Shown: one piece after another, positions 1 through 64,000 of the stretch | How the letters are laid out: each line of letters begins with the position of its first letter | How positions within the stretch are numbered: position 1 is the stretch's first letter | Origin: Caldifarciminota bacterium | GTDB taxonomy: Bacteria > Hydrothermota > Tepidihabitantia > Tepidihabitantales > Tepidihabitantaceae | NCBI GenBank assembly: GCA_026418295.1 | Contig: JAOABP010000002.1 | Span: forward strand, 90,244 to 154,243 | Length of the DNA stretch: 64,000 nucleotides | Direction of reading: 5' to 3' | The notes under the pieces: generated by a model | The model's input: only the letters and a program-made list of their open reading frames with translations | Database searches by the model: none | What the model was told of the DNA's origin: nothing | Program-made: the position numbers and the translations under genes

Positions 1-1006
1 AAATGGCGTCATCATAGCCGTAATAGTCTTCGGCGAAGAACATGTGGCCAGACATTTCGCCAGCAATCAGTGCTCCTTCTTCCTTCATCTTCGCCTTGAT
101 CAGGGAATGACCGGTTTTCCACATTACCGGAATACCCCCGAGTGATTGTATATATTCCACCAGCCCCTGAGAGCATTTGACCTCAAACACGATTCTGGCA
201 CCAGGATGCCGGGTGAGGATGTCACGGGCAAAGATTGCCAGCAGCCGGTCGCCGTAGAGCGTATTTCCTTTTTCATCAATGGCACCAATCCGGTCGGCGT
301 CACCGTCGTAACCGAATCCGCAGTCGGCACCCGTTTCCCGCACTAGGCTGACCGCCTGTTCAAGATGTTGGGGCACGGTCGGGTCTGGAACGTGGGCGGG
401 AAATGCGCCATCAGGGTTCAGATTGATGAATGTCGGCTGAAGCGGATAACCGCTGATCAGTCGTTCAAGCAGCACGCCGGCGGTGCCGTTACCTGGGTCA
501 AATACCACCTTGAGCGGACGGGTAATTTTTACCTTCTGGTGGCACAGCTGAATATAGGCGGGAATAACATCAGTTTCGTTGATTTGCCCTTTGCCAGTGC
601 GGAATCTGTCTGCTTCCATCAACCGGCGCAGCTCCTGGATTTCCTCACCGTAAATTGTAGTTTTGTGCAGGGCTATTTTGAAGCCATTTTCATCCGGTGG
701 ATTGTGGCTGGCGGTGATCATGATTCCTGCGTTGATGTTCAGATGGAAGCAGGAGAAGTAAAACACTGGGGTGGGCACAATGCCGATTTTTACCACATCT
801 ACCCCAGTGGCGGTCAGCCCCGCAACCAACGTCTTTTCAATTCGCGGACCCGAAAGTCGAACATCACGACCAATGATGCACTGATATACACCTTTGGACT
901 GAATATAAGTGCCGTACGCCTGACCGAACCTGTAAACTACTTCGTCGGTGAGATCACGATCAGCAATACCACGGATGTCATATTCCCGAAAAATCGCTGG
1001 GTTCAT
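1..1006 (-). CDS. Phosphomannomutase/phosphoglucomutase (3' end outside window)
   Basis: Interconverts hexose-6-phosphates and hexose-1-phosphates for cell-envelope sugar synthesis. The reading frame starts at ATG 1006 and runs off the left edge, giving about 335 of the usual ~450 residues. The start MNPAIFREYDIRG is the family's typical N-terminus. The phosphoserine loop ITASHNPPDENGFK and the metal-binding loop GYDGDADRIGAID are both intact. It lies downstream of the TRL lipoprotein gene but is separated from it by an intrinsic terminator, and it has its own promoter whose -10 ends close to the ATG, so the transcript is probably leaderless. No Shine-Dalgarno sequence precedes the ATG. Mannose versus glucose preference cannot be told from the visible part. 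Confidence 0.93.
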   Translation of the reverse strand, partial: MNPAIFREYDIRGIADRDLTDEVVYRFGQAYGTYIQSKGVYQCIIGRDVRLSGPRIEKTLVAGLTATGVDVVKIGIVPTPVFYFSCFHLNINAGIMITASHNPPDENGFKIALHKTTIYGEEIQELRRLMEADRFRTGKGQINETDVIPAYIQLCHQKVKITRPLKVVFDPGNGTAGVLLERLISGYPLQPTFINLNPDGAFPAHVPDPTVPQHLEQAVSLVRETGADCGFGYDGDADRIGAIDEKGNTLYGDRLLAIFARDILTRHPGARIVFEVKCSQGLVEYIQSLGGIPVMWKTGHSLIKAKMKEEGALIAGEMSGHMFFAEDYYGYDDAI

Positions 1007-1041
1007 ACTATAACTATAGCCGCAAATCACCCAGAGTGCAA
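1007..1041 (-). promoter_or_regulatory. Promoter of the phosphomannomutase gene (leaderless type)
   Basis: On the minus strand, TTGCAC (1041-1036), 17-base spacer, TATAGT (1018-1013), immediately repeated as TATAGT (1012-1007), then ATG at 1006. Initiation 6-8 bases after the first -10 falls on the start codon. The -35 overlaps the last base of the upstream terminator's T-run. Confidence 0.7.
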
Positions 1042-1069
1042 AAAAAACAGGAGGCGGAACGCCTCCTGT
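1041..1069 (-). terminator. Intrinsic terminator after the TRL lipoprotein gene
   Basis: A nine-base-pair GC-rich stem (1047-1055 with 1061-1069, loop 1056-1060) is followed on the minus strand by seven T residues (1047-1041). It sits about 20 bases after the stop codon at 1091. Confidence 0.9.
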
Positions 1070-1090
1070 CCGAATGTATTAGGTGGCAGG

Positions 1091-1423
1091 TTACTCGCCG
1101 TAGACGATGATGGTGTAGGTTGACCACAAACCAAGGATGCTCGTTACCTCCTGGTCAATATGGTGCACCTTGCTGATACCGCCCTGCTTCATAGCTGCTT
1201 CAAGGCTGGCATCACCGGTGGCAATGATGCCGAGAATATTGGTTGCAGTAACCTTGCTGACCTTGGCAGCCTGGGTTGCGGTCGGTCCGTAGTAGGCGAC
1301 TGCTTCCGCAGGCGTCCTTACTGAGGTGTAAAGAGTCCCTACGGTGTAGAATCCCGGGATGCAGCCAGTGAGCATGGTCAGGCAGACAACCGGGATGATT
1401 CCCAGCAGTAATGCCTTTCTCAT
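1091..1423 (-). CDS. TRL-like family lipoprotein
   Basis: A 110-residue secreted lipoprotein. The N-terminus MRKALLLGIIPVVCLTMLTGC is a lipoprotein signal peptide with lipobox LTGC. The mature part (GTLYTSVRTPAEA, ATNILGIIATGDASLEAAMKQGGISKVHHID, ILGLWSTYTIIVYGE) matches the small TRL-like family, known from spirochaetes and other diderms; its function is unknown. ATG 1423 is chosen over the longer upstream frame because GGAGGT lies just before it and because it puts the signal peptide at the N-terminus. It follows fusA by about 100 bases and ends in a strong terminator. Confidence 0.82.
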   Translation of the reverse strand: MRKALLLGIIPVVCLTMLTGCIPGFYTVGTLYTSVRTPAEAVAYYGPTATQAAKVSKVTATNILGIIATGDASLEAAMKQGGISKVHHIDQEVTSILGLWSTYTIIVYGE

Positions 1424-1524
1424 AAGTACCTCCTTTTGTTTTTCTGCCCCTGATGGCAGAGTTTGCCGCTGCATACGCCACAGTTTAGCAACCGGATGAA
1501 TATGTGTCAAGGAAAATCGGTGTT

Positions 1525-3603
1525 TCAGGAAGGCTTAGTGCCGAAGAGAGGGTAGAGGCGGATGCGCGTTGCTTCATCAACCGGGCTGAAGCGCTTGAAC
1601 TGCATTGAGTGGCTTGCCCGGCCTTGGGTCAGAGAGCGAAGCGTGGTAGCATAGCCAAAGGTATTGACGAGAGGAATTTCAGCGGTGATAATCTGGTGTC
1701 CTTTGACCGGCTCAAGATGAATGATTTTCCCCCCCCGGGCATTGATATCACCAAGGACGTTGCCGAGATAAGCCTCGGGAGTAACGACCTCCAGTTCCAT
1801 TATTGGTTCTAGGAATGTAGGGTGCGCTAGGAGAAAGGCTTCGCGGAACGCCTGAGTAGCTGCCAGTTTGAAGTCGACATCAGTTGAATCCACCTCATGG
1901 TAGGCGCCATCAATAATCCGCACACGGGTATTGATGATCGGATAGCCGGCAAGGACGCCTGATTCGAATGACTCTTCGATTGCCTGTTCAATTGCGGGAA
2001 TAAACTGCTTTGGGATTGTTCCTTCGCGGATTTCATTTACAATCCAGTTGCCATCCTTGGATGGCTCCAGTGTGAGTTTGACGACAGCAAAGTGCCCCCG
2101 ACCCCCGGTCTGACGGATGAACCGGCTCTCGTAAGTGGCGGCAGTGGTAATTGTTTCCCGGTAGGACACCTGAGGTTTGCCGGAATGAACCTCAACACGA
2201 TAATCGCGGGCAAGCCGGTCGAGAAGAATTTCCAGATGCAGTTCGCCCATGCCGGACAGGATCAGTTGACCGGTTTCCTCATCGGTTTTGACTTTGAAGG
2301 TCGGATCTTCAAGCGACATTGTTTCCAGGGCGGCATGAAGTCGATCTTCATCAGCGCGGGTTTTGGGTTCGATGGCGAGGAAGACCACCGGTTCCGGCGG
2401 TTTGATCGGTTCAAAGGCGATCGGATGGGCGAGATCGGCAAGCGTCTGTCCGGTCCTGCTTTCCTTCAGCCCGATTACAGCCCCAATTTCACCTGCGGCG
2501 AGTGAGTTTACTTCTTCTACCCGGTTGGCGTGCATAACTGCTAGACGCAGAATCCGTACCCGCTTCATTTCCGGAATCGTCATGACCACATCACCAGTTT
2601 CAACTCTACCGGAATATACCCGAATATAAGAGAGCATTCCCCGCTGGGGGTCGAAGCTGAGTTTGAAAACCAGTGCCGAAAATGGTGCCGAAGGGTCGGC
2701 GGGACGAATTTCTTCTTTGTTCGTTTTGGGATTAATGCCCTTGGCAGGCGGTATGTCCAGAGGAGAGGGGAGATAATCGACAATACCGTCAAGTAATTTC
2801 TGAATGCCTTTGTTCCGGAATGCGGCACCGCAGAATACGGGCACGATTTTCATTTCCAGAGTGCCTTTTCGGATCGCTGTCTTGATATCCTGCGGGGTAA
2901 TTTCTTCGCTGCGAAGATATTTGTCCAGAAGTGTTTCATCAAATGTTGTCAGGATATCAAGCAGTTGATGGCGGTATTCTTCCATTTCGGCAATGCGTTC
3001 CTGAGGTACTGGAAATGTTTTGTAGGTGGCTCCGAGATCATCACTCTGCCAGACACAGGCTTCCTGAGTAATGAGGTCAATCACACCAGTGAACTGATCT
3101 TCAATTCCGATTGGCAGCTGAACCGGTAGAGGAATCTGTTCAAATTTTTCCCTCATCATTTTCACTACGCGGTAGAAGTCGGCTCCGATCCGGTCGAGTT
3201 TGTTAATGAAGGCAATCCGGGGCACCCGATAGCGATCCGCTTGGCGCCATACTGTTTCGGTCTGAGGTTCTACGCCACCAACGCCGCAGAGGATAATAAC
3301 GGCTCCATCCAGGACTTTGAGCGAGCGTTCAACTTCAATAGTAAAATCTACATGGCCCGGGGTATCAATGATGTTGATCCGGTGGTCAAGCCAGTTGACA
3401 CTGGTTGCTGCGGCAGTGATTGTGATACCCCGTTCGCGTTCCTGAATCATCCAGTCCATCTGAGTCGTGCCTTCATCAATTTCGCCCATGCGGTGAATTC
3501 TGCCCGTATAATAAAGGATCCGTTCTGTTGTGGTTGTTTTACCGGCGTCGATATGTGCAGCGATTCCGATATTCCGGATGCGTTTCAAATCGTATTGTGC
3601 CAT
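1525..3603 (-). CDS. fusA: Elongation factor G
   Basis: GTPase that drives ribosomal translocation. Its 692 residues are normal for EF-G. The G domain is intact: [13 protein letters not shown] (P-loop), [11 protein letters not shown] (switch region), [13 protein letters not shown]. Domains II-V follow, including [10 protein letters not shown] and the domain IV loop region [10 protein letters not shown]. It does not sit in a str operon with rpsL, rpsG or tuf, so it may be a relocated single copy or a second EF-G; the sequence itself looks canonical. The ATG at 3603 has no Shine-Dalgarno sequence and follows a promoter by 8 bases. Confidence 0.97.
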
Positions 3604-3639
3604 AAATTAATATGCTAATTCAATATCAGAACCGGTCAA
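3604..3639 (-). promoter_or_regulatory. fusA promoter (leaderless type)
   Basis: Minus strand TTGACC (3639-3634), 16-base spacer, TAGCAT (3617-3612), then 8 bases to ATG 3603. Initiation 6-8 bases after the -10 leaves a leader of 0-2 bases. No purine-rich ribosome site is present. Confidence 0.6.
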
Positions 3640-3685
3640 GTTTAAATAGCTGCGATTAATGACAGCATGGCAGGCTGATTGCGGT

Positions 3686-4330
3686 TTATTTTATGAATCC
3701 GAGCCAGTCGCCGAGCAGGAACTGCAGTCTGCCGATAAATAGCGATATACGCGCCATGACCGTATAACCGAATGAAGCGCCGAATCCGATCATGATAAAA
3801 ATGATGCCCGCATAACTCAGAGGCTTCAGCAGTCCTCTGCGTTCAGTAGAAAAGAAGAAGTAGCTGATGGTGGCGATGACACCTATGAGAATGATAACTG
3901 CCCAGAGTCCGGATTGCCAGTTGGCAAAACTGGCACGAGTGATGATCGTTGCTTTCATCTGTCGGATGATTTCTCCTGAGACGGCGCGCGGGATCGATGC
4001 TCCGCTGGCATAGCCGAGCACAATGGCAATCGGAATTCGGACAAGCCAGGAGATACGCGGAATGAATCGGGTGAAGTAGAGTGCACCGATGATGGCAATA
4101 GCAATGAGCCAGATTTTAGTGGAGAGAGGGGTGGAGGATGAGCCAACTCGGTCAAACAAGCTGGGAACAAGGATGCGGTGCCAATAGAATGTAATTGCAT
4201 AACCATTGGCGATGCCGACATAAAGATGCTCGGCAAAACGGTAGAAAGGATTTTCCCGGTAGAGGAAGGAGAAGATCGCCAAGGTCAGAATGGCGGCAAT
4301 CCAGATCCATGGGTCGGTGCTGAGCGTCAT
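3686..4330 (-). CDS. Integral membrane protein of unknown function (fourth gene of membrane operon)
   Basis: 214 residues with about six hydrophobic segments (for example WIWIAAILTLAIFSFLY near the N-terminus and ISYFFF, IIFIMIGFGASFGYTVM toward the C-terminus). I do not recognise a named family. Its start overlaps the stop of the preceding gene by four bases (4327-4330), so it is translationally coupled to it. It is the last of four genes starting at 6980, all membrane proteins. No catalytic motif is evident; a structural or channel role in the same complex is a guess. Confidence 0.8.
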   Translation of the reverse strand: MTLSTDPWIWIAAILTLAIFSFLYRENPFYRFAEHLYVGIANGYAITFYWHRILVPSLFDRVGSSSTPLSTKIWLIAIAIIGALYFTRFIPRISWLVRIPIAIVLGYASGASIPRAVSGEIIRQMKATIITRASFANWQSGLWAVIILIGVIATISYFFFSTERRGLLKPLSYAGIIFIMIGFGASFGYTVMARISLFIGRLQFLLGDWLGFIK

Positions 4331-5223
4331 TTCTTCCTCCTTCGTGAAGCGAAATAGGCAATATTGCCAACAACGATGAATACCATGATCGCGAGATGGG
4401 CAGCAGTCTGCGATGACATGGCTTCGGTGCCGGTGTTGCGCAATCCCCAGTCCATACCTTTATTCTTCATTCGTTTCTCAACCAACTGTTCGTATTCAGC
4501 GGCACCTTTCATTCCTGCAAGCATACCGATGAACTGCCCGGAGTTGACATAGGGATAGAAGTCGGCGGCAGAAACGGCGGTGATTCCACAGCTGAGGTTA
4601 ACGCCGAACTGGACTTGGGCGAAGTTAATCCAAGAGCGGGGCATTGCTGAAGCAGCAATGGATACAAGGATCCCGACATCATCGTAATTTTTGAGATCGC
4701 GCATAATTGGCAGACTTTCAGTCGGATTGCCGTAATAATCAACTGGGAAGACGCGTGTGATACGTTCCCCCATACCCAGCATTACAGTCAAAAGCGGTGT
4801 GGTCCAGCCCCAGAAAACAAAGTCTTCTCCGTAAATCACCGAGTCTTCGTGAGTCTGCGCCCGGGAGTTGAATTCATTTGTTACCTGCTGAATCGCTTCT
4901 TCTGCCAGACCCAGTCCATAAACCTGCATCGCCAAAATTCCCACCCGGCGTTTAATGGTGAATGCATGACGGAGCAGCGCAATTACCATCGGCTGGAGCT
5001 CAGCCCGGGTGTCAGGTGTGAAGTCAACCGAAATAACCAGCGCTTTGTTTTCCGGCATGGTATCGATATAGTTAAAGAGTTGTGCCACCGGAGTAGAAGC
5101 ACGGGGTTGAATTCGGAACGGGAATATCAGCGGCACCATGATGACCAGCCAGAGAACCAGATAGATCCAGCGCCGGTCAATTCGCTGCAGGCGGAGGAAG
5201 ATGTTTTCGTGCGTTGAACTCAT
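4327..5223 (-). CDS. Membrane-anchored protein of unknown function (third gene of membrane operon)
   Basis: 298 residues. One transmembrane segment lies near the N-terminus (IYLVLWLVIMVPLIFPF) and one near the C-terminus (LAIMVFIVVGNIAYFA), with a large domain between them (MPENKALVISVDFTPDTRAE to AAEYEQLVEKRMKNKG). The C-terminus RRRKK suits a cytoplasmic end, which would place the middle domain outside the membrane. The start at 5223 is chosen because it overlaps the previous stop as ATGA; the longer frame upstream would overlap the previous gene by over 120 bases. Function unknown. Confidence 0.8.
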   Translation of the reverse strand: MSSTHENIFLRLQRIDRRWIYLVLWLVIMVPLIFPFRIQPRASTPVAQLFNYIDTMPENKALVISVDFTPDTRAELQPMVIALLRHAFTIKRRVGILAMQVYGLGLAEEAIQQVTNEFNSRAQTHEDSVIYGEDFVFWGWTTPLLTVMLGMGERITRVFPVDYYGNPTESLPIMRDLKNYDDVGILVSIAASAMPRSWINFAQVQFGVNLSCGITAVSAADFYPYVNSGQFIGMLAGMKGAAEYEQLVEKRMKNKGMDWGLRNTGTEAMSSQTAAHLAIMVFIVVGNIAYFASRRRKK

Positions 5224-5885
5224 TTGCCGCCTCCCAGCCAGCCCCGTTCTATGCCCAGTATAATCTTCAGGGAAGTAGCAAAAATGCCCAATTCCACACC
5301 GAAGAGGATACCCCGCTTGGATGCGGTGTTGGGAACGGCAAGAATCCACTCAGCGAATGCCGGCAGCTGGTGGTGAATGAGCCGTCCGAACGGTACTGCC
5401 CCCAGCATAACAATAAACGCTGCTAAAAGCAGCAGGGTTGCTTCAAGATTACGGGCACGGAAGGCGCGGTAAGCAGCCGATGCCATAAAGAATGCCAGCA
5501 GCGAAAACATAGTAGCAGCAAGCGGTACCATCATGTTGGAATAGAGTGTCTGGATGTGAATGGAAAAACTGCCGAACCTCGTCGGAAGAATACCCGGACG
5601 GGTTACGTCAATGCCGCCGAATACGCCGATAATCGCCGTTATGATCAGAGCGATGATTGTAATGTAGCTGTAACTGTAATACTGTGCCCGGCGTTGAATT
5701 TTCAGCATATGATGCTGAACTATTGATCCCACTCCAAGTACGAGACTGAAAGCAGCTATGATGCGCTGAACATCGTTGCGCATGATTTCGTCGGCGGCAC
5801 GGATTGCCGGATAGGGGACAAAGAAGGCGACAGCCCCGAAGATACCCGTGATTAAAACGATTAGGAGAGGAAGGCGGCGTTTCAC
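5220..5885 (-). CDS. Integral membrane protein of unknown function (second gene of membrane operon)
   Basis: 221 residues with about six hydrophobic segments, starting MKRRLPLLIVLITGIFGAVAFFVPYPAIRAADE. The first segment could be an uncleaved signal anchor. No named family is recognised. It lies 9 bases after the FN3/DUF6754-like gene and overlaps the next gene by four bases. Tight spacing and the shared membrane location suggest that the four proteins form one complex. Confidence 0.8.
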   Translation of the reverse strand: MKRRLPLLIVLITGIFGAVAFFVPYPAIRAADEIMRNDVQRIIAAFSLVLGVGSIVQHHMLKIQRRAQYYSYSYITIIALIITAIIGVFGGIDVTRPGILPTRFGSFSIHIQTLYSNMMVPLAATMFSLLAFFMASAAYRAFRARNLEATLLLLAAFIVMLGAVPFGRLIHHQLPAFAEWILAVPNTASKRGILFGVELGIFATSLKIILGIERGWLGGGK

Positions 5886-5894
5886 GAGTTCCTC

Positions 5895-6980
5895 CTACAA
5901 CCAGCTCAGGACCGGCAGGTTGAAACTCAGAGCAAGTACTGAGAAGACGAGAATCATAAATACAATCAGTGCCTTGGAATAATCCTGGGCTTTGATTCCC
6001 CCAAGCAGGACCGGTTCGCGGGAGATGTAGGCGCTGGCGGCATACAATTCCTCACCGATCAGAGTATAGTCGCAGGCAGTGATGAAAAAGGGAAGCTGGG
6101 CGACCGCATCGGTTCCGGCAATTTGGATTGCGCCGGTTGCCGCACCAGTTTCAGCGATAATCAGCGATTCTGCCCAAAACATTCCGATAAGAAAATTCGT
6201 CGCCGGTTTTTCTCGGGTCATAATGCCATCGACCGCTGCTGCAAAGGCAAACTGCTGATCTGTAACAAAAAATACGATGTCCTGATGGAAAGCATCAGGT
6301 CTGCCAGCAGTGGTATATGCCTCCTTGACAACCTCCCGAGCAACGGTATAGACAATCGGGTCAGCAACAGGTACAATCAGCGGGGTACCGAACTGTGCGG
6401 TTTTCTTTGCTACTTCCCCCAGTATGTTCAGTGAGGCAATAGTTGCAACATCAGACATTGTGGAAAGTCCGGGCACATACAATGTAGCCCGGCCCATTTC
6501 AGTAGCCCGGCCCAAAGCCTCCTCAACCGCATCCAGCCCGGCAATACGCCGGATGAAAAGATTTCTATCTCTCTTGGCACGGTCAAAGAAGAAGACGAAA
6601 ATCAGGCTTAGGATAACGGTGCCCAGCAATGCCGGAAGGGTTGAGGTGTCAAACCACTGGGGAAGAGAACAGGTATAAGCTGAAGGTTGTGAAACTGCCT
6701 GTGTTGATTCAGCAACAGCGATAATCTGATAGCGGTATTCAATCCGGTTAACTGCAGCATCGTCAATGTAGCGGTTATTCAATCTTCCTACAAAAGCAAG
6801 TGTATCCCATTTATCTGAATTTCTTTGCTGACGCAGCACGCGGTAACCGATCAATTCGGGGGCATTTATTCGATCCCATGTGACGACAATTTTACCCCCC
6901 TCATCATTGGGAATGTCCCGGGCTTGCACGTGCTCCGGGGGAAAGATGGTAATTGCTAAAAGCAGGGTCAGGGATAACAT
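5895..6980 (-). CDS. FN3-domain membrane protein, DUF6754-like (first gene of membrane operon)
   Basis: 361 residues: signal peptide (about 1-20), a fibronectin type III-like domain (about 28-105, with VVTWDRINAPELIGYRVLR and YRYQIIAVA), a transmembrane helix (about 117-138), a soluble region rich in small residues (FIRRIAGLDAVEEALGRATEMGRATLYVPG to FWAESLIIAETGAATGAIQIAGT), and a final transmembrane helix. The soluble region resembles the uncharacterised DUF6754 family by memory; this was not verified. It heads the membrane operon and has a leaderless-type promoter. Topology predicts FN3 outside and the second domain inside, which would suit a transmembrane signalling or scaffolding protein (inference). 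Confidence 0.75.
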   Translation of the reverse strand: MLSLTLLLAITIFPPEHVQARDIPNDEGGKIVVTWDRINAPELIGYRVLRQQRNSDKWDTLAFVGRLNNRYIDDAAVNRIEYRYQIIAVAESTQAVSQPSAYTCSLPQWFDTSTLPALLGTVILSLIFVFFFDRAKRDRNLFIRRIAGLDAVEEALGRATEMGRATLYVPGLSTMSDVATIASLNILGEVAKKTAQFGTPLIVPVADPIVYTVAREVVKEAYTTAGRPDAFHQDIVFFVTDQQFAFAAAVDGIMTREKPATNFLIGMFWAESLIIAETGAATGAIQIAGTDAVAQLPFFITACDYTLIGEELYAASAYISREPVLLGGIKAQDYSKALIVFMILVFSVLALSFNLPVLSWL

Positions 6981-7014
6981 ATGACTATATTATTTTTACT
7001 GGATGGGGAGTCAA
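6981..7014 (-). promoter_or_regulatory. Promoter of the four-gene membrane operon (leaderless type)
   Basis: Minus strand TTGACT (7014-7009), 16-base spacer, TAATAT (6992-6987), 6 bases, ATG at 6980. No Shine-Dalgarno sequence. Confidence 0.75.
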
Positions 7015-7044
7015 TGTGGTATAAATAACACTTACCGGAATCAG

Positions 7045-7623
7045 TCATTTTGAAACGAGTTCTTGCCCGCGTCGAAACGCTAGGATATTTGCTTCCACGA
7101 ACTGTGGTTTTACCAGTTGTTTGATTGTTTGGTAATAGAGGTCATCCGGAAATTCCAAAAGCCGAGATACCGCACCGAGCATCACCGTATTCTGAACGCG
7201 TGGATTGCCTAAAGTACGGGCAGTGTCAAATGCCCGGACAGCCAGGGATTTTTTAAGCCGGTTTTGGATCCGTTTCTCAAGTTCCTCAGAAGCAATTTGT
7301 TCCACCAGTCCCAGCTGGACTGGCAGAGGAGCAATAGTAAGCGGATCGTATATCAGCCAGCCAGCAGGAGCGAGGAAATGAAGGTAACGCACTGCCTCAA
7401 GGAGTTCGAAGGCGACAATTATATCTGCCGTACCTTCTTCAATCAATGGTGAATGGATTTTTTCCCCCCAGCGGATATGGCTGGTAACACTGCCTCCCCG
7501 CTGCGCCATGCCATGAACTTCGCTTTTTTTGACATCCAGTCCGGCAGTAAGCGCCAGCTGGGCAAGAATATCCGAAAAAAGTAGTACACCTTGACCGCCT
7601 ACACCACATACCAGCAGGTTCAC
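7045..7623 (-). CDS. iorB: Indolepyruvate:ferredoxin oxidoreductase, beta subunit
   Basis: 192 residues; the gamma-domain subunit of the 2-oxoacid:ferredoxin oxidoreductase superfamily that works with IorA. Typical motifs are GVGGQGVLLFSDILA at the N-terminus and KKSEVHGMAQRGGSVTSHIRWG. The start overlaps the iorA stop by four bases (ATGA at 7620-7623). With IorA it oxidatively decarboxylates aryl pyruvates from aromatic amino-acid breakdown and reduces ferredoxin, which implies an anaerobic peptide-using metabolism. Confidence 0.95.
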   Translation of the reverse strand: MNLLVCGVGGQGVLLFSDILAQLALTAGLDVKKSEVHGMAQRGGSVTSHIRWGEKIHSPLIEEGTADIIVAFELLEAVRYLHFLAPAGWLIYDPLTIAPLPVQLGLVEQIASEELEKRIQNRLKKSLAVRAFDTARTLGNPRVQNTVMLGAVSRLLEFPDDLYYQTIKQLVKPQFVEANILAFRRGQELVSK

Positions 7624-9338
7624 AATATTGCTCCTTTAGGGCAGATTTCGACGCACATGCCACAGCCGATACACGCAGTGGAGATAATGAGCGCTTTTTC
7701 CTGTTCAAAGGATAGGGCTGGACAGCCCAACGCCAAGCAGCTCCGGCAGCCGCTGCAGATTTCAGCGTCAACCTTTTTTGGTGCTCCGGGACGGGCACTG
7801 ATCAGGGCACAGCTCCGCTGGGATATGACGACAGCAGGTTTTTTGATGTTAAGCAGCCGGCGAATAGTATTTCTGGTTTCCTTGATCAGATAAGGGTCCA
7901 CCCGTACTACTTCGGTTATTCCGCATGCCCGGCAGAGTTGTTCAAGATCAATCGCGACGGTTTCTTTACCCATTAATGTTCTACCGGTGCCAGGGTGGTC
8001 CTGATGTCCAGTCATACCTGTAGTGCGATTGTCGGCAATGATAGTGATGACATTGGATTGATTATAGACGACGTTCAAGAGTCCGGTGATGCCAGAGTGA
8101 AAGAATGTTGAATCGCCAATTACTGCAATCCGGGAACGAGGGTCTTGGTTTGCAAGCGCCTTGTCGACACCATGAGCGAAGGTAATTGAAGCACCCATAT
8201 CAATACAGGTATCAAGCCCATTGTGAGGGGGGAGTGCGCCTAAAGTATAACAGCCGATGTCGCCTCCGATAATGATATTTTGTCTCTGGAGGGCGTAAAA
8301 CAGACCGAGATGTGGACAGCCGGGACAGAGTGCGGGTGGACGGTTGGGAAGGTCAATTTCTGCCTTGTGTTCTGAAATTTGCTGGCCAAAAACAGCGCGG
8401 ATAATAGCGGGTGTGAGCTCACCGGTGCGGGGCAGGGTATCTTTTCCGGTTACAGTCAAGCCCAGTGCCCGAACTTGAAGTTCAATGAAAGGGTCCACCT
8501 CTTCAATTACTGCCAGCCGGCGGACCCTTTCGGCAAATTGACGGACAAGTCCAGCTGGAAACGGATATACCATTCCCAGTTTAAGAAATGAGGCATCTGG
8601 AAATACTTCCCGGGCGTACTGATAAGCAACACCATCACAGATGATGCCTAGTTCCGGATTGCCCCATTCGATCCGGTTGAGAGGCGTTTTCTCAGTGAAT
8701 GCCTGAAGGCGGTCAAACCGGAGAATCAATTCCCGATGCCGCAACCGGGCAAAGGCGGGCAGTAATACTGTTTTCTGCAGTTGTTTTTCATAATTCGGCG
8801 GGGCAGTTTCCGCACGGTCTTCCAGCCCGACAACCGATGCGGAATGGGCAATTCGTGTAGTCAGGCGGAGCAGAACCGGAATATCAAACTGTTCTGATAT
8901 GATGTAAGCAGATTTGATGAAATCTTTTGCTTCCTGACTGTCAGCAGGGCAGAGTACCGGTATTTTTGCCATCAACCCATAGAAACGGTTGTCCTGTTCA
9001 TTCTGCGAAGAATGCATTCCCGGATCATCGGCAGTAACAATCACCAGTCCTCCGCGAACGCCGATGTAGGCAGCAGAGAAAAGCGGGTCGGCAGCGACGT
9101 TGAGTCCTACATGTTTCATTACTGCGAGACTGCGGACACCGGCAAGTGAGGCGCCTATGGCTGCTTCCAGTGCGACTTTTTCATTTACTGACCATTCACA
9201 GTAGACATCAGGATATGTAGCAAGTGACTCGAGAATTTCAGTGGATGGTGTACCGGGATAGGCAGCGGCAAAGCGGCAGCCTGCCTCCCAAGCTCCGCGA
9301 GCAACCGCCTCATCTCCGGTGAGTAATGCGCGATTCAT
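7620..9338 (-). CDS. iorA: Indolepyruvate:ferredoxin oxidoreductase, alpha subunit
   Basis: 572 residues, slightly short for the family (about 600). The order is an N-terminal pyruvate-oxidoreductase domain (AAYPGTPSTEILE, DDPGMHSSQNEQDNR), a TPP-binding domain (GDSTFFHSGITGLLNV, DNRTTGMTGHQDHPGTG), and two C-terminal 4Fe-4S clusters (CSGCRSCLALGCP and CIGCGMCVEICP). All expected cofactor residues are present. It is first in the iorAB operon. The ATG at 9338 has no ribosome site and lies 12 bases after a promoter -10. It is divergent from the lipoprotein gene at 9466. Confidence 0.96.
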   Translation of the reverse strand: MNRALLTGDEAVARGAWEAGCRFAAAYPGTPSTEILESLATYPDVYCEWSVNEKVALEAAIGASLAGVRSLAVMKHVGLNVAADPLFSAAYIGVRGGLVIVTADDPGMHSSQNEQDNRFYGLMAKIPVLCPADSQEAKDFIKSAYIISEQFDIPVLLRLTTRIAHSASVVGLEDRAETAPPNYEKQLQKTVLLPAFARLRHRELILRFDRLQAFTEKTPLNRIEWGNPELGIICDGVAYQYAREVFPDASFLKLGMVYPFPAGLVRQFAERVRRLAVIEEVDPFIELQVRALGLTVTGKDTLPRTGELTPAIIRAVFGQQISEHKAEIDLPNRPPALCPGCPHLGLFYALQRQNIIIGGDIGCYTLGALPPHNGLDTCIDMGASITFAHGVDKALANQDPRSRIAVIGDSTFFHSGITGLLNVVYNQSNVITIIADNRTTGMTGHQDHPGTGRTLMGKETVAIDLEQLCRACGITEVVRVDPYLIKETRNTIRRLLNIKKPAVVISQRSCALISARPGAPKKVDAEICSGCRSCLALGCPALSFEQEKALIISTACIGCGMCVEICPKGAIL

Positions 9339-9378
9339 AATTAGTTATTCACAATAAATGAAAGATTCCCGATGTCAA
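9339..9378 (-). promoter_or_regulatory. iorAB promoter (near-leaderless)
   Basis: Minus strand TTGACA (9378-9373), 16-base spacer, TATTGT (9356-9351), 12 bases to ATG 9338. The expected leader is about 5 bases, without a ribosome site. It is divergent from the promoter at 9398-9425. Confidence 0.65.
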
Positions 9379-9397
9379 ATTAAATCAGTTAAAAAAT

Positions 9398-9425
9398 TTG
9401 ACACCAGAATGTACGGCAGTATAAT
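9398..9425 (+). promoter_or_regulatory. Consensus promoter of the GyrI-domain lipoprotein gene
   Basis: TTGACA (9398-9403), 16-base spacer, TATAAT (9420-9425): a perfect match to both sigma70 hexamers. Initiation near 9432 gives a leader of about 30 bases containing AAGGAG at 9454-9459. It may also serve the V-ATPase genes downstream, since no terminator is seen after the lipoprotein gene. Confidence 0.85.
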
Positions 9426-9465
9426 TTTGCAAATTTTATAATATTTTCAGTAAAAGGAGCAGATG

Positions 9466-10110
9466 ATGGAAGGAAAGGTTAAAAGTCTGATTATTTTTGT
9501 AGTTATTCTTCTTTTGTTTGGCTGCGGTAGTAGGAAAGAAAAGGTAACCTCCGACGGTTTTAGTGCCGATGTGGAGTCGCTTGTAGTGGTTAATAAAGTT
9601 GCTGTTATGGAAAGAACCGGACCATACAAAAATATCGGTGGCGCAATAGCAGAATTGATGTCTCGGCTTCAGCAGTACAATGTTTCTGTTGCCGGTAAAC
9701 CCTTTGCAATCTACTATAATGATCCCACTGAAGTACCTCCGGAGAGTCTGAGCTGGGCAGTTTGTGTGCCGTTGAATACGAATGCAAATGTCGATTCTGG
9801 CTCTGGGATAAAAACTGTTAATTTACCGCGGTCGCTCTTTGCGTATACTATTCATTCGGGTGGATATGCAGGGATAGCTCAAAAATATGATCAGCTGGAA
9901 GACTGGATTGAGGAGCACGGATTAATGATTACCGGACCGGCACTGGAGTTCTGGCTTTCGGATGGTGACGTGCCGACAGAATCCATGCGGATCAAGCTTG
10001 GTTTTATTGTTGCCGCTGCGCCCGATAGCATAATTGAGGAAGAAGAAACCGAAGAACTTGAATATCAGGACGAGGATGACACTACTGCAGAAACAATTCC
10101 AGGAAGATGA
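9466..10110 (+). CDS. Lipoprotein with GyrI-like ligand-binding domain
   Basis: About 214 residues. The signal peptide ends at lipobox LLFGC, followed by a short linker and a domain resembling the GyrI-like / AraC effector-binding fold (VAVMERTGPYKNIGGAIAELM, GKPFAIYYNDP, YTIHSGGYAGIAQKYDQLEDWIEEHG). Such domains usually bind small hydrophobic ligands and are cytoplasmic; here one is exported and lipid-anchored, which is unusual but also seen in other diderms. The C-terminal tail is very acidic (EEEETEELEYQDEDD). Two ATGs are adjacent (9463 and 9466); 9466 is preferred because it lies 6 bases after AAGGAG. Confidence 0.8.
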   Translation: MEGKVKSLIIFVVILLLFGCGSRKEKVTSDGFSADVESLVVVNKVAVMERTGPYKNIGGAIAELMSRLQQYNVSVAGKPFAIYYNDPTEVPPESLSWAVCVPLNTNANVDSGSGIKTVNLPRSLFAYTIHSGGYAGIAQKYDQLEDWIEEHGLMITGPALEFWLSDGDVPTESMRIKLGFIVAAAPDSIIEEEETEELEYQDEDDTTAETIPGR

Positions 10111-10163
10111 TGTCCATAGACGCACCTGGTTCAGGTTGCAAACTGTTGTGATGTTACATCTGT

Positions 10164-10484
10164 ATGTCAACTGACTTCCTTGTTGAACTGCAGCAGGCAG
10201 AAGCAGAGGCAAAAAACCTGATTGAGTTAGCAGAGACAGAAAAAAAGCAGATGGTGGAGACAGCTGAAGCACATGCTCGACAACGTTTGAATGAATTTCG
10301 AGCTCATCTGCAGATGAGGCTGGAACAGGCAGTGCAACAAGCAGAGGCAGAAGCACGGTACATTGTTGAGGCTGCCGTCGCAGATGCCCAGAAGAAGTGC
10401 CAGGAATTTGAGAATCTGCCGGCGGAACGGGTCCAGCGAGCAGAGGAACTGCTTAAAAGAAAGTTTTTCGAGCAATGGCAATAG
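10164..10484 (+). CDS. V/A-type ATPase peripheral-stalk subunit H/G
   Basis: 106 residues, almost entirely coiled coil (runs of Ala, Glu, Gln and Lys such as QQAEAEAKNLIELAETEKKQ). This is the length and composition of the V/A-ATPase G/H stalk subunit, which pairs with subunit E to hold the catalytic head. Its position immediately before subunit I supports the call. The gene overlaps the next by 10 bases. No ribosome site or convincing promoter is seen before ATG 10164, so it may be read from the 9398 promoter. Confidence 0.82.
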   Translation: MSTDFLVELQQAEAEAKNLIELAETEKKQMVETAEAHARQRLNEFRAHLQMRLEQAVQQAEAEARYIVEAAVADAQKKCQEFENLPAERVQRAEELLKRKFFEQWQ

Positions 10485-12685
10485 ACCGGGTCAGTAAATT
10501 TGTCATTGCCGTTCATCAGGAGAGTCAGGAGGAATTTCTTATCCGGTTGCAACGCCTTGGGGTATTCCACATCACCCGTCGTGACCAGATGGAAAGTCAG
10601 CAGCCGGATCGAGAGCTTGTCCGGCTCCTAGGTACGATTGAGAATCTGAAGACGGGTGCAGGGAAACGAATTCCGGCGCGAATCAGCCTTTCACGTCAGG
10701 AATACGAACAGCTGGTTACCGGTTATGATGTTCGTGCAACAATAGAAAAAATTGAATCACTGACTCAGCGGAAAAGCGAACTACTTGCCCGAGAGCGTAT
10801 AATCGTGGAAGAGATTCGCCGGCTTTTGCCTTGGATTAATCTCGAATGCCCCCCTGCCGAACTGCTGAAATATGGCGACATCCGGTTTGTCTTTGCCCGT
10901 TTTACAGAAAAGGAAACTTTTGATGATATTCAAAAAATACTTTCTGATAAGCCGGTGGTATTTCAGATAATGAATGAGGATGAATCTGGTATTTACGTCC
11001 TGATTGCGTTTTCGGCAGATTATGAGTCAGATCTGATGACTGAACTGGCAGGGGTCAACTGGCAGAGTGAGAATCTGGGTGGACTTGACCGCCCGCCCGC
11101 TGAAGTTATTAAGGAGCTGCAGTCGCTTCAGATTCAGCTTCAGAAAGAGCTGGAAAATATCCAGCAGGAGCTGGAACGGTTAACCACGGAATTACCAAAA
11201 TTGAAAGCCAAGGCAGATGCACTGATTAACGAGCTTAAACGTCGCGAGGTAGAGAATCAGATTTCTAAAACTGAGAGCACAATGCTCATTTACGGCTGGC
11301 TCCGGAACCGGGATATCCCCAGACTCCAGAAACTTGTTGAAGAATTTGGGGTGGCGGTAATGATACCAGTGGAACCTGATCCACAGGAGCAGCCACCAGT
11401 TGCGCTGGTTAATAGGAGATTATGGCGGCCCTTTGAGCTCGTGCTTGAAATGTATCAGCTGCCTCTGCCGGATGAGTTGGATCCCACTTGGCTTATTGCA
11501 CCGTTCTTCGGTATTTTTTTCGGACTATGTATTACCGATGCTGGTTATGGTTTAGCACTGGCGGTGCTGACTCTTTTACTGATGCGCCGGTTGGGTTTCA
11601 GCAACAAGCTTCTGGGGATGATTCTGATCGGTGCTGTGCTCACAATTCCTGCCGGAGCTATGGTAGGGGGGTGGTTTGGCGATTTGCCAGACCGGTTGGG
11701 GGTAAACTGGTTGGCAGCTTTCAAGAACCGGCTGATGTTGTTTGATCCAATGAAGGAACCCCTGAAGTTCTTTCTTATCTCAATTGCGTTAGGTTATATT
11801 CAGTTGAATGCAGGTATTTTGTTGGAAATTGCTGACTGTCTGCGGCGGAAGCAGTTTGGGGAAGGTTTACTGGGACAGCTGCCATGGTTTGTGCTACTGA
11901 ATGGAATCGTAGCGCGTCTGCTCTGGGGCAGAGCGCTGCCTTCATATCTAAACTCGATCCTGATGATATTAATTCTGCTTGCTATCGCGGCAATTATCGT
12001 TTTCACTCAGAGGGAGCGTGAGACTCTGATTTCGCAGTGGCTCTGGTATGGTTTGATCAGTACTCTGCTGATGTACTTCGCCCGGAGGCTTAATTGGCTG
12101 AGTGCAGAGTTTGTATGCATCCACTGGATCGTATTTGGAATCTTTATCCTCATGCTTGGTTACGCTGCTGCGACGGTGTTTATGCACCGGTCCTGGAACT
12201 TGAAACGCGTGCTTTTGGGTATACTTACTCTTATCGGACTGGCGATTTATCTTTTTAAAATCGTGCCAGCTTTTGTACCCGGGCTTTTGGGCTTGCTTTT
12301 TTATTTTGCTGCCCCTAGCGGTCAACGGCTGCTGGCAAAATTTGTCTGGGGTGGTTATGCGCTTTACAGCGCCACCAGTTACATCGGGGTGGTTCTTTCT
12401 TACATCCGGTTGATGGCTCTTGGTATGTGTACCGGAGGTGTAGCAATGGCGATTAATGTTATCGCTTGGATGGTTCTGTCGATACCGATAATCGGGCCGG
12501 TTCTGGCACTGGTTGTGCTGTTAGTCGGCCATGGATACAATATTGCGGTTAATGTGCTGGGAGCATTTGTTCATTCCCTCCGTTTACAGTATGTTGAATT
12601 CTTTCCTCGTTTCTACACTGGCGGAGGAGAACCTTTCAAGCCATTTCGGGAGGTCAATGAGTTTGTAGTGTTGAAATCATCATAA
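10475..12685 (+). CDS. V/A-type ATPase subunit I (a-type stator)
   Basis: 736 residues. The first ~330 form the cytoplasmic arm with coiled coils (QIQLQKELENIQQELERL); the remainder is a membrane domain with about seven or eight helices starting near LIAPFFGIFFGLCITDAGYG. The late segment SYIGVVLSYIRLMALGMCTGGVAMAIN carries the conserved Arg of the ion path. It forms the ion half-channels against the K ring. It overlaps the H/G gene and lies 10 bases before subunit K. Confidence 0.93.
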   Translation: MAIDRVSKFVIAVHQESQEEFLIRLQRLGVFHITRRDQMESQQPDRELVRLLGTIENLKTGAGKRIPARISLSRQEYEQLVTGYDVRATIEKIESLTQRKSELLARERIIVEEIRRLLPWINLECPPAELLKYGDIRFVFARFTEKETFDDIQKILSDKPVVFQIMNEDESGIYVLIAFSADYESDLMTELAGVNWQSENLGGLDRPPAEVIKELQSLQIQLQKELENIQQELERLTTELPKLKAKADALINELKRREVENQISKTESTMLIYGWLRNRDIPRLQKLVEEFGVAVMIPVEPDPQEQPPVALVNRRLWRPFELVLEMYQLPLPDELDPTWLIAPFFGIFFGLCITDAGYGLALAVLTLLLMRRLGFSNKLLGMILIGAVLTIPAGAMVGGWFGDLPDRLGVNWLAAFKNRLMLFDPMKEPLKFFLISIALGYIQLNAGILLEIADCLRRKQFGEGLLGQLPWFVLLNGIVARLLWGRALPSYLNSILMILILLAIAAIIVFTQRERETLISQWLWYGLISTLLMYFARRLNWLSAEFVCIHWIVFGIFILMLGYAAATVFMHRSWNLKRVLLGILTLIGLAIYLFKIVPAFVPGLLGLLFYFAAPSGQRLLAKFVWGGYALYSATSYIGVVLSYIRLMALGMCTGGVAMAINVIAWMVLSIPIIGPVLALVVLLVGHGYNIAVNVLGAFVHSLRLQYVEFFPRFYTGGGEPFKPFREVNEFVVLKSS

Positions 12686-12695
12686 GGAGGAGTGA

Positions 12696-13175
12696 ATGGT
12701 TGATCCATTTGGTTTGGCAATTGCTCTGTTAGGATGCGTGGTCGCAGCATTGCCAGCTGGTATCGGTTCGGCAATGGGCATTCGCTTGGTTGCTGAAGTG
12801 GCAAGCGGAGTAATGGCTGAGGATCCGAAGAAATTCGGGAATCTCTTCATTCTTGTCGCACTTCCCGGGACTCAGGGGTTTTATGGATTTCTGGGAGCAT
12901 TTCTGGCGATAATGAAACTTGGATTACTGGGTAATTTAATGCCGATAACCTTGGGACAGGGGATCCAGATGTTTGCTGCCTGCCTGCCAGTTGGTATTGC
13001 CGGATGGTTGACTGCTATCTGGCAGGGTAAGGTTTGTGCAGCTGGTGCCGAGTTGGTTGCTAAACGTCCAAGTGAGGCGACGAAAGCGGTAATCTTCGGT
13101 GCTCTTGTTGAAACCTATGCGGTGCTCGGTCTGCTTGCGACGATATTTCTGCAGATGGGTGTTAAACTGGGGTAG
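12696..13175 (+). CDS. V/A-type ATPase proteolipid subunit K (Na+-type signature)
   Basis: 159 residues forming two fused helical hairpins, as in V-type proteolipids. The only membrane carboxylate is E139 (LVETYAVLG). The Na+ ligands known from Enterococcus hirae NtpK (Thr64, Gln65, Gln110, Glu139) have counterparts here: T59 and Q60 in LPGTQGFYGF, Q110 in IWQGKV, E139. This predicts Na+ rather than H+ as coupling ion (inference from family structures). AAGGAGGAG precedes the ATG. Confidence 0.93.
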   Translation: MVDPFGLAIALLGCVVAALPAGIGSAMGIRLVAEVASGVMAEDPKKFGNLFILVALPGTQGFYGFLGAFLAIMKLGLLGNLMPITLGQGIQMFAACLPVGIAGWLTAIWQGKVCAAGAELVAKRPSEATKAVIFGALVETYAVLGLLATIFLQMGVKLG

Positions 13176-13177
13176 CT

Positions 13178-13717
13178 GTGGGGAAAAAAGAACTGATTGA
13201 AAAAATTCTCAGCGATGCCCGCCTTCGTGCAGCCGCCATCAGGGCAGAGGCGGGAAACGAGGTTCGCCAGATTGAACAACGTGAACGGGAGGCAGAAGAG
13301 AGGCTTCAGGCCGAAAACGAGATGGCAATTCGTTATCGAGTAAACATGATTCTAGAAAATGCCCGCAGCCAAGCACAACTGGAAGCCAAAAAAATGATTC
13401 TGTCAGCAAAATGGAGATTAATTGAGCGACTTAAAGAACGAACAAAGTATGCGGTCATAAACAGTCCGGAATATCCGGAGTTGCTTAAGCGCTTGGCAGA
13501 GAAATATGCAAGCCCCGGGACAAAAGTCCATCTTTCTCCTGAAGATACAGATCGCTATGGTAAGCAACTTGGAGTTGAACTTGGCGAGCCGGTACCGATT
13601 TCCGGCGGGATTCTAATCCGGGGGGAACGGGAGGAAATTGATCTGTCGGTCGACAGTATATTGACTCAAGTCCTTGAGGAGAACATCACTGCAATGGGCG
13701 AAGTCTTATTCTCATAG
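13178..13717 (+). CDS. V/A-type ATPase subunit E
   Basis: 179 residues: an N-terminal coiled coil (KELIEKILSDARLRAAAIRAEAGNEVRQIEQRERE) followed by the globular head-binding domain (VHLSPEDTDRYGKQLG, ISGGILIRGEREEIDLSVDS). It starts at GTG 13178, two bases after the subunit K stop. It partners with subunit H/G in the peripheral stalk. The cluster ends here: the subunits normally following (C, F, A, B, D) are not present, and a surface-protein gene follows instead. Confidence 0.9.
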   Translation: MGKKELIEKILSDARLRAAAIRAEAGNEVRQIEQREREAEERLQAENEMAIRYRVNMILENARSQAQLEAKKMILSAKWRLIERLKERTKYAVINSPEYPELLKRLAEKYASPGTKVHLSPEDTDRYGKQLGVELGEPVPISGGILIRGEREEIDLSVDSILTQVLEENITAMGEVLFS

Positions 13718-13948
13718 GTTTTTTGCAGCTAATCGAAGATATCCTTATAATTTACAATATGCAATGGTTTTTAAAGTTTTGCAGAAAAGTGGTCGGGAGA
13801 AAATCACTTGACTTCAATGTGTTGGGATGGTAAAATTTGATTGATTTAAGGGTTACATTCCGGCTGGAGTTCCTGAATTTTCACCGCTAGTTTTATTTGT
13901 TTAACTCAAGGGCTTACAATAACAGAATTAAACAGGAGGCTTTATAAA
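13718..13948 (+). promoter_or_regulatory. Intergenic region with promoter and long leader of the 1045-aa surface protein
   Basis: Contains TTGACT (13808-13813), 17-base spacer, TAAAAT (13831-13836). Initiation near 13843 leaves a leader of about 105 bases ending in AGGAGG (13934-13939) before ATG 13949. I see no terminator for the V-ATPase genes and no strong hairpin in the leader. Confidence 0.65.
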
Positions 13949-16900
13949 ATGAGGACTGTATTGTGTGGTCTAATGCTGACCGGAGCAGTTGCATTTGCGC
14001 TGGTCGGCGGTTCTGATTTTATGTCGCCAGAGGACGGCTGGAGCGGAATTTTCAACCTTTCAGATGATGCAGTTGCCCAGTATATGGGTTATGGTTACCA
14101 GCACACAGTGGCGACTGATACCGGAGGTAATGTTCACGTCGTCTGGTATGATAACCGAGCCGGAACTAACCAGGTATTTTATCGGAAGTGGTCAAGATCA
14201 ACCGGTAGCTGGGGTCCGATTGTTCAAGTAACTAATCAGGTCGCTCCGGTTTATCGTCCGGCAGTCGCCTGTGACTATTCAGGTAATGTACATATTGTAT
14301 GGTACCACTCCACCGCTAATTACTACGGTATCTGGTATAAAAAATGGGATGTGGCGACCGGAACTTGGGGTGATTCGGTCCGGCTGTTCAATCCTGGAGG
14401 AAATTACCTCAATTACTATCCTTCCATTGCCTGCCGACCAGGTGGTAATAACATTCATGTGGTCTGGTACGGGAGAGATAGTGCCAATCCGACTTACTAT
14501 CGTGTGCGTCATATGGAATATGTTCCTGGTTCCGGTTGGAGTACGATTATGATCGTTGACACGATGGCGACCGGAACAACGGAAATTGCTTCGGTAGCGG
14601 TGGACAAATGGGACAGTGTCTACGTCGTCTGGCGAACTCAGGTTGCCGGGAACTATCAGGTGTTTTATCGTTGGAGAAGTGGCAGCGGTATCTGGCGGGA
14701 TATCGAGCAGGTTTCCAATGTAAATCCCAACGCCCCGATGTATGCCTGTGCGGTTGCTGTTGATACCGCCGGTTCAGCGGTGCATGTTGTCTGGAATGGA
14801 GATGTTCCCGGCAACTCTAATGACCGGATCTTTTGCCGCTCCCGAACGGGTTCCGGTTGGGATACAACCGAGATGATCAGTACCTATAACAACGGGTCTC
14901 AGTATGATCCAGTAGTGGCTATCGGGTCGGATGGTGCGGTTCACGTTAGTTGGCGGGGGTATACGGAAATATCCACAGCACGGCAGGAAATTCTTTACCG
15001 TGCAAAGCGGAATGGTATATGGGGTCCGGTAATCCAGCTGACCAACCGCAGTTCCGGTTCCAGCGTGCTGACACCTGCGCTTGCTGCCGGCAGGTTTGAT
15101 GATCTTCATTTCGCTTGGTATGACAATACCGATGGTGATAATGATGTTTATTATATTCGTGGAGAACTGGTTGATCCGGGTGTGGCACAAATTCTGGAGC
15201 CGACCGGAGGAATGGTTCCGGGGACTCAGGTCAATCCAAGGGCGGTCTGGCGGAACTACCGCCTGTATAATCAGACTGCATTAAAGGTGTACTGCTTTTT
15301 GATTAATCCTGCTGGAAGTCGTGTATACCGAGAGTCTGTAGATGTACCGGTGCTTGAGTCCGGTTCTGAGGATACAATTGTCTTTCCTAGTTTTATCGTT
15401 ACCAACACCGGGAATTGGACGGTCCGATGCTCAACCAGTGCCGAGTTGGATATTAACAGTACTAATGATGTTGCGGAAGTTAATTTCAGTGTCTATAATA
15501 CTGATATTCAGATGTTCCAGATTCAAGCTCCGACTGGAACAGTGGATACGGGAACAGTAGTGACACCGCGTGGACGCTGGTGGAACCGGTCGGCAAATCC
15601 GGCAAGTTTTGTTGCCTATTTCCAGCTGTTCAATTCCTCAGCGGCTTTAGTCTACTTTGAATCACTTGCGGTCAATAATCTTGAAGGGCATCAGGATATT
15701 ATCCTTAATTTTCCTTCATACCGGATTTCTGGACCTCCTGGAATTTGGCTAGCGCGGTGTTCCACTTTCTGCCTTAGTGATACATTTGCCGAAAATGACA
15801 CATTGCGCAGCTCTTTCACTGTTCGTGCTTTGCCTTACTGGCCCTACGGCTGGAAAGAGGTTAAGTCGATGCCTTTAGCTCCTTCAAACAAGGGGCCTGG
15901 CGATGGTGCCTGGCTGACTCAGTTGCGATTCGGTGGTAACCGGTATATCTTCGGATTGAAGGGTAACAAGACCGGTGATTTCTATCTTTATGATCCACTC
16001 GCCGATACTTGGCACCAGCTGAGACCAATGCCTATGGGGCGAGAATTAAAACCCCCACGCCGGGCATCGGTTGGTGTTGCCGGAGGGGATTATATCTATG
16101 CGACCAAGGGAAATAATACGCTCGGGTTCTGGCGGTATATTGTGGAACTGGATTCATGGGAACAGCTGGCAGATGTGCCAGAGGGCAGTGGGAAACGTGT
16201 AAAGGCCGGGACTGATATGGTATATATCAAACGGCCTCAGACAGATACTGGTTATGTTTACTTGTTAAAAGGATATACAGATGAATTTTACCGGTACAAT
16301 ACTATAAGCGGAACTTGGGAGAGTCTAGCACCAGCGCCCTTGACTGCCACAGGAAGAAGGTGGGACCGTGGTTCTTGGATGGTATATGCCAAAATAGGCC
16401 AAAATTTCTACATTTTTGCCCACAAATCGAAATACCACGAACTCTGGAAATATGATGTATTGGGTGATTCCTGGTTCAGTTCCCAGTTGCGGGGGATGCC
16501 GTATTCAAGTAGACTTACCGGAAAATCAAAGAAGGCTAAGGATGGCAGTGCCGGTGCTTATTATGATGAGGCGATCTATGCCCTTAAAGGTGGTAATACT
16601 TGTGAGTTCTGGCGTTACGATGTGTTGGGAGATTCTTGGGCCGAGCTGGATACTATGCCTTCGGTTGGTTCTTTGGGGAAGAGAAAGCGGGTAAAGGGTG
16701 GGGGTGATATTGTCCTGTACCAAGATGGCGCATTTTTTGCTCTAAAGGGCGGAAAGTCGCCGGAGTTCTGGCGTTATTATCTTTGTGACACAATCTTCGC
16801 TGAAAGACCGGATCATTCCCCAATTACAAGTAGTTCCTCGAGCGAAATGTCCGAGAGCCAACTGCTCATAACCAACCCGATTACTAATGGGTTAATTAAA

Positions 16901-17086
16901 CTGCAACTACCCGAATCCCATTCTATGTTCATCGAGATTTATGATGTTAGCGGCAGAATGGTGCTGGCACAACAGGCGAGCGGAAAAACGGGTGTGTTGG
17001 AGATCAGAGATTTTTCTCCAGGTGTGTATCTGTTTAAAGTGACATCGAGCGGGAAGGTTGCTCGCTGCAAGCTGATAGTTAGGTAG
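13949..17086 (+). CDS. Large secreted surface protein: propeller, two Ig-like repeats, lysine-rich kelch-like block, sorting domain
   Basis: 1045 residues. A signal peptide (about 1-18) leads to a propeller of repeated strands with the theme NVHVVWYDNRAG..QVFYRKW (about 45-410). Two Ig-like repeats follow (about 410-520 and 525-625), each with a VxPRxxWxN strand and WxxRCST. A kelch-like block (about 629-947) has the signature KGNxTxxFxxYxxxxDxW in six blades, and the C-terminus is a T9SS-type sorting domain (MFIEIYDVSGRMVLAQQ, FSPGVYLFKV). Kelch block, Ig repeats and tail are shared with the protein at 36362-39010. AGGAGG precedes the ATG. Binding or adhesion is plausible; no enzyme motif is seen. 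Confidence 0.85.
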   Translation: MRTVLCGLMLTGAVAFALVGGSDFMSPEDGWSGIFNLSDDAVAQYMGYGYQHTVATDTGGNVHVVWYDNRAGTNQVFYRKWSRSTGSWGPIVQVTNQVAPVYRPAVACDYSGNVHIVWYHSTANYYGIWYKKWDVATGTWGDSVRLFNPGGNYLNYYPSIACRPGGNNIHVVWYGRDSANPTYYRVRHMEYVPGSGWSTIMIVDTMATGTTEIASVAVDKWDSVYVVWRTQVAGNYQVFYRWRSGSGIWRDIEQVSNVNPNAPMYACAVAVDTAGSAVHVVWNGDVPGNSNDRIFCRSRTGSGWDTTEMISTYNNGSQYDPVVAIGSDGAVHVSWRGYTEISTARQEILYRAKRNGIWGPVIQLTNRSSGSSVLTPALAAGRFDDLHFAWYDNTDGDNDVYYIRGELVDPGVAQILEPTGGMVPGTQVNPRAVWRNYRLYNQTALKVYCFLINPAGSRVYRESVDVPVLESGSEDTIVFPSFIVTNTGNWTVRCSTSAELDINSTNDVAEVNFSVYNTDIQMFQIQAPTGTVDTGTVVTPRGRWWNRSANPASFVAYFQLFNSSAALVYFESLAVNNLEGHQDIILNFPSYRISGPPGIWLARCSTFCLSDTFAENDTLRSSFTVRALPYWPYGWKEVKSMPLAPSNKGPGDGAWLTQLRFGGNRYIFGLKGNKTGDFYLYDPLADTWHQLRPMPMGRELKPPRRASVGVAGGDYIYATKGNNTLGFWRYIVELDSWEQLADVPEGSGKRVKAGTDMVYIKRPQTDTGYVYLLKGYTDEFYRYNTISGTWESLAPAPLTATGRRWDRGSWMVYAKIGQNFYIFAHKSKYHELWKYDVLGDSWFSSQLRGMPYSSRLTGKSKKAKDGSAGAYYDEAIYALKGGNTCEFWRYDVLGDSWAELDTMPSVGSLGKRKRVKGGGDIVLYQDGAFFALKGGKSPEFWRYYLCDTIFAERPDHSPITSSSSSEMSESQLLITNPITNGLIKLQLPESHSMFIEIYDVSGRMVLAQQASGKTGVLEIRDFSPGVYLFKVTSSGKVARCKLIVR

Positions 17087-17103
17087 CGTTAGCGAACAAT
17101 ACC

Positions 17104-17140
17104 GTCGGGGCGGATTTGTCCGCCCCGACTTATTTTGTTT
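17104..17140 (+). terminator. Intrinsic terminator after the 1045-aa surface protein gene
   Basis: An 11-base-pair perfect GC-rich stem (17104-17114 with 17119-17129, loop TTTG) is followed by the T-rich run TTATTTTGTTT. It begins 17 bases after the stop codon and separates this gene from the convergent HIT gene. Confidence 0.92.
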
Positions 17141-17152
17141 AGATGACTGCTA

Positions 17153-17590
17153 TCAGGGTTGAGCGTTTCTGATTTTTTCGGCGATAGCGTCCAGTTCCGC
17201 AGCTGTGAACTGCGGTTGAAGTCGGATCTGACAGAAGTGATGGAGATTGAGGGTTTTGTCCAGAAGATTTTCTTCTCCTTTAATAGTGGGAATGATTAGC
17301 ATGTGTAGGTGAGGAACGCGTGTGCCTCGGATGAGCATCGTAATATATTCACAATTAAATGCGTTCTTGATTTTGCGTGCTACAAGGTAACAGGTACGGA
17401 AAAAAGGTCCGGCGATGTTATCTTGAGGTTCGATATCGGTAATGAGCGGGATGTGTCTTTTGGGAATGACGAGACAATGACCGCGTGATATCGGGTAGAG
17501 GTCGAGAAAGGCAAGTGTTTGTTCGTCTTCATAGACCTTTCGGCAGGGTGCTCTACCGGCGATGATTTGGCAAAAAGGGCAATCGTTCAT
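17153..17590 (-). CDS. HIT-family protein with altered histidine triad
   Basis: 145 residues; nucleotide phosphoramidase/hydrolase superfamily. The family start CPFCQIIAGRAPCRKVYEDEQTLAFLD and HCLVIPKRH are present. The histidine triad reads H94-L-H96-M-L98: the nucleophile (middle) His is kept but the third His is Leu, and the usual Asn/Gly/Ser-rich approach loop is replaced by LIRGTRVP. Activity may be altered. GGGAGG precedes the ATG, and the gene is 16 bases after the pyruvate-kinase-like gene, so the two form an operon. Substrate unknown. Confidence 0.88.
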   Translation of the reverse strand: MNDCPFCQIIAGRAPCRKVYEDEQTLAFLDLYPISRGHCLVIPKRHIPLITDIEPQDNIAGPFFRTCYLVARKIKNAFNCEYITMLIRGTRVPHLHMLIIPTIKGEENLLDKTLNLHHFCQIRLQPQFTAAELDAIAEKIRNAQP

Positions 17591-17606
17591 AATTGTCCTC
17601 CCTTAG

Positions 17607-18188
17607 TTAAACCGGTTTGCAGATGATCTGTTTGATTTTTGTATCGAAGAAATGATGGGAATGGGCTGGGCGGATAACTATTGCAGTATCTGCCCCAGAG
17701 CCAGTTCCCCCAATGCTGATGATGTCTTTGCCATAAGGTATCAGACCGGCATCCAATGCCATAACCGCTATTTCTACTGCTACTTTGAATCCTTCTCCTA
17801 ACGTGCGATATGTGTGGGCGACGATTTCCGCTGGTCCAATACCGCCGAACTCCTGACGTAGTGCACGATCAATGCCGGCCAAAAGATGTGTGGTTCTCAA
17901 AACAGGGACGCCAAGCGCATTTAATTTCTTTTCAATTGAAGGGGATAATTCCTGAGAACCGGGTTCACGAAAACCGGAGTGGTGAGTGATGCATACCGGA
18001 TGCATTTCGCCGCAGATTAGTCTAGAGAGTTTCAATGCAGTTTTCCCGGTAGTTGATGCTACGACAATATTGAGGGTCTTGGTGCGCTGAGCGTGGTGGA
18101 CTGCGAGTGCCAGGGTGCTCTCAGTATTAGAAGGTCCAGCACAGGGAAAATAAGTGGTTTCAAATCGAAAGCGTCTTTTCTTCAACAA
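17607..18188 (-). CDS. Pyruvate kinase C-terminal (alpha/beta) domain-like protein
   Basis: 193 residues resembling the stand-alone pyruvate-kinase C-domain family (COG1751-like) found in archaea and anaerobic bacteria: NTESTLALAVHHAQ, IVVASTTGKTALKLSRL, VCITHHSGFREPG, IPYGKDIISIGGTGSGADTAIVI. There is no pyruvate kinase barrel, so it is not a complete kinase; the family's role is unknown. The only usable start is TTG 18188 (TTG repeated at 18185), 6 bases after a promoter -10, which makes it a candidate leaderless TTG start. Confidence 0.8.
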   Translation of the reverse strand: MLKKRRFRFETTYFPCAGPSNTESTLALAVHHAQRTKTLNIVVASTTGKTALKLSRLICGEMHPVCITHHSGFREPGSQELSPSIEKKLNALGVPVLRTTHLLAGIDRALRQEFGGIGPAEIVAHTYRTLGEGFKVAVEIAVMALDAGLIPYGKDIISIGGTGSGADTAIVIRPAHSHHFFDTKIKQIICKPV

Positions 18189-18222
18189 TAAACTATTTTA
18201 ATAATTTCGGCATCAAATTCAA
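18189..18222 (-). promoter_or_regulatory. Promoter of the PK-domain/HIT operon (leaderless, TTG start)
   Basis: Minus strand TTGAAT (18222-18217), 16-base spacer, TAAAAT (18200-18195), 6 bases, TTG at 18188. No ribosome site. Confidence 0.55.
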
Positions 18223-18236
18223 GTGGCAGTCTTTTA

Positions 18237-18264
18237 TTGACATTGCTGTCTCGATATTTAATTT
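18237..18264 (+). promoter_or_regulatory. Possible promoter of the thiolase/DUF35 operon
   Basis: TTGACA (18237-18242), 16-base spacer, TAATTT (18259-18264). The -10 is a moderate match. It would give a leader of about 40 bases containing AAGGAGGAG immediately before ATG 18312. Confidence 0.45.
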
Positions 18265-18311
18265 TTATTAAATTTGGTTTTGATGTTAACAAGAATTTTT
18301 AAGGAGGAGAA

Positions 18312-19463
18312 ATGAAACCGAAAGTGGCGATAATCGGAATCGGAGCTACCCCGTTCCGGTCGATAACACCCGATGTATCTTATAAAGAATTGATGTATGA
18401 GGCAGCGGTAAAGGCATATCATGATGCTGGTATCGATCCCCGTAAAGATGTTGATACATTCGTTACCTGTGCCGAGGATTATATTGAAGGGACGAGTATT
18501 TTTGACGAATATGTACCGGATCAGCTAGGAGCTGCCTTAAGGCCGATGCACACAGTTGCCGGCGATGGACTCCACGGGATAGCAGCGGCTTGGTTACAGA
18601 TAATAACCGGGCGGTTTGATATTGCGGTAGTTGAAGCCCATGCGAAGTCCTCAAACATTCTGAGCCCGGAGGGAATCGAAATGTGTGCACAGGATCCTGT
18701 TTATACTCGGCCGTTACGTTTGAATAGTCTGTTTATTGCTGGTCTGGAGATGAATCTATTTTCCCATCAATATAACTTAAACCCCTCGCACCTCGCCGCC
18801 GTAGTAATTAAGAATAGAAATTATGCTATAGATAATCCGATTGCCGGTAGGGCAGCAGTTGTCACCGAGCAGGATTATATGAATTCGCCCTATCTTGCTA
18901 CTCCGCTGAAAGAAATGGATGTTGCCCGCCCTGTTGATGGCGCAGTAGTTATAGTGCTGGCTTCAGAGAAGAAGGCACGAGAGCTATGTAAAAAGCCGGT
19001 TTGGATAAGAAGTGTCGGGTGGTGTAACGGTTCTTATAGTATAGAGTCTCGTTCTTGGGAAGTGCCGGAGTATGTTACGAAAGCAGCAACAATGGCCTAT
19101 GCGGCAGCAGGCATTAGTTGTCCTACAAAGGAGATTGATTTTGCTGAAGTTGATGATACTTTCTCTTACAAAGAGATACAACATCTGCTGGCGTTAGGGT
19201 TAGTGGCGGAAAAAGAACTTCCTTGGGTTGTAACATCAGGTAGGTTTGCCCTAGACGGAGATATCCCTGTTAACTCGTCAGGAGGCGCCCTCGGCATGGG
19301 TTACCTTTACGAAGCTACAGGGCTGGCGAGACTGTACTGGGCAGTTCAACAACTTCGGGGGGACGCGGGAAAGAATCAGTTACCCTCCTGCAGAGTGGGG
19401 TTAGTTCAAGCGTGGCGTGGACTGCCTACCAGCAGCAGTGTCGTAACAATTCTGGAGTCATAA
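18312..19463 (+). CDS. Thiolase-fold protein lacking catalytic Cys and His (Ltp2-like?)
   Basis: 383 residues of the thiolase/SCPx superfamily (start KPKVAIIGIGATPFRS, GAVVIVLAS, NSSGGALGMG, LVQAWRG). The nucleophilic Cys position in the usual CASG motif is A83 in VAGDG. The GHP His is replaced by Y331 in GMGYLYEATG, and the C-terminal Cys motif is absent. It therefore cannot be an ordinary thiolase. The Tyr at the His position recalls steroid side-chain aldolases of the Ltp2 type, which act in complex with a DUF35 protein (known of that family); an aldolase-type C-C cleavage or condensation is inferred. First of four tightly linked genes. Confidence 0.85.
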   Translation: MKPKVAIIGIGATPFRSITPDVSYKELMYEAAVKAYHDAGIDPRKDVDTFVTCAEDYIEGTSIFDEYVPDQLGAALRPMHTVAGDGLHGIAAAWLQIITGRFDIAVVEAHAKSSNILSPEGIEMCAQDPVYTRPLRLNSLFIAGLEMNLFSHQYNLNPSHLAAVVIKNRNYAIDNPIAGRAAVVTEQDYMNSPYLATPLKEMDVARPVDGAVVIVLASEKKARELCKKPVWIRSVGWCNGSYSIESRSWEVPEYVTKAATMAYAAAGISCPTKEIDFAEVDDTFSYKEIQHLLALGLVAEKELPWVVTSGRFALDGDIPVNSSGGALGMGYLYEATGLARLYWAVQQLRGDAGKNQLPSCRVGLVQAWRGLPTSSSVVTILES

Positions 19464-19482
19464 CTGGTAAAGGAGGAAAGTA

Positions 19483-20643
19483 ATGGGGAGAAGAGTGGCA
19501 ATCGTAGGAGTAGGGATGACCAAATTCGTACGCCGGGCACAAGAGACCGGTAGAGAGCTTGCATATTACGCGGCGCGTCAGGCCCTCGACAACTGCGGTA
19601 TGAAAATCGACCAGATCGAGGCAGTGGTGCTGGGAAGTGCACCAGATACTTTTGATGGCGTTCATATGAAGGGAGAATACCTTTCTGATGGTGCCGGAGC
19701 TTGGGGGAAACCGTACATGCGCTGTTATGTCGGAGGGGGAACTGGAGTTTTTTCAGTGATTCATGGCTGGTATCATGTAGCGTCAGGAATCTTCAACACC
19801 TGTCTTGTGGTTTGTGAAGAAAAAATGTCATCTTTCCAACCCCATCCCCAAGGTGCATTTCTGACCATCTTCGATCATACGACTGAACGGCCTTTAAAGC
19901 CTAATTTACTCTGGATATTCGCCTTGGAGATGAACCGTTACATGAGTACTTATGGACTTAGGAAAGAGGATATCGCATTGGTTGCGGTTAAGAACAAGAA
20001 CAACGCACTCGACCACCCAGCTGCTCAGATAGCAGAACCAGTGACAGTTGAGGATATACTGAAGTCCGAAGTGTTGGCGTGGCCTGTCCAACGTTTAGAT
20101 GTGAGCCCGGTTTCGGATGGGGCCGTTGCAGTAGTACTGGCAGATGAGTCAATTGCCCGCCGGATTACGGATAAACCGGTTTGGATTGAAGGGGTGGGCT
20201 GGTCGCTTGATACTGCTTACTGGACTAATAGGGATCTTTGTTATCCCCGTTATGTCGAGGAAGCGGCAAGAATGGCCTATAAAATGGCCGGCATAACCAA
20301 TCCTAGACACGAGATTCATGTGGCAGAACCTTACGATCCATTCGATTATAAGGAGCTTCATCATATGGAGGGATTAATGCTTTGTGGACGAGGTGAAGCA
20401 CCGCAGCTGACTGCTGACGGTGTTACTCGTCGTGATGGCGAATTGCCGGTCTGTCCATCAGGTGGACTGCTCGGTGTCGGGAATCCAATCGCAGCTGCCG
20501 GCTTGATGAAGGTTGCAGAGCTTTTTTGGCAATTAAGAGGGGAAGCCGGTAAACGCCAGATTGCCCGCAAGGCGAAACGGGGTGTTGCTCAAGCTTGGGG
20601 TGATCTGATGCAGGTAGGCACAGTTGTTGTTCTCGGAGTTTAG
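19483..20643 (+). CDS. Second thiolase-fold protein lacking catalytic Cys and His
   Basis: 386 residues, paralogous in layout to the preceding gene. The Cys position aligns to G85 in YVGGGTGVF (a Cys lies four residues earlier, C81, probably not equivalent). The GHP motif is GNP (N334), and VAQAWGD stands where the second catalytic Cys motif should be. EPYDPFDYKELHHMEGL corresponds to the SCP2-thiolase helix. AAAGGAGG precedes the ATG, 19 bases after the previous stop. It probably forms a hetero-oligomer with its partner, one or both being structural or non-classical catalysts. Confidence 0.85.
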   Translation: MGRRVAIVGVGMTKFVRRAQETGRELAYYAARQALDNCGMKIDQIEAVVLGSAPDTFDGVHMKGEYLSDGAGAWGKPYMRCYVGGGTGVFSVIHGWYHVASGIFNTCLVVCEEKMSSFQPHPQGAFLTIFDHTTERPLKPNLLWIFALEMNRYMSTYGLRKEDIALVAVKNKNNALDHPAAQIAEPVTVEDILKSEVLAWPVQRLDVSPVSDGAVAVVLADESIARRITDKPVWIEGVGWSLDTAYWTNRDLCYPRYVEEAARMAYKMAGITNPRHEIHVAEPYDPFDYKELHHMEGLMLCGRGEAPQLTADGVTRRDGELPVCPSGGLLGVGNPIAAAGLMKVAELFWQLRGEAGKRQIARKAKRGVAQAWGDLMQVGTVVVLGV

Positions 20644-20651
20644 GAGGATGT

Positions 20652-21179
20652 ATGAGAGAAAGGGACAAAAAGATAAAGCAGGTTTCCATAGCCTTACCTG
20701 GTACCGGATTAAAGGAGGATGATTTCAGCAAAGGACGAATACTGACAACACACTGGACAGCTGATGCACGTTATGGCTGGGATGCCGGTATTGCAATCGG
20801 GAGATACCTCGCAGGTTTGAAGAACGGAATAATATTAGGTGTCCATTGCAAAAAATGTGGACGGACTATGGTGCCGCCGCGGATTTTCTGCGAGTGGTGC
20901 TTTCGCAATGTGGATGAGTGGGTGGAACTACAGGACACCGGGAAGGTTAATACCTTTTCCTTATGTTATGTAACATGGGATGTCAAACGGATTAAGGAGC
21001 CACAAATTCCAGCGGTGATTGAGATTGATGGTGCTTCACCGGGTATGGGCATCATGCATCTGTTAGGTGATGTTAAGCCGGAAATGGTCCGAATCGGTAT
21101 GAAGGTAAAAGCGGTTTGGAAGCCAGTATCAGAACGTGAAGGTGCAATTACCGATATTCGGTACTTTAAACCAGTGTAA
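20652..21179 (+). CDS. DUF35 / Zn-ribbon OB-fold protein (first copy)
   Basis: 175 residues: N-terminal helical region, rubredoxin-like zinc ribbon (CKKCGRTMVPPRIFCEWC, about 72-89) and OB-fold (VNTFSLCYVTWDV, IPAVIEIDGASPGMGIMHLLGDV, IGMKVKAVW). In archaea DUF35 proteins bridge thiolase and HMG-CoA synthase and pass the CoA ester between them; in actinobacteria they pair with Ltp2 aldolases. AGGAGG precedes the ATG. The two DUF35 copies match the two thiolase-fold proteins one to one. Confidence 0.92.
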   Translation: MRERDKKIKQVSIALPGTGLKEDDFSKGRILTTHWTADARYGWDAGIAIGRYLAGLKNGIILGVHCKKCGRTMVPPRIFCEWCFRNVDEWVELQDTGKVNTFSLCYVTWDVKRIKEPQIPAVIEIDGASPGMGIMHLLGDVKPEMVRIGMKVKAVWKPVSEREGAITDIRYFKPV

Positions 21180-21192
21180 CAAGGAGGGGGAT

Positions 21193-21669
21193 ATGGCTTT
21201 GAATGAAAGAATGGAACGAGTAGGCGAAATCAAGATATGGTATGGGAACTTACCGGTGGAAAGTCTGTATACCGCCGGAATCGCGGGCGAGAAGTTTTTT
21301 CGCACTCTCAAAGATCAGGGCAAATTCTTAGGGGCGCGATGTGTTCAGTGTGGTATTGTATATGTCCCTGGTAGGATATTCTGTGAGCGATGTTTCAATA
21401 AACTCGACGAGTGGGTTCAAGTCGCTTCGAGTGGCACGCTTGAGTCTTGGACAGAATTACATGTTGATATTAATGGAGAAAAACTAGATGCGCCGGTTCT
21501 GGTCGGGCTGATTAAACTTGATGGTACTTCAACAGTTATGGTTCATCGACTGAACAATGTAACACGCGAAGAACTTAAATTCGGATTGCAGGTTAAGGCA
21601 GTATTGTTGCCTAAATCAAAACGAACCGGAGCGATAACTGATATTGCCTATTTCGAGCCTGGTGTTTGA
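21193..21669 (+). CDS. DUF35 / Zn-ribbon OB-fold protein (second copy)
   Basis: 158 residues with the same plan as the first copy: zinc ribbon CVQCGIVYVPGRIFCERC and OB-fold (TLESWTELHVDINGE, APVLVGLIKLDGTSTVMVHRL, FGLQVKAVLLP). ATG 21193 is chosen because AAGGAGG lies at 21181-21187; a longer frame would overlap the previous gene. Fourth and last gene of the thiolase cluster; a new promoter follows. Confidence 0.92.
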   Translation: MALNERMERVGEIKIWYGNLPVESLYTAGIAGEKFFRTLKDQGKFLGARCVQCGIVYVPGRIFCERCFNKLDEWVQVASSGTLESWTELHVDINGEKLDAPVLVGLIKLDGTSTVMVHRLNNVTREELKFGLQVKAVLLPKSKRTGAITDIAYFEPGV

Positions 21670-21698
21670 TCTTTATAATACTTTAATTTAAATCAGTG

Positions 21699-21727
21699 TT
21701 GACTTGCAAATGAAGTCTGGTTAACAT
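21699..21727 (+). promoter_or_regulatory. Promoter of the 157-aa unknown gene (near-leaderless)
   Basis: TTGACT (21699-21704), 17-base spacer, TAACAT (21722-21727), 10 bases to ATG 21738. The expected leader is 3-5 bases. No ribosome site. Confidence 0.6.
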
Positions 21728-21737
21728 TTTATCCAGT

Positions 21738-22211
21738 ATGCTTTATATTCAATACCTTGATTTAAAGCAGTTCATTGATTCTTCTCGAATATTTTTTGGA
21801 GAAGGCCGGGGTGAGTGTGGGGTTGCACTGCATTTGCCGATTAAGAACTACATGGCTGGCAGTGCACCAGCGACCGATTATGCGTTAATGATTACTGTTG
21901 CCAATCACCTGATTGAGTTTCTGCTTTATAAGCGACTGAATCGCGGACCACAGCAGTGGGATTATAATCCGGAGAAAGCAGCTGAAATTTATACAGTATG
22001 CGGAGATAATGTCTCAACCAGCGGAATTATTATTGAGGACCGTAATTATCCATCTGGCGCAAAGCTCCAAGTATTTCTCGACAAGACTTTCGGAGTAAAT
22101 GAGGTGGCAATCCGCTGGAAGGGGCAGATGGTGGGTGACGAGCGGCTCCTTGCTGACTATGAGGAGTATCTAAAAAGTTACTTAAGTGGTGATACTTCGG
22201 CCGAAGAATAA
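21738..22211 (+). CDS. Unknown 157-residue cytoplasmic protein
   Basis: No signal peptide or membrane segment. I recognise no family. It contains FFGEGRGECGVALHLPIKNYMAGSA, a Cys-bearing stretch EIYTVCGDNVSTSGIIIEDRNYPSG, and a charged helical C-terminus (DERLLADYEEYLKSYL). Composition and codon use look like its neighbours, so it is probably a real gene. It has its own near-leaderless promoter and is followed by the HD hydrolase gene. Confidence 0.65.
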   Translation: MLYIQYLDLKQFIDSSRIFFGEGRGECGVALHLPIKNYMAGSAPATDYALMITVANHLIEFLLYKRLNRGPQQWDYNPEKAAEIYTVCGDNVSTSGIIIEDRNYPSGAKLQVFLDKTFGVNEVAIRWKGQMVGDERLLADYEEYLKSYLSGDTSAEE

Positions 22212-22227
22212 TAAAGATAAAGGGAGC

Positions 22228-22255
22228 TTGGACTAATTTATTCTGCAGTTAAAAC
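22228..22255 (+). promoter_or_regulatory. Weak candidate promoter of the HD-domain gene
   Basis: TTGGAC (22228-22233), 16-base spacer, TAAAAC (22250-22255), 6 bases to ATG 22262. Both hexamers are imperfect; the geometry matches the leaderless set. Confidence 0.35.
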
Positions 22256-22261
22256 CGAAGA

Positions 22262-22936
22262 ATGCGGTTATCACAAGTTTTAAGTTTGAACCGGATTATA
22301 AAAGATCCAGAAGTAAAGGCATTAATTACTCAAGCTGACCTCCAACTTGAAGTTTTGGGGTATACTGAACACGGAACAAGACACGCACGGCTTGTAGCTA
22401 AAAACAGCCGCCAGATTCTAATTCAGCTGGGTTATGATGAAAGAGTAGCGGAATTGAGCGCAATTGCAGGGTATTTACATGATATTGGAAATGTCGTTAA
22501 CCGAGAAGCTCATGAGCGTACCAGCGCTATTCTGGCACGCAGTATACTGTTACGGCTTGGTATGAATTATGATGATGTTGCTAAAATTATGACGGCAATT
22601 GGTAATCATCATGAAGAGGGGGGGAATCCTGTGTCTGAAGTTGCATCAGCACTAATCCTTGCAGATAAAGCAGATGTTCATCGCAGTCGGGTCCGTAATC
22701 CAGCACTTGTGAAGTTTGACATCCATGACCGGGTAAACTACGCAGTGCGGAGTTCAACACTATCAGTTGACAGCGTCAACCGGCGAATTGTATTTGATTT
22801 AACAATTGATGTGAGCATTGCTTCCGTCATGGAATATTTCGAAATTTTTTTAAGTCGGATGCTTATTTCTCGCCGAGCAGCTAATTTTCTAAACTGTCGC
22901 TTTGAAATGATAATTAACAATACGCGCTTAGTCTGA
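22262..22936 (+). CDS. HD-domain metal-dependent phosphohydrolase
   Basis: 224 residues. HD motifs are present in order: H in EHGTRHARLVAK, the HD pair in AGYLHDIGNVV, HH in IGNHHEEGG, and D in ILADKADVHRSR. This is the compact HD domain that binds one or two metals and hydrolyses phosphate esters, often of nucleotides. The C-terminal 70 residues (SLSVDSVNRRIVFDLTIDVS) form an extra small domain. The substrate cannot be told. No ribosome site precedes the ATG. Confidence 0.88.
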   Translation: MRLSQVLSLNRIIKDPEVKALITQADLQLEVLGYTEHGTRHARLVAKNSRQILIQLGYDERVAELSAIAGYLHDIGNVVNREAHERTSAILARSILLRLGMNYDDVAKIMTAIGNHHEEGGNPVSEVASALILADKADVHRSRVRNPALVKFDIHDRVNYAVRSSTLSVDSVNRRIVFDLTIDVSIASVMEYFEIFLSRMLISRRAANFLNCRFEMIINNTRLV

Positions 22937-22951
22937 TTCCCGTTACTTTTA

Positions 22952-22980
22952 TTGACTTTACTCCTATTCCAATTTATGCT
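22952..22980 (+). promoter_or_regulatory. Promoter of the MBL-mutL-miaA-metK-ahcY operon
   Basis: TTGACT (22952-22957), 17-base spacer, TATGCT (22975-22980). ATG 22984 begins only 3 bases later and TTG 22987 6 bases later, so either the start is very close to the -10 or translation begins at TTG 22987. Confidence 0.6.
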
Positions 22981-22983
22981 AAA

Positions 22984-23808
22984 ATGTTGCAAGAGAAAAA
23001 AGATAGCGATAAACTTATATTTCTGGGATCCGGAGGCGCAAGAATAGTGATTGCCCGGCAGGTGCGTGCATCGGGAGGTATGTGGTTTTCCCTGAACGGG
23101 CTTCAGTTTCATGTTGATCCGGGTCCCGGCGCTCTGGTTCGCGCATTATCCAGCCGGCACAACCTTGATCCTACCAAGTTATCGGCACTTCTGCTTTCTC
23201 ATCGGCACCTTGATCATTCTGCCGATATTAATGTGATGATTGAAGCAATGACTATGGGAGGGACAGAAAGAAGAGGGAGATTGTATGCACCGGCCGATGC
23301 ACTGGAAGGTGATGATCCGGTTGTATTTCGTTATCTCAGAAATTTCCTTGAGGAAATAGTAGTTCTCAGGGAGAAGGGTATTTATAACTTGGGACCGATC
23401 AATTTTACCTGTCCGGTTAGACATCGTCATCGGGGTGAGGTGTATGGTTTCAAGTTTGAAAGTCCGGGTCTGGTAATCTCTTATATTGCTGATACCGCCT
23501 ATTTTCCGGAGTTGGCAGATTACTATCAGGCAGATATCATAATTTTCAATGTTGTTCGCTACAAACCTTCAGATCTCGACCATCTTCACTTCCCGGAGGT
23601 GGAACAGTTAATAAAAGTAATGAAACCGAAACTGGCAATCATGACCCATTTCGGCATGACGATGATTAAAGCAAAACCTTGGTTACTGGCACGAGAGTTG
23701 TGTCAGAAGACGGGATGTGAAGTAGTTGCAGCAAGCGACGGGATGGCAATATCATTAGAACAATATAAAGATGAGACAGGGGAGAAAACCGGTCAGACTG
23801 CTTCCTGA
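22984..23808 (+). CDS. Metallo-beta-lactamase-fold hydrolase
   Basis: 274 residues. Start LIFLGSGGARIVIARQVRASGG and HVDPGPGALVRAL, then the metal motif LLLSHRHLDHSADIN (HxHxDH), PVRHRHRGEVYGFKFE, SYIADTAYFPELA and LAIMTHFGMTM give the full set of zinc ligands. It resembles the RNase Z/PhnP-like branch of single-domain hydrolases; substrate unknown. It overlaps mutL by 38 bases. The translation start is ATG 22984 or, if leaderless, TTG 22987. Confidence 0.88.
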   Translation: MLQEKKDSDKLIFLGSGGARIVIARQVRASGGMWFSLNGLQFHVDPGPGALVRALSSRHNLDPTKLSALLLSHRHLDHSADINVMIEAMTMGGTERRGRLYAPADALEGDDPVVFRYLRNFLEEIVVLREKGIYNLGPINFTCPVRHRHRGEVYGFKFESPGLVISYIADTAYFPELADYYQADIIIFNVVRYKPSDLDHLHFPEVEQLIKVMKPKLAIMTHFGMTMIKAKPWLLARELCQKTGCEVVAASDGMAISLEQYKDETGEKTGQTAS

Positions 23809-25387
23809 GGATACCGCCCGGCGCATTGCTGCAGGGGAAGTGATTGTTCGTCCGGCGTCGGTCGTCAAGGAATTGATTGAGAATGCCCTTGATGCGGCTG
23901 CCCATAAGATTGCTGTTGAAGTGAAATCCGGTGGCAAGGATTTTATTCGAGTGGTTGATGATGGATTGGGAATGACCCGCGAAGATGTCCGGTTGGCGGT
24001 ATTCCGACACGCTACAAGTAAAATTGAAAGTGTCGAAGACCTTGCCAAGATTTACAGTTATGGTTTTCGCGGTGAAGCACTGGCAGCAATAGCGGCGGTA
24101 AGTCGTATGACAATCGAGACCAACGCTGCAGATGGAGAGGTGGGGACGAAGCTGGAGGTTGAAGGAGGGGAAATTAAGGCGATTTCTGACGTCGCGCGCG
24201 CACACGGAACAACTGTTACTGTACGAATGTTGTTTTTCAATCTTCCGGTTCGAAGGGTTTTTCTGAAATCAGATAATTATGAATTACGTTTAATTTGGGA
24301 GCAATTGAGAAGCTATGCTCTGGCGTTTCCTGATGTTGCATTTGAATTAATCAGCAATGAAAGATCTGTGATTAAAATGCCGGCAGTGAATTCACTCCGT
24401 GATCGCATGCTGCAGCTTTTTTCCCGCCAGACTGTCGAGGCGCTACTCGAACTGCGCGTGCAAAATCCCAGTCTTAGCGTTCATGGTTTTATAACCGAAC
24501 CCTCGCAACTGAAGGGTTTTACAGAGGTGCAAGCTGTATATTTTAACCGTCGTCCGGTACGCTCTCAGTCTGTAGTAAAAGCAGTTTATGATGGATATAG
24601 TCCATTACTGAGCGGTAAACATCCAGATTTTATTATTTTTCTGGAAACCGATCCTAGCCAGCTGGATGTTAATATCCACCCGACAAAACAAGAAGTCAGG
24701 TTTGCTGATGAAAGATTTCTGTTCGACTTTATCTCGGAGGCGGTGAACAGTGTATTAGTTACCAGCAGACGACAGCAAATCCATGCAGAGGATGTATTCG
24801 TTCATGATAGTTTGATAGACAACACGAGGACCGTGAGCGATTTCTGGCAGTTACACAACAGTTACATTTTTGCCCAAATTGCCTCCGGATATGTAATTGT
24901 GGATCAACATGCAGCCCATGAACGTATTCTTTATGAGGAAGTAAAAAAAAGTAGGCAACGAAATTCAGCTACCCAAGGGTTGCTTTTCCCCATAACCATG
25001 GAGCTTAAACCGGAGGAGCTCGATACAGTAGAACATCTTCAAAAACGTTTGTGTGAGATGGGTTTGGAAATAAAAGTATTCAGTGGGCGCACTGTGGTTG
25101 TAGAAACAATCCCTGCAGGTTCCTATATGGGCAAAGATGAATTACGGGAATTATTCAGTGAACTTGTTCGTATCCGTTCCGATAAAGTATTACTTGAAGA
25201 GGAGCTGGCAAAGCTTGTTGCCTGCAAAGGTGCAATAAAGGCTGGACAGCGGTTGACACCTGAGGAGATGCAATCTCTTATTAACCGGTTGTTTCTCTGT
25301 ACCGAACCATATTTCTGTCCACATGGACGACCAGTGATTATCAAGATTTCTTTAGAAGAATTGGAACGGAGATTCGGACGAATTTGA
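23771..25387 (+). CDS. mutL: DNA mismatch repair protein MutL with endonuclease motif
   Basis: 538 residues. GHKL ATPase motifs: ELIENALDA, VVDDGLGM, YGFRGEALAAIAAVS. The C-terminal nicking motif DQHAAHERILYEE fits DQHA(X)2E(X)4E (near residue 377), and ACKGAIKAGQ plus CPHGRPV complete the metal-binding site. It is thus a MutL that nicks DNA itself, as in bacteria without MutH. mutS is not in the window. The start lies inside the preceding gene; RLLPEDTARRIAAGEV is the usual MutL N-terminus a few residues after the ATG. Confidence 0.96.
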   Translation: MRQGRKPVRLLPEDTARRIAAGEVIVRPASVVKELIENALDAAAHKIAVEVKSGGKDFIRVVDDGLGMTREDVRLAVFRHATSKIESVEDLAKIYSYGFRGEALAAIAAVSRMTIETNAADGEVGTKLEVEGGEIKAISDVARAHGTTVTVRMLFFNLPVRRVFLKSDNYELRLIWEQLRSYALAFPDVAFELISNERSVIKMPAVNSLRDRMLQLFSRQTVEALLELRVQNPSLSVHGFITEPSQLKGFTEVQAVYFNRRPVRSQSVVKAVYDGYSPLLSGKHPDFIIFLETDPSQLDVNIHPTKQEVRFADERFLFDFISEAVNSVLVTSRRQQIHAEDVFVHDSLIDNTRTVSDFWQLHNSYIFAQIASGYVIVDQHAAHERILYEEVKKSRQRNSATQGLLFPITMELKPEELDTVEHLQKRLCEMGLEIKVFSGRTVVVETIPAGSYMGKDELRELFSELVRIRSDKVLLEEELAKLVACKGAIKAGQRLTPEEMQSLINRLFLCTEPYFCPHGRPVIIKISLEELERRFGRI

Positions 25388-26322
25388 AGATTTTTGTGCT
25401 CACCGGTCCAACAGGGGTTGGGAAGACCGAGGTGGCTGTTGAGCTTGCGCAACGATATGATCTGGACATTATATCTGCTGACTCGAGGCAGATCTACCGC
25501 TATTTTGATATTGGAACTGCCAAACCGGATCGGAGATTGCGGAGGCAGGTAAAGTTCTATCTCATAGATTTCGTTGAGCCGGATCATACTTATTCGGCAG
25601 CCCAGTTTGCACGTGATGCGCTTGAAATTATTAATCGATTAACTAGGGAAGGGCGCAAATTTATAATCGTTGGTGGGTCAAATTTCTATCTTCGGGCATT
25701 ATTTAATCCTTTTTTCAAAGTTCCGCCCACTGACTTCATGTTACGGAAGAATTTGATGGCTCAGAGCAGTCAGGAATTGTACCGGCGTTTACAGACAATT
25801 GATCCCATACGCGCGGCACAGATCCATCCAAATGACCGGCAGCGGATAGTAAGGGCGCTCGAAATCTATGAGTTGACCGGAAAGACATTTACTCAATTAA
25901 GAGCTGAACAGAATACCCAGCCATTGCTTCAACCATTTTATGTAGTCCTTTCGATGCCTAAGTACCAGTTGTATCAAAGGATTAATCAGCGGTTTGATCA
26001 GATGGTCAAAAATGGATTAATAGACGAAATAAAGCAGTTGCGTAGCCGGGGGTGGAATGTTGATTGTCCAGCCTTCCAGAGCTATGGTTATCGAGAGCTC
26101 CTTCTCTATCTTGAGGGAAAGATCGATTTGGAGACAGCGGTTCAGCTGGCAAAAAAGAGAACTCGCGATTTTGCACGGAGACAGTTGACTTGGCTGCGCT
26201 CACTGTCTGATGTCTTTTGGGTGGAAGTGCTCAATCTATCAGAAGCCTTCAGAAAAGTTGAGTTTATATTTAGGTATAAGTATAATATAAATCAAGAATC
26301 GTGTGAAAGGAGTGCAAAGTGA
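25384..26322 (+). CDS. miaA: tRNA dimethylallyltransferase MiaA
   Basis: 312 residues. Adds the dimethylallyl group to A37 of tRNAs reading UNN codons. P-loop [34 protein letters not shown] and [14 protein letters not shown] are family hallmarks. It begins with TTG 25384 overlapping the mutL stop (TTGA), a mutL-miaA order common in bacteria. The end overlaps the metK GTG start. Confidence 0.95.
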
Positions 26323-27515
26323 CATTAACGAGATTTACCTCAGAATCAGTAACCGAGGGGCATCCGGATAAAGTTTGTGACCGGATCTCCGATGCGGTTT
26401 TGGATGAAGTGCTCCGTCAGGATCCAATGGGACGGGTGGCATGTGAGACATTTATTACGGTTGGCATGGTACTGGTGGGGGGGGAAATTACAACCAAGGC
26501 TTGGGTAGACTTGGAACGTCTTGTGCGCAAGGTTCTCAAGGAAATTGGGTATATTAACACCGAAACCGGTTTAAGTGCGGATTCTTGTGCAATTCTTAAT
26601 GTGATTGGCCGACAATCTCCTGATATTGCGCAAGGCGTTGATGTTGGGGGCGCTGGTGATCAGGGAATGATGATTGGATACGCCTGCCGTCAAACCGAGG
26701 AGTTGATGCCGCTTCCCATTGTCTTGGCACATAAAATAACCCGCCGGCTAGCCGAAGTCAGAAAAAAGGGGATTTTACCCTATTTGAGACCGGACGGTAA
26801 GGCGCAGGTTACTGTAGAATATGAAGACGGCAGGCCGATCAGGGTTGACAGTGTGGTAATTGCGGCTCAGCATGATGAAACGGTTCTTGACCGGAGCGGG
26901 AAAAAAATTACAAAGAGCGCCCGGGAGGAAATTATCGCCACAGTGGCAAAGGCAGTTATCCCAGAACATTATATTGACCGGCAGACAAAGTTTTTTGTAA
27001 ATGAAACCGGTAAGTTCGTAATCGGTGGACCGCAATCTGATACGGGTATGACGGGAAGAAAAATTATTGTGGATACATATGGCGGCTGGGTACGACACGG
27101 AGGCGGTGCCTTCTCGGGTAAAGACCCCACAAAAGTTGATCGTTCAGCAAGTTATATGGCGCGGTACATTGCTAAAAATCTGGTAGCAGCCGGACTCTGT
27201 GATGAAGTAGAAGTGAGGTTGGCATACGTGATCGGAAGGGCCGAACCTGTTGATGTTTCGATTGAGACCTACGGGACGCATCAAATTGATATTGTTAAAT
27301 TGGAGCAGATCATCCGGGATTACTTTCCCTTAAAACCGAAGGAAATGATTGACTATTTGAAGCTTCGGAATCCAATTTATCAACCGACAGCAGCCTACGG
27401 TCATTTTGGGCGTAAACCGCACACATGTCGCGACCGGGAGTTGAAACGGGAGCTGGAGTTCTTTACATGGGAAAAGACCGATCTGACAGAGGAACTGAAG
27501 AATTTGTTGAAATAA
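26319..27515 (+). CDS. metK: S-adenosylmethionine synthetase
   Basis: 398 residues of the bacterial MetK type: [79 protein letters not shown] start at 26319 overlaps the miaA stop, with AAAGGAG just upstream. Followed 10 bases later by ahcY, so synthesis of SAM and removal of its by-product S-adenosylhomocysteine are co-expressed. Confidence 0.97.
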
Positions 27516-27525
27516 GAGGCAGAGC

Positions 27526-28797
27526 ATGAGAAACATAAAAATTGATTATGAGATCAAAGACCTTGCAATGGCAAATCACGGTGTCCGCCGGATCGAATGG
27601 GCTGCCCGGTTCATGCCAGTTCTGAAACGAATCCGCGAACGGTTCGAAAAGGAAAAACCGCTTAAAGGCGTAAGGATGAGCTGTTGTCTTCATGTTACAT
27701 CGGAAACGGCCAATTTAGTAAAAACGTTAAAAGCAGGCGGAGCGGAAGTAAGATTATGTGCATCCAATCCACTTTCAACACAGGATGATGTTGCAGCTGC
27801 GCTCGTAAAGTTTGATAAAATTTCAGTGTTTGCGATCAACGGTATCGATCGTCATGGTTATTACCGGCATATTGAAAAAGCCCTGCAGCACCGGCCCCAT
27901 ATTACTACTGATGACGGTGCGGACTTGGTAACGACATTACATAAAAAAGGAGAAGTTCTGCTTTCTGGTGTTATTGGCGGAACCGAAGAAACGACAACCG
28001 GGGTGCTGCGACTGAAGAGTATGGAACAAGCAGGTGTACTGGCTTATCCAATTATCGCTGTCAATGATTCATTAACAAAATACCTTTTTGATAATCGTTA
28101 TGGCACCGGACAGTCGACTTTGGACGGAATACTGCGTGCTACAAATGTTCTGTTTGCGGGGTCGATAGTTGTAGTGTGTGGATATGGATGGTGCGGGCGT
28201 GGTGTTGCACTGCGCGCGCGGGGAATGGGAGCGGAGGTTATTATTACAGAAGTCAATCCAATAAGAGCACTGGAAGCGCGAATGGACGGGTTCCGGGTGA
28301 TGAGACTTGTCGATGCTGCTCCCCTTGGGGATATTTTTATAACGGTGACAGGTAATATTAATGTAATTGACCGTCACCATTTACTTAAAATGAAGGATGG
28401 AGCTATTATCTGTAATGCTGGGCATTTCGATGTTGAAATCAACTGCCATGCCCTGAAGGAAATCAGCAGGAAAGAGCGAGAACTGCGGGATGGTTGTGTC
28501 GAATACTTGCTCAAAAATGACAGGAGGATTATACTTTTGGCAAAGGGAAGGCTGGTAAATCTATCTGCTGCTGAAGGGCATCCGGCAATGGTTATGGACC
28601 TGTCATTTGCCAACCAAGCAATGGCTGCTGAATTTTTACTTAATAATCGAGGCAAGCTTGCTCCCAAAGTCTACAAGCTACCCGAGGAAATCGATGAAGG
28701 GATTGCGCGTCTAAAACTGGAGACTCTAAGTATTAAAATTGATTGTCTAACAGCAGAACAGAAAAAATATATCGCAGATTGGCAAACTGGTACATAA
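27526..28797 (+). CDS. ahcY: Adenosylhomocysteinase
   Basis: 423 residues, the short form lacking the ~40-residue insertion of many mesophilic enzymes, as in archaea and thermophiles. Hydrolyses S-adenosylhomocysteine to homocysteine and adenosine. Motifs: HVTSETANLVKTL, TTDDGADLV, GGTEETTTGVLRL, NAD-binding VVVCGYGWCGRGVA, NAGHFDVEI, AEGHPAMVMDLSFANQA. Last gene of the operon; it converges on bamA with only 20 bases between stops and no terminator visible. Confidence 0.97.
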   Translation: MRNIKIDYEIKDLAMANHGVRRIEWAARFMPVLKRIRERFEKEKPLKGVRMSCCLHVTSETANLVKTLKAGGAEVRLCASNPLSTQDDVAAALVKFDKISVFAINGIDRHGYYRHIEKALQHRPHITTDDGADLVTTLHKKGEVLLSGVIGGTEETTTGVLRLKSMEQAGVLAYPIIAVNDSLTKYLFDNRYGTGQSTLDGILRATNVLFAGSIVVVCGYGWCGRGVALRARGMGAEVIITEVNPIRALEARMDGFRVMRLVDAAPLGDIFITVTGNINVIDRHHLLKMKDGAIICNAGHFDVEINCHALKEISRKERELRDGCVEYLLKNDRRIILLAKGRLVNLSAAEGHPAMVMDLSFANQAMAAEFLLNNRGKLAPKVYKLPEEIDEGIARLKLETLSIKIDCLTAEQKKYIADWQTGT

Positions 28798-28817
28798 GTC
28801 TGTGATACAGATTGAGG

Positions 28818-31058
28818 TTAAAACGTGGTTCCTAACTGAAAATGAGGTTCCCAGCCGGGTTGAAGTTTATCGAATCCGTATCCTAAGTCGAAACCGATTA
28901 GCCCCAGCATTGGGATTTCGAGCCGGATTCCGAATCCAGCACCCCGTTTAAGGTCGGAAAGACTGAACTGTTCGGGTTGATTCCAAGTATTTCCCGCGTC
29001 AAAGAAAGCCAGAAAGGTAACTTGCGGATTTAGGCGCAAGCGATACTCGAAGGAAAATATGCTCAGCATAGTGCCCCCGATCGGGAATCCGGCATCATAA
29101 GGTCCGATTGAGCTTTCTCCATATCCTCGGATGCCGTCGACTCCGGTTCCCCCAGGGTAAAACCGTTCAGAAAGTGGAATAGTGTCATGGTTGCTAAATC
29201 CTGAAATATAGCCCAATCGGGCTCTACCTTTGATACCGAATTTCCAAAAGAGCGGCAGGTACTGTGTCAGATCAATTGTGTGTCGGTGAAAATGAATATC
29301 CCAGAAGGAAAGATCAAGCGAGTAGGAGGTTACAGAACCAGTTAATGGATTGAAGATGTAATCTCGAGAGTCACGGGTGAGCGTAATTGATGGAAGAAAT
29401 GAAGTTTTATGAACAGTGTCGCGGTAGATGTTGAATGTTTTCGAAGGCTTGTATCCACTGCTTATTGATGCTGGTGGAACATACCCGTCGCTGAGACGTA
29501 ATAAGAAATAAATTCGCGAATAATCAAGTGGCAGTGGACGGGAGAAGGAAATGCCTCCGCTCATAATCTGTTTACTATAATAATTGTAATCTCTTGTCAG
29601 ATAGGAGATATCAAAACCAGCAGATACTGGGGTATCAAATAGCCAAGGTTCTGTAAAACTGAGTTGGAAGTCAGTCTTTTTACCGCCTTTTTCTAATTTC
29701 AGAGAAGAACGCCAGCCTCTGCCGAGCAGGTTGGGTTGTTGAAGTTCTACATAACCAGCGAGTTTATCCTGTGCCGAATAGGTTATTCCAGCGCCAATTG
29801 TTCCAAAAAAACTCTTTTCTTTCACTTTATAGATCAAATCAATTGTGCCGGCCGTATCTACCTGCCGATAATCAATGGTGACATCATCAAAGAATCCCAG
29901 ATTGAAGATATCTCTCTGGCTGCGCATAATTTCGGAGCGTTTGAAAACATATCCAGGCAGGGAGGATATCTCACGCCGGATAACCTTATCCCGGGTCTGC
30001 TGGTTACCTTCGATTTTCACAAGTCTAATCATTGCCGGGATTCCTTCTTTGATATCGTAATTGATATATACGGTATCGGCGTTAATTTTTTCAACTGGGG
30101 TGATTTGGGCATATATATAACCTTCTTCAGAATAAATATTATAAATTTCTGCAAGTGTTGCCTGGGCCAGTTTGATATTGTATACAGAACCGGAATGGTA
30201 GCGAATCAGTGAGTAAAGACGAGTCGAATCGATAATCGTATTGCCAGTAATCTTGGCTGCACCGAAGTAATATCGTTTACCTTCGGTTAGATAGATATTA
30301 ATATCCACCCAACCTTGGTCGAATTTCACATCATAGTCAATTATCCGGGCGTCGATGAATCCTTGTTGTTTATAGAAGTCAACAACCCGCTCCAAGTCTC
30401 TGGGAAGTTCTTCCTCTTTTAGAGCTCCTTTACGATACCATGTTTTCTGGCGATTGACCAGTTTAATTTCAATCTGAGGGTCGGTAAAGTGTTCATTGCC
30501 ATATATTTCGATATTACGAATTTTCACCGGTTCTCCCTCGTCGATTTGAAAAGTTAGAATGACTTCACCAGAGCTATCCGGTTTGCTTTGAATTGATTGG
30601 ATATTAACCAGCAAAAACCCTTTCTGTTTATAAAGTTTCAACAGCTCTTGTTGCCAGTCAAATACTTTCTTTGCCGTAATAATTTCGCCGGTCTTTGTTT
30701 TTATCCTTGCTTGAAGGTCTTTTTTTCTGATACGCCGATAACCTTCGAATTCAACGTATCTGAGTTTAGGATATTCTTGAACTACGAAATTAAGATAAAT
30801 GCCATCTGCAACTCTTGTGGTTTCGGCTGTTACCTGAGAAAATAAACCGAGGTCATAGATTTTTCGAATGGCATCCGCCAAGGAAGAGCGGAAGTTGCTA
30901 TGCGTATAAATCTGTTGTTCAACAAGACCGGAAGTGCGTATAACCAAAGCCGGGTCGCACTGGGCAGTCGAAGCGGCTATTTTCAGGAGTGCAATCCGGC
31001 CCGTATCAGCATTCGACAGTTGGTTCAAAATAAGAGCTGTTAGAAATAAAGAGTTCAT
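28818..31058 (-). CDS. bamA: Outer-membrane protein assembly factor BamA
   Basis: 746 residues. A short signal-like N-terminus, about five POTRA domains (for example YVEFEGYRRIRKKDLQARIK, IRNIEIYGNEHFTDPQIEIKL, AAKITGNTIIDSTRLYSLI, RLVKIEGNQQTRDKVIRREI) and a C-terminal 16-strand barrel. The loop-6 motif is GVDGIRGYGESSIGP (the VRGF equivalent). Inserts beta-barrel proteins in the outer membrane and so shows that the cell is diderm. It overlaps clpC by four bases (ATGA), an unusual pairing. Confidence 0.94.
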   Translation of the reverse strand: MNSLFLTALILNQLSNADTGRIALLKIAASTAQCDPALVIRTSGLVEQQIYTHSNFRSSLADAIRKIYDLGLFSQVTAETTRVADGIYLNFVVQEYPKLRYVEFEGYRRIRKKDLQARIKTKTGEIITAKKVFDWQQELLKLYKQKGFLLVNIQSIQSKPDSSGEVILTFQIDEGEPVKIRNIEIYGNEHFTDPQIEIKLVNRQKTWYRKGALKEEELPRDLERVVDFYKQQGFIDARIIDYDVKFDQGWVDINIYLTEGKRYYFGAAKITGNTIIDSTRLYSLIRYHSGSVYNIKLAQATLAEIYNIYSEEGYIYAQITPVEKINADTVYINYDIKEGIPAMIRLVKIEGNQQTRDKVIRREISSLPGYVFKRSEIMRSQRDIFNLGFFDDVTIDYRQVDTAGTIDLIYKVKEKSFFGTIGAGITYSAQDKLAGYVELQQPNLLGRGWRSSLKLEKGGKKTDFQLSFTEPWLFDTPVSAGFDISYLTRDYNYYSKQIMSGGISFSRPLPLDYSRIYFLLRLSDGYVPPASISSGYKPSKTFNIYRDTVHKTSFLPSITLTRDSRDYIFNPLTGSVTSYSLDLSFWDIHFHRHTIDLTQYLPLFWKFGIKGRARLGYISGFSNHDTIPLSERFYPGGTGVDGIRGYGESSIGPYDAGFPIGGTMLSIFSFEYRLRLNPQVTFLAFFDAGNTWNQPEQFSLSDLKRGAGFGIRLEIPMLGLIGFDLGYGFDKLQPGWEPHFQLGTTF

Positions 31059-33499
31059 TCCTGGACCGGCGCTTCTGCTTCGGACGGAGCCTCCCTGAAT
31101 ATCAGGCGATTTCCATCCCGGTCCACGACAATATGTGGCTGTTCAGAAAATCCACCCTTCAGCAATTCTTCAGCCAAGGGGTCTTCAAGAAGACGGCGGA
31201 GTGCCCTTTTTATCGGACGGGCACCATATTGTGGATCAAAGCCTTCTTGGACAAGCAGTTCTTTCGCAGCAGGAGTCAATTCAATCGTGATTTTCTTTTC
31301 CTTTAACCGAGCGGCGATTTCCCGGATTTGGATGTCAACGATGGCCTCCATTTGAGGTCGGTCAAGGGGATGAAAGACGATGACTTCGTCAACCCGGTTA
31401 AGGAATTCTGGACGGAATACTTTTTTGACCTCAGTCATTACCTTATTTCTGATATTTTCGTAATTTACTTCGGGAGTGGGGGATGTAAAACCAACGCTCG
31501 CGACACCCCTGATTTCAGTAGAAGCAATATTGGAAGTCATTATGATCACTGTATTTTTGAAGTTGACCTTACGACCCAAGGAATCGGTAATTTGGCCGTC
31601 ATCTAGAATCTGCAGCAGAATATTAAAAACATCAGGATGTGCTTTTTCGATCTCATCAAAAAGAACGACCGAATAAGGTTTGTGTCGGACTTTTTCTGTT
31701 AACTGTCCCCCTTCTTCATAGCCGACATAGCCCGGAGGCGCACCCACCAATCGGGATACATTGAATTTTTCCATATATTCCGACATATCAAACCGAAGCA
31801 GAGCTTCTTCATTCCCGAAGAGGAAACGAGCAAGAACGCGCGCAAGTTCAGTTTTTCCGACACCAGTCGGTCCGAGAAATATAAATGAACCAATGGGTCT
31901 TCTGGGATCTTTGATTCCAGCGCGAGAGCGGCGAATGGCCTTGGCTACTGCGGTAATTGCCTCATCCTGTCCGACAATCCACTGTTTAAGTTCTTCTTCC
32001 ATCCGCAATAATCGTGACGATTCTTTTTCTTCAAGTTTTGCCAGAGGCACTGAAGTCCATGAGGAGACCACATAGGCGATGTCTTCTTCGGTAACTACCG
32101 GAAAACTGCCTTTTTTCTCCCATTCCTTGCGCTTACGTTTAAGGTATTCTGTGAGCTTTTTCTGTTCATCTCGCAGTTCTGCTGCTTTCTCAAATTCCTG
32201 TCGGCGAACCGCATCTTCCTTAGCACGGGTTATTTTTTCAATCCGCCGTTCTATTTCATCCAGTTCAGGATTTATGACCGGTCGCATCAGTTTTACCCTT
32301 GAACCAGCCTCATCAATTACATCAATCGCCTTATCAGGCAGGAAGCGGTCAGTTATATAGCGGTCAGCAAGATAAGCTGCAGCATAAAGCGCAGCATCTT
32401 CATAAGTTACATTATGGTGAAGTTCATATTTTTCTTTTAAACCTTGGAGAATTTGTACCGTTTCAGACACAGTGGGAGGCTCTACCATGATCTTCTGGAA
32501 GCGGCGCTCCAAGGCAGAATGTTTTTCAATATACCGGCGATATTCTTCAGGGGTGGTAGCGCCGATGACTTGGATCTCACCTCTTGCCAGTGCTGGTTTG
32601 AGAATACTAGAAGCGTCAATAGCGCCCTCAGCTGCACCTGCGCCAACAATTGTATGAATTTCATCAATAAAGATAATACAATCGCCAGAATGTTGGATTT
32701 CATTAAGAATTGATTTTAACCGTTCCTCAAACTGACCACGATATTTGGTACCGGCAACAATTGCTGCCATATCAAGCGCCAACACCCGTTTATTTTTTAG
32801 TACATTCGGAACCCGGCCAGCAATGATTCGCTGTGCCAGACCCTCAACAATGGCAGTTTTGCCGACGCCTGCTTCACCGATTAGCACCGGGTTGTTCTTT
32901 TTGCGCCGGGCAAGAATTTGAATTATCCGTTCGATCTCTTTTTCGCGCCCGATAATCGGGTCCAGTTTTTCCTCGCGAGCCAATTGGGTTAAATCCCTTG
33001 AGAAGTAATCAAGGGCTGGTGTGCGGGATTTACCTTTGGTACCGGTGGAATTTTTGTCTCCGGATAATAACCGGATTGTTTCTTGACGAACCAGTTCGAT
33101 ATCTACACCCAGTGATTGGAGTACCTGACAGGCAATGCCATGTTCTTCGCGCAGCAAGCCGAGCAGGAGGTGTTCGGTTCCGACATATGTATGATTCATT
33201 TTTCTGGCTTCGTCAACTGCATAATTCAAAGCTGACTTTGCTTCTTGGTTCAGAGGGACATCCCCGAGGACCAGAGTTTCAAACCCTGTGGGCACAGCAT
33301 TTTCTACCGCCCGGCGTAAATCGTCGAGATTGATGCCCAAGTTAGTCAGAACAACCGCAGCAACACCTTCTCCTTCCTTTACAATGCCAAGCAGTATATG
33401 TTCAGTACCGATATAATCGTGATGTAGTCTAATAGCTTCTTGGCGCGCATAATTCATTACTTTGCGCACCCGTTCAGTAAACCTTTCCTGCATATCCAT
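31055..33499 (-). CDS. clpC: ATP-dependent Clp protease ATPase subunit ClpC
   Basis: 814 residues. Two N-terminal Clp repeats ([27 protein letters not shown] and the second [16 protein letters not shown]), AAA1 with [16 protein letters not shown], a middle UVR motif ([18 protein letters not shown]), AAA2 with [15 protein letters not shown], and a C-terminal D2-small domain. Unfolds substrates for ClpP; clpP and mcsAB are not in the window. Starts at ATG 33499 (a second ATG two codons on at 33493); no ribosome site. Confidence 0.96.
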
Positions 33500-33531
33500 A
33501 ATTAATTTATTTGAATTCCCTCAAAAGTCAA
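33500..33531 (-). promoter_or_regulatory. clpC-bamA promoter (leaderless type)
   Basis: Minus strand TTGACT (33531-33526), 16-base spacer, TAAATT (33509-33504). ATG 33499 is 4 bases on and ATG 33493 10 bases on; initiation 6-8 bases after the -10 would favour the second ATG. Confidence 0.6.
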
Positions 33532-33586
33532 TATATAAACTTCTCTATTTTTAGACTCCTCATTTCTTACTGCAGGTTTCCGTCTA

Positions 33587-36163
33587 TTAAGGTGAAATTT
33601 TGATTACTCGAGTATCGGGAAATTTAACACCTTTTATGATGTATATTCCCGTGGGGAGTTGTGGCAGGCGCCAAATTGTCATTTTATCAGGTACTGTTGT
33701 CGTCTGAGATATAATTCTTCCAGTAATATCAAACATCTGCAACTCTTCTGATTGAGAGGTTATGATGAATAGTTCATTTTTAAATACTAGCGGGTGAATA
33801 TGCAGTTTCTGTAATTCAATGGCAGGCATGTTGGGTGTTTCTTCTATGCCGGTTCCGGTAATCAGCCAGCTAAGCATCAGCTCCATCAGTTGAACTCGAG
33901 TGAAATAATCGGGACGCGAAGGGGGGCGGTTAACTGCCTCAAAGCCGAAACTGAGGAAAATAATTCTCCCCCCGGAAGAAATTTGGCGTCTGATCCCAGC
34001 CCCTGTGTTGCTTGTTGTATCATAAACGAGAAATTTGCTGGAGTTGAACAGAGGGGAAATAACGTCTCTCGATGTTTGGTTATTAGCTCCATTTCCTCCG
34101 GCAGTTGCAGTTCCACTGATAAATCGGCCGATTGAATCTTTACGCATACCCATAACCAGAAAACCGCGCCAACCTGACGAGTCAAATCGACATCCGACGA
34201 AATCTTCTAAAAAACGGGTTCGAGCAAGTTCTTCGGCAATATTCTGGCCGGTAATGAGCAAATTGCCCCCCTGTGCTCCGAACTGGATCAAGCTATCCTG
34301 GTCTTGAGCAGGTATGGTCTGCGTTGCAACATTTCCGGAGAACCAGATAATTGTCCGGTGCTGAAGCCTGCTGGTTGTGTGATAGGGGACCGGTCCGTTT
34401 CTGGGTATTGACCAGTAACACCAGTTGGTATTCAGACTGTCAAGGGTTGAGGTGTAATAAAATGCCAGTGTATCAAGAGTGTCACTGTTTATGATCAGAA
34501 CTTGAGCGGGGTTGGCTAATAATACAATGTCTGTGTCACGTGGGACTGCGAGACAAAAGTATCGCCGGTAATAAGGGACAGCAGGTTTGATGGTCAAGGT
34601 GAATAAGGAATCAATAAGGTTTAGGGAAAAGTTACCGCAGGAATCGGTTACACAGGAGTCCCAGATCGTCTGGCGGTTAAGCAGGCGAGCGATAATTTGA
34701 GCGGTAACCGGTTGTGAAGTAACCGAATCCATTAGTATGCCGCCGACCCGGCAATGTCGGTGGATTCGCTGCGAAAAACAGGCAGTATCATTGTAAGGAT
34801 TATTGTCTCCGGATAACGTTGCTACGAGATTGATTACTCGGGCAGTTTCAGGAATACACAGACGAAGATGTAAAGTTTCGAGTTCCAGAAATGGCATCGG
34901 GTTGAGTATTATATAAGTAAAGAGTTGCCCGGAAACAAATATCCTGAGGGTTTCTGATGGTGAGGTGGTTCTACCGGCATTGGCAATTTGAATTGTCAGA
35001 TTCAGTGTATCTCCCGGGAAGTATATTGTGTCAGGCTCGGGAATGGTGAAATTCAGCAGAGCAAGGTCATGCTCATATACCGGGATAGTGTTCGGGTCCA
35101 TACCCATAAAGTCCAGGTAGGTTGAAACCCAAGTCTGGTCTTGGGTAGATGGGTCTGTCCAAGTGGCGGGAATTCCTCCATCTAGGTCGGTATCGAGCAT
35201 AAGCAGGGTGTCGGTGATATAACGATGGGCGATTAGACAGCTGGAAGAATGGTTGATTGCATTGGCAGCATGGTAGGCATTGGCAAGCCAGAGGTTATGT
35301 GAACAGTTCCAGGTACCCTGAGGGTAGAAACCCGGAAGTGATTCGGAGAATATGTTTACCCAGATTTTCCCGGAAAGAGTGTCAAATCGACAATATGTCT
35401 GACAGACACCCCAGAAGGCAGTGGCGCCGGACATTGCCCAGCTCTGGTAACCGAGCCGACTGCGCGGTGCGGCTTCAATCCAGTTCTTTACCCTTATACC
35501 GCGGGCGAGTGCTGTATCCAGGAGTTCTTGGTCATTGGAGAAGATACCAAACTCATACGCCATGCCGGATGACTGGGCGGTGACGAAGTTCTCCAGATAG
35601 TTGGCAGGGTTCAACGGTTTATTCAGATAAAATTGGCGACAGGAATCAGAGTAGTATTTGAAGCTGGAATCCTGATATACTTGGCGGTAAAGCATTTCCA
35701 TCCACATTCCCAGCCCGCAGTTCCAGACTGCATACCAGACATTTGCCGGATTTCCGCCATGCTCATAATAGGCAGGGTGGCGTAAAAGGTAAACCCACGC
35801 ACGTTCGATGTTTTCCCGGTAATCATCGCGTCCGGTAAGCTGATACCACCGCGTCCAGATCCAGATGGCTTCCTGAGTGTTATCGGTTTCGACGATTGCT
35901 GGCAGATGTTCAGCTTCAATCACACCACCATAATCAGGGGAAGTTGAGTCGGTGACTTGATAACGGGATACAAAATCACATACCCACTTTATTCGCTGGA
36001 GGTAGAAAAATCTCCCCGGCAAAATTTTGAGGCTGTCATAATGATAATACAATGCCGGATGCGATCTTTTTTCGTAGCTATTTATAGCCTCGGGGCTCCA
36101 GATTGTACTGGCAGTTGCCAAAGAGAGTGCAAATATTGAGCTGAAAATCAGTTTGAGTGTCAC
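33587..36163 (-). CDS. Secreted 858-residue protein with helical N-terminal domain and sorting domain
   Basis: Signal peptide (about 1-18). Residues ~30-330 are Trp/Tyr-rich helical pairs (TDNTQEAIWIWTRWYQLTGRDDYRENIERAW, NVWYAVWNCGLGMWMEMLYR), similar in style to alpha/alpha-toroid glycan-active enzymes, though no catalytic residues can be assigned. An Ig-like stretch (NLTIQIANAGRTTSPSETLRIFVSG), a carboxypeptidase-regulatory-like segment and a Rossmann-like region (LLITGQNIAEELAR) follow, then the C-terminal sorting domain (LQMFDITGRIISQ, LPTGIYIIKGV). Starts at GTG 36163 without a ribosome site, 10 bases after a promoter -10. Confidence 0.78.
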   Translation of the reverse strand: MTLKLIFSSIFALSLATASTIWSPEAINSYEKRSHPALYYHYDSLKILPGRFFYLQRIKWVCDFVSRYQVTDSTSPDYGGVIEAEHLPAIVETDNTQEAIWIWTRWYQLTGRDDYRENIERAWVYLLRHPAYYEHGGNPANVWYAVWNCGLGMWMEMLYRQVYQDSSFKYYSDSCRQFYLNKPLNPANYLENFVTAQSSGMAYEFGIFSNDQELLDTALARGIRVKNWIEAAPRSRLGYQSWAMSGATAFWGVCQTYCRFDTLSGKIWVNIFSESLPGFYPQGTWNCSHNLWLANAYHAANAINHSSSCLIAHRYITDTLLMLDTDLDGGIPATWTDPSTQDQTWVSTYLDFMGMDPNTIPVYEHDLALLNFTIPEPDTIYFPGDTLNLTIQIANAGRTTSPSETLRIFVSGQLFTYIILNPMPFLELETLHLRLCIPETARVINLVATLSGDNNPYNDTACFSQRIHRHCRVGGILMDSVTSQPVTAQIIARLLNRQTIWDSCVTDSCGNFSLNLIDSLFTLTIKPAVPYYRRYFCLAVPRDTDIVLLANPAQVLIINSDTLDTLAFYYTSTLDSLNTNWCYWSIPRNGPVPYHTTSRLQHRTIIWFSGNVATQTIPAQDQDSLIQFGAQGGNLLITGQNIAEELARTRFLEDFVGCRFDSSGWRGFLVMGMRKDSIGRFISGTATAGGNGANNQTSRDVISPLFNSSKFLVYDTTSNTGAGIRRQISSGGRIIFLSFGFEAVNRPPSRPDYFTRVQLMELMLSWLITGTGIEETPNMPAIELQKLHIHPLVFKNELFIITSQSEELQMFDITGRIISQTTTVPDKMTIWRLPQLPTGIYIIKGVKFPDTRVIKISP

Positions 36164-36201
36164 TTACACGAAAATACTATATTATTTTATAATTGAGTCA
36201 A
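36164..36201 (-). promoter_or_regulatory. Promoter of the 858-aa secreted protein (near-leaderless, GTG start)
   Basis: Minus strand TTGACT (36201-36196), 16-base spacer, TAGTAT (36179-36174), 10 bases to GTG 36163. The expected leader is about 3 bases. Confidence 0.55.
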
Positions 36202-36231
36202 GGTCAGAAATGAGCGAAGTGCAGATTCTGC

Positions 36232-36361
36232 TTGACTTAGGCAGAAATTTCATTATACTCAATACACTCGGTTATGGGGTGGCGCCGGGTTTGGAATGTG
36301 CGGTGCTGTGGTGTTAAGCCGCGGGTATTAGATTAAAAGAGGTCGAGTGAAAGGAGGCGAA
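36232..36361 (+). promoter_or_regulatory. Promoter and long leader of the 882-aa surface protein
   Basis: TTGACT (36232-36237), 16-base spacer, TATACT (36254-36259). The leader of about 95 bases is G/C-rich in its middle and ends in AAGGAGG (36351-36357) before ATG 36362. Like its paralogue at 13949 it has a leader of about 100 bases, but I see no sequence similarity between the two leaders. Confidence 0.7.
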
Positions 36362-39010
36362 ATGGCAGGCAAGGTAGGTATGGTAGTAAAAAACGGCGTC
36401 TTCCTCGCCATTTTAGGCGTTAATTTCCTCCCCGGTTCAGAGTTTGATCAGACTTGGAAAATTGGCGATAACAAATATCTTACTCGTATATATCCCGTTC
36501 CGGTTTTCTTCAGTTCGACCAAAGGGGAATCTCTCAAATTTATGTCCGACTCAGTCAAACGCTGCTATCCAGATGACAATACATACTGGACAGGATCTTT
36601 GGCAAAAAAAGGTAATCAGTATTCCAAATCATCCGGCACAGTAAGAGTAAGCAGTGAACCCTCTGGCGGGTCTGACTGGTGGTATCAGGGCTGGTTCAAG
36701 TTCAACCTCTCTGCTATTCCCGACAGTTCCACAATTGATACTGTTGCATTGAACTTTTATTGTTCCAACCGTTCCTCACAGATTCCCTATGCATATGTTC
36801 GTCTTCTGCCCGGTGATCCTGTTTCAGCCAGTGATCCGACATTATGGTCCTGGTTAACTACAGGTACAATCGTAAGTCCCGCACGAAGTATTGATTTGAA
36901 TTGGCAGACGCGCGGTTTGAATGCAATTGGCAAGGCAGCGGTGGAGTCCTGCCTTGGTCAGAACTGGATAGCATTCGGGTTGCATGAATTCACTTACCGC
37001 ACCGGTGCCTGGGCAGAAGTGAAAGGTCATGGAAGCGGAGAAAATACCCCGTATCTGGAGATTGCATATACCTTGCCCGCCCGATCAGATATTTCCATGG
37101 AGGAGATTCTCGAACCTGGATTTGTTTTGCCTGTGGGAACGATAGTAACGCCTACCGGACGGTGGCGTAATCGTCAGCCCCACCCGGATAATTATTATGC
37201 TTGGTTTATTTTTATAAACCCTGCGGGTCAAAGAACAACTTTGCCTGGAATTCAGGTTTTGGGACAGCGCGGTGAGAGCGATACGGTGCTTTTCTTTACT
37301 CCCTTTGCCTTTAATGATACCGGTCTCTGGATAGTCAGGTGTTCAACTTATGCTGAGAATGACATTGATCCGAACAATGATATTCGAGAACGTTATTTCC
37401 GGGTTATTCAGAATTCCGGAGGTAACTGTTTTGATGTAGCAGTTACGGAAATCACTTCGCCCGTCGGCGTGATTGATACTGGTTCAACGGTTGTCCCAAG
37501 AGCCCGCTGGCGCAATCAATCCGGCAATCCGGCGACATTTTTTGCTTACTGTGCATTGATTAACCCTGAAGGGATAAGGACATACACAAATTCGGTCCTG
37601 CTTAGTGATTTTCCCCCCTCGGCTGATACAACCATTGAATTTACACCTTATAATATCGGGTACCAGACAGGGCAGTGGGCGGTTGTCTGTTCTACAGTGG
37701 CTCTGGGCGATACAAATCCAGATAATGACTGGCGCTGGGGCAGTTTCAGTGTGGCTGCGGGCGGGGGGTCCCCGAAAGGCTGGCATGAAGTTTCTTCTGT
37801 CCCGCTACCGCCCTCCAGCAAAGCAGTTAAAGATGGGGGGTGGTTGACTTATGACCAGGGCAGCGGTCTGTTCTTTATTGCCAAAGGAAATAAGACGGGT
37901 GATTTTTATTCCTATGATCCGGTAGCAGATACTTGGCGGGAGTTGTGTTTATGGCCCGGAGGGATTGAGAATAAAGGACCGGCAAAGGGGGCGACTGGCG
38001 CAGCGGATGGTGCGGGTCATGTTTTTGCGGTAAAAGGGAACAATACACTGGGGTTTTGGTGCTACTATATCGATGGTGATTCTTGGCATCAGCTTCGTGA
38101 TGTGCCGGCAGGACCTTCTGGAAAGAAGGTCAAGGGCGGTTCAGATATGGTGGTCATAAATCAGAGTGGAAATCAGTACGTGTATCTGCTGAAGGGATAT
38201 AAGAACGAGTTTTACCGTTATCACTGTAATGGCGACAGCTGGGAACAGTTGCCAGATGCACCACAGGCACTCCATCCGAAATGGGACAAGGGTTCTTGGC
38301 TTGCATACGACGGTAACCGCTATATTTATGCGCATAAAGCCAAATATCACGAATTCTGGCGGTTTGATCTCTATACCGCCGCTTGGGACACCCATCGCCT
38401 TAAGGGTATGCCGTTTCTCAGTCGTACCGGTAAAAACAAAAAGGCAAAGGATGGTTCTAGCGGTGCCTATTTGAATGGAGGCGTTTTTGCATTGAAAGGT
38501 GGAAACACCTGTGAGTTTTACCGGTATGAACCTGAAGGTGATACTTGGACCGAACTGGAGCCGATGCCCGAGGTGGGATCTACAGGAAAGAAAAAAAGGG
38601 TTAAAGGTGGAGGAGATCTGGTGGCTATGGGGGAAAATATCCTCTATGCGCTTAAGGGTAACAAGACCCGTGAGTTGTGGTACTATTGCTATGTTCCAGA
38701 AGCAGATGCGTTGGGGAATGGCGTTCAATCTGAAATTACGACTCCTGTTTTCACGAAAGAACGGATCAGAATTTTCCCCAGCCTGGCGAGAGAAGGTGTG
38801 CTTGCGCTTGAATTTGAGGAGGAAATGCGCTTCCTGTTTCCGCTAAAAGGCGCGCTTTACGACAATGCGGGCAAGCTGGTGCAAATCTTTGCAATCGATT
38901 CTCATCGCGCCAGCCTCAATCTTACCCAATTGCCTGCAGGAATTTACTGGGTTTCACTTGAAAACCAGTCCGGATTGCGGTTCTTCCGGAAGATCATAAT
39001 TGCTCATTAG
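36362..39010 (+). CDS. Large secreted surface protein: DNRLRE-like domain, two Ig-like repeats, lysine-rich kelch-like block, sorting domain
   Basis: 882 residues. Signal peptide (about 1-25), then a jelly-roll-like DNRLRE-type domain (about 55-235: GWFKFNLSAIPDSSTIDTV, LEIAYTLPA). Two Ig-like repeats follow (about 240-460; VTPTGRWRNR..WIVRCST and VVPRARWRNQ..WAVVCST), then the six-blade kelch-like block (about 468-780; AKGNKTGDFYSYDPVADTW, LKGGNTCEFYRYEPEGDTW) and a sorting domain (LYDNAGKLVQIF, LPAGIYWVSL). The N-terminal domain differs from the 13949 paralogue while the rest is homologous, so the modules were shuffled. ATG 36362 is chosen over GTG 36347 because AAGGAGG lies between them. 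Confidence 0.85.
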   Translation: MAGKVGMVVKNGVFLAILGVNFLPGSEFDQTWKIGDNKYLTRIYPVPVFFSSTKGESLKFMSDSVKRCYPDDNTYWTGSLAKKGNQYSKSSGTVRVSSEPSGGSDWWYQGWFKFNLSAIPDSSTIDTVALNFYCSNRSSQIPYAYVRLLPGDPVSASDPTLWSWLTTGTIVSPARSIDLNWQTRGLNAIGKAAVESCLGQNWIAFGLHEFTYRTGAWAEVKGHGSGENTPYLEIAYTLPARSDISMEEILEPGFVLPVGTIVTPTGRWRNRQPHPDNYYAWFIFINPAGQRTTLPGIQVLGQRGESDTVLFFTPFAFNDTGLWIVRCSTYAENDIDPNNDIRERYFRVIQNSGGNCFDVAVTEITSPVGVIDTGSTVVPRARWRNQSGNPATFFAYCALINPEGIRTYTNSVLLSDFPPSADTTIEFTPYNIGYQTGQWAVVCSTVALGDTNPDNDWRWGSFSVAAGGGSPKGWHEVSSVPLPPSSKAVKDGGWLTYDQGSGLFFIAKGNKTGDFYSYDPVADTWRELCLWPGGIENKGPAKGATGAADGAGHVFAVKGNNTLGFWCYYIDGDSWHQLRDVPAGPSGKKVKGGSDMVVINQSGNQYVYLLKGYKNEFYRYHCNGDSWEQLPDAPQALHPKWDKGSWLAYDGNRYIYAHKAKYHEFWRFDLYTAAWDTHRLKGMPFLSRTGKNKKAKDGSSGAYLNGGVFALKGGNTCEFYRYEPEGDTWTELEPMPEVGSTGKKKRVKGGGDLVAMGENILYALKGNKTRELWYYCYVPEADALGNGVQSEITTPVFTKERIRIFPSLAREGVLALEFEEEMRFLFPLKGALYDNAGKLVQIFAIDSHRASLNLTQLPAGIYWVSLENQSGLRFFRKIIIAH

Positions 39011-39053
39011 GGCAGGGTTATTCCACATTTATTGGGGGGATTTAAATACTTAA

Positions 39054-39082
39054 TTGCCAAAGAAGTAATTATGTGTTAAAAT
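39054..39082 (+). promoter_or_regulatory. Promoter of the TPR-protein gene (near-leaderless)
   Basis: TTGCCA (39054-39059), 17-base spacer, TAAAAT (39077-39082), 9 bases to ATG 39092. No ribosome site. Confidence 0.55.
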
Positions 39083-39091
39083 AAGCCCGAT

Positions 39092-41065
39092 ATGTTTTTT
39101 TTCATTATTGGCAGTTTGCTGATTACAGTTGCGGTATTAATATTTTTGCTCATATGGTCGGAACGCAGAAATCTCAGAGCTCAGTTGAAGGCCGCACAGC
39201 TTGAGCAGATCATTGAGCGGCTGATGCCGCTGGCATATTCCAGATATTATACACGACTGGGACAGCTTCAGCGGCGTTTAGGCGTACTCTTCATTGATCA
39301 TCTGCCGATGACGATTGATTCAGAAGTTAAGAAGCTGTTTGAAGCTGGTTTGAAGTTTGCGGAGCAAAATTACTGGGATCGGGCTTATCAGATTTGGAAC
39401 GAAGGAAAGGGAAAGGTACGGGAAGATGAATTGGCAGCGCTGCACTTTCTATGTGCAGGATGTCTGGTTATGAGAGGACAGATGGCTCAGGCGCGCCAAG
39501 AATTGGGTCAGGCAGCTGAGATTTTACGGCACACCGGTAATAAAAATGGCTTGGCCGTGGTGCTGTATCTTTTGGTAACATTGAACAATGAAGAACAAAA
39601 TCGGACGTCAGTCAAAAGACAGCTTTCTGAGGTAATTGCACTCTGCCATAAGACTGGTAACGATGATCTACGGGCTAAGGCGCTGGTTCGCTTGGCAGAA
39701 GTATATCATCACGATGGACAGGATGAACCGGCAATTGATTGCCACCGACAGGCTTTGAGAGTGTTTGAACTCAAGGGGAATTTCAGTGCTGCGAGTGGTC
39801 AATACCGGTCGATCGGTGATATTCATTTAGCAAGAGGTGAACTGGATAAAGCACGGGCGGCTTATGAAGATAGTCTGCATCTGGCGAGAGAGAACCGCAG
39901 TCGCATGGCAGAGGCAGAAGGTCTTCTGGCGATTGGCATCGTCCACCGCCTGCAGCGTGATTACAAGCGGGCAATTGATGTTTTTGACCGGGCGATGCGT
40001 ATTTTTCAGGAGATTAATTATTTCAAGGGGCAGGCCCAAGTTTTGCACGAACTGGCGCTGGCGCATGAGAAGTATAATGAACCTGATATCGCTAGGGAGT
40101 TTTTTGAACAGGCACTGACATTTGCTCGGAGACTGAGGGATGCGAAATTAATAATCGATAACTTGTTAGGATTGGCGATGAATGCATTACTGCGGTATCA
40201 TCTGGAAGAGGCACAGAGGTTGATTGAAGAAGCACAGGTTACCGCAAACACGTGCGGACGGGATCAGGAAGTCGTGCGGGTAAAAATTGTCCTTGCAAGG
40301 TTTTTTATCGCCACACGTAAATTTGAGCGTGCAGTGCAGTTACTAAACGAAATCGTTGAACTGCCGGTGTCAGTGCTTGATCTTAAGCATAGGACAAAAG
40401 CATATTTAGAATTGACGCGTGCACTGATACGAAGTGGCAGAATTTCAGCGGCAGAGCGTGCATTGAAACAGTTCTGGCATCTGCTAAAAGGAATTCAAGA
40501 TGAGGAGTTGACAGCAGATGGATGGTTTGAAACCGGGCTGCTTAAATTTGTAAGCAAGGATATGGTCTCTGCCCGCAGGTTTTTTGAGCAGGCATATACG
40601 TTTCACCAGAAAGTGAATGCAAGTCGAGCGATGGCGATCGATTTGCTTTATCTGGGGAAGTTGTTGTATCAGGAGCAGATGCTGACCGAAGCACCAATCC
40701 GGCTGACTGAAGCGTTACGGATTGCTCAAGAATCGAAAGATATCAATATTCAGGCTGAGATAATTACGCTTTTAGGAGATATCAAGCACAGTCTGCATGA
40801 TAATAATAGTGCAGTCAGCAACTATAGTCAGGCGCTGGAGCTCTACCGAACGATTGGCGATGAACAACAGCAGGCTCAAGTTCTGATGAAACTAGGCATG
40901 GTGTTCTACCAAGATAGCGTTTGGGATAAGGCAAGACCCAATCTGGAACAGGCTTTAATGATTTTCCAGCGGTTGAATGACCGGAAAAATGCCGAGTCGG
41001 TTATGTCACTGTTGAATAAGATGCCGGCAGATGATATCGGTTTGAAGTTAGCTACCGGTGCCTAA
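39092..41065 (+). CDS. Membrane-anchored TPR-repeat protein
   Basis: 657 residues. One N-terminal membrane helix (FFIIGSLLITVAVLIFLLIW) followed by a positively charged RNLR stretch, so the bulk is cytoplasmic. The rest is about a dozen tetratricopeptide repeats, several with the canonical W/LG/Y/A/P pattern (AIDCHRQALRVFELKGNFSAASGQYRSIGDIHLARGELDKARAAYEDSLHLARENRS; AVSNYSQALELYRTIGDEQQQAQVLMKLGMVFYQD). The arrangement resembles LGN/kinesin-light-chain-type repeats. It is a protein-binding scaffold; no partner is identified. It lies between a surface-protein gene and tRNA-Val. Confidence 0.85.
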   Translation: MFFFIIGSLLITVAVLIFLLIWSERRNLRAQLKAAQLEQIIERLMPLAYSRYYTRLGQLQRRLGVLFIDHLPMTIDSEVKKLFEAGLKFAEQNYWDRAYQIWNEGKGKVREDELAALHFLCAGCLVMRGQMAQARQELGQAAEILRHTGNKNGLAVVLYLLVTLNNEEQNRTSVKRQLSEVIALCHKTGNDDLRAKALVRLAEVYHHDGQDEPAIDCHRQALRVFELKGNFSAASGQYRSIGDIHLARGELDKARAAYEDSLHLARENRSRMAEAEGLLAIGIVHRLQRDYKRAIDVFDRAMRIFQEINYFKGQAQVLHELALAHEKYNEPDIAREFFEQALTFARRLRDAKLIIDNLLGLAMNALLRYHLEEAQRLIEEAQVTANTCGRDQEVVRVKIVLARFFIATRKFERAVQLLNEIVELPVSVLDLKHRTKAYLELTRALIRSGRISAAERALKQFWHLLKGIQDEELTADGWFETGLLKFVSKDMVSARRFFEQAYTFHQKVNASRAMAIDLLYLGKLLYQEQMLTEAPIRLTEALRIAQESKDINIQAEIITLLGDIKHSLHDNNSAVSNYSQALELYRTIGDEQQQAQVLMKLGMVFYQDSVWDKARPNLEQALMIFQRLNDRKNAESVMSLLNKMPADDIGLKLATGA

Positions 41066-41066
41066 C

Positions 41067-41094
41067 TTGACTGTTAAAATTTTGCTGTTATGAT
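41067..41094 (+). promoter_or_regulatory. tRNA-Val promoter
   Basis: TTGACT (41067-41072), 16-base spacer, TATGAT (41089-41094), 8 bases before the first base of the mature tRNA. It shows the same geometry as the leaderless mRNA promoters. Confidence 0.85.
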
Positions 41095-41102
41095 TTTTAA
41101 AA

Positions 41103-41176
41103 GGGCGATTAGCTCAGTTGGTTAGAGCGCTGGTCTCACATACCAGAGGTCACACGTTCGAATCGTGTATCGCCCA
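41103..41176 (+). tRNA. tRNA-Val(CAC)
   Basis: Acceptor stem GGGCGAT/ATCGCCC, D arm GCTC/GAGC, anticodon stem CTGGT/ACCAG with loop CTCACAT (anticodon CAC, reads GUG), T arm ACACG-TTCGAAT-CGTGT. Discriminator A at 41176; the CCA end is not encoded. The convergent HTH gene stops 3 bases beyond. Confidence 0.97.
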
Positions 41177-41178
41177 GT

Positions 41179-41559
41179 TTACTTTTTCTTACGGGGACGT
41201 CCCCGACCTCGAGGGATATTAAGTTCAATCCGAGTCAGCCGGATTGCTTCACGAACATGGTATTCGCTTACTCCGTATTTCTTGGCAATTGTGATAAGAG
41301 GGGTGCCATTTTCATGCATTTTCAACATAGCAAGTCGCTGTGCCTTTGAAACCGTTCGATGCCAGGCGACAATTCGCTTGCCCGGTTTGATCTTCATTCG
41401 CGGGACCAGCTGGCGGATTCTTTCGCGGGATACCCCGATTGCCCGCGCCAGCTCCGCCTGAGTCATGGTAGCAACCTTTTTTCCCAGTTTTTCGATTTTC
41501 TGGATGGCGGTAAGGGGCTGATTCTTGGTCTGAGTTTGCGATGGTTTTGGTGCTTTCAT
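41179..41559 (-). CDS. Small DNA-binding protein: two HTH motifs and AT-hook-like tail
   Basis: 126 residues, very basic. The Lys/Gln/Thr-rich N-terminus leads to a helix-turn-helix (MTQAELARAIGVSRERIRQLV, about 52-72), a linker with RIVAWHRTVSKAQR, a second helix-turn-helix (PLITIAKKYGVSEYHVREAI, about 87-106) and the tail PRGRGRPRKKK, containing the GRP core of an AT-hook. AT-hooks are uncommon in bacterial regulators. A perfect 12-base palindrome (41606-41617) lies upstream of the gene. GGGAGGA precedes the ATG. Regulator or nucleoid-associated protein; target unknown. Confidence 0.8.
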   Translation of the reverse strand: MKAPKPSQTQTKNQPLTAIQKIEKLGKKVATMTQAELARAIGVSRERIRQLVPRMKIKPGKRIVAWHRTVSKAQRLAMLKMHENGTPLITIAKKYGVSEYHVREAIRLTRIELNIPRGRGRPRKKK

Positions 41560-41605
41560 TTTTTATCCTCCCTTTCTAATTCTTTTTTACTCTCATTTTC
41601 GTTAA

Positions 41606-41617
41606 TTTACCGGTAAA
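41606..41617. promoter_or_regulatory. Perfect 12-base palindrome upstream of the HTH gene
   Basis: TTTACCGGTAAA lies 47 bases before the HTH/AT-hook start codon and 10 bases after the stop of the secreted-protein gene. It could be the operator of the adjacent regulator (inference). No strong -35/-10 pair was found around it. Confidence 0.4.
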
Positions 41618-41626
41618 GCATTTATC

Positions 41627-42469
41627 CTATTTGGTAACAAGTTTGGTTACAAGCAGTGGTCTGCCAGCGCATCTGGCGACTGCAAAAGCAACTCCGGATG
41701 TGAGTTCATTGGTTTCGACTGTGAAAAAATTAATGCCGGCAGACAGTTCCCCCGAAAACAACCTTTTCTGTTGTCTGCCGGTCAGGTCGAAAATGGTGAG
41801 AATGGTATAAGCTGGAGCGTCCAGTTGTAACCTGATGGTGTGATATTTTGAGCCGGCAGGCAGTGCACTGATACTATACTGCAATGGAATGTTATTGTTC
41901 GCCTCATTAAGACCTCCGCTGCCGGCGACAAATTCAGCGTCGTCAACATAGACTACGCCTCCTGCCGGTCCTCCAGTAAAACCGTAAATCCGAAGCAGAC
42001 AGCGGGCGAAAACAGCACTGTCGGGAGCAGTATCGGTTTTACTCAGGTGCTGCCAAGTGTGAACTGCCGAGTCGGTATAAACTACCGATGTGCTTCTTAT
42101 CGCTGAAGTATCCTGTCGGCACCAAGTGATAACAAGACCCCCGCGGGCATTGACATCGTCATCATAGAACCATGCTTTGAATGTGTAGATATTTGCAGGA
42201 ATAACATTGACATACTGTCTCAGACCATAGTTGTTTCCAGTTCCAGTTACCAGACGGGTAATTTTACAGGAATATGGCGATGAGTGAATTGTGCCTGCTT
42301 CCTGTTCAATCTTTGCTTTGGTGGTGTCTTCAACTATCCAGCCGGATGGTTGTCGGGGGTTTTCCCAGTTGCTGAAGTCGCCGTTAACCAGCAGATTGCC
42401 AGTGGCAATACTGGTTACCGCTATAGTAATGACTGACAATTGCATGAACTGCCGGCGAAGGAAATTCAT
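41627..42469 (-). CDS. Secreted CBM4/9-like protein with sorting domain
   Basis: 280 residues. Signal peptide (about 1-23), then a single jelly-roll-like domain starting NLLVNGDFSNW and including KAWFYDDDVNARGGLVITW and CLLRIYGFTGG..VVYVDDAEF, the pattern of carbohydrate-binding CBM4/9-like modules. The sorting domain (LTIFDLTGRQQKRLFSGELSAGINFF) is at the C-terminus. No catalytic domain. It lies 13 bases after rplU and is the last gene of the gap-pgk-tpiA-secG-rplU run. A GAGAGGAT ribosome site precedes ATG 42469. Confidence 0.8.
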   Translation of the reverse strand: MNFLRRQFMQLSVITIAVTSIATGNLLVNGDFSNWENPRQPSGWIVEDTTKAKIEQEAGTIHSSPYSCKITRLVTGTGNNYGLRQYVNVIPANIYTFKAWFYDDDVNARGGLVITWCRQDTSAIRSTSVVYTDSAVHTWQHLSKTDTAPDSAVFARCLLRIYGFTGGPAGGVVYVDDAEFVAGSGGLNEANNNIPLQYSISALPAGSKYHTIRLQLDAPAYTILTIFDLTGRQQKRLFSGELSAGINFFTVETNELTSGVAFAVARCAGRPLLVTKLVTK

Positions 42470-42482
42470 TTAGATCCTCTCT

Positions 42483-42800
42483 TTACACCTCGTGCCCGAT
42501 TTTAGTAATCTGAATTCGAGTCAAAGGTTGTTTGTGCCCTTTTTTCCGTCGATAGTTTTCCCGGCGGATGAATTTGAAAGTGATAACCTTCTTTGCCCGG
42601 GTGTGTTCAATGATATTTGCTTCGACATAAGCATTGGGAACAGTTGGTGTCCCGACAATTGCTTTATCATCAGTTCGTACCATTAGGACATTATCGAAAC
42701 GCACGACTGTACCCGGTTCGCCTTCAAGCCGGGGTACTGTTATTTGCTCGCCGGGTTTGACTAGATACTGAAAGCCAGCAATGTTAACTACTGCGTACAT
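42483..42800 (-). CDS. rplU: Ribosomal protein bL21
   Basis: 105 residues with the full L21 fold: MYAVVNIAGFQYLVKPGEQITV, GEPGTVVRFDNVLMV, and the C-terminal KFIRRENYRRKKGHKQPLTRIQITKI. Its usual partner rpmA (bL27) is absent; a secreted-protein gene follows instead. The start overlaps the secG stop by 17 bases. Confidence 0.96.
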   Translation of the reverse strand: MYAVVNIAGFQYLVKPGEQITVPRLEGEPGTVVRFDNVLMVRTDDKAIVGTPTVPNAYVEANIIEHTRAKKVITFKFIRRENYRRKKGHKQPLTRIQITKIGHEV

Positions 42801-43104
42801 TGTCTATCCCCCTGTCAATTACAGAAACGGTATTAACATCAGCTCTGAGTGAACTACCAGTTGGCGCAGCCGATCGGATCCGGTGGGCGGACATGAGCAC
42901 CAGTCCCAAGGATGTAAGCATAAATGCCACCGCCAGGGCCGATGTAATTTTTGCCATCAATGGTGCTGCGCCACCGCCGCCGAAGATGGACTCACCGCCT
43001 CCTAAAATTGTGCCGAGTCCGCCTTTCTGCGGTTGCTGTATCAGTACCACCAGAACCAGCAGGATTGATATCAAGAGATGCAGAAATATTAGTATTGCGT
43101 ACAT
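42784..43104 (-). CDS. secG: Protein translocase subunit SecG
   Basis: 106 residues: two membrane helices (ILIFLHLLISILLVLVVLIQQ and ITSALAVAFMLTSLGLVLM) around the typical glycine-rich cytoplasmic loop QKGGLGTILGGGESIFGGGGA. Part of the SecYEG export channel. Its position after tpiA is the classic gap-pgk-tpiA-secG order. AAGGAG lies before the ATG. Confidence 0.95.
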   Translation of the reverse strand: MYAILIFLHLLISILLVLVVLIQQPQKGGLGTILGGGESIFGGGGAAPLMAKITSALAVAFMLTSLGLVLMSAHRIRSAAPTGSSLRADVNTVSVIDRGIDNVRSS

Positions 43105-43150
43105 ATATTAGCTCCTTTACAATTGAAGATTAACATTTTTTAATGTAAAG

Positions 43151-43921
43151 TCAAGAGAAGACCGATTGACCTTCCTTAAAGGAGTTGACGATGATGCTGA
43201 AGGTATTGACATCAAGGCTTGCGCCGCCGACCAGCAGTCCGTCGACTCCAGTTTGACGGATTAGTGCCATTGCATTTTCCGGTTTGACACTACCTCCATA
43301 GAGTACCCGGATATGGTCCGCAGCATCATCAAACCGGCTGCGTAACCAGAGATGAATCCAGTTATGAATTTCCGCGGCCTGATCCGGCGTGGCAGTGTGT
43401 CCCGTGCCGATGGCCCAGACCGGTTCATATGCGATATCAAGATCGGCGCTGGTTATACCCTTCAGCCCCTTTTCAAGCTGACGCCGCAGGATTTCAATTG
43501 TCTGGTGGGCGTTGCGTTCCTCGAGAGTTTCACCGCAGCAGAGAATGGGCCTGAGACCTGCCGACTGAGCTGCTTTTATCTTGCGGTTACAGATTTCGTC
43601 AGTCTCGCCAAACAGAAGGCGCCGTTCCGAATGGCCAATAATGCAGTAGCGACAGCCGAGCTCGACCAGAAACAGCGGTGAGATTTCACCGGTGAAGGCA
43701 CCGGTTGGTTCCCAGTGAACATTCTGAGCGCCTAGGGCAATTCCGGAATCGGTCAGTATTTCAGCTGCCGCGGGAAGAGATGTGAACGGCGGAAATATCG
43801 CGACTTCACAGGGCAAAGGGGGGCGCAGCAGTTTAATCAGAGAGTGAAGAAACTCCCGGGTTTCACGAATATTCTTGTGCATTTTCCAGTTGCCGGCAAC
43901 CAATGGTTGATTAATGGTCAT
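43151..43921 (-). CDS. tpiA: Triosephosphate isomerase
   Basis: 256 residues. Interconverts dihydroxyacetone phosphate and glyceraldehyde-3-phosphate. Catalytic residues visible: N and K in AGNWKMHK, His in IIGHSERR, Glu in AYEPVWAIGTG, and the phosphate loop LYGGSVKPENA. Overlaps pgk by four bases. Confidence 0.97.
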   Translation of the reverse strand: MTINQPLVAGNWKMHKNIRETREFLHSLIKLLRPPLPCEVAIFPPFTSLPAAAEILTDSGIALGAQNVHWEPTGAFTGEISPLFLVELGCRYCIIGHSERRLLFGETDEICNRKIKAAQSAGLRPILCCGETLEERNAHQTIEILRRQLEKGLKGITSADLDIAYEPVWAIGTGHTATPDQAAEIHNWIHLWLRSRFDDAADHIRVLYGGSVKPENAMALIRQTGVDGLLVGGASLDVNTFSIIVNSFKEGQSVFS

Positions 43922-45099
43922 GGTACGTCGGTGAGTGCTGCTATTCCGGGTAAATTCCGGCCTTCAAGGAATTCAAGAGTTGCACTTCCGCCGGTGGAGA
44001 GATGGCTGATTCGGTCTGCCATCCCCGCCTGTTTGAGTGCTGCCCCGGTATCACCACCGCCGGCAATGGTTATGGCGCCACGGACAGTAGCCTGTGCCAG
44101 TGCTCGGGCAATTGCGACACTGCCGTGGCTGAACGCTTGGTTCTCAAAAATGCCCATCGGACCTGCCCAGACTATGGTCCGGGCAGTGGCAATGAGATCA
44201 CAAAATATTTCAATTGTCCGGGGGCCAATATCAAATCCGGCTTCGTCGTTTCCAATCTGTTCTACCGGAACAATACGAGTGCCGGCACCATCCGGATTTG
44301 CTGCCGTTACAACATCAACTGGCAGAACCAGTTTCGGATTGTCCTTGAGTTTTTCAACTTCAGCCAGCAGTTCCGGCTCCCAGCGGGATTTTCCGATCGG
44401 AAGTCCCCGGGCTTTCAGGAAGCTGAAGGCGACTGCACCACCAAGAAGCAAGTGGTCAACGCGGGGCAGGAGATTTTTAATTACTCCTGCTTTATCCGCC
44501 ACCTTGGCGCCGCCGATTATCACCAAGAAAGGTCGCACCGGCGTCTGCAGCAGGGGTTCCAGGTATTGAAGCTCCTTCTCCACCAGGAAGCCGGCTGCTG
44601 GTTGGGCAAAAAATATCGTCATACCGGCGGTGGAGGCATGGGCACGGTGGGCGGTACCGAAGGCATCGTTGACATAGAAGTCCCCTAGCGTTGCCAGTGC
44701 CCGGGCGAAGTCCGGGTCGTTTTTTTCTTCGCCAGGATGAAAGCGCAGATTTTCGAGCAGGATGACCGAATTGGGTGGTACCCGCTGAAGGAAGCGGACT
44801 ACATCAATACCAATGCAGTCAGGGGTAAAGTGCAGATTGCCGTTTAATATTTGCTTCAGGTATTCGGCGACCGCCCTGAGGCTGTACTTCGGATCCGGTT
44901 TGCCCTTGGGTTTGCCCAGATGGGAACCAAGAATTACAGTTGCTCCCTGTTCCAGAAGATATTGAATTGTAGGTAAGGCGGAGCGAATGCGGGTATCATC
45001 AGTAATAACACCGTTTTCCCCCAGTGGAACATTGAAATCAACGCGAACAAACACCCGTCGGTCTCGAACGGGTAGACTCCGGACAGATAACTTTGGCAT
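43918..45099 (-). CDS. pgk: Phosphoglycerate kinase
   Basis: 393 residues. Transfers phosphate from 1,3-bisphosphoglycerate to ADP. Motifs: RVFVRVDFNVPL, LGSHLGKPKGK, VNDAFGTAHRAHAST, IIGGAKVADKAGV, GPMGIFENQAF, GGGDTGAALKQAG, STGGSATLEFLEG. Not fused to tpiA, unlike in Thermotoga. Three bases after gap and overlapping tpiA. Confidence 0.97.
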   Translation of the reverse strand: MPKLSVRSLPVRDRRVFVRVDFNVPLGENGVITDDTRIRSALPTIQYLLEQGATVILGSHLGKPKGKPDPKYSLRAVAEYLKQILNGNLHFTPDCIGIDVVRFLQRVPPNSVILLENLRFHPGEEKNDPDFARALATLGDFYVNDAFGTAHRAHASTAGMTIFFAQPAAGFLVEKELQYLEPLLQTPVRPFLVIIGGAKVADKAGVIKNLLPRVDHLLLGGAVAFSFLKARGLPIGKSRWEPELLAEVEKLKDNPKLVLPVDVVTAANPDGAGTRIVPVEQIGNDEAGFDIGPRTIEIFCDLIATARTIVWAGPMGIFENQAFSHGSVAIARALAQATVRGAITIAGGGDTGAALKQAGMADRISHLSTGGSATLEFLEGRNLPGIAALTDVP

Positions 45100-45102
45100 C
45101 GC

Positions 45103-46116
45103 TTAGAGCCTTTCAGCGATGTAGTCAATCAGGTCCACAAGCCGGCAGGCGTAACCGTACTCATTGTCGTACCAGGCATATACTTTCACCAGATTGCCGT
45201 CGACAACGGAGGTGAGACCGGCATCAAATATTGCCGAATGAGGATTTCCCACTAGGTCAACTGAAACCAGAGGAGTGGTCAGGTATTCAATTATGCCTCT
45301 GAGGTTGCCCTCTGCCGCGGTCTGGAACGCAGCATTTACCTCTTCAATTGAGGTTCTTTTTTCTACAACGCAGGCGAGGTCCACAATCGAGACATCGGGG
45401 GTTGGTACACGAATTGCCATGCCGTCAATTTTGCCCTTGAGTTCCGGGAAGATGACACCGATCAGTTTGGCAGCCCCAGTACTGGTGGGAATCATTGACA
45501 CGGCCGCAGCCCGGGCACGGCGCAGATCTGAATGGGGGAGATCGAGAATCCGCTGGTCGTTAGTGTAAGCGTGGACCGTGGTCATATAGCCATGACGGAT
45601 GCGGAAGTTCTCATGCAGCACTTTGGCTACCGGTACGACACAGTTGGTTGTGCAGGAGGCATTGGAAATGATATGGTCTGATGCCGGGTCATAAATAGTA
45701 TGATTTATCCCCATGACAATGGATTTAATTCCTTCACCTTTTGGGGGGGCGGAGATCACTACCTTGCGGGCACCGGCCGTGAGATGACCACCTGCCTTTT
45801 CCAGACTTCGGAACAGTCCGGTTGATTCAAGAACAATATCAATACCTAGCGCTCCCCAGTTGATTTCTGCGGGATTTTTTACCGTGAGGACATTTGCCGG
45901 TCTGCCGGCGATGATCAGGTTTTGTCCCTCAGCCCGGACTTCCTCACGGAATATGCCGTGAACCGAGTCATACTTCAGCAGATGTGCCAGGGTCGGTGCG
46001 TCGGCGACATCGTTAATCGCCGCAAGCTCAATTCGCGGATGACGGCTGACCAGTCTGCCTACCAGTCTGCCAATTCTACCAAAACCGTTGATGCCCAGTT
46101 TGACTTTTTCAGCCAT
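45103..46116 (-). CDS. gap: Glyceraldehyde-3-phosphate dehydrogenase (type I)
   Basis: 337 residues. GINGFGRIGRLVGRL for NAD binding, the catalytic SNASCTTNCVVPVAKVL, histidine in GYMTTVHAYTNDQ, and WYDNEYGYACRLVDL at the end. First gene of the glycolytic operon, with GAAAGGAG before ATG 46116 and a promoter about 30 bases upstream. Confidence 0.97.
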   Translation of the reverse strand: MAEKVKLGINGFGRIGRLVGRLVSRHPRIELAAINDVADAPTLAHLLKYDSVHGIFREEVRAEGQNLIIAGRPANVLTVKNPAEINWGALGIDIVLESTGLFRSLEKAGGHLTAGARKVVISAPPKGEGIKSIVMGINHTIYDPASDHIISNASCTTNCVVPVAKVLHENFRIRHGYMTTVHAYTNDQRILDLPHSDLRRARAAAVSMIPTSTGAAKLIGVIFPELKGKIDGMAIRVPTPDVSIVDLACVVEKRTSIEEVNAAFQTAAEGNLRGIIEYLTTPLVSVDLVGNPHSAIFDAGLTSVVDGNLVKVYAWYDNEYGYACRLVDLIDYIAERL

Positions 46117-46415
46117 GTGTCTCCTTTCTTGTAATTTTAAGTAATATTATTAATTGAATTACTGTCGTCAAGTATATATTTTGATGGAGTTAAATAAGAA
46201 GGTTGTGTGAGAAATAACATGGGGTCCCCCAGGGTGAGTCTTCATATAAAGGGGAAATATTTATCTTAAGAAAAATAAGTATGTTAATTAATGATGGTAT
46301 AAAGATTATATTTGTAAACATATGCACGTGTCCTCTTGTAATTTCAGGAAGAGAAAGGGCAGCAAAGGAGACCATAGCTGGACAACTGGTCTGGATTATA
46401 TTACTCTTAGCAGGT
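46117..46415. promoter_or_regulatory. Intergenic region between gap and the divergent endonuclease lipoprotein
   Basis: Contains the gap promoter on the minus strand: TTGACG (46171-46166), 16-base spacer, TAATAT (46149-46144), giving a leader of about 25 bases with a ribosome site. The remainder is AT-rich; a TATATT lies at 46397-46402 before the plus-strand gene, but no convincing -35 pairs with it. No RNA gene or repeat seen. Confidence 0.6.
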
Positions 46416-47618
46416 ATGGGCAAGCGGTTTATCTTGCTTTTAATGGTAGTATTTCTGGCGTGTAACCGGCAGTCGGATGGGGAAAATCGGGCGCCTACGA
46501 TAGTAATAACGCGAGCGGAGACCGATATCGTTGACAGTGATTCTGCCCGGTTTGAATGGCAAGGAACGGACCGGGATGGCTGGGTTACTCATTATCTTTA
46601 CTGGCTGGATGATTCAGTAATGAAATGCACTACACAGGCAACCTCAGTGACATTGCGCCGTCTATCATATGGTGCCCATCTGTTCGGAGTGCAGGCAGTT
46701 GATGATGCCGGTGCGGTTTCCCTGACCGCACTGGCGCCGTTTTCTGTTTCCAATGAAGAGTTAATCCCCAGAGTCGGAACTGATACAGGACTGGAAATAA
46801 TTACCTGGAATATTCAGAATTTTCCCAGGGCGGGGGAATCAACACTGGCGCGGCTCAGGCTGGTTATTTCCCGTCTGGATGCGGATCTGTACTGCATTCA
46901 GGAGATAGAAGATACGCTGGCATTTCTGCGTCTGCTGCAGGGCGCGGCGGGCTACGCAGGTTTTTTCTCGCAGGATAACTACGGCAGTTTTTATCAGAAG
47001 ACCGGAATAATCTATAAACGGGATATCATTCAGTTTCGTAATGTCAGGCAGATTTTCTGGGATAATGATTCGTTTCCCCGGCCTCCGCTGGTAGCCATGG
47101 GTACTGCCAGTCATAATGGGCGGGATTTTGATTTCTGTCTGATCGTGTTACATCTGAAAGCCGGTTCCGATTATGTCGACCGTTTGCGTCGTGCGGGTGC
47201 CTGCCGGCAGCTCAAGTATTACCTTGACAGCGTGCTCATTACGAGCGGGGGGGCAAATTTTATCGTTGCCGGAGACTGGAATGACCGGTTAGATGCCCAT
47301 TCAGACAGTAACGTGTTACGCCCTTTTCTGGAGGATTCGCTGGATTATTTCTTCCTTACGCGCGAACTAACTGGTAACGGATATAACAGTTCTCTGATAA
47401 GGGGTAACGTAATTTTTGATCATATACTGATTACTAGGAGTGTGCTGCCGTATTATGCTGGCGGTAGCACGGCTATTCTACGACTCGATGACTATATTAG
47501 CAGTTATGAAAATCTTATTTCCGATCACCGACCGGTGATGGCGACATTTCCGGTCTTTGGACAACTGCCGAAGGTGGGAGTTGAACCCACAAGCCCATCG
47601 CTGGGCGGCGGATTTTGA
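46416..47618 (+). CDS. Lipoprotein of the endonuclease/exonuclease/phosphatase family
   Basis: 400 residues. A lipoprotein signal peptide (MGKRFILLLMVVFLAC) decides the start at 46416 rather than further upstream. An Ig/FN3-like domain (about 30-125; TDRDGWVTHYLYWLDD) precedes an EEP hydrolase domain (about 135-395) with WNIQNF, QEIED, LHLKAG, GDWNDR and SDHRPV, the metal and catalytic set of the DNase I-like fold. Its substrate may be extracellular DNA, RNA or a phosphoester. The last ~18 codons lie inside the antisense strand of tRNA-Leu, so the C-terminus VGVEPTSPSLGGGF is tRNA-derived. Confidence 0.85.
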   Translation: MGKRFILLLMVVFLACNRQSDGENRAPTIVITRAETDIVDSDSARFEWQGTDRDGWVTHYLYWLDDSVMKCTTQATSVTLRRLSYGAHLFGVQAVDDAGAVSLTALAPFSVSNEELIPRVGTDTGLEIITWNIQNFPRAGESTLARLRLVISRLDADLYCIQEIEDTLAFLRLLQGAAGYAGFFSQDNYGSFYQKTGIIYKRDIIQFRNVRQIFWDNDSFPRPPLVAMGTASHNGRDFDFCLIVLHLKAGSDYVDRLRRAGACRQLKYYLDSVLITSGGANFIVAGDWNDRLDAHSDSNVLRPFLEDSLDYFFLTRELTGNGYNSSLIRGNVIFDHILITRSVLPYYAGGSTAILRLDDYISSYENLISDHRPVMATFPVFGQLPKVGVEPTSPSLGGGF

Positions 47619-47651
47619 GTCCGCTGCGTCTGCCATTTCCGCCACTTCGGC
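47566..47651 (-). tRNA. tRNA-Leu(CAA)
   Basis: Class II tRNA on the minus strand: acceptor GCCGAAG (47651-47645) with CTTCGGC (47573-47567), anticodon stem GCGGA/TCCGC around loop CTCAAAA (anticodon CAA, reads UUG), a long variable arm and T loop TTCAACT. Discriminator A at 47566; CCA not encoded. Its 3' half overlaps the convergent lipoprotein CDS by 53 bases. Confidence 0.96.
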
Positions 47652-47659
47652 TCAGGGGA

Positions 47660-47687
47660 ATTTTAGAGCAAACTTGATTAAAGTCAA
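47660..47687 (-). promoter_or_regulatory. tRNA-Leu promoter
   Basis: Minus strand TTGACT (47687-47682), 16-base spacer, TAAAAT (47665-47660), 8 bases before the tRNA 5' end. Same geometry as the tRNA-Val promoter; divergent from the transglutaminase promoter. Confidence 0.8.
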
Positions 47688-47701
47688 GTATCTGGAAGGC
47701 T

Positions 47702-47729
47702 TTGACAGCAGAATTCGCTGTGTTATGCT
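47702..47729 (+). promoter_or_regulatory. Promoter of the transglutaminase gene (leaderless)
   Basis: TTGACA (47702-47707), 16-base spacer, TATGCT (47724-47729), 6 bases, ATG 47736. No ribosome site. Confidence 0.75.
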
Positions 47730-47735
47730 GAACTG

Positions 47736-49151
47736 ATGAGACAGTTAACAGTGCTTGTTTTTTTTCTGACTTTCCTGTTTTGCAGTAACCGGCCGGTATC
47801 AAGCATGTCCAGGCAGGCAATAACTGGCTCCGATTATGGGGAGGTGTGGTTAGCTACTTATCTTGCCGGAATGAAGATTGGTTATGGTGTGCTTAAATAT
47901 AATCGGAGTAATGGCGGTTTAAATTTTGATTATGTCACCCGAATGACCGTGGGTATGCTGGGGAAAAAGCAGACGGTTACCGCCCGTTCCCGGGTTTTCA
48001 CTGACGAAAATCTGGCACTGCAGTCATTTGAATTCAGAATGAGTTCACAGGACGGCTCTTTTACAGCGCACGGCAGGTGTGAAGACAGCAGACTCGTGGT
48101 TGAAACTGGTAATGGAACGAGGGTAATTCACCTGACGAGAAAACTGTATCCGATCGAGGCGTTAGGGATAATAGTGACAAGAAGCCATTCTGAACCTGGG
48201 ACGCGTCTGAATTATCTGACATTCGATGGTGCAGTGCTTGATACGATGGGAACGGAAGTGGAGGTGCTGGGAAGGGAAATGTTTAAAATCGGTGAGACAA
48301 CGGTTCCGGCACTGAAAATAAAGGTAAGGCGGGCAAAGTTTGATATGACAGTTTGGTTGGATGAAAATGGTATGACTTTGAAGGAGGACTCACCTATGGG
48401 TATCAGTTCGAGCCGGGTGAGCAGCGAGCAGGCACTTGCTGGCGAGGCGGGGTATCCTTTAGATCTTCTCAGAATTTTTGCCGTGCGGGTAGATACAATA
48501 ATACCGGAGGGAAGAAGGTGGCGCCGAATGGTCTTAACAGTTTCAGGAATTGATACTACACTTTTACCAGCCAGTGACGAAAATCAGCGGATCGTCACTA
48601 TAGAAGGGGGAGATATCCGGATGGAAATAAAAATCCCCCTGCCTGATTCTACCGTGAAGTTACCGGTTGGTACCTGCCGGGAACTCCTCAAACCCACAGT
48701 AACCATTCAATCCACGGCTCCGGAAATTGTCCGGACTGCAAGACAGATTGTGAATGGAACTGACAACGCTGCTGTTGCAGTACAGAAGATCGCCGACTGG
48801 GTTTTCCGTTCGTTGCAAAAGGAGGCGGTAGCATCACTGCCCAATGCGGTTGATGTGCTGAAAAATATGAAGGGTGATTGCAATGAGCATGCAGTGCTTT
48901 TTGCTGCCCTTTCTCGCGCCGTCGGCATACCGGCAAAGGTGGCTGTCGGGTTGGTCTACCTTCGGGATGGATTTTATTATCATGCTTGGAATGAGGTTTA
49001 CCTCGGGAAATGGGTTCCAGTGGATGCCACTTTTGGTGAATTCCCGGCGAGTGCAGCCCGGTTAAAACTTGCTGAAGGGGAGCTGAGTGAGCAGGCTCAG
49101 GTGTTGGGTGTGGTCAGCAGGATAAAAATTCGGGTGCTGGAATTTGAATAA
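47736..49151 (+). CDS. Exported transglutaminase-like protein
   Basis: 471 residues. Signal peptide (MRQLTVLVFFLTFLFCSNR; possibly a lipoprotein with FLFC). The first ~330 residues are a beta-rich region of the kind found in DUF3857/transglutaminase proteins. The transglutaminase-like core is at the C-terminus with a complete triad: C382 in KGDCNEHAVLFAAL, H416 in YYHAWNEVYL, D430 in WVPVDATFGEF. Such bacterial proteins are mostly peptidases or amidases rather than cross-linkers. Leaderless-type promoter. Confidence 0.87.
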   Translation: MRQLTVLVFFLTFLFCSNRPVSSMSRQAITGSDYGEVWLATYLAGMKIGYGVLKYNRSNGGLNFDYVTRMTVGMLGKKQTVTARSRVFTDENLALQSFEFRMSSQDGSFTAHGRCEDSRLVVETGNGTRVIHLTRKLYPIEALGIIVTRSHSEPGTRLNYLTFDGAVLDTMGTEVEVLGREMFKIGETTVPALKIKVRRAKFDMTVWLDENGMTLKEDSPMGISSSRVSSEQALAGEAGYPLDLLRIFAVRVDTIIPEGRRWRRMVLTVSGIDTTLLPASDENQRIVTIEGGDIRMEIKIPLPDSTVKLPVGTCRELLKPTVTIQSTAPEIVRTARQIVNGTDNAAVAVQKIADWVFRSLQKEAVASLPNAVDVLKNMKGDCNEHAVLFAALSRAVGIPAKVAVGLVYLRDGFYYHAWNEVYLGKWVPVDATFGEFPASAARLKLAEGELSEQAQVLGVVSRIKIRVLEFE

Positions 49152-49161
49152 GCGGCAGCGA

Positions 49162-49189
49162 TTGACCGGCGTCAGGTGCCGGATATAAT
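49162..49189 (+). promoter_or_regulatory. fabH promoter (leaderless, GTG start)
   Basis: TTGACC (49162-49167), 16-base spacer, TATAAT (49184-49189), 7 bases, GTG at 49197. The upstream in-frame GTG 49176 lies inside the spacer, so it cannot be on this transcript. Confidence 0.8.
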
Positions 49190-49196
49190 TAACATT

Positions 49197-50249
49197 GTGA
49201 ATTATCTAAATTCGATATGGAAGCCACAGGAACAGCAGGGCGGTGAGAACAGGTTGCCGAATATCGGATATTCCGCAGTCATTGCCGGTACCGGGTTTGA
49301 TGTTCCGGAAAGGGTGCTGACCAATGAGGACTTGGAGAAGATTCTGGATACATCCGATGAATGGATTACCGAGCGGACTGGAATGAAGGAACGCAGGATT
49401 GCAGCTCCAACTGAAGCTGCATCCGATTTTGCCTGCCGAGCAGCGCAGCGGGCGCTGGAGGAAGCAGGTGTCCCGGCTGAGGAGCTGGATCTGATTATCG
49501 TTGCCACTGTGACCGGCGATATGCCCTTTCCTTCAACCGCCTGTATTGTCCAGGACCGGTTGGGTGCCCGGAATGCAGCGGCAATGGATTTGGGTGCCGG
49601 ATGTTCTGGATTCATCTACGGTTTGACTACCGCCCGCCAGTTCATTGCTACAGGCACTTACCGGACCATTCTGGTTATCGGAGTCGAGGTTCTTTCCAAA
49701 ATCACCGATTGGACCGATCGCAGTACCGCAGTACTGCTGGCTGATGGCGCGGGTGCCGTCGTGTTGCGTGCGGATCAAAATCAGGGGCGGGGAATCATTG
49801 CTACTTATCTGGCAGCTGACGGTTCCCATGGTAATGATTTATATATGCCAGCGGGGGGATCGCGGATTCCTGCATCGATTGAGTCGGTTCAGCAACGGCT
49901 TCATTACCTGAAGATGAATGGCAGTGCTATTTTCAAGATTGCGGTGCGTTCAATGGCGGATGTGGTGAAGCGGCTTCTGGACCAGGCAAGACTTCGGGCG
50001 GAAGACATTAAGCTGGTCATTCCCCATCAGGCTAATCTCCGGATAATTGAGGCGATGGCAAAGTTGCTGAATTTTCCGATGGAGCGGGTATTCGTAAATA
50101 TCCAGAAATATGCGAATACATCATCAGCATCTACAATTATTGCACTGGATGAAGCACGGAAATCGGGTCGGGTCCGGCAGAATGATCTGATAATCATGGT
50201 GGCTTTTGGCGCCGGTCTGACTTGGGGTGGAGTTTTAATCCGTCTGTAA
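49197..50249 (+). CDS. fabH: 3-oxoacyl-ACP synthase III
   Basis: 350 residues from GTG 49197. Condenses acetyl-CoA with malonyl-ACP to start fatty-acid synthesis. Catalytic triad: Cys in DLGAGCSGFIYGL, His in IPHQANLRIIEAM, Asn in KYANTSSAS; also DEWITERTGMKERRIA and the C-terminal GAGLTWGGVLIRL. The N-terminus has an unusual extra ~30 residues before the normal start of the fold (YSAVIAGTGFDVPERVLTNED). The start follows from the promoter position; no ribosome site is present. Confidence 0.95.
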   Translation: MNYLNSIWKPQEQQGGENRLPNIGYSAVIAGTGFDVPERVLTNEDLEKILDTSDEWITERTGMKERRIAAPTEAASDFACRAAQRALEEAGVPAEELDLIIVATVTGDMPFPSTACIVQDRLGARNAAAMDLGAGCSGFIYGLTTARQFIATGTYRTILVIGVEVLSKITDWTDRSTAVLLADGAGAVVLRADQNQGRGIIATYLAADGSHGNDLYMPAGGSRIPASIESVQQRLHYLKMNGSAIFKIAVRSMADVVKRLLDQARLRAEDIKLVIPHQANLRIIEAMAKLLNFPMERVFVNIQKYANTSSASTIIALDEARKSGRVRQNDLIIMVAFGAGLTWGGVLIRL

Positions 50250-50260
50250 ATATCTGAAAG

Positions 50261-50662
50261 ATGGATTACCGGTTACTTTCGTTTCTGACGCTTCTGCTCT
50301 GGGGTATATGGGGATTTATGACAAAAATTCTCACAAGAGATATCGCAGCCGAAACAGTAGCCTTCTGGTCAACGCTGGCAAGTGTGATACCCATTCTGCT
50401 TTATGCGCTTGCCGCGGGAACGATGCAGTGGGTCAGGGCTGCGCCGCTGGCAGTGCTGTCCGGGCTGGCTGCCGGTATTGCAACGGTATGTTTTTACATG
50501 GCACTGAAGAGCGGGCCAGCATCGGTAGTCCTGCCGTTGACCGGGATGTATATTATCATTCCTGCGGTTCTGGGATATATTCTCTTGAAGGAACCGGTAA
50601 CTGTAAGACACATCGTTGGTCTGGGATTTGCTGTGCTGGCAGTTATTTTTCTTTCCCGTTAG
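50261..50662 (+). CDS. Half-size EamA/DMT-superfamily membrane protein
   Basis: 133 residues with about four or five helices, one EamA repeat only (LLSFLTLLLWGIWGFMTKIL, FYMALKSGPASVVLPLTGMYIIIPAVLGYILLKEPVTVRHIVGLGFAVLAVIFL). Full-length family members have two repeats, so it probably works as a dimer, like small multidrug-resistance-type proteins. Eleven bases after fabH. The end overlaps the convergent MFS gene by 20 bases. Confidence 0.85.
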   Translation: MDYRLLSFLTLLLWGIWGFMTKILTRDIAAETVAFWSTLASVIPILLYALAAGTMQWVRAAPLAVLSGLAAGIATVCFYMALKSGPASVVLPLTGMYIIIPAVLGYILLKEPVTVRHIVGLGFAVLAVIFLSR

Positions 50663-51725
50663 TTGGGTTCATTTTCGGCATAAAGAAATAAAGCAGAGTG
50701 CCCAGTAGGGCGACTCCAGCTGCAGCAAACATGATTGTTTGGTAGCCGAATTTACCGGTTACTCCCTCAAGCAGTGCGCCACAGACCGCCGCTAGGCTCA
50801 ATACTGATTGTAGCATTCCGGAGACAGTAGATTTTTCTTCATTTTGTCGCAGAAGTTGCTTAAGTGTTCCGAGATAGAGACAGGACCAGGAAAGTGCCAG
50901 CGCCAGTTGAATCGGGATAACTTGGGAAAAATGCTGTGCCAGTCCGAAGGCCACAAATACAACTACCGACAGAAGAAGTCCGGTCCGGATAAGAATCGTG
51001 TCACGGACCGGTTCAAGTATATTCATGAACAGAAACTGTGCAAGCGGATTAAGAGCGTAAATAACCCCGACCCAGAATCGATTGGCACCTAAGTCGGCGA
51101 GGTAGAGGGGAAAGATGGTCCAGATGCTGAAGGCGCCAAGGTGACGGAGGAGAAAGGTGAGATAGATAAGCCAGTTACGGGAGAACACTTTCAAATTAAA
51201 GAACGACTGGTGGAGTGTCACTGGTTGCGGTTTTAGTCGTAAATGTGCCAGTACCGCCGTCAGGAGTAGCATGAGGGCAGCAATCAGAAAGAGATGCCAG
51301 TCGGTAATGAGGCCGACGATCAAAGCGCCCGCAGCCCAGCCCAGCGAGCCGAATCCGCTGAATCTTCCAAGATTACAGTTGTCAGAATAGAAATAGGCTA
51401 AGAGTGCTGCTGGGAATATCCCGGCTGAAATTCCGATCAGGGCACGGATCAGGAAGAGCATACCCGGACTGACTGCAAGAGAGTGCAATGCCATTACAAT
51501 AGAAGAAAGTCCGAGTCCGGTGATGACAAATTTCTTCCGGTCAATGAGGTCTGCCCAGCGGCCGAAGAGCAGACTGGAGAAAAACATCGAACCCTGGTAA
51601 GTGGCAACCAGCAGTCCGATATTTGAGTGGGTGAAACCAAGACTGGTCGCCCAGAAGGGGAGGAAAACGACCGCCGCGGTCAGCCCGGCGTTGGCAAGCA
51701 GTTGAATAAGATAGGGAGTATTCAC
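50643..51725 (-). CDS. MFS-family transporter
   Basis: 360 residues with about 11-12 helices. The signature between helices 2 and 3 is FGRWADLIDRKKFVITGLGLSS, typical of the major facilitator superfamily. Substrate unknown. It is the last gene of a six-gene run beginning at livH, and its start overlaps the DUF2723 stop by four bases. Confidence 0.87.
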   Translation of the reverse strand: MNTPYLIQLLANAGLTAAVVFLPFWATSLGFTHSNIGLLVATYQGSMFFSSLLFGRWADLIDRKKFVITGLGLSSIVMALHSLAVSPGMLFLIRALIGISAGIFPAALLAYFYSDNCNLGRFSGFGSLGWAAGALIVGLITDWHLFLIAALMLLLTAVLAHLRLKPQPVTLHQSFFNLKVFSRNWLIYLTFLLRHLGAFSIWTIFPLYLADLGANRFWVGVIYALNPLAQFLFMNILEPVRDTILIRTGLLLSVVVFVAFGLAQHFSQVIPIQLALALSWSCLYLGTLKQLLRQNEEKSTVSGMLQSVLSLAAVCGALLEGVTGKFGYQTIMFAAAGVALLGTLLYFFMPKMNPTNGKEK

Positions 51726-53473
51726 AAGAAATTAACGAACTGTTGACGATACCATTCTTTGAGTGCATGCGCTTCATCATAGCGACTGTTGTTTTCCAAC
51801 AGACGGAGGCGTTCCTGAACAAAGATTTGATAACGTGCAAGATTAAGCCGGGTGCGTTCATTCAGTCCATAGCGTGGTATGCGAACCCGAAGTCGATGGT
51901 AGTCAAATTCCGGAAGGAGCGAATCGTCTTGCAATCGGAACAGAATGCCCTGAGGTAAGACATAGAATCCTTTTACTAGCTGTTGAGCATCTGGGCTGGA
52001 TGTTGCCGGGAATGTTATGTAAGTCGATCTGCCCGGGTTGTTAACTAAAAAACTCCGCAGGAGCTTGATGTAGCTTGCCTGAATTGCTGAAGGATCATAG
52101 GGTTGTCCGTGTTCAAATCTCCGGAGATGAAAAAGAAATTCATCAACTTCATGCTGCGAGTTGCTGATAAGCCATGGGTATTTTTTCTCAAGATAATTAA
52201 AATACCAGGACCGCCGGACCAGTTCCTTGTCAATAATACAAATATCGGTGCGGATTTTTTCTATCTCCTGAAGATAGAAGGAAGGCGCGTAAACATCCCA
52301 CCAGTCAGTGATGATTATTGCGCCGGTATCGGCTGATTCTAGGGTATTCACCGCCTGGTCATAAGCTACCCAGTTCTGATTCTGATTTTGAACCGGATAG
52401 TTCGTAAGGAGCATTGCTATGGGAATGACGCAGACGATATGGCAGATTTTGCCGAAATGGTGGAAGAGAGCATCAAGCCCGGCTGAGGCAAATATTGACA
52501 AGGCAGCAATAGCTGGCAGATAATAGGCAGCGATATCCGGAATTCCGTAATTGACAGCATAGAGGAAACAAAGAGTGACGGTAATCGTCAGTCCAGTTGC
52601 GAGCGGCCGTTTTTTTTTGAAAAGTATAATTATACCGTAAAATACAATTGGAATCAGAATATACCCGAAGGTTTGAGCGATCAACGTTAGTCCCCGACCG
52701 GCATTGTGCGTAACGGCACCCAGTGATGACGCGAACATCCAGACTCGATATTGTCTGCCACTGATGTGCCACCAGAATTGCTCGAAATTGACCGGATTGC
52801 CCCAGGCGAGCAGTGGTTGAGTCCGGGCTCGTAGTATCAGAAATAGATACGGTGATAAACCAAGAATAAAAAGCAATAGCAGCGGCGTAAGCAAACGTAT
52901 AATTTTGCGATGCCGGGAGAGGAAAATGGTGGTGATTATGCCAGCAACGGTCCATAGTCCGGTAAGATGGTTTGTAAGTGTTAGTCCGGCGAAATAGGAA
53001 AGTGCCAGCAGATAGGGGGTGTTTTCAACATTTTCTGCTAAAAACCAGAGAAGAAAACTTAACAAGAATGTTAAACTGTAAATCTCAACGTCAGTGCTGA
53101 CGTTCCAGAGAGGCGGTGAGATTGCGAGTAGTGAGGCAACAACAATTGCCACAACCGGAGTGATTTTTTCCCGCAAACAGATCAGCAGAAAGAAGATAAT
53201 TCCGGCAGAAGAGCAACAGATACTCAGATAGGTTAGCCGGTGCACTACGCTTGAAAACGGCAGCAGGGAGAAAAGTCGTCCCAAAATTGTATAAAGGGGA
53301 TACCCAGTGGGGTGGAGGATGTTAAGAAGATAGCAACCAGCTGCCAGTTCTCCGGAGTCAATCAGACCGACTGCCGGTAATTTGGTATGAAAATAGAGCA
53401 ATAGAGAAGCTACCGGGACAGTTAACAAATAAAGTAGATGTGGAATATTTTGGTTGTTTCGGGGACTGGTCAT
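51722..53473 (-). CDS. DUF2723-type multi-pass membrane protein (possible glycosyltransferase)
   Basis: 583 residues: about ten helices in the first ~370 residues and a soluble C-terminal region. The N-terminal motif LIDSGELAAGCYLLNILHPTGYPLYTILGRLF matches DUF2723, a GT-C-like family common in Bacteroidetes and WOR-3-type genomes and thought to glycosylate lipids or proteins. DVEIYSLTFLLSFLLWFLA is also typical. Coupled by ATGA overlaps to livF upstream and the MFS gene downstream. Confidence 0.85.
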   Translation of the reverse strand: MTSPRNNQNIPHLLYLLTVPVASLLLYFHTKLPAVGLIDSGELAAGCYLLNILHPTGYPLYTILGRLFSLLPFSSVVHRLTYLSICCSSAGIIFFLLICLREKITPVVAIVVASLLAISPPLWNVSTDVEIYSLTFLLSFLLWFLAENVENTPYLLALSYFAGLTLTNHLTGLWTVAGIITTIFLSRHRKIIRLLTPLLLLFILGLSPYLFLILRARTQPLLAWGNPVNFEQFWWHISGRQYRVWMFASSLGAVTHNAGRGLTLIAQTFGYILIPIVFYGIIILFKKKRPLATGLTITVTLCFLYAVNYGIPDIAAYYLPAIAALSIFASAGLDALFHHFGKICHIVCVIPIAMLLTNYPVQNQNQNWVAYDQAVNTLESADTGAIIITDWWDVYAPSFYLQEIEKIRTDICIIDKELVRRSWYFNYLEKKYPWLISNSQHEVDEFLFHLRRFEHGQPYDPSAIQASYIKLLRSFLVNNPGRSTYITFPATSSPDAQQLVKGFYVLPQGILFRLQDDSLLPEFDYHRLRVRIPRYGLNERTRLNLARYQIFVQERLRLLENNSRYDEAHALKEWYRQQFVNFL

Positions 53474-54171
53474 TCACCGAGATAGGCGGCTTTGACCTTG
53501 GGGTGTTCAATCAAGTCTGAAGCTGTGCCGGAGAGGACAATCCTGCCGGTTTCAAGAACATACGCACGGTGGGCTACTTTAAGTGCCATAAAGGCGTTCT
53601 GTTCCACCAGCAGAATTGAAGTTCCGGCACGGTTGATTTCTCTGATAATTGAGAAAATTTCCCGAACCAGTAAAGGAGAAAGTCCCATTGAGGGTTCATC
53701 GAGCATCAGCAATTTGGGGTTGGCGATCAACCCTCGTGCCATTGCCATCATCTGCAGTTCGCCGCCAGAGAGGGTACCGGCACGCTGGTGGAGTCGTTCT
53801 CTGAGTCGTGGAAATGAGTTAAAGACACGCTCAAGAGCCGTGGCGATTTCGTTCTTCGGCCGGTTGAAGGCACCAAGCAGCAGGTTTTCCCAAACTGTGA
53901 GGTCAACGAAAGGTTTTCTTCCCTCCGGGACTTGCACTATTCCCATTTTAGTGATTTGATGTGCCGGCAGTCGGTCAATTTTTTTCCCTTCAAACAGTAT
54001 TTCCCCCTGACGGGGTTTGATCAGTCCGGAGATACATTTCAAAGTTGTAGTTTTCCCTGCACCATTAGCACCGATTAAGGTTACGATTTCCCCTTTTTCT
54101 ACATTAAATGTGATTTCACGAAGTGCGCTGATTGCTCCGTAAGCTACACTGATGTTACTAACAGTTAACAT
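53470..54171 (-). CDS. livF: Branched-chain amino-acid-type ABC transporter ATPase
   Basis: 233 residues. Walker A GANGAGKTTTLKC, LivF-type VPEGRKPFVDLTVWENLLLG, signature LSGGELQMMAMARGL, Walker B LLMLDEPSMGL, and the C-terminal PKVKAAYLGE. Energises import by LivH/LivM together with LivG. Overlaps livG and the DUF2723 gene. Confidence 0.95.
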   Translation of the reverse strand: MLTVSNISVAYGAISALREITFNVEKGEIVTLIGANGAGKTTTLKCISGLIKPRQGEILFEGKKIDRLPAHQITKMGIVQVPEGRKPFVDLTVWENLLLGAFNRPKNEIATALERVFNSFPRLRERLHQRAGTLSGGELQMMAMARGLIANPKLLMLDEPSMGLSPLLVREIFSIIREINRAGTSILLVEQNAFMALKVAHRAYVLETGRIVLSGTASDLIEHPKVKAAYLGE

Positions 54172-54944
54172 TTAGGCTCCGTTTTCCCGAGATACGCCTC
54201 GATTACTTTTGGGTCGTTCTGTATGTCCTGCGGTTTTCCCCGGGCAATTATTTCTCCGAAGTCCATTACGACGATCTCTTCACAGATACTCATGACGACG
54301 CGCATCTGATGTTCGATTAGGAGAATTGTCAGGGCGAACTTCTCCCGGATGAAATGGATAAGGTCCATCAGGCGAATTACTTCTGCCGGATTCATTCCGG
54401 CTGCCGGCTCATCCAATAGTAACAATTTCGGCTCAGCGATCAGGGCGCGGGCGATTTCGAGCCGGCGCTGTTCGCCATAGGGAAGGTTGCGTGCAAATTC
54501 ATATTTCCGGTTTTCCAGTCCCAACAGAGTCAGGAGGGTGAGGGATTTATCGGTGATTTTTCTTTCTTCTTGACGAAAGGCGGTCGTTCGGAAAATCGAA
54601 CCAAATAATCCTGCTTTTGTGCGGTAGTGGCAGGCAACCCGGACATTATCAAGCACGGTCAGATTGGGGAAAAGACGGATGTTCTGAAATGTGCGGGTAA
54701 TACCCATACGGTAAACCTCAAATGGTTTCATGCCAACAATGTTGCGGTTTTGGAATAGAATTTTCCCGCTGGTAGGTGTTATCATGCCGGTAATCAGGTT
54801 GAATACAGTTGTTTTTCCGGCTCCATTAGGCCCGATAATTCCGGTCAACGAACCAGCTTTGATTGATAAACTGAAATCCTTTACTGCAACCAATCCGCCA
54901 AATTTTTTCGTAAGTTCAGTGATCTTGAGCAGGCATTCGTTCAT
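54165..54944 (-). CDS. livG: Branched-chain amino-acid-type ABC transporter ATPase
   Basis: 259 residues. Walker A GPNGAGKTTVFNLITG, LivG-type GITRTFQNIRLFPNLTVLDNV, signature NLPYGEQRRLEIARALI, Walker B LLLLDEPAAGMNP, ending PKVIEAYLGK. ATGA overlap with livM. Confidence 0.95.
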   Translation of the reverse strand: MNECLLKITELTKKFGGLVAVKDFSLSIKAGSLTGIIGPNGAGKTTVFNLITGMITPTSGKILFQNRNIVGMKPFEVYRMGITRTFQNIRLFPNLTVLDNVRVACHYRTKAGLFGSIFRTTAFRQEERKITDKSLTLLTLLGLENRKYEFARNLPYGEQRRLEIARALIAEPKLLLLDEPAAGMNPAEVIRLMDLIHFIREKFALTILLIEHQMRVVMSICEEIVVMDFGEIIARGKPQDIQNDPKVIEAYLGKTEPKC

Positions 54945-55927
54945 CGCCGATATTCTTCTGGTTTGAGAAAATTGAATTCAGTTCCACCCATTGCACCTGA
55001 AGGTTTCACGAGCATGAAAATAATAAGCAGCAGAGGATAGACGACCATTCGCCATTCTTGGATTCCGGAGGGGAGAATGACTCGCAGTCCTTCCAGTAAT
55101 AGCGCCCAGCCAATTGCTGCCAGTACCGTCCCTGAGATTGATCCCATTCCTCCGATGACTACGATCAGTAAAACATCAATTGATTTCAAAAAATCAAAAT
55201 TGTCCGGATTAAGATAACTATACAGATGAGCATATAGTCCGCCGGCAAGACCGGCAAGCATACAACCGGTGACAAAACTTATGGTTTTGTATTTTGTAGC
55301 GTTTATTCCGACTGATTCTGAGGCCAGTTCATCTTCCCGTATTGATAACAGAGCCCGGCCAAAACCCGAATAAACGAGATTACGAACGACGATTACTGCC
55401 AGTAACAGAAAACAGAAAACCCAAGGGAAGGACGTTAATCTCGCAATCCCGCGCATTCCCGAGGCGCCTCCCATAATCGGAATCACCCTGTGGGAATTTT
55501 TAAACAGTACATTCATAATCATCCCGAAACCGAGTGTGGCGATTCCCAGGTAGTCTGATTTGAGGCGCAGTATGGGGAGGCCGATTAATAAAGCAATTAT
55601 CCCGCTGGCGAAAACACCGGCAGTTAACCCCAGCGGGAATGCCAAAAATCCGGTTTTGGGGATTAAACAGGTTACAAGCGCTGAGGTGTAGGCACCGATG
55701 CCGTAAAATGCTGCATGTCCCAGAGAAAACTGCCCCGAATATCCGTATATGAGATTGAGGCCAAGAGCTGAAATTGCCACAATACCGGCAAGAGACAGGA
55801 TTGTTTGAATGTAGGGGTTGATTACGCGAGTGATAATAAGTGCTTCTATGATGGTGAATATGATTAACGACAGGATGAGTGCGGTGCTCCCGGGTTTAAA
55901 TAAATTGAAGGAATTAAACCTTTTCAT
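54941..55927 (-). CDS. livM: Branched-chain amino-acid-type ABC transporter permease
   Basis: 328 residues with about nine helices. LivM hallmarks: SALGLNLIYGYSGQFSLGHAAFYGIGAYTSAL, RSDYLGIATLGFG-type segment (LKSDYLGIATLGFGMIMNVLF), and the ATPase-contact loop LLSIREDELASESVGINATKYK. Forms the membrane channel with LivH. Overlaps livH by 14 bases. Confidence 0.94.
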   Translation of the reverse strand: MKRFNSFNLFKPGSTALILSLIIFTIIEALIITRVINPYIQTILSLAGIVAISALGLNLIYGYSGQFSLGHAAFYGIGAYTSALVTCLIPKTGFLAFPLGLTAGVFASGIIALLIGLPILRLKSDYLGIATLGFGMIMNVLFKNSHRVIPIMGGASGMRGIARLTSFPWVFCFLLLAVIVVRNLVYSGFGRALLSIREDELASESVGINATKYKTISFVTGCMLAGLAGGLYAHLYSYLNPDNFDFLKSIDVLLIVVIGGMGSISGTVLAAIGWALLLEGLRVILPSGIQEWRMVVYPLLLIIFMLVKPSGAMGGTEFNFLKPEEYRR

Positions 55928-56798
55928 CTCTTTTTTTGCCTAGGATTCCACTCGGACGAATCAAAAGGACCAGTATCAGGATGCCAAATGCCGCTGCATC
56001 GCGGAGGGTTGAGGAAATGTAGACTTCGGTTAGCTTTTCCACTATTCCCATAATAATTGCACCAAGCAAGGCACCGGGAATAATTCCGATTCCCCCGAGC
56101 ACTGCGGCAATAAATGCCTTTAGTCCCGGCATGATACCCATAAATGGATGAATTTGGGGATAGGCGATGCCATAAAGTACACCTCCGGCGCCGGCAAGTG
56201 CTGCACCGATTCCGAATGTAATGGAAATAATGTTATCCACATCTATCCCCATAAGCCGTGCAGTATCATGGTCAAATGAGACTGCTCTCATTGCCAGTCC
56301 GGTTTTGGTCCGGTTAACAAAGATTGTAAGGGCGATCATTAACAGGATTGCTACGGCAAGAACGATAATCTGAATGTTGGAAATTGTGATACCGGCAATT
56401 GTGAAAGTACGAATGGGAAAGGGGCGGGGGTAGGCGCGAAAATACGGTCCAAAGACAAACTTCAGGCTGGAGAAGTATTCCAAGAAAAGCGATACACCAA
56501 TTGCAGTAATAAGGGCTGAGATACGGGCGGCACGGCGGAGTGGTTTATAAGCAACTCGTTCGATAAAGACGCCTAAGAGTGCACAGCCGACCATTGCCAG
56601 TATGATTGCAACAGGAAAGGGTAAATGCCAGGAGGTGAGTGCAAAAAATCCCAGATAGGCCCCGACCATGAATACATCACCGTGGGCAAAATTTATCAGG
56701 CGGACAATGCCGTACACCATGGTATAACCAAGTGCGATCAGAGCATACACGAAGCCGAGCTGAATTCCGTTTATCAGTTGTTGCAAAAAATATGACAA
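55914..56798 (-). CDS. livH: Branched-chain amino-acid-type ABC transporter permease
   Basis: 294 residues with about eight helices. LivH hallmarks: QLINGIQLGFVYALIALGYTMVYGIVRLINFAHGDVFMVGAYLG, TGLAMRAVSFDHDTARLMGIDVD, GLKAFIAAVLGGIGIIPGALLG. The start is TTG 56798, 8 bases after a promoter -10, with no ribosome site: a candidate leaderless TTG start. No periplasmic binding protein gene (livK) lies in the cluster. Confidence 0.93.
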   Translation of the reverse strand: MSYFLQQLINGIQLGFVYALIALGYTMVYGIVRLINFAHGDVFMVGAYLGFFALTSWHLPFPVAIILAMVGCALLGVFIERVAYKPLRRAARISALITAIGVSLFLEYFSSLKFVFGPYFRAYPRPFPIRTFTIAGITISNIQIIVLAVAILLMIALTIFVNRTKTGLAMRAVSFDHDTARLMGIDVDNIISITFGIGAALAGAGGVLYGIAYPQIHPFMGIMPGLKAFIAAVLGGIGIIPGALLGAIIMGIVEKLTEVYISSTLRDAAAFGILILVLLIRPSGILGKKRDEKV

Positions 56799-56834
56799 CG
56801 GATTGATTTATAGAAAAATTTTTATTAAAGTCAA
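56799..56834 (-). promoter_or_regulatory. liv operon promoter (leaderless, TTG start)
   Basis: Minus strand TTGACT (56834-56829), 16-base spacer, TATAAA (56812-56807), 8 bases to TTG 56798. Confidence 0.6.
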
Positions 56835-56846
56835 GGAAGTCAGATA

Positions 56847-56874
56847 TTGACATCATATTGGATAGGGTGATAAT
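56847..56874 (+). promoter_or_regulatory. Promoter of the 482-aa secreted protein
   Basis: TTGACA (56847-56852), 16-base spacer, GATAAT (56869-56874). The leader is about 20 bases and contains AAAGGAG before ATG 56902. Divergent from the liv promoter. Confidence 0.6.
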
Positions 56875-56901
56875 TTGGTATTGAAACCAAAGGAGTAAAA
56901 A

Positions 56902-58350
56902 ATGACGAGGCGATGGTATTCGTTTATTGCCGGGGCTTTTACCCTGATGTCTTTATCTTTGGCTCACAACATCAGTATTGATTCGCATGAGGTTCCCCTT
57001 GTGATTGACACTTATGCACGTTATCGTCAGAATCAGTCGGTATTCAACTGGGCACCATTTGACTCTACCCGTAGGGTATGGGATTTGACAATCTACCCCG
57101 GACAGTTGAGGGCAAAAACCGGTCTGCGACATTATACTGAAGGACGTTATCCCGCACCTGATACCATGAGTAACGACCCCCCTGCACCGGCAGTGTGCGA
57201 ATTTGATACAGTGGGGGATGGTTCAGAAAGTGAAGTATATTTTTACACGGATAATTATGGTCTCTATGCCGACGGTATAGATTTTTCTCAGGGTGGGTTT
57301 CGTTTTCTGGGCAATTATCGTCCGGATGGGGTTGTCTATAGTTTCCCAATATATTATGGTGCCAGCTGGATATCTGCATGGTCGTGGCAGTATGAAATCA
57401 TCCCCGGTCTGCCTTATCAGGCGACAGAACAGCATCAGAAATCCGTAGTAGCCAAAGGTAAAGTAAAAGTTCCAATGTCCGGTGAATACTTCTGGCCGTG
57501 TCTTGTAATAAAGGACTATATGGTTTACTCAGACAATATGGGAACATTAAACCGCCGGTGGATTTATGAATGGGTTGTTCCCGGTCATTTTGCTGGGGGG
57601 AATGGCGTGGCAGCAGCTGTAAGTGATAACGGTGCTCCCCCCGACTTTATTACCGTGCATACGCTTATGCAGGTTGAAACCTGTTCTATTCCCGGGTGGG
57701 ATTTAAGGCCCCCGGTCTTTACCAATACAAAGGTCTGGACTGATACGAGTTATTCAGGCCCTTTTATCGTGTGGTCAACTATTACTGATAATGATGTTGT
57801 CGGAACGGAATCTTTATTTTATCGCGTTAACCAAGGTACCTGGAATTCAGTCAGTCCTGATTCTCAGCATGGTTCGGTTTATTATTTCACTATTCCGCAG
57901 GTTACACCTCCTGCGCGAATCGATTATTATCTCTGGGCAATGGACGAATTTTCTTACAATCGGCAGATAGATTTCTGGACAACTTGGCCAGTCTGCTCTC
58001 CCGAAAGTACAATGATCACTTTTTACATAAATCCAACTGGGGTCGATGGTTTCCGATGTTTTCCGCCATCTGCTAGTTTTAAAATATATCCTAATCCATC
58101 GGTCAGGGGAAGGTTTGCCATTAGCCTCGATGGATTTGGAGCACAGAATGTACTACTGGAATTTTACAAGCCTGACGGCACACTGTTTAAAACATTAGAT
58201 TTCCACCCGAACGGCTCAGAAAGTTGGAAGGCGCAATTGGATTTAAATGGAATTCCAGCCGGTGTATATTTTTACTACTGTTCTGCCGGGATTTTCTCTA
58301 CTGCTGGTAAATTGACAATTCTGCATGGGGAGGAGAGAAATGGAGATTAA
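56902..58350 (+). CDS. Secreted protein with C-terminal sorting domain
   Basis: 482 residues. Signal peptide (about 1-22). The body is beta-rich with no recognised family (WAPFDSTRRVWDLTIYPGQLRAKTGLRHYTEG, VVPGHFAGGNGVAAAVSDNG), with a small Ig-like segment near 270-365 (YYFTIPQVTPPARIDYYLWAMDE). The sorting domain begins FKIYPNPSVRGRFAISL and ends NGIPAGVYFYYCSAGIFSTAGKLTILHGEERNGD, a few residues longer than usual because the stop lies inside the next gene. Function unknown. Confidence 0.8.
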   Translation: MTRRWYSFIAGAFTLMSLSLAHNISIDSHEVPLVIDTYARYRQNQSVFNWAPFDSTRRVWDLTIYPGQLRAKTGLRHYTEGRYPAPDTMSNDPPAPAVCEFDTVGDGSESEVYFYTDNYGLYADGIDFSQGGFRFLGNYRPDGVVYSFPIYYGASWISAWSWQYEIIPGLPYQATEQHQKSVVAKGKVKVPMSGEYFWPCLVIKDYMVYSDNMGTLNRRWIYEWVVPGHFAGGNGVAAAVSDNGAPPDFITVHTLMQVETCSIPGWDLRPPVFTNTKVWTDTSYSGPFIVWSTITDNDVVGTESLFYRVNQGTWNSVSPDSQHGSVYYFTIPQVTPPARIDYYLWAMDEFSYNRQIDFWTTWPVCSPESTMITFYINPTGVDGFRCFPPSASFKIYPNPSVRGRFAISLDGFGAQNVLLEFYKPDGTLFKTLDFHPNGSESWKAQLDLNGIPAGVYFYYCSAGIFSTAGKLTILHGEERNGD

Positions 58351-58822
58351 GACTGTATGTATTGAAAAGCCTGCTGAGGTGAATGTGATCATCGGGCAGG
58401 CCCATTTCATTAAGACAGTGGAGGATCTTTACGAATGTCTTGTGACAGCGGTCCCGGGCATAAAATTTGGGCTGGCTTTTTGTGAAGCATCCGGTCCCTG
58501 TTTAATCCGGCATGCGGGAACAGATGCAGAATTGGAGGCTCTGGCGATTAAAAATGCACTTTCGATCGGTGCGGGGCACGCTTTTGTTGTGATTCTTGGT
58601 AATGCTTTTCCAGTAAATGTGCTTAATGCGGTGAAACAGGTTCAGGAAGTTTGTACAGTTTTCTGTGCAACCGCTAATCCGGTTAAGGTTATTATTGCTG
58701 AAGATGAGTCAGGTGCCGGGATTCTCGGGATAATCGACGGTGCAAGACCTCGGGGGGTAGAAGGAGAACAGGAGACAATGGAACGGAAGAGTTTCCTTCG
58801 GAGGATCGGTTACAAGCTGTGA
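58340..58822 (+). CDS. Adenosine-specific kinase family protein
   Basis: 160 residues of the small family annotated as adenosine-specific kinase (COG1839-like), widespread in archaea and anaerobic bacteria. Nearly the whole length is conserved: NVIIGQAHFIKTVEDLYE, VPGIKFGLAFCEASGP, NALSIGAGHAFVVILGNAFPVNVLNAVK, CTVFCATANPVKVIIAE, GILGIIDGARPRGVE, RKSFLRRIGYKL. ATG 58340 is chosen because GGGAGGAG precedes it; the gene overlaps the secreted-protein stop by 11 bases. Adenosine released by AhcY could be its substrate (inference). Confidence 0.92.
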   Translation: MEIKTVCIEKPAEVNVIIGQAHFIKTVEDLYECLVTAVPGIKFGLAFCEASGPCLIRHAGTDAELEALAIKNALSIGAGHAFVVILGNAFPVNVLNAVKQVQEVCTVFCATANPVKVIIAEDESGAGILGIIDGARPRGVEGEQETMERKSFLRRIGYKL

Positions 58823-58844
58823 TTTAGTACATGGTATCTGTTAC

Positions 58845-59732
58845 TTGGTTGTAAATAAATTTACCGGATATGATATAAGGAGACAGTTTATTAGAGGTGG
58901 TTATTATCTTAATCGGATTCTTTATTACTTACAGATTATAGCAGTCGTTCTAATAATATTGCGGTGCCGAACTGTGATTCAGGAAAGATCGAGAAGTGAC
59001 CAACGAGCTGAGACGATCAAACCAATAAGAACAATCTTTTTAAGCACCGAGATACAGGATTTCTGCCGCGATGGGAATAATTTCTTGTTGCTTGAGCAAT
59101 CGGGGGCAAGAATTATAGCCTATGATTCAGAATTTACTGTAGCCGAAACAATTCCAATAAGCATAAGCATATTGTCTCCTCGGGGAATTTACGCCGACCG
59201 GTTCTATATTTATTTATACGATGAACAAACTATCTATCGTCTGTCTAGAGATTCCCGGCTGATTCAGCCTTTGGTACATAATGTGCGGGTTTCTGGAGTT
59301 ATCCAGTATGCTCCCGGAGAGCTACTGGTCAGTGATAAGGAACGGAAACAGGTATGGTTGAAGACCCTTTTTGGTGAAAGCAGGGGGTTTCTTGATCGTT
59401 CGGATGTTAAAAACCCCGGGGCTTTGACGCTATTTTCCGATGGGAGTTATGGTCTTATTGCCAATGGCGAGAGGTTAGTGAAGTTCAATCGTGCAGGTAT
59501 CATCACTGGGGATTGGAAGCTTTCCCAGTCGGTCGATTTGCTGACATCCGATTTCAAGGACAGAGTGTTGCTAATGCGGCGAGGAAAAAGTAAGCTATGG
59601 GTTCTTTCCGCTAGTCTGGCCGAGTATTCGCTTCATGATGTCTCCAATCCAGTTCAAATTCAATGTTTGGGCAACCGGATATTCGTTTTGGACAATTACC
59701 GACGGATAGTTGTTTATCCTTTACCTGATTAA
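58845..59732 (+). CDS. Exported beta-propeller-like protein
   Basis: Up to 295 residues. The hydrophobic segment YYLQIIAVVLIILRC (near residue 40) looks like a signal peptide with a lipoprotein Cys, so the real start is probably internal, though no ATG or clear GTG/TTG suits; TTG 58845 is the frame limit. The body has NHL/SMP-30-like repeats (QDFCRDGNNFLLLEQSGARIIAYD, RGIYADRFYIYLYDEQTIYRLS, SGVIQYAPGELLVSDKERKQVWL). The stop is immediately followed by the 1056-aa gene, suggesting co-translation. Confidence 0.7.
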   Translation: MVVNKFTGYDIRRQFIRGGYYLNRILYYLQIIAVVLIILRCRTVIQERSRSDQRAETIKPIRTIFLSTEIQDFCRDGNNFLLLEQSGARIIAYDSEFTVAETIPISISILSPRGIYADRFYIYLYDEQTIYRLSRDSRLIQPLVHNVRVSGVIQYAPGELLVSDKERKQVWLKTLFGESRGFLDRSDVKNPGALTLFSDGSYGLIANGERLVKFNRAGIITGDWKLSQSVDLLTSDFKDRVLLMRRGKSKLWVLSASLAEYSLHDVSNPVQIQCLGNRIFVLDNYRRIVVYPLPD

Positions 59733-59735
59733 TTG

Positions 59736-62700
59736 ATGCTGGTAAGCTGCCAGCCGTTAATTGTTTTTTTCTTGTTAACAGGTGGAATTGGGGAGAGGTA
59801 TAACTCGGTTCTTGTAGCCGAGAAGTGGAAACTTCAATATCGACTAGAGCCAGCAGAGGAGACGATTGATGCTCGATTTGCAAGAATATTTATCCACAAC
59901 AGTGATTCAGTATGGGTAGACGGAATTCTGCTCAAAAGAACTGCATATACAGTTGAACCTAATCGCCGCGAAATATTTTTTTTTCAATCCTTGCCCGAGT
60001 TTGCTGTTATCCGAGTGGTTTACTCAACTCTATTAATGGCTCCACTTCAGTTTAAGGGCAGAATAACTGAGGCGGAGTCGGTTCAGTTATCGAAGAGGGA
60101 TACTATCCAGATGATAGCGCGGTTTGATTCAACCCAGCACATTCTCCAGGAAGACTGGCAAATTTCCGGAGCCAAGTCAGTTGGATTTTCGTTGAATAAT
60201 GAAGCGGGATTAGGAATTAATCAAACTACAAGACTGTCGCTCAGGGGACAAGTTGAGAATTTGGAGATTGAAGGCGAGCTTTCCGACCAGAGATTACCGA
60301 TCCCTGTTACAGGCACAACTTTGGAACTTGAAGAAATTGATAAGATATCAATAACCGTTAAAGGAAGAAGCTGGAGTGGTCAGTTCGGCGATGTTAGACT
60401 GACAGTAGATGCAGGCGGGTTTGGTACATTCCCCAGAGAGGCAAGCGGGGGGATTTTAAAGGTAGAGAATAAGGTTATCCAGAGTTCTTTTACATACGCT
60501 CGCCCTAGGGGAGAGTTCGGAAAAGCTACAATGAAAGGCACAGAAGGTATCCAGGGGCCTTATGTACTGACTGTTGACGGCCGGTCAGCACAGATTGTAC
60601 CTGGTACCGAAATTGTATATTTAAATGGCAAAAAAATGACCCGAGGGTGGGATGCCGATTACATCATCGATTATTCTACTGGCGAACTGGTGTTTACTAA
60701 TCGAAATATAATCACCTCTCGTTCAAGAATTGAGGTGGAATTTCAATTTTATACTTTTGATTATGAAAGAACGCTTATAGCCGGTGGAATAAAAGATACA
60801 GTGGGGCCATTTCAATTGCAATTAATGCTGTTTCAGGAAGGGGATGATCCTAACAAGACGCTGAATTATACACTTACCGAAGAAACAAAACAGAAGCTCG
60901 CTTTTTGGGAGCGAGATACGGATTATTGTTGGATTTCCGGAGCGGAATATGTAGGAGATGGACAGGGGGATTATGTCTTGGAAGACGGTCGTTACCGTTT
61001 TGTTGGGGCTAAATCTGGTAACTATCGGGTAAAATTTACCTTCGTTGGTGATTCTCAGGGTTCGTATAATTATAATTATTATTCTGGCGGGTTCGAATTT
61101 GTAGGGTATAAGGCGGGTGATTATATTGATAGCATTAAAATCCAACTTCCTCAAAATACTCAGATAATATACAGCAAAGCCGGGTATTGTTATCAGGGAT
61201 TAGGTGTGTTTGTTGAAGGTGCCTTTCTTCGCAGAGACATAAATCTATTTGCAGTGAGAAATGGAATAATTAATGCTGGAGCCTGGAATTACAGTTTTAC
61301 CTGGAGGAAAAATTTTCTCAGCTTACAATATCACCATAAAGTAAGGGGAAAAAGTTTTAATCTTTCTACGAAACCAGAGGACATTGAATTTCCTTATCAC
61401 TGGGGTGGAGTAAGTGAAACAGGATATACCGGAATTGATGAGTTTAAGATCCAAGCATTACCAGATAATAATATGGAGTTAAATGTTGATGTCGGAAGGT
61501 TAAAACAAGGAGGGGGTCAGTATATTGAGCGATGGGGTGCGGATGGGCGAATCCGCTGGTTGACTTTAGGAGTACATCGAGCCGGAAATTTTTTCCGGAT
61601 GAATGCTGGTATTGCTCCTCAGATTCTAATATTTAGCCCGTTGTTTACATGGGGGGTAGAGGAAAATAGTACAGAACGCAGCCAAAGTTGGCAAACTGGT
61701 TTAAAGGTAGAACCGTGGCAAAATACTACACTGGGCACAGATTTTCAGGTTTGCACTTATGCAGCAAATGATTCTTCTGCTACAAATGGATGGGAAGAAA
61801 CAGGTAGAGCACAGTTATTACGGCTGAAGTGCCAACAGGACTTCAAGGATATTTTCCGGTTCGATGGGATATTTGGTTATCAATATAATGTCAATCCCGG
61901 TGATACCACAGGAAGGCGAAAGTTGTTCGGAGGTATAAATGGCCGGCTGGCACCAACGAAGGGTGTGAGATTAAACTTTGATATAAACCAGATCAATCGT
62001 CAGCTGCAGTTAAAAGATGAGATTTTTCGCTACGTTGGTCCCAATAAAGGCACTTATCGACGAGATACCTTAACCGGCAGTTATATTCCCGATTCCCGTG
62101 GTGATTATGAACGGGTACTTGTCTATCGAGGAAAGTTTGCAGATGTCAGAGATTTTTCGATATCAATAAACACTAGCGTGACCGACATTCAAATGTTAGA
62201 ATTTACTGGAAGTTATACTCGAAATTTAACTTCATCAGACACTAGTCAGCTGACAGTCAACGATTTTTATGATTTCCGTCTGCAATGGAATGTTATTGAG
62301 CCGTTGGTTCGAATTTTAACCGGAGTGCAGGGAAATATAGCCTCTGATCACACACTTCTGATATCCGGCCGACAGTTTAGCCAGAATAGCCAGTTTATCG
62401 AGATATCTGTAGATCCGTCAACCGAGTTTGAGTTGCTTGTGCGGGGGGAACGGAAAAAAATAATGCGCTGGTTGTACTCGGGCGAACTGGAATATGACGG
62501 GGAAAGCAGAAGATTGGAACTGGCACCAATCTTAGGGTCGAATTTGAGGTTGGAGCTGGGTGCGTTCGGAGAGTTGGGTTGGATATTCGAACCTCTGTTT
62601 TATCGCGAACTGGGAAGGTTTAGGCTAAACGCAGCAGGATTGTGGCTGGCGCAGTCATTTAACCTAGGGCAGCGGATTAAATTTCAGCCTCGAGTTGAAT

Positions 62701-62903
62701 TAACTTATCGCTGGGCCAATGTTGCATATTTGCCTTTCGATATTGAACTTACGTCCCCTTTGGGGTTTACACCTAAGGTCCAGCTAAAAGTTGACCATCT
62801 TTGGAGTGATGTTTTGAGTTTAAGTGGGGAATACATTTTTTGCGCTCAATCGAATCGAATTCCCCACCATACCATTTCATTGGTCCTTCGAGCAAATTTC
62901 TAA
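59736..62903 (+). CDS. Large probable outer-membrane protein
   Basis: About 1055 residues. Signal peptide (MLVSCQPLIVFFLLTGGIG). The region ~180-280 carries GTEIVYLNGKKMTRGWDADYIIDYSTGELVFTNRNIITSRSRIEVEF, a motif I associate with large surface proteins of uncultivated diderms. Around 390-465 are tandem strand repeats of the type GDYVLEDGRYRFVGAKSGNYRVKF / GSYNYNYYSGGFEFVGYKAGDY. The last ~500 residues are alternating amphipathic strands ending in F (SLVLRANF), as in an outer-membrane beta-barrel. Function unknown. Starts at ATG 59736, three bases after the previous stop. Confidence 0.78.
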   Translation: MLVSCQPLIVFFLLTGGIGERYNSVLVAEKWKLQYRLEPAEETIDARFARIFIHNSDSVWVDGILLKRTAYTVEPNRREIFFFQSLPEFAVIRVVYSTLLMAPLQFKGRITEAESVQLSKRDTIQMIARFDSTQHILQEDWQISGAKSVGFSLNNEAGLGINQTTRLSLRGQVENLEIEGELSDQRLPIPVTGTTLELEEIDKISITVKGRSWSGQFGDVRLTVDAGGFGTFPREASGGILKVENKVIQSSFTYARPRGEFGKATMKGTEGIQGPYVLTVDGRSAQIVPGTEIVYLNGKKMTRGWDADYIIDYSTGELVFTNRNIITSRSRIEVEFQFYTFDYERTLIAGGIKDTVGPFQLQLMLFQEGDDPNKTLNYTLTEETKQKLAFWERDTDYCWISGAEYVGDGQGDYVLEDGRYRFVGAKSGNYRVKFTFVGDSQGSYNYNYYSGGFEFVGYKAGDYIDSIKIQLPQNTQIIYSKAGYCYQGLGVFVEGAFLRRDINLFAVRNGIINAGAWNYSFTWRKNFLSLQYHHKVRGKSFNLSTKPEDIEFPYHWGGVSETGYTGIDEFKIQALPDNNMELNVDVGRLKQGGGQYIERWGADGRIRWLTLGVHRAGNFFRMNAGIAPQILIFSPLFTWGVEENSTERSQSWQTGLKVEPWQNTTLGTDFQVCTYAANDSSATNGWEETGRAQLLRLKCQQDFKDIFRFDGIFGYQYNVNPGDTTGRRKLFGGINGRLAPTKGVRLNFDINQINRQLQLKDEIFRYVGPNKGTYRRDTLTGSYIPDSRGDYERVLVYRGKFADVRDFSISINTSVTDIQMLEFTGSYTRNLTSSDTSQLTVNDFYDFRLQWNVIEPLVRILTGVQGNIASDHTLLISGRQFSQNSQFIEISVDPSTEFELLVRGERKKIMRWLYSGELEYDGESRRLELAPILGSNLRLELGAFGELGWIFEPLFYRELGRFRLNAAGLWLAQSFNLGQRIKFQPRVELTYRWANVAYLPFDIELTSPLGFTPKVQLKVDHLWSDVLSLSGEYIFCAQSNRIPHHTISLVLRANF

Positions 62904-62921
62904 CAAACGAAATAATTTTGC

Positions 62922-62950
62922 TTGACATTAATCGTTTACAGCCTCATAAT
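62922..62950 (+). promoter_or_regulatory. Promoter of the PilP/GspC-like gene
   Basis: TTGACA (62922-62927), 17-base spacer, CATAAT (62945-62950). The leader of about 40 bases ends in GGGAGG (62988-62993). Confidence 0.65.
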
Positions 62951-62997
62951 ATAGAGCGTAATGTCTGAACAAAAAACCCAAAGGAGCGGGAGGTATT

Positions 62998-63582
62998 ATG
63001 ATGTCCTCTGGTAAAACCGGATCGTCAGGGGTGCGTGTTCCACGCCGGTCCCCGCCAAAACAGGAAAAAGCACAATACATAATGTTTGCAGTCGTAGCTG
63101 TTCTAGTTATTACCGTCGTTCTTGTTGTAGCCTTTGGGGGGAGGAAAGGGACTTCAGCAAAAGTACCGCAACGAACAAAGAGTGTAGCAACAAGGCTGAC
63201 GGAAACAGGTAGTGCAGCATCTAGGCGTTCAAGAGAACAATTTGCTTCTCGAGCTTCTCGGCGCGAGCGCAGTAAAAAGGAGTCGACAGGAGATTTCCGG
63301 GCGCGGCGGCGGCGTGAACGTGCAGAGCGTCGGACAGTGGCGTCCCGAACAAGCATAAGAAGCAGCCGTGGTGGGTATACTGCCAGACGCAGCGGAACGC
63401 CGGTACTGCAAGCTATTATATCTCAGCCAGACGGTGAAAGGGTCGCAGTGGTCGGGAGTCGACAGGTTAAAAAAGGTGATCTAATAGAAGGGAGGAGAAT
63501 AACTGAAGTCGGTCCGGATCGGGTGAAAATCGAGTACTTTACTAAGACTTATGAAGTCAGACTCAACCAACCAATTTATTAA
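62998..63582 (+). CDS. Inner-membrane protein with Arg/Ser-rich linker and PilP/GspC-like domain
   Basis: 194 residues: short cytoplasmic N-terminus, one membrane helix (YIMFAVVAVLVITVVLVVAF, about 28-47), an extremely Arg/Ser/Glu-rich linker (about 50-130; RRSREQFASRASRRERSKK, FRARRRRERAERRTVASR), and a small C-terminal domain (LQAIISQPDGERVAVVGSRQVKKGDLIEGRRITEVGPDRVKIEYFTKTYEV) with the pattern of PilP/GspC homology domains that contact secretins. A type IV pilus or type II secretion accessory role is inferred. Two adjacent ATGs (62998, 63001) follow a strong ribosome site. Confidence 0.72.
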   Translation: MMSSGKTGSSGVRVPRRSPPKQEKAQYIMFAVVAVLVITVVLVVAFGGRKGTSAKVPQRTKSVATRLTETGSAASRRSREQFASRASRRERSKKESTGDFRARRRRERAERRTVASRTSIRSSRGGYTARRSGTPVLQAIISQPDGERVAVVGSRQVKKGDLIEGRRITEVGPDRVKIEYFTKTYEVRLNQPIY

Positions 63583-63588
63583 TATTAA

Positions 63589-64000
63589 GTGCTTTCTACG
63601 ATAATTAGACGTTCCTGCTTGTTCATTACTCTGATTTTTTCTTTGATATCCGCACGAGACTTGCTCTACAATGGAAATTTTGAACTCCCTCCGGATTCTG
63701 GTTGGCAGATTATACGGTGGGGAGAATTCCCTGACACTGGTAATTGTCGAGTACGGTGGCGACATAGTTATCATCCTGACCGTGATTTTGAAGTCATGCT
63801 CCACAAATTACTTCATCAAGGAATCAAACTGTTCCAAAAAGTCAGCATTTCTACCTTGGATCTTGAATTCCGTGTATCCTGTCGTTTGATAGCAAGAAGT
63901 GAGAGTGACAGTTTATTTGCAGCCGCGGCTGTTGGAATGGAGTATTTAGATAACAACGACTCGTTACTAGGTGAAACGAGAATCGTCTACGCGACTGCCG
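63589..64000 (+). CDS. Secreted protein, truncated by the window end
   Basis: An open frame runs from GTG 63589 to the window edge (137 codons) without a stop. The N-terminus VLSTIIRRSCLFITLIFSLISA is a signal peptide, and the mature part starts RDLLYNGNFELPPDSGWQIIRW, the NG-NFE opening typical of CBM4/9-like jelly-roll domains and similar to NLLVNGDFSNW in the protein at 41627-42469. It begins 6 bases after the previous stop without a ribosome site, so it is probably translationally coupled. C-terminus unknown. Confidence 0.7.
   Translation, partial: MLSTIIRRSCLFITLIFSLISARDLLYNGNFELPPDSGWQIIRWGEFPDTGNCRVRWRHSYHPDRDFEVMLHKLLHQGIKLFQKVSISTLDLEFRVSCRLIARSESDSLFAAAAVGMEYLDNNDSLLGETRIVYATA

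Follow-up and report, generated by a model that had tools for sequence, protein, structure and literature searches.

Does RNA polymerase start at or beside the start codon of many operon-first genes in this Caldifarciminota bacterium of an uncultured lineage, so that their mRNAs would have little or no leader? The question is raised by the window (the whole 64-kb stretch of DNA analysed), where a TTGAC-type -35 and a TATAAT-type -10 lie close to the starts of operon heads. We examined 644 kb of the genome, with 237 inferred operon heads and 251 internal genes, the calling of starts having made no use of promoters or of Shine-Dalgarno (SD) sites. Adjacent promoters were scored by a strict rule, which demands a -35 box: 9 or more of the 12 positions of TTGACA-N16-18-TATAAT must match, the -10 must have A2 and T6, and it must end 3–12 nt before the start. 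The controls were resampled sequence, patterns run backward or shifted, internal genes, and comparison genomes; for single sites the best score was compared with 200 Markov resamplings per site.

Promoters adjacent to operon heads

By the strict rule, 59 of the 237 heads (referred to as near heads) have an adjacent promoter where 2.4 are expected, confirming the original prediction; these heads are real and far beyond chance. The corresponding numbers are 3 of 251 for internal genes (1.0 expected) and 0 of 82 for E. coli heads, and adjacent promoters are confined to first or single genes, as in bacterial leaderless genes. An unsupervised motif search found the -35 box de novo at heads, ending 28–33 nt before the starts, and the SD motif at internal genes. 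The -10-to-start distance at near heads peaks at 5–9 nt with a mode of 6, a peak position identical in the rest of the class and corresponding to the -10-like signal that TA-led genes have some 10 bp ahead of their start. Whole-genome counts of the pattern are 137 at 5–9 nt (backward control, 19), 41 at 0–4 nt, 68 at 10–14 nt, and 34 at 25–29 nt. Scoring of the -10 alone gives a 3.6-fold peak in this genome and a 0.6-fold peak in E. coli, and an in-frame stop is present within 36 nt upstream at 49 of 59 near heads, the two remaining frames giving 64 of 118.

The SD motif is largely absent from near heads (1/59, below the 7–12% of a control stretch) and present at 63/178 other heads and 126/251 internal genes of the 644 kb, the latter supporting the predicted use of SD inside operons. 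Other class genomes give 2/94 near heads versus 125/337 other heads. The layout of standard SD-led initiation, with an SD 5–8 nt before the start, is found for internal genes and not for near heads.

Leaderless expression had been proposed as the dominant mode. This has support among heads with a recognisable promoter, for which the adjacent share is 60–69% over thresholds 7–10, but not among all heads, about a quarter of which have an adjacent promoter; 178 of 237 lack one by the strict rule, including the 63 with an SD. Net of chance at threshold 9, the -10 ends 4–10 nt before the start in about 53 heads and 13–72 nt before it in about 24. The near-head count is lowered by miscalled or missed starts: in the window, the caller placed 36163, 56798 and 22262 downstream and 49197 upstream of the start first proposed, and missed the genes at 1006 and 18188. 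Since the caller penalises TTG starts, little can be read into their absence from near heads.

Sites in the window

Twelve of the 13 main sites originally listed follow the strict rule (Table 1), although the -35 that lets 1006 do so, TTTGCA, is poor; the exception, 56798, has 10 of 12 matches but a TATAAA -10, and hence falls outside it. A weaker fourteenth site, at 22262 (+), did not hold up, with 8 of 12 matches and no promoter visible by eye in G001, the congener, and one site, at 1474 (-), had been overlooked. As predicted, none of the 14 sites carries an SD. Taken singly, the window sites have best scores that 0 to 12.5% of the 200 Markov resamplings also attain, the share being at least 6% for 5 of 13; single sites are often weak, and the evidential strength lies in the sites as a group and in their conservation.

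Several starts deserve comment. That of clpC is probably 33493 rather than 33499, two codons on, because the first ATG is missing from the congener and relatives begin at MQERF. The 22984 start is uncertain, the true start perhaps being the TTG of the next codon. Homologs of the 18188 protein in G003 and G009 align only from residue 13, and by eye show an adjacent promoter of their own, with the ATG elsewhere. The G001 counterpart of 21738 has upstream DNA that looks different, with an adjacent promoter present too; the G003 and G009 homologs of 47736 also show TTGACA by eye; and the ketoacyl-ACP synthase III-like domains were found on an ORF taken from 49176. SD-led heads occur in the window too, for example at 9463 (+) and 46116 (-).

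The -10 ends exactly 8 nt before both window tRNAs, as had been noted, but the distance is 7–14 nt in 21 of the 27 tRNAs of the genome, with ends taken from ARAGORN that may be off by one; with this spread, the proposed calibration of the initiation distance is only rough. That the same -35 and -10 boxes stand before tRNA genes supports their being promoters.

Table 1. Promoter-like sites in the window and their distance from start codons or mature tRNA ends.
Site	Coordinates	Strand	Distance (-10 end)	Remarks
Good -10 TATAGT, poor -35	1013..1042	-	6 nt before ATG 1006	promoter-like; G001 ortholog aligns from residue 1
TTGACA-N17-TAAACT	1482..1510	-	7 nt before ATG 1474	10/12; kept in G001 at 7 nt
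TTGACC-N16-TAGCAT	3612..3639	-	8 nt before ATG 3603	EF-G-like gene; kept in G001
TTGACT-N16-TAATAT	6987..7014	-	6 nt before ATG 6980	DUF6754 gene; 7 nt in G001
TTGACA, weak -10 TATTGT	9351..9378	-	12 nt before ATG 9338	TPP/ferredoxin oxidoreductase-like gene; kept in G001
TTGAAT-N16-TAAAAT	18195..18222	-	6 nt before TTG 18188	start uncertain
TTGACT-N17-TAACAT	21699..21727	+	10 nt before ATG 21738	
TTGACT-N17-TATGCT	22952..22980	+	3 nt before ATG 22984	
TTGACT-N16-TAAATT	33504..33531	-	4 nt before ATG 33499	clpC; 10 nt before conserved ATG 33493
TTGACT-N16-TAGTAT	36174..36201	-	10 nt before GTG 36163	seen by eye in G001
TTGCCA-N17-TAAAAT	39054..39082	+	9 nt before ATG 39092	TPR gene; kept in G001
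TTGACT-N16-TATGAT	41067..41094	+	8 nt before mature 5' end 41103	tRNA-Val
TTGACT-N16-TAAAAT	47660..47687	-	8 nt before mature 5' end 47651	tRNA-Leu
TTGACA-N16-TATGCT	47702..47729	+	6 nt before ATG 47736	transglutaminase-like gene; kept in G001
TTGACC-N16-TATAAT	49162..49189	+	7 nt before GTG 49197	ketoacyl-ACP synthase III-like gene; 11/12; G001 by eye
TTGACT-N16-TATAAA	56807..56834	-	8 nt before TTG 56798	permease gene; seen by eye in G001

Conservation and spread among relatives

Compared with orthologs in relatives, the adjacent promoter is retained in 31 of 33 pairs, a set in which clpC alone supplies 14 pairs with one locus counted twice, compared with 0/61 for other heads and 0/47 for internal genes. 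Without clpC it is kept in 17 of 19 pairs (hand tally), and each of the two pairs without it is the sole ortholog seen for its gene. For clpC, 20 of 24 loci from the family and order, this genome among them, were parsed, and all 20 have an adjacent promoter. Codon-position conservation is seen after the start codon and not before it, in the few pairs available (8, outside the congener).

All 65 class genomes show the pattern, with 15,564 matches against 938 backward controls, and it persists at 62–63% GC (G004, G014+G016). It is weaker elsewhere in the phylum and far rarer in 45 comparison genomes, and by family the net matches per Mb are graded, from 142.9 down to -2.5. With its demand for a -35, the rule overlooks lineages known to be leaderless (1/21 heads in D. 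deserti, 0/22 in Thermus and 0/33 in Rhodococcus), such that low counts elsewhere are no proof of lacking leaderless genes; with the -10 alone, these small plasmid samples give peaks of 4.2-fold (21 heads), 7.0-fold (22) and 1.6-fold (33), respectively.

Probable leaderless initiation and its alternatives

RNA polymerase normally initiates about 6–8 nt past the -10. With the -10 ending 5–9 nt before the start, the RNA would thus begin at or near the start codon, which leaves no space for an SD. From the computed geometry, excess over chance, SD exclusion, conservation and class-wide spread, we infer both where transcripts begin and how ribosomes load onto them: very probably, many operon-first genes have a housekeeping-sigma promoter at the start codon and a leaderless or near-leaderless mRNA, with SD serving internal genes and a share of heads. 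The prediction of such heads with a fixed promoter geometry is therefore well supported by the sequence. The promoters would be of the standard housekeeping-sigma type (TTGACN, mostly a 16–17-nt spacer, TANNNT), with the -10 end mostly 5–9 nt before the start codon of many first genes. Transcripts would begin at that codon or a few bases upstream, giving a leader of 0–6 nt, and the ribosome and initiator tRNA presumably act on an AUG or GUG at the 5' terminus, which is how other bacteria do it; internal genes and the remaining share of heads would use SD sites with a normal anti-SD.

A broader proposal, to which we attach somewhat less than even confidence, is that the whole class defaults to a promoter at the gene's first base. 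Full -35 and -10 boxes would then set the polymerase start at the start codon of most operon-first genes, leaving their mRNAs leaderless, and at, or a few bases from, the mature 5' end of most tRNAs, with many pre-tRNAs hardly needing 5' trimming and neighbouring families of the phylum grading to none.

It is improbable that the promoters are real and the start codons wrong, with translation beginning further downstream behind ordinary short leaders. A few sites do call for a shifted start (two codons on at clpC, and perhaps at 22984 and 18188), but the codon conservation pattern is present inside the first ten codons (8 pairs), ClpC N-termini match from the first residues, and an SD plus start is found downstream at background level (7/59 near heads, 37/251 internal genes, 22/178 other heads); we therefore rejected downstream starts. 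We give equally little credence to the adjacent promoter being secondary, with most translated mRNA coming, with a leader, from a promoter upstream. Promoter-like sites 13–72 nt upstream do occur at 38 of 237 heads (13.1 expected), but an upstream transcript is expected to need a ribosome site, at odds with the single SD among near heads.

That the AT-rich motif is a Bacteroidetes-type non-SD translation signal on a leadered mRNA, and not a promoter, is highly unlikely. Two window proteins have Por_Secre_tail domains, which are typical of the broad Bacteroidetes group, but the de novo -35 box at the proper distance, the boxes before tRNA genes, the persistence at high GC and the SD in half of internal genes (genome-wide absence is the Bacteroidetes pattern) led us to reject it, and Bacteroidota loci have no clear excess (5/170 heads versus 3.6 expected at 16 loci; ratio 1.2 at 13 loci). 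Chance or the base composition of AT-rich spacers, suggested by the resampling scores of single sites, was rejected as a practically negligible explanation, since none of the controls reproduces the excess.

Leaderless genes are known elsewhere, and the present lineage appears to be a strong new case, in which they would be common and strongly conserved. Archaeal leaderless genes use archaeal promoters and initiation factors, unlike the bacterial heads here. The split is otherwise the same, with first and single archaeal genes leaderless and distal genes SD-led, as outlined in a 953-genome survey (PMC3160421). As described there, a TA-like signal some 10 bp ahead of the start was read as leaderless, operon-distal genes are usually SD-led, and, in genomes downloaded in 2010, Actinobacteria and Deinococcus-Thermus have more than 20% of their genes TA-led; these TA-led genes resemble the heads here in the -10-like signal near the start and the SD-led distal genes. 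Many leaderless mRNAs of mycobacteria, which are Actinobacteria, are reported as mapped experimentally (PMC3898074, PMC4633059), whereas the heads here are predicted from sequence. In D. radiodurans, nearly a third of genes have a -10 about 6–7 bp before the ORF, coexisting with an RBS motif, and such Deinococcus-Thermus '-10-motif' genes are taken to yield leaderless mRNA (PMC12340547). The near -10, the coexistence with an RBS motif and the leaderless reading are shared with our heads. In Deinococcus-Thermus, however, a TANNNT -10 is enough, and adding a -35 makes expression stronger (PMC12340547), whereas in our heads the strongest de novo signal is a good TTGAC -35, which would speak against its dispensability.

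These genomes add a large lineage in which the sequence signature of leaderless expression is clear, and since its spread is graded across related families, gain and loss of the leaderless mode could be traced on a tree. Starts may be misplaced by gene finders that look for an SD or a leader, and start-codon annotation of these genomes could draw on promoter position. The anti-SD is canonical and S1 is full-length, so both look ordinary, which suggests that leaderless heads coexist with them. A match to IF3 was also found, with one in-frame TGA flagged in it.

Promoter position and Shine-Dalgarno use at operon heads

We analysed 644 kb of the source genome, made up of the window and 29 stretches of 20 kb; this genome comprises 1.80 Mb in 16 contigs, with a completeness of 96.7%. 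Genes were called from codon usage only, blind to promoter and Shine-Dalgarno (SD) sequences, giving 527 genes (88% coding). Operon heads (n=237) have an upstream neighbour that is divergent or on the same strand at more than 25 nt, and internal genes (n=251) a same-strand upstream neighbour within 25 nt; 39 genes with no upstream neighbour inside their stretch were excluded. Expected counts come from first-order Markov resampling of every upstream region.

An unsupervised motif search of 188 heads (divergent, or with a gap of at least 70 nt) recovered TTGACN, ending mostly 28–33 nt before the start codon, and the same search in the internal genes recovered AAGGAG, ending 5–8 nt before the start. 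By fixed consensus rules, a promoter ends 3–12 nt before the start in 43 of the 188 (mean on resampling 1.9, maximum of 20 runs 6), in 16/49 heads with a 26–69-nt gap (0.35 expected), and in 3/251 internal genes (1.0 expected). The 59 near heads so defined start with ATG (48) or GTG (11) and have spacers of 16 nt (38), 17 nt (19) or 18 nt (2). Their -10 elements end at 3 (2 heads), 4 (1), 5 (8), 6 (15), 7 (7), 8 (9), 9 (9), 10 (4), 11 (2) or 12 nt (2) before the start. Only 1/59 has an SD motif, compared with 63/178 other heads and 126/251 internal genes, the frequency in a control stretch being 7–12%.

Net of chance, at a threshold of 9, the -10 ends 4–10 nt before the start in about 53 heads and 13–72 nt before it in about 24, and the share of the 4–10-nt class is 60–69% across thresholds 7–10. 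About a quarter of all heads have an adjacent promoter by strict rules. The original prediction took such leaderless or near-leaderless messages to be the dominant mode, and from the sequence it is possible that leaderless initiation is the default mode. Leaderless genes are already known and widespread (PMC3160421; PMC9581028; PMC5397173); among the open-licence papers listed, the nearest described case is Deinococcus-Thermus (PMC12340547).

Start codons, conservation and the initiation machinery

In 49/59 near heads an in-frame stop occurs no more than 36 nt upstream (64/118 in the two other frames), so that upstream starts are mostly closed off, and SD-plus-start combinations downstream are at background level. 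In eight pairs with family members other than the congener, identity over codons 2–10 is 0.65, 0.79 and 0.40 by codon position, and over the 60 nt upstream it is flat at 0.34–0.39.

Orthologs in fetched family loci were found for 18/59 near heads, and the promoter is retained at 0–14 nt in 31/33 ortholog pairs (0.25 expected), of which clpC supplies 14, one locus being counted twice; without clpC the figure is 17/19. The corresponding counts are 0/61 for other heads and 0/47 for internal genes. Of 24 family and order loci (own genome counted), 20 were parsed for clpC, and all 20 have an adjacent promoter, several with an in-frame stop 6–12 nt before the ATG. In the six class-level loci clpC has no promoter site above 8/12, three having a site of 8. 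Three class-level loci (L026, L029 and L030) begin clpC with TTG and show a purine run resembling an SD in place of a strong adjacent promoter, which suggests that the initiation mode has switched at this one gene.

The 16S rRNA 3' terminus is the canonical anti-SD, S1 is full length, and an IF3 match is present (L273, infC of the source genome), with one flagged in-frame TGA that may be only the gene's own stop. With these components, translation most likely starts both on leaderless messages and at SD sites, as it does in other bacteria that have leaderless genes.

Distribution across the class, the phylum and other bacteria

With the same pipeline, near promoters were found in every class entry with more than 6 heads (10 in addition to the own genome; two of these each pool two genomes), ranging from 6/51 to 9/22 heads; the class genome G029, with 6 heads, gave 0/6. 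Heads outside the class gave 12/143 (about 3.2 expected). Elsewhere the counts were 0/82 in E. coli (0.8 expected), 5/170 in Bacteroidota (3.6), 1/161 in Planctomycetota (0.9), 1/92 in Verrucomicrobia (0.8), 2/38 in Omnitrophota (0.3), 1/51 in Nitrospirota (0.2), 0/32 in Gemmatimonadota and 2/101 in others (1.2). Known leaderless lineages scored low (D. deserti plasmid 1/21, 0.1 expected; Thermus 0/22; Rhodococcus 0/33), at least partly because the rule requires a -35; with -10-only scoring the peak is present in D. deserti and Thermus.

The pattern TTGACN{17,19}TANNNTN{5,9}ATG has 137 matches in the whole source genome versus 19 in a backward control; final gaps of N{0,4}, N{10,14} and N{25,29} give 41, 68 and 34. 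Across 65 class genomes there are 15,564 matches versus 938 backward, and 4,885 versus 1,013 at 25–29 nt. Net density per Mb is 56–156 in the class; the 82 other phylum genomes span -6 to 87, and 45 comparison genomes, hand-picked from 80 loci (41 carry other groups' names, 4 only 'bacterium'), span -8.6 to 21.5. The level varies strongly by family, f17, f21 and f30 being close to f1, and f31 nil. Families f31, f23 and f34 match or nearly match the backward control, with net counts of -2.5 to 6.1 per Mb; apparently either the leaderless mode or the TTGAC promoter as such is absent or altered in them.

Sites in the window and tRNA genes

All 14 sites originally listed are present in the window, and the absence of SD sequences holds throughout (0/14). 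The promoter geometry stands at 12 of the 13 main sites, which pass the strict rule (its conditions include at least 9/12 matches), and nearly at the 13th; the admittedly weak fourteenth fails. Some start codons need correction, notably that of clpC, whose first ATG is absent in the congener. Individual sites are often weak when set against resamplings, and one had been overlooked (see table).

A promoter lies within 80 nt upstream of 25/27 first-in-cluster tRNAs of the source genome, and in 21/27 the -10 ends 7–14 nt before the mature 5' end, nearer in none (± one base). These positions support the view that the boxes are real promoters, and likewise the initiation distance. Promoters so close to the mature end predict very short 5' leaders on pre-tRNAs, even though the source genome has an RNase P RNA.

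Features of the window and fetched loci
Feature	Position	Strand	Observation
Additional site	1474		Adjacent promoter
EF-G-like gene	1525-3603	-	Under one adjacent promoter
Operon head	21738	+	Upstream DNA dissimilar by eye to ortholog in congener G001, yet adjacent promoter at same ATG in both
tRNA gene	41103	+	Directly preceding promoter
tRNA gene	47651	-	Directly preceding promoter
tRNA genes, fetched loci	L119-L177		Directly preceding promoter
Two large Kelch-repeat proteins	13949-17086 and 36347-39010	+	C-terminal Por_Secre_tail domains

The Por_Secre_tail domains on both Kelch-repeat proteins may point to type IX secretion.
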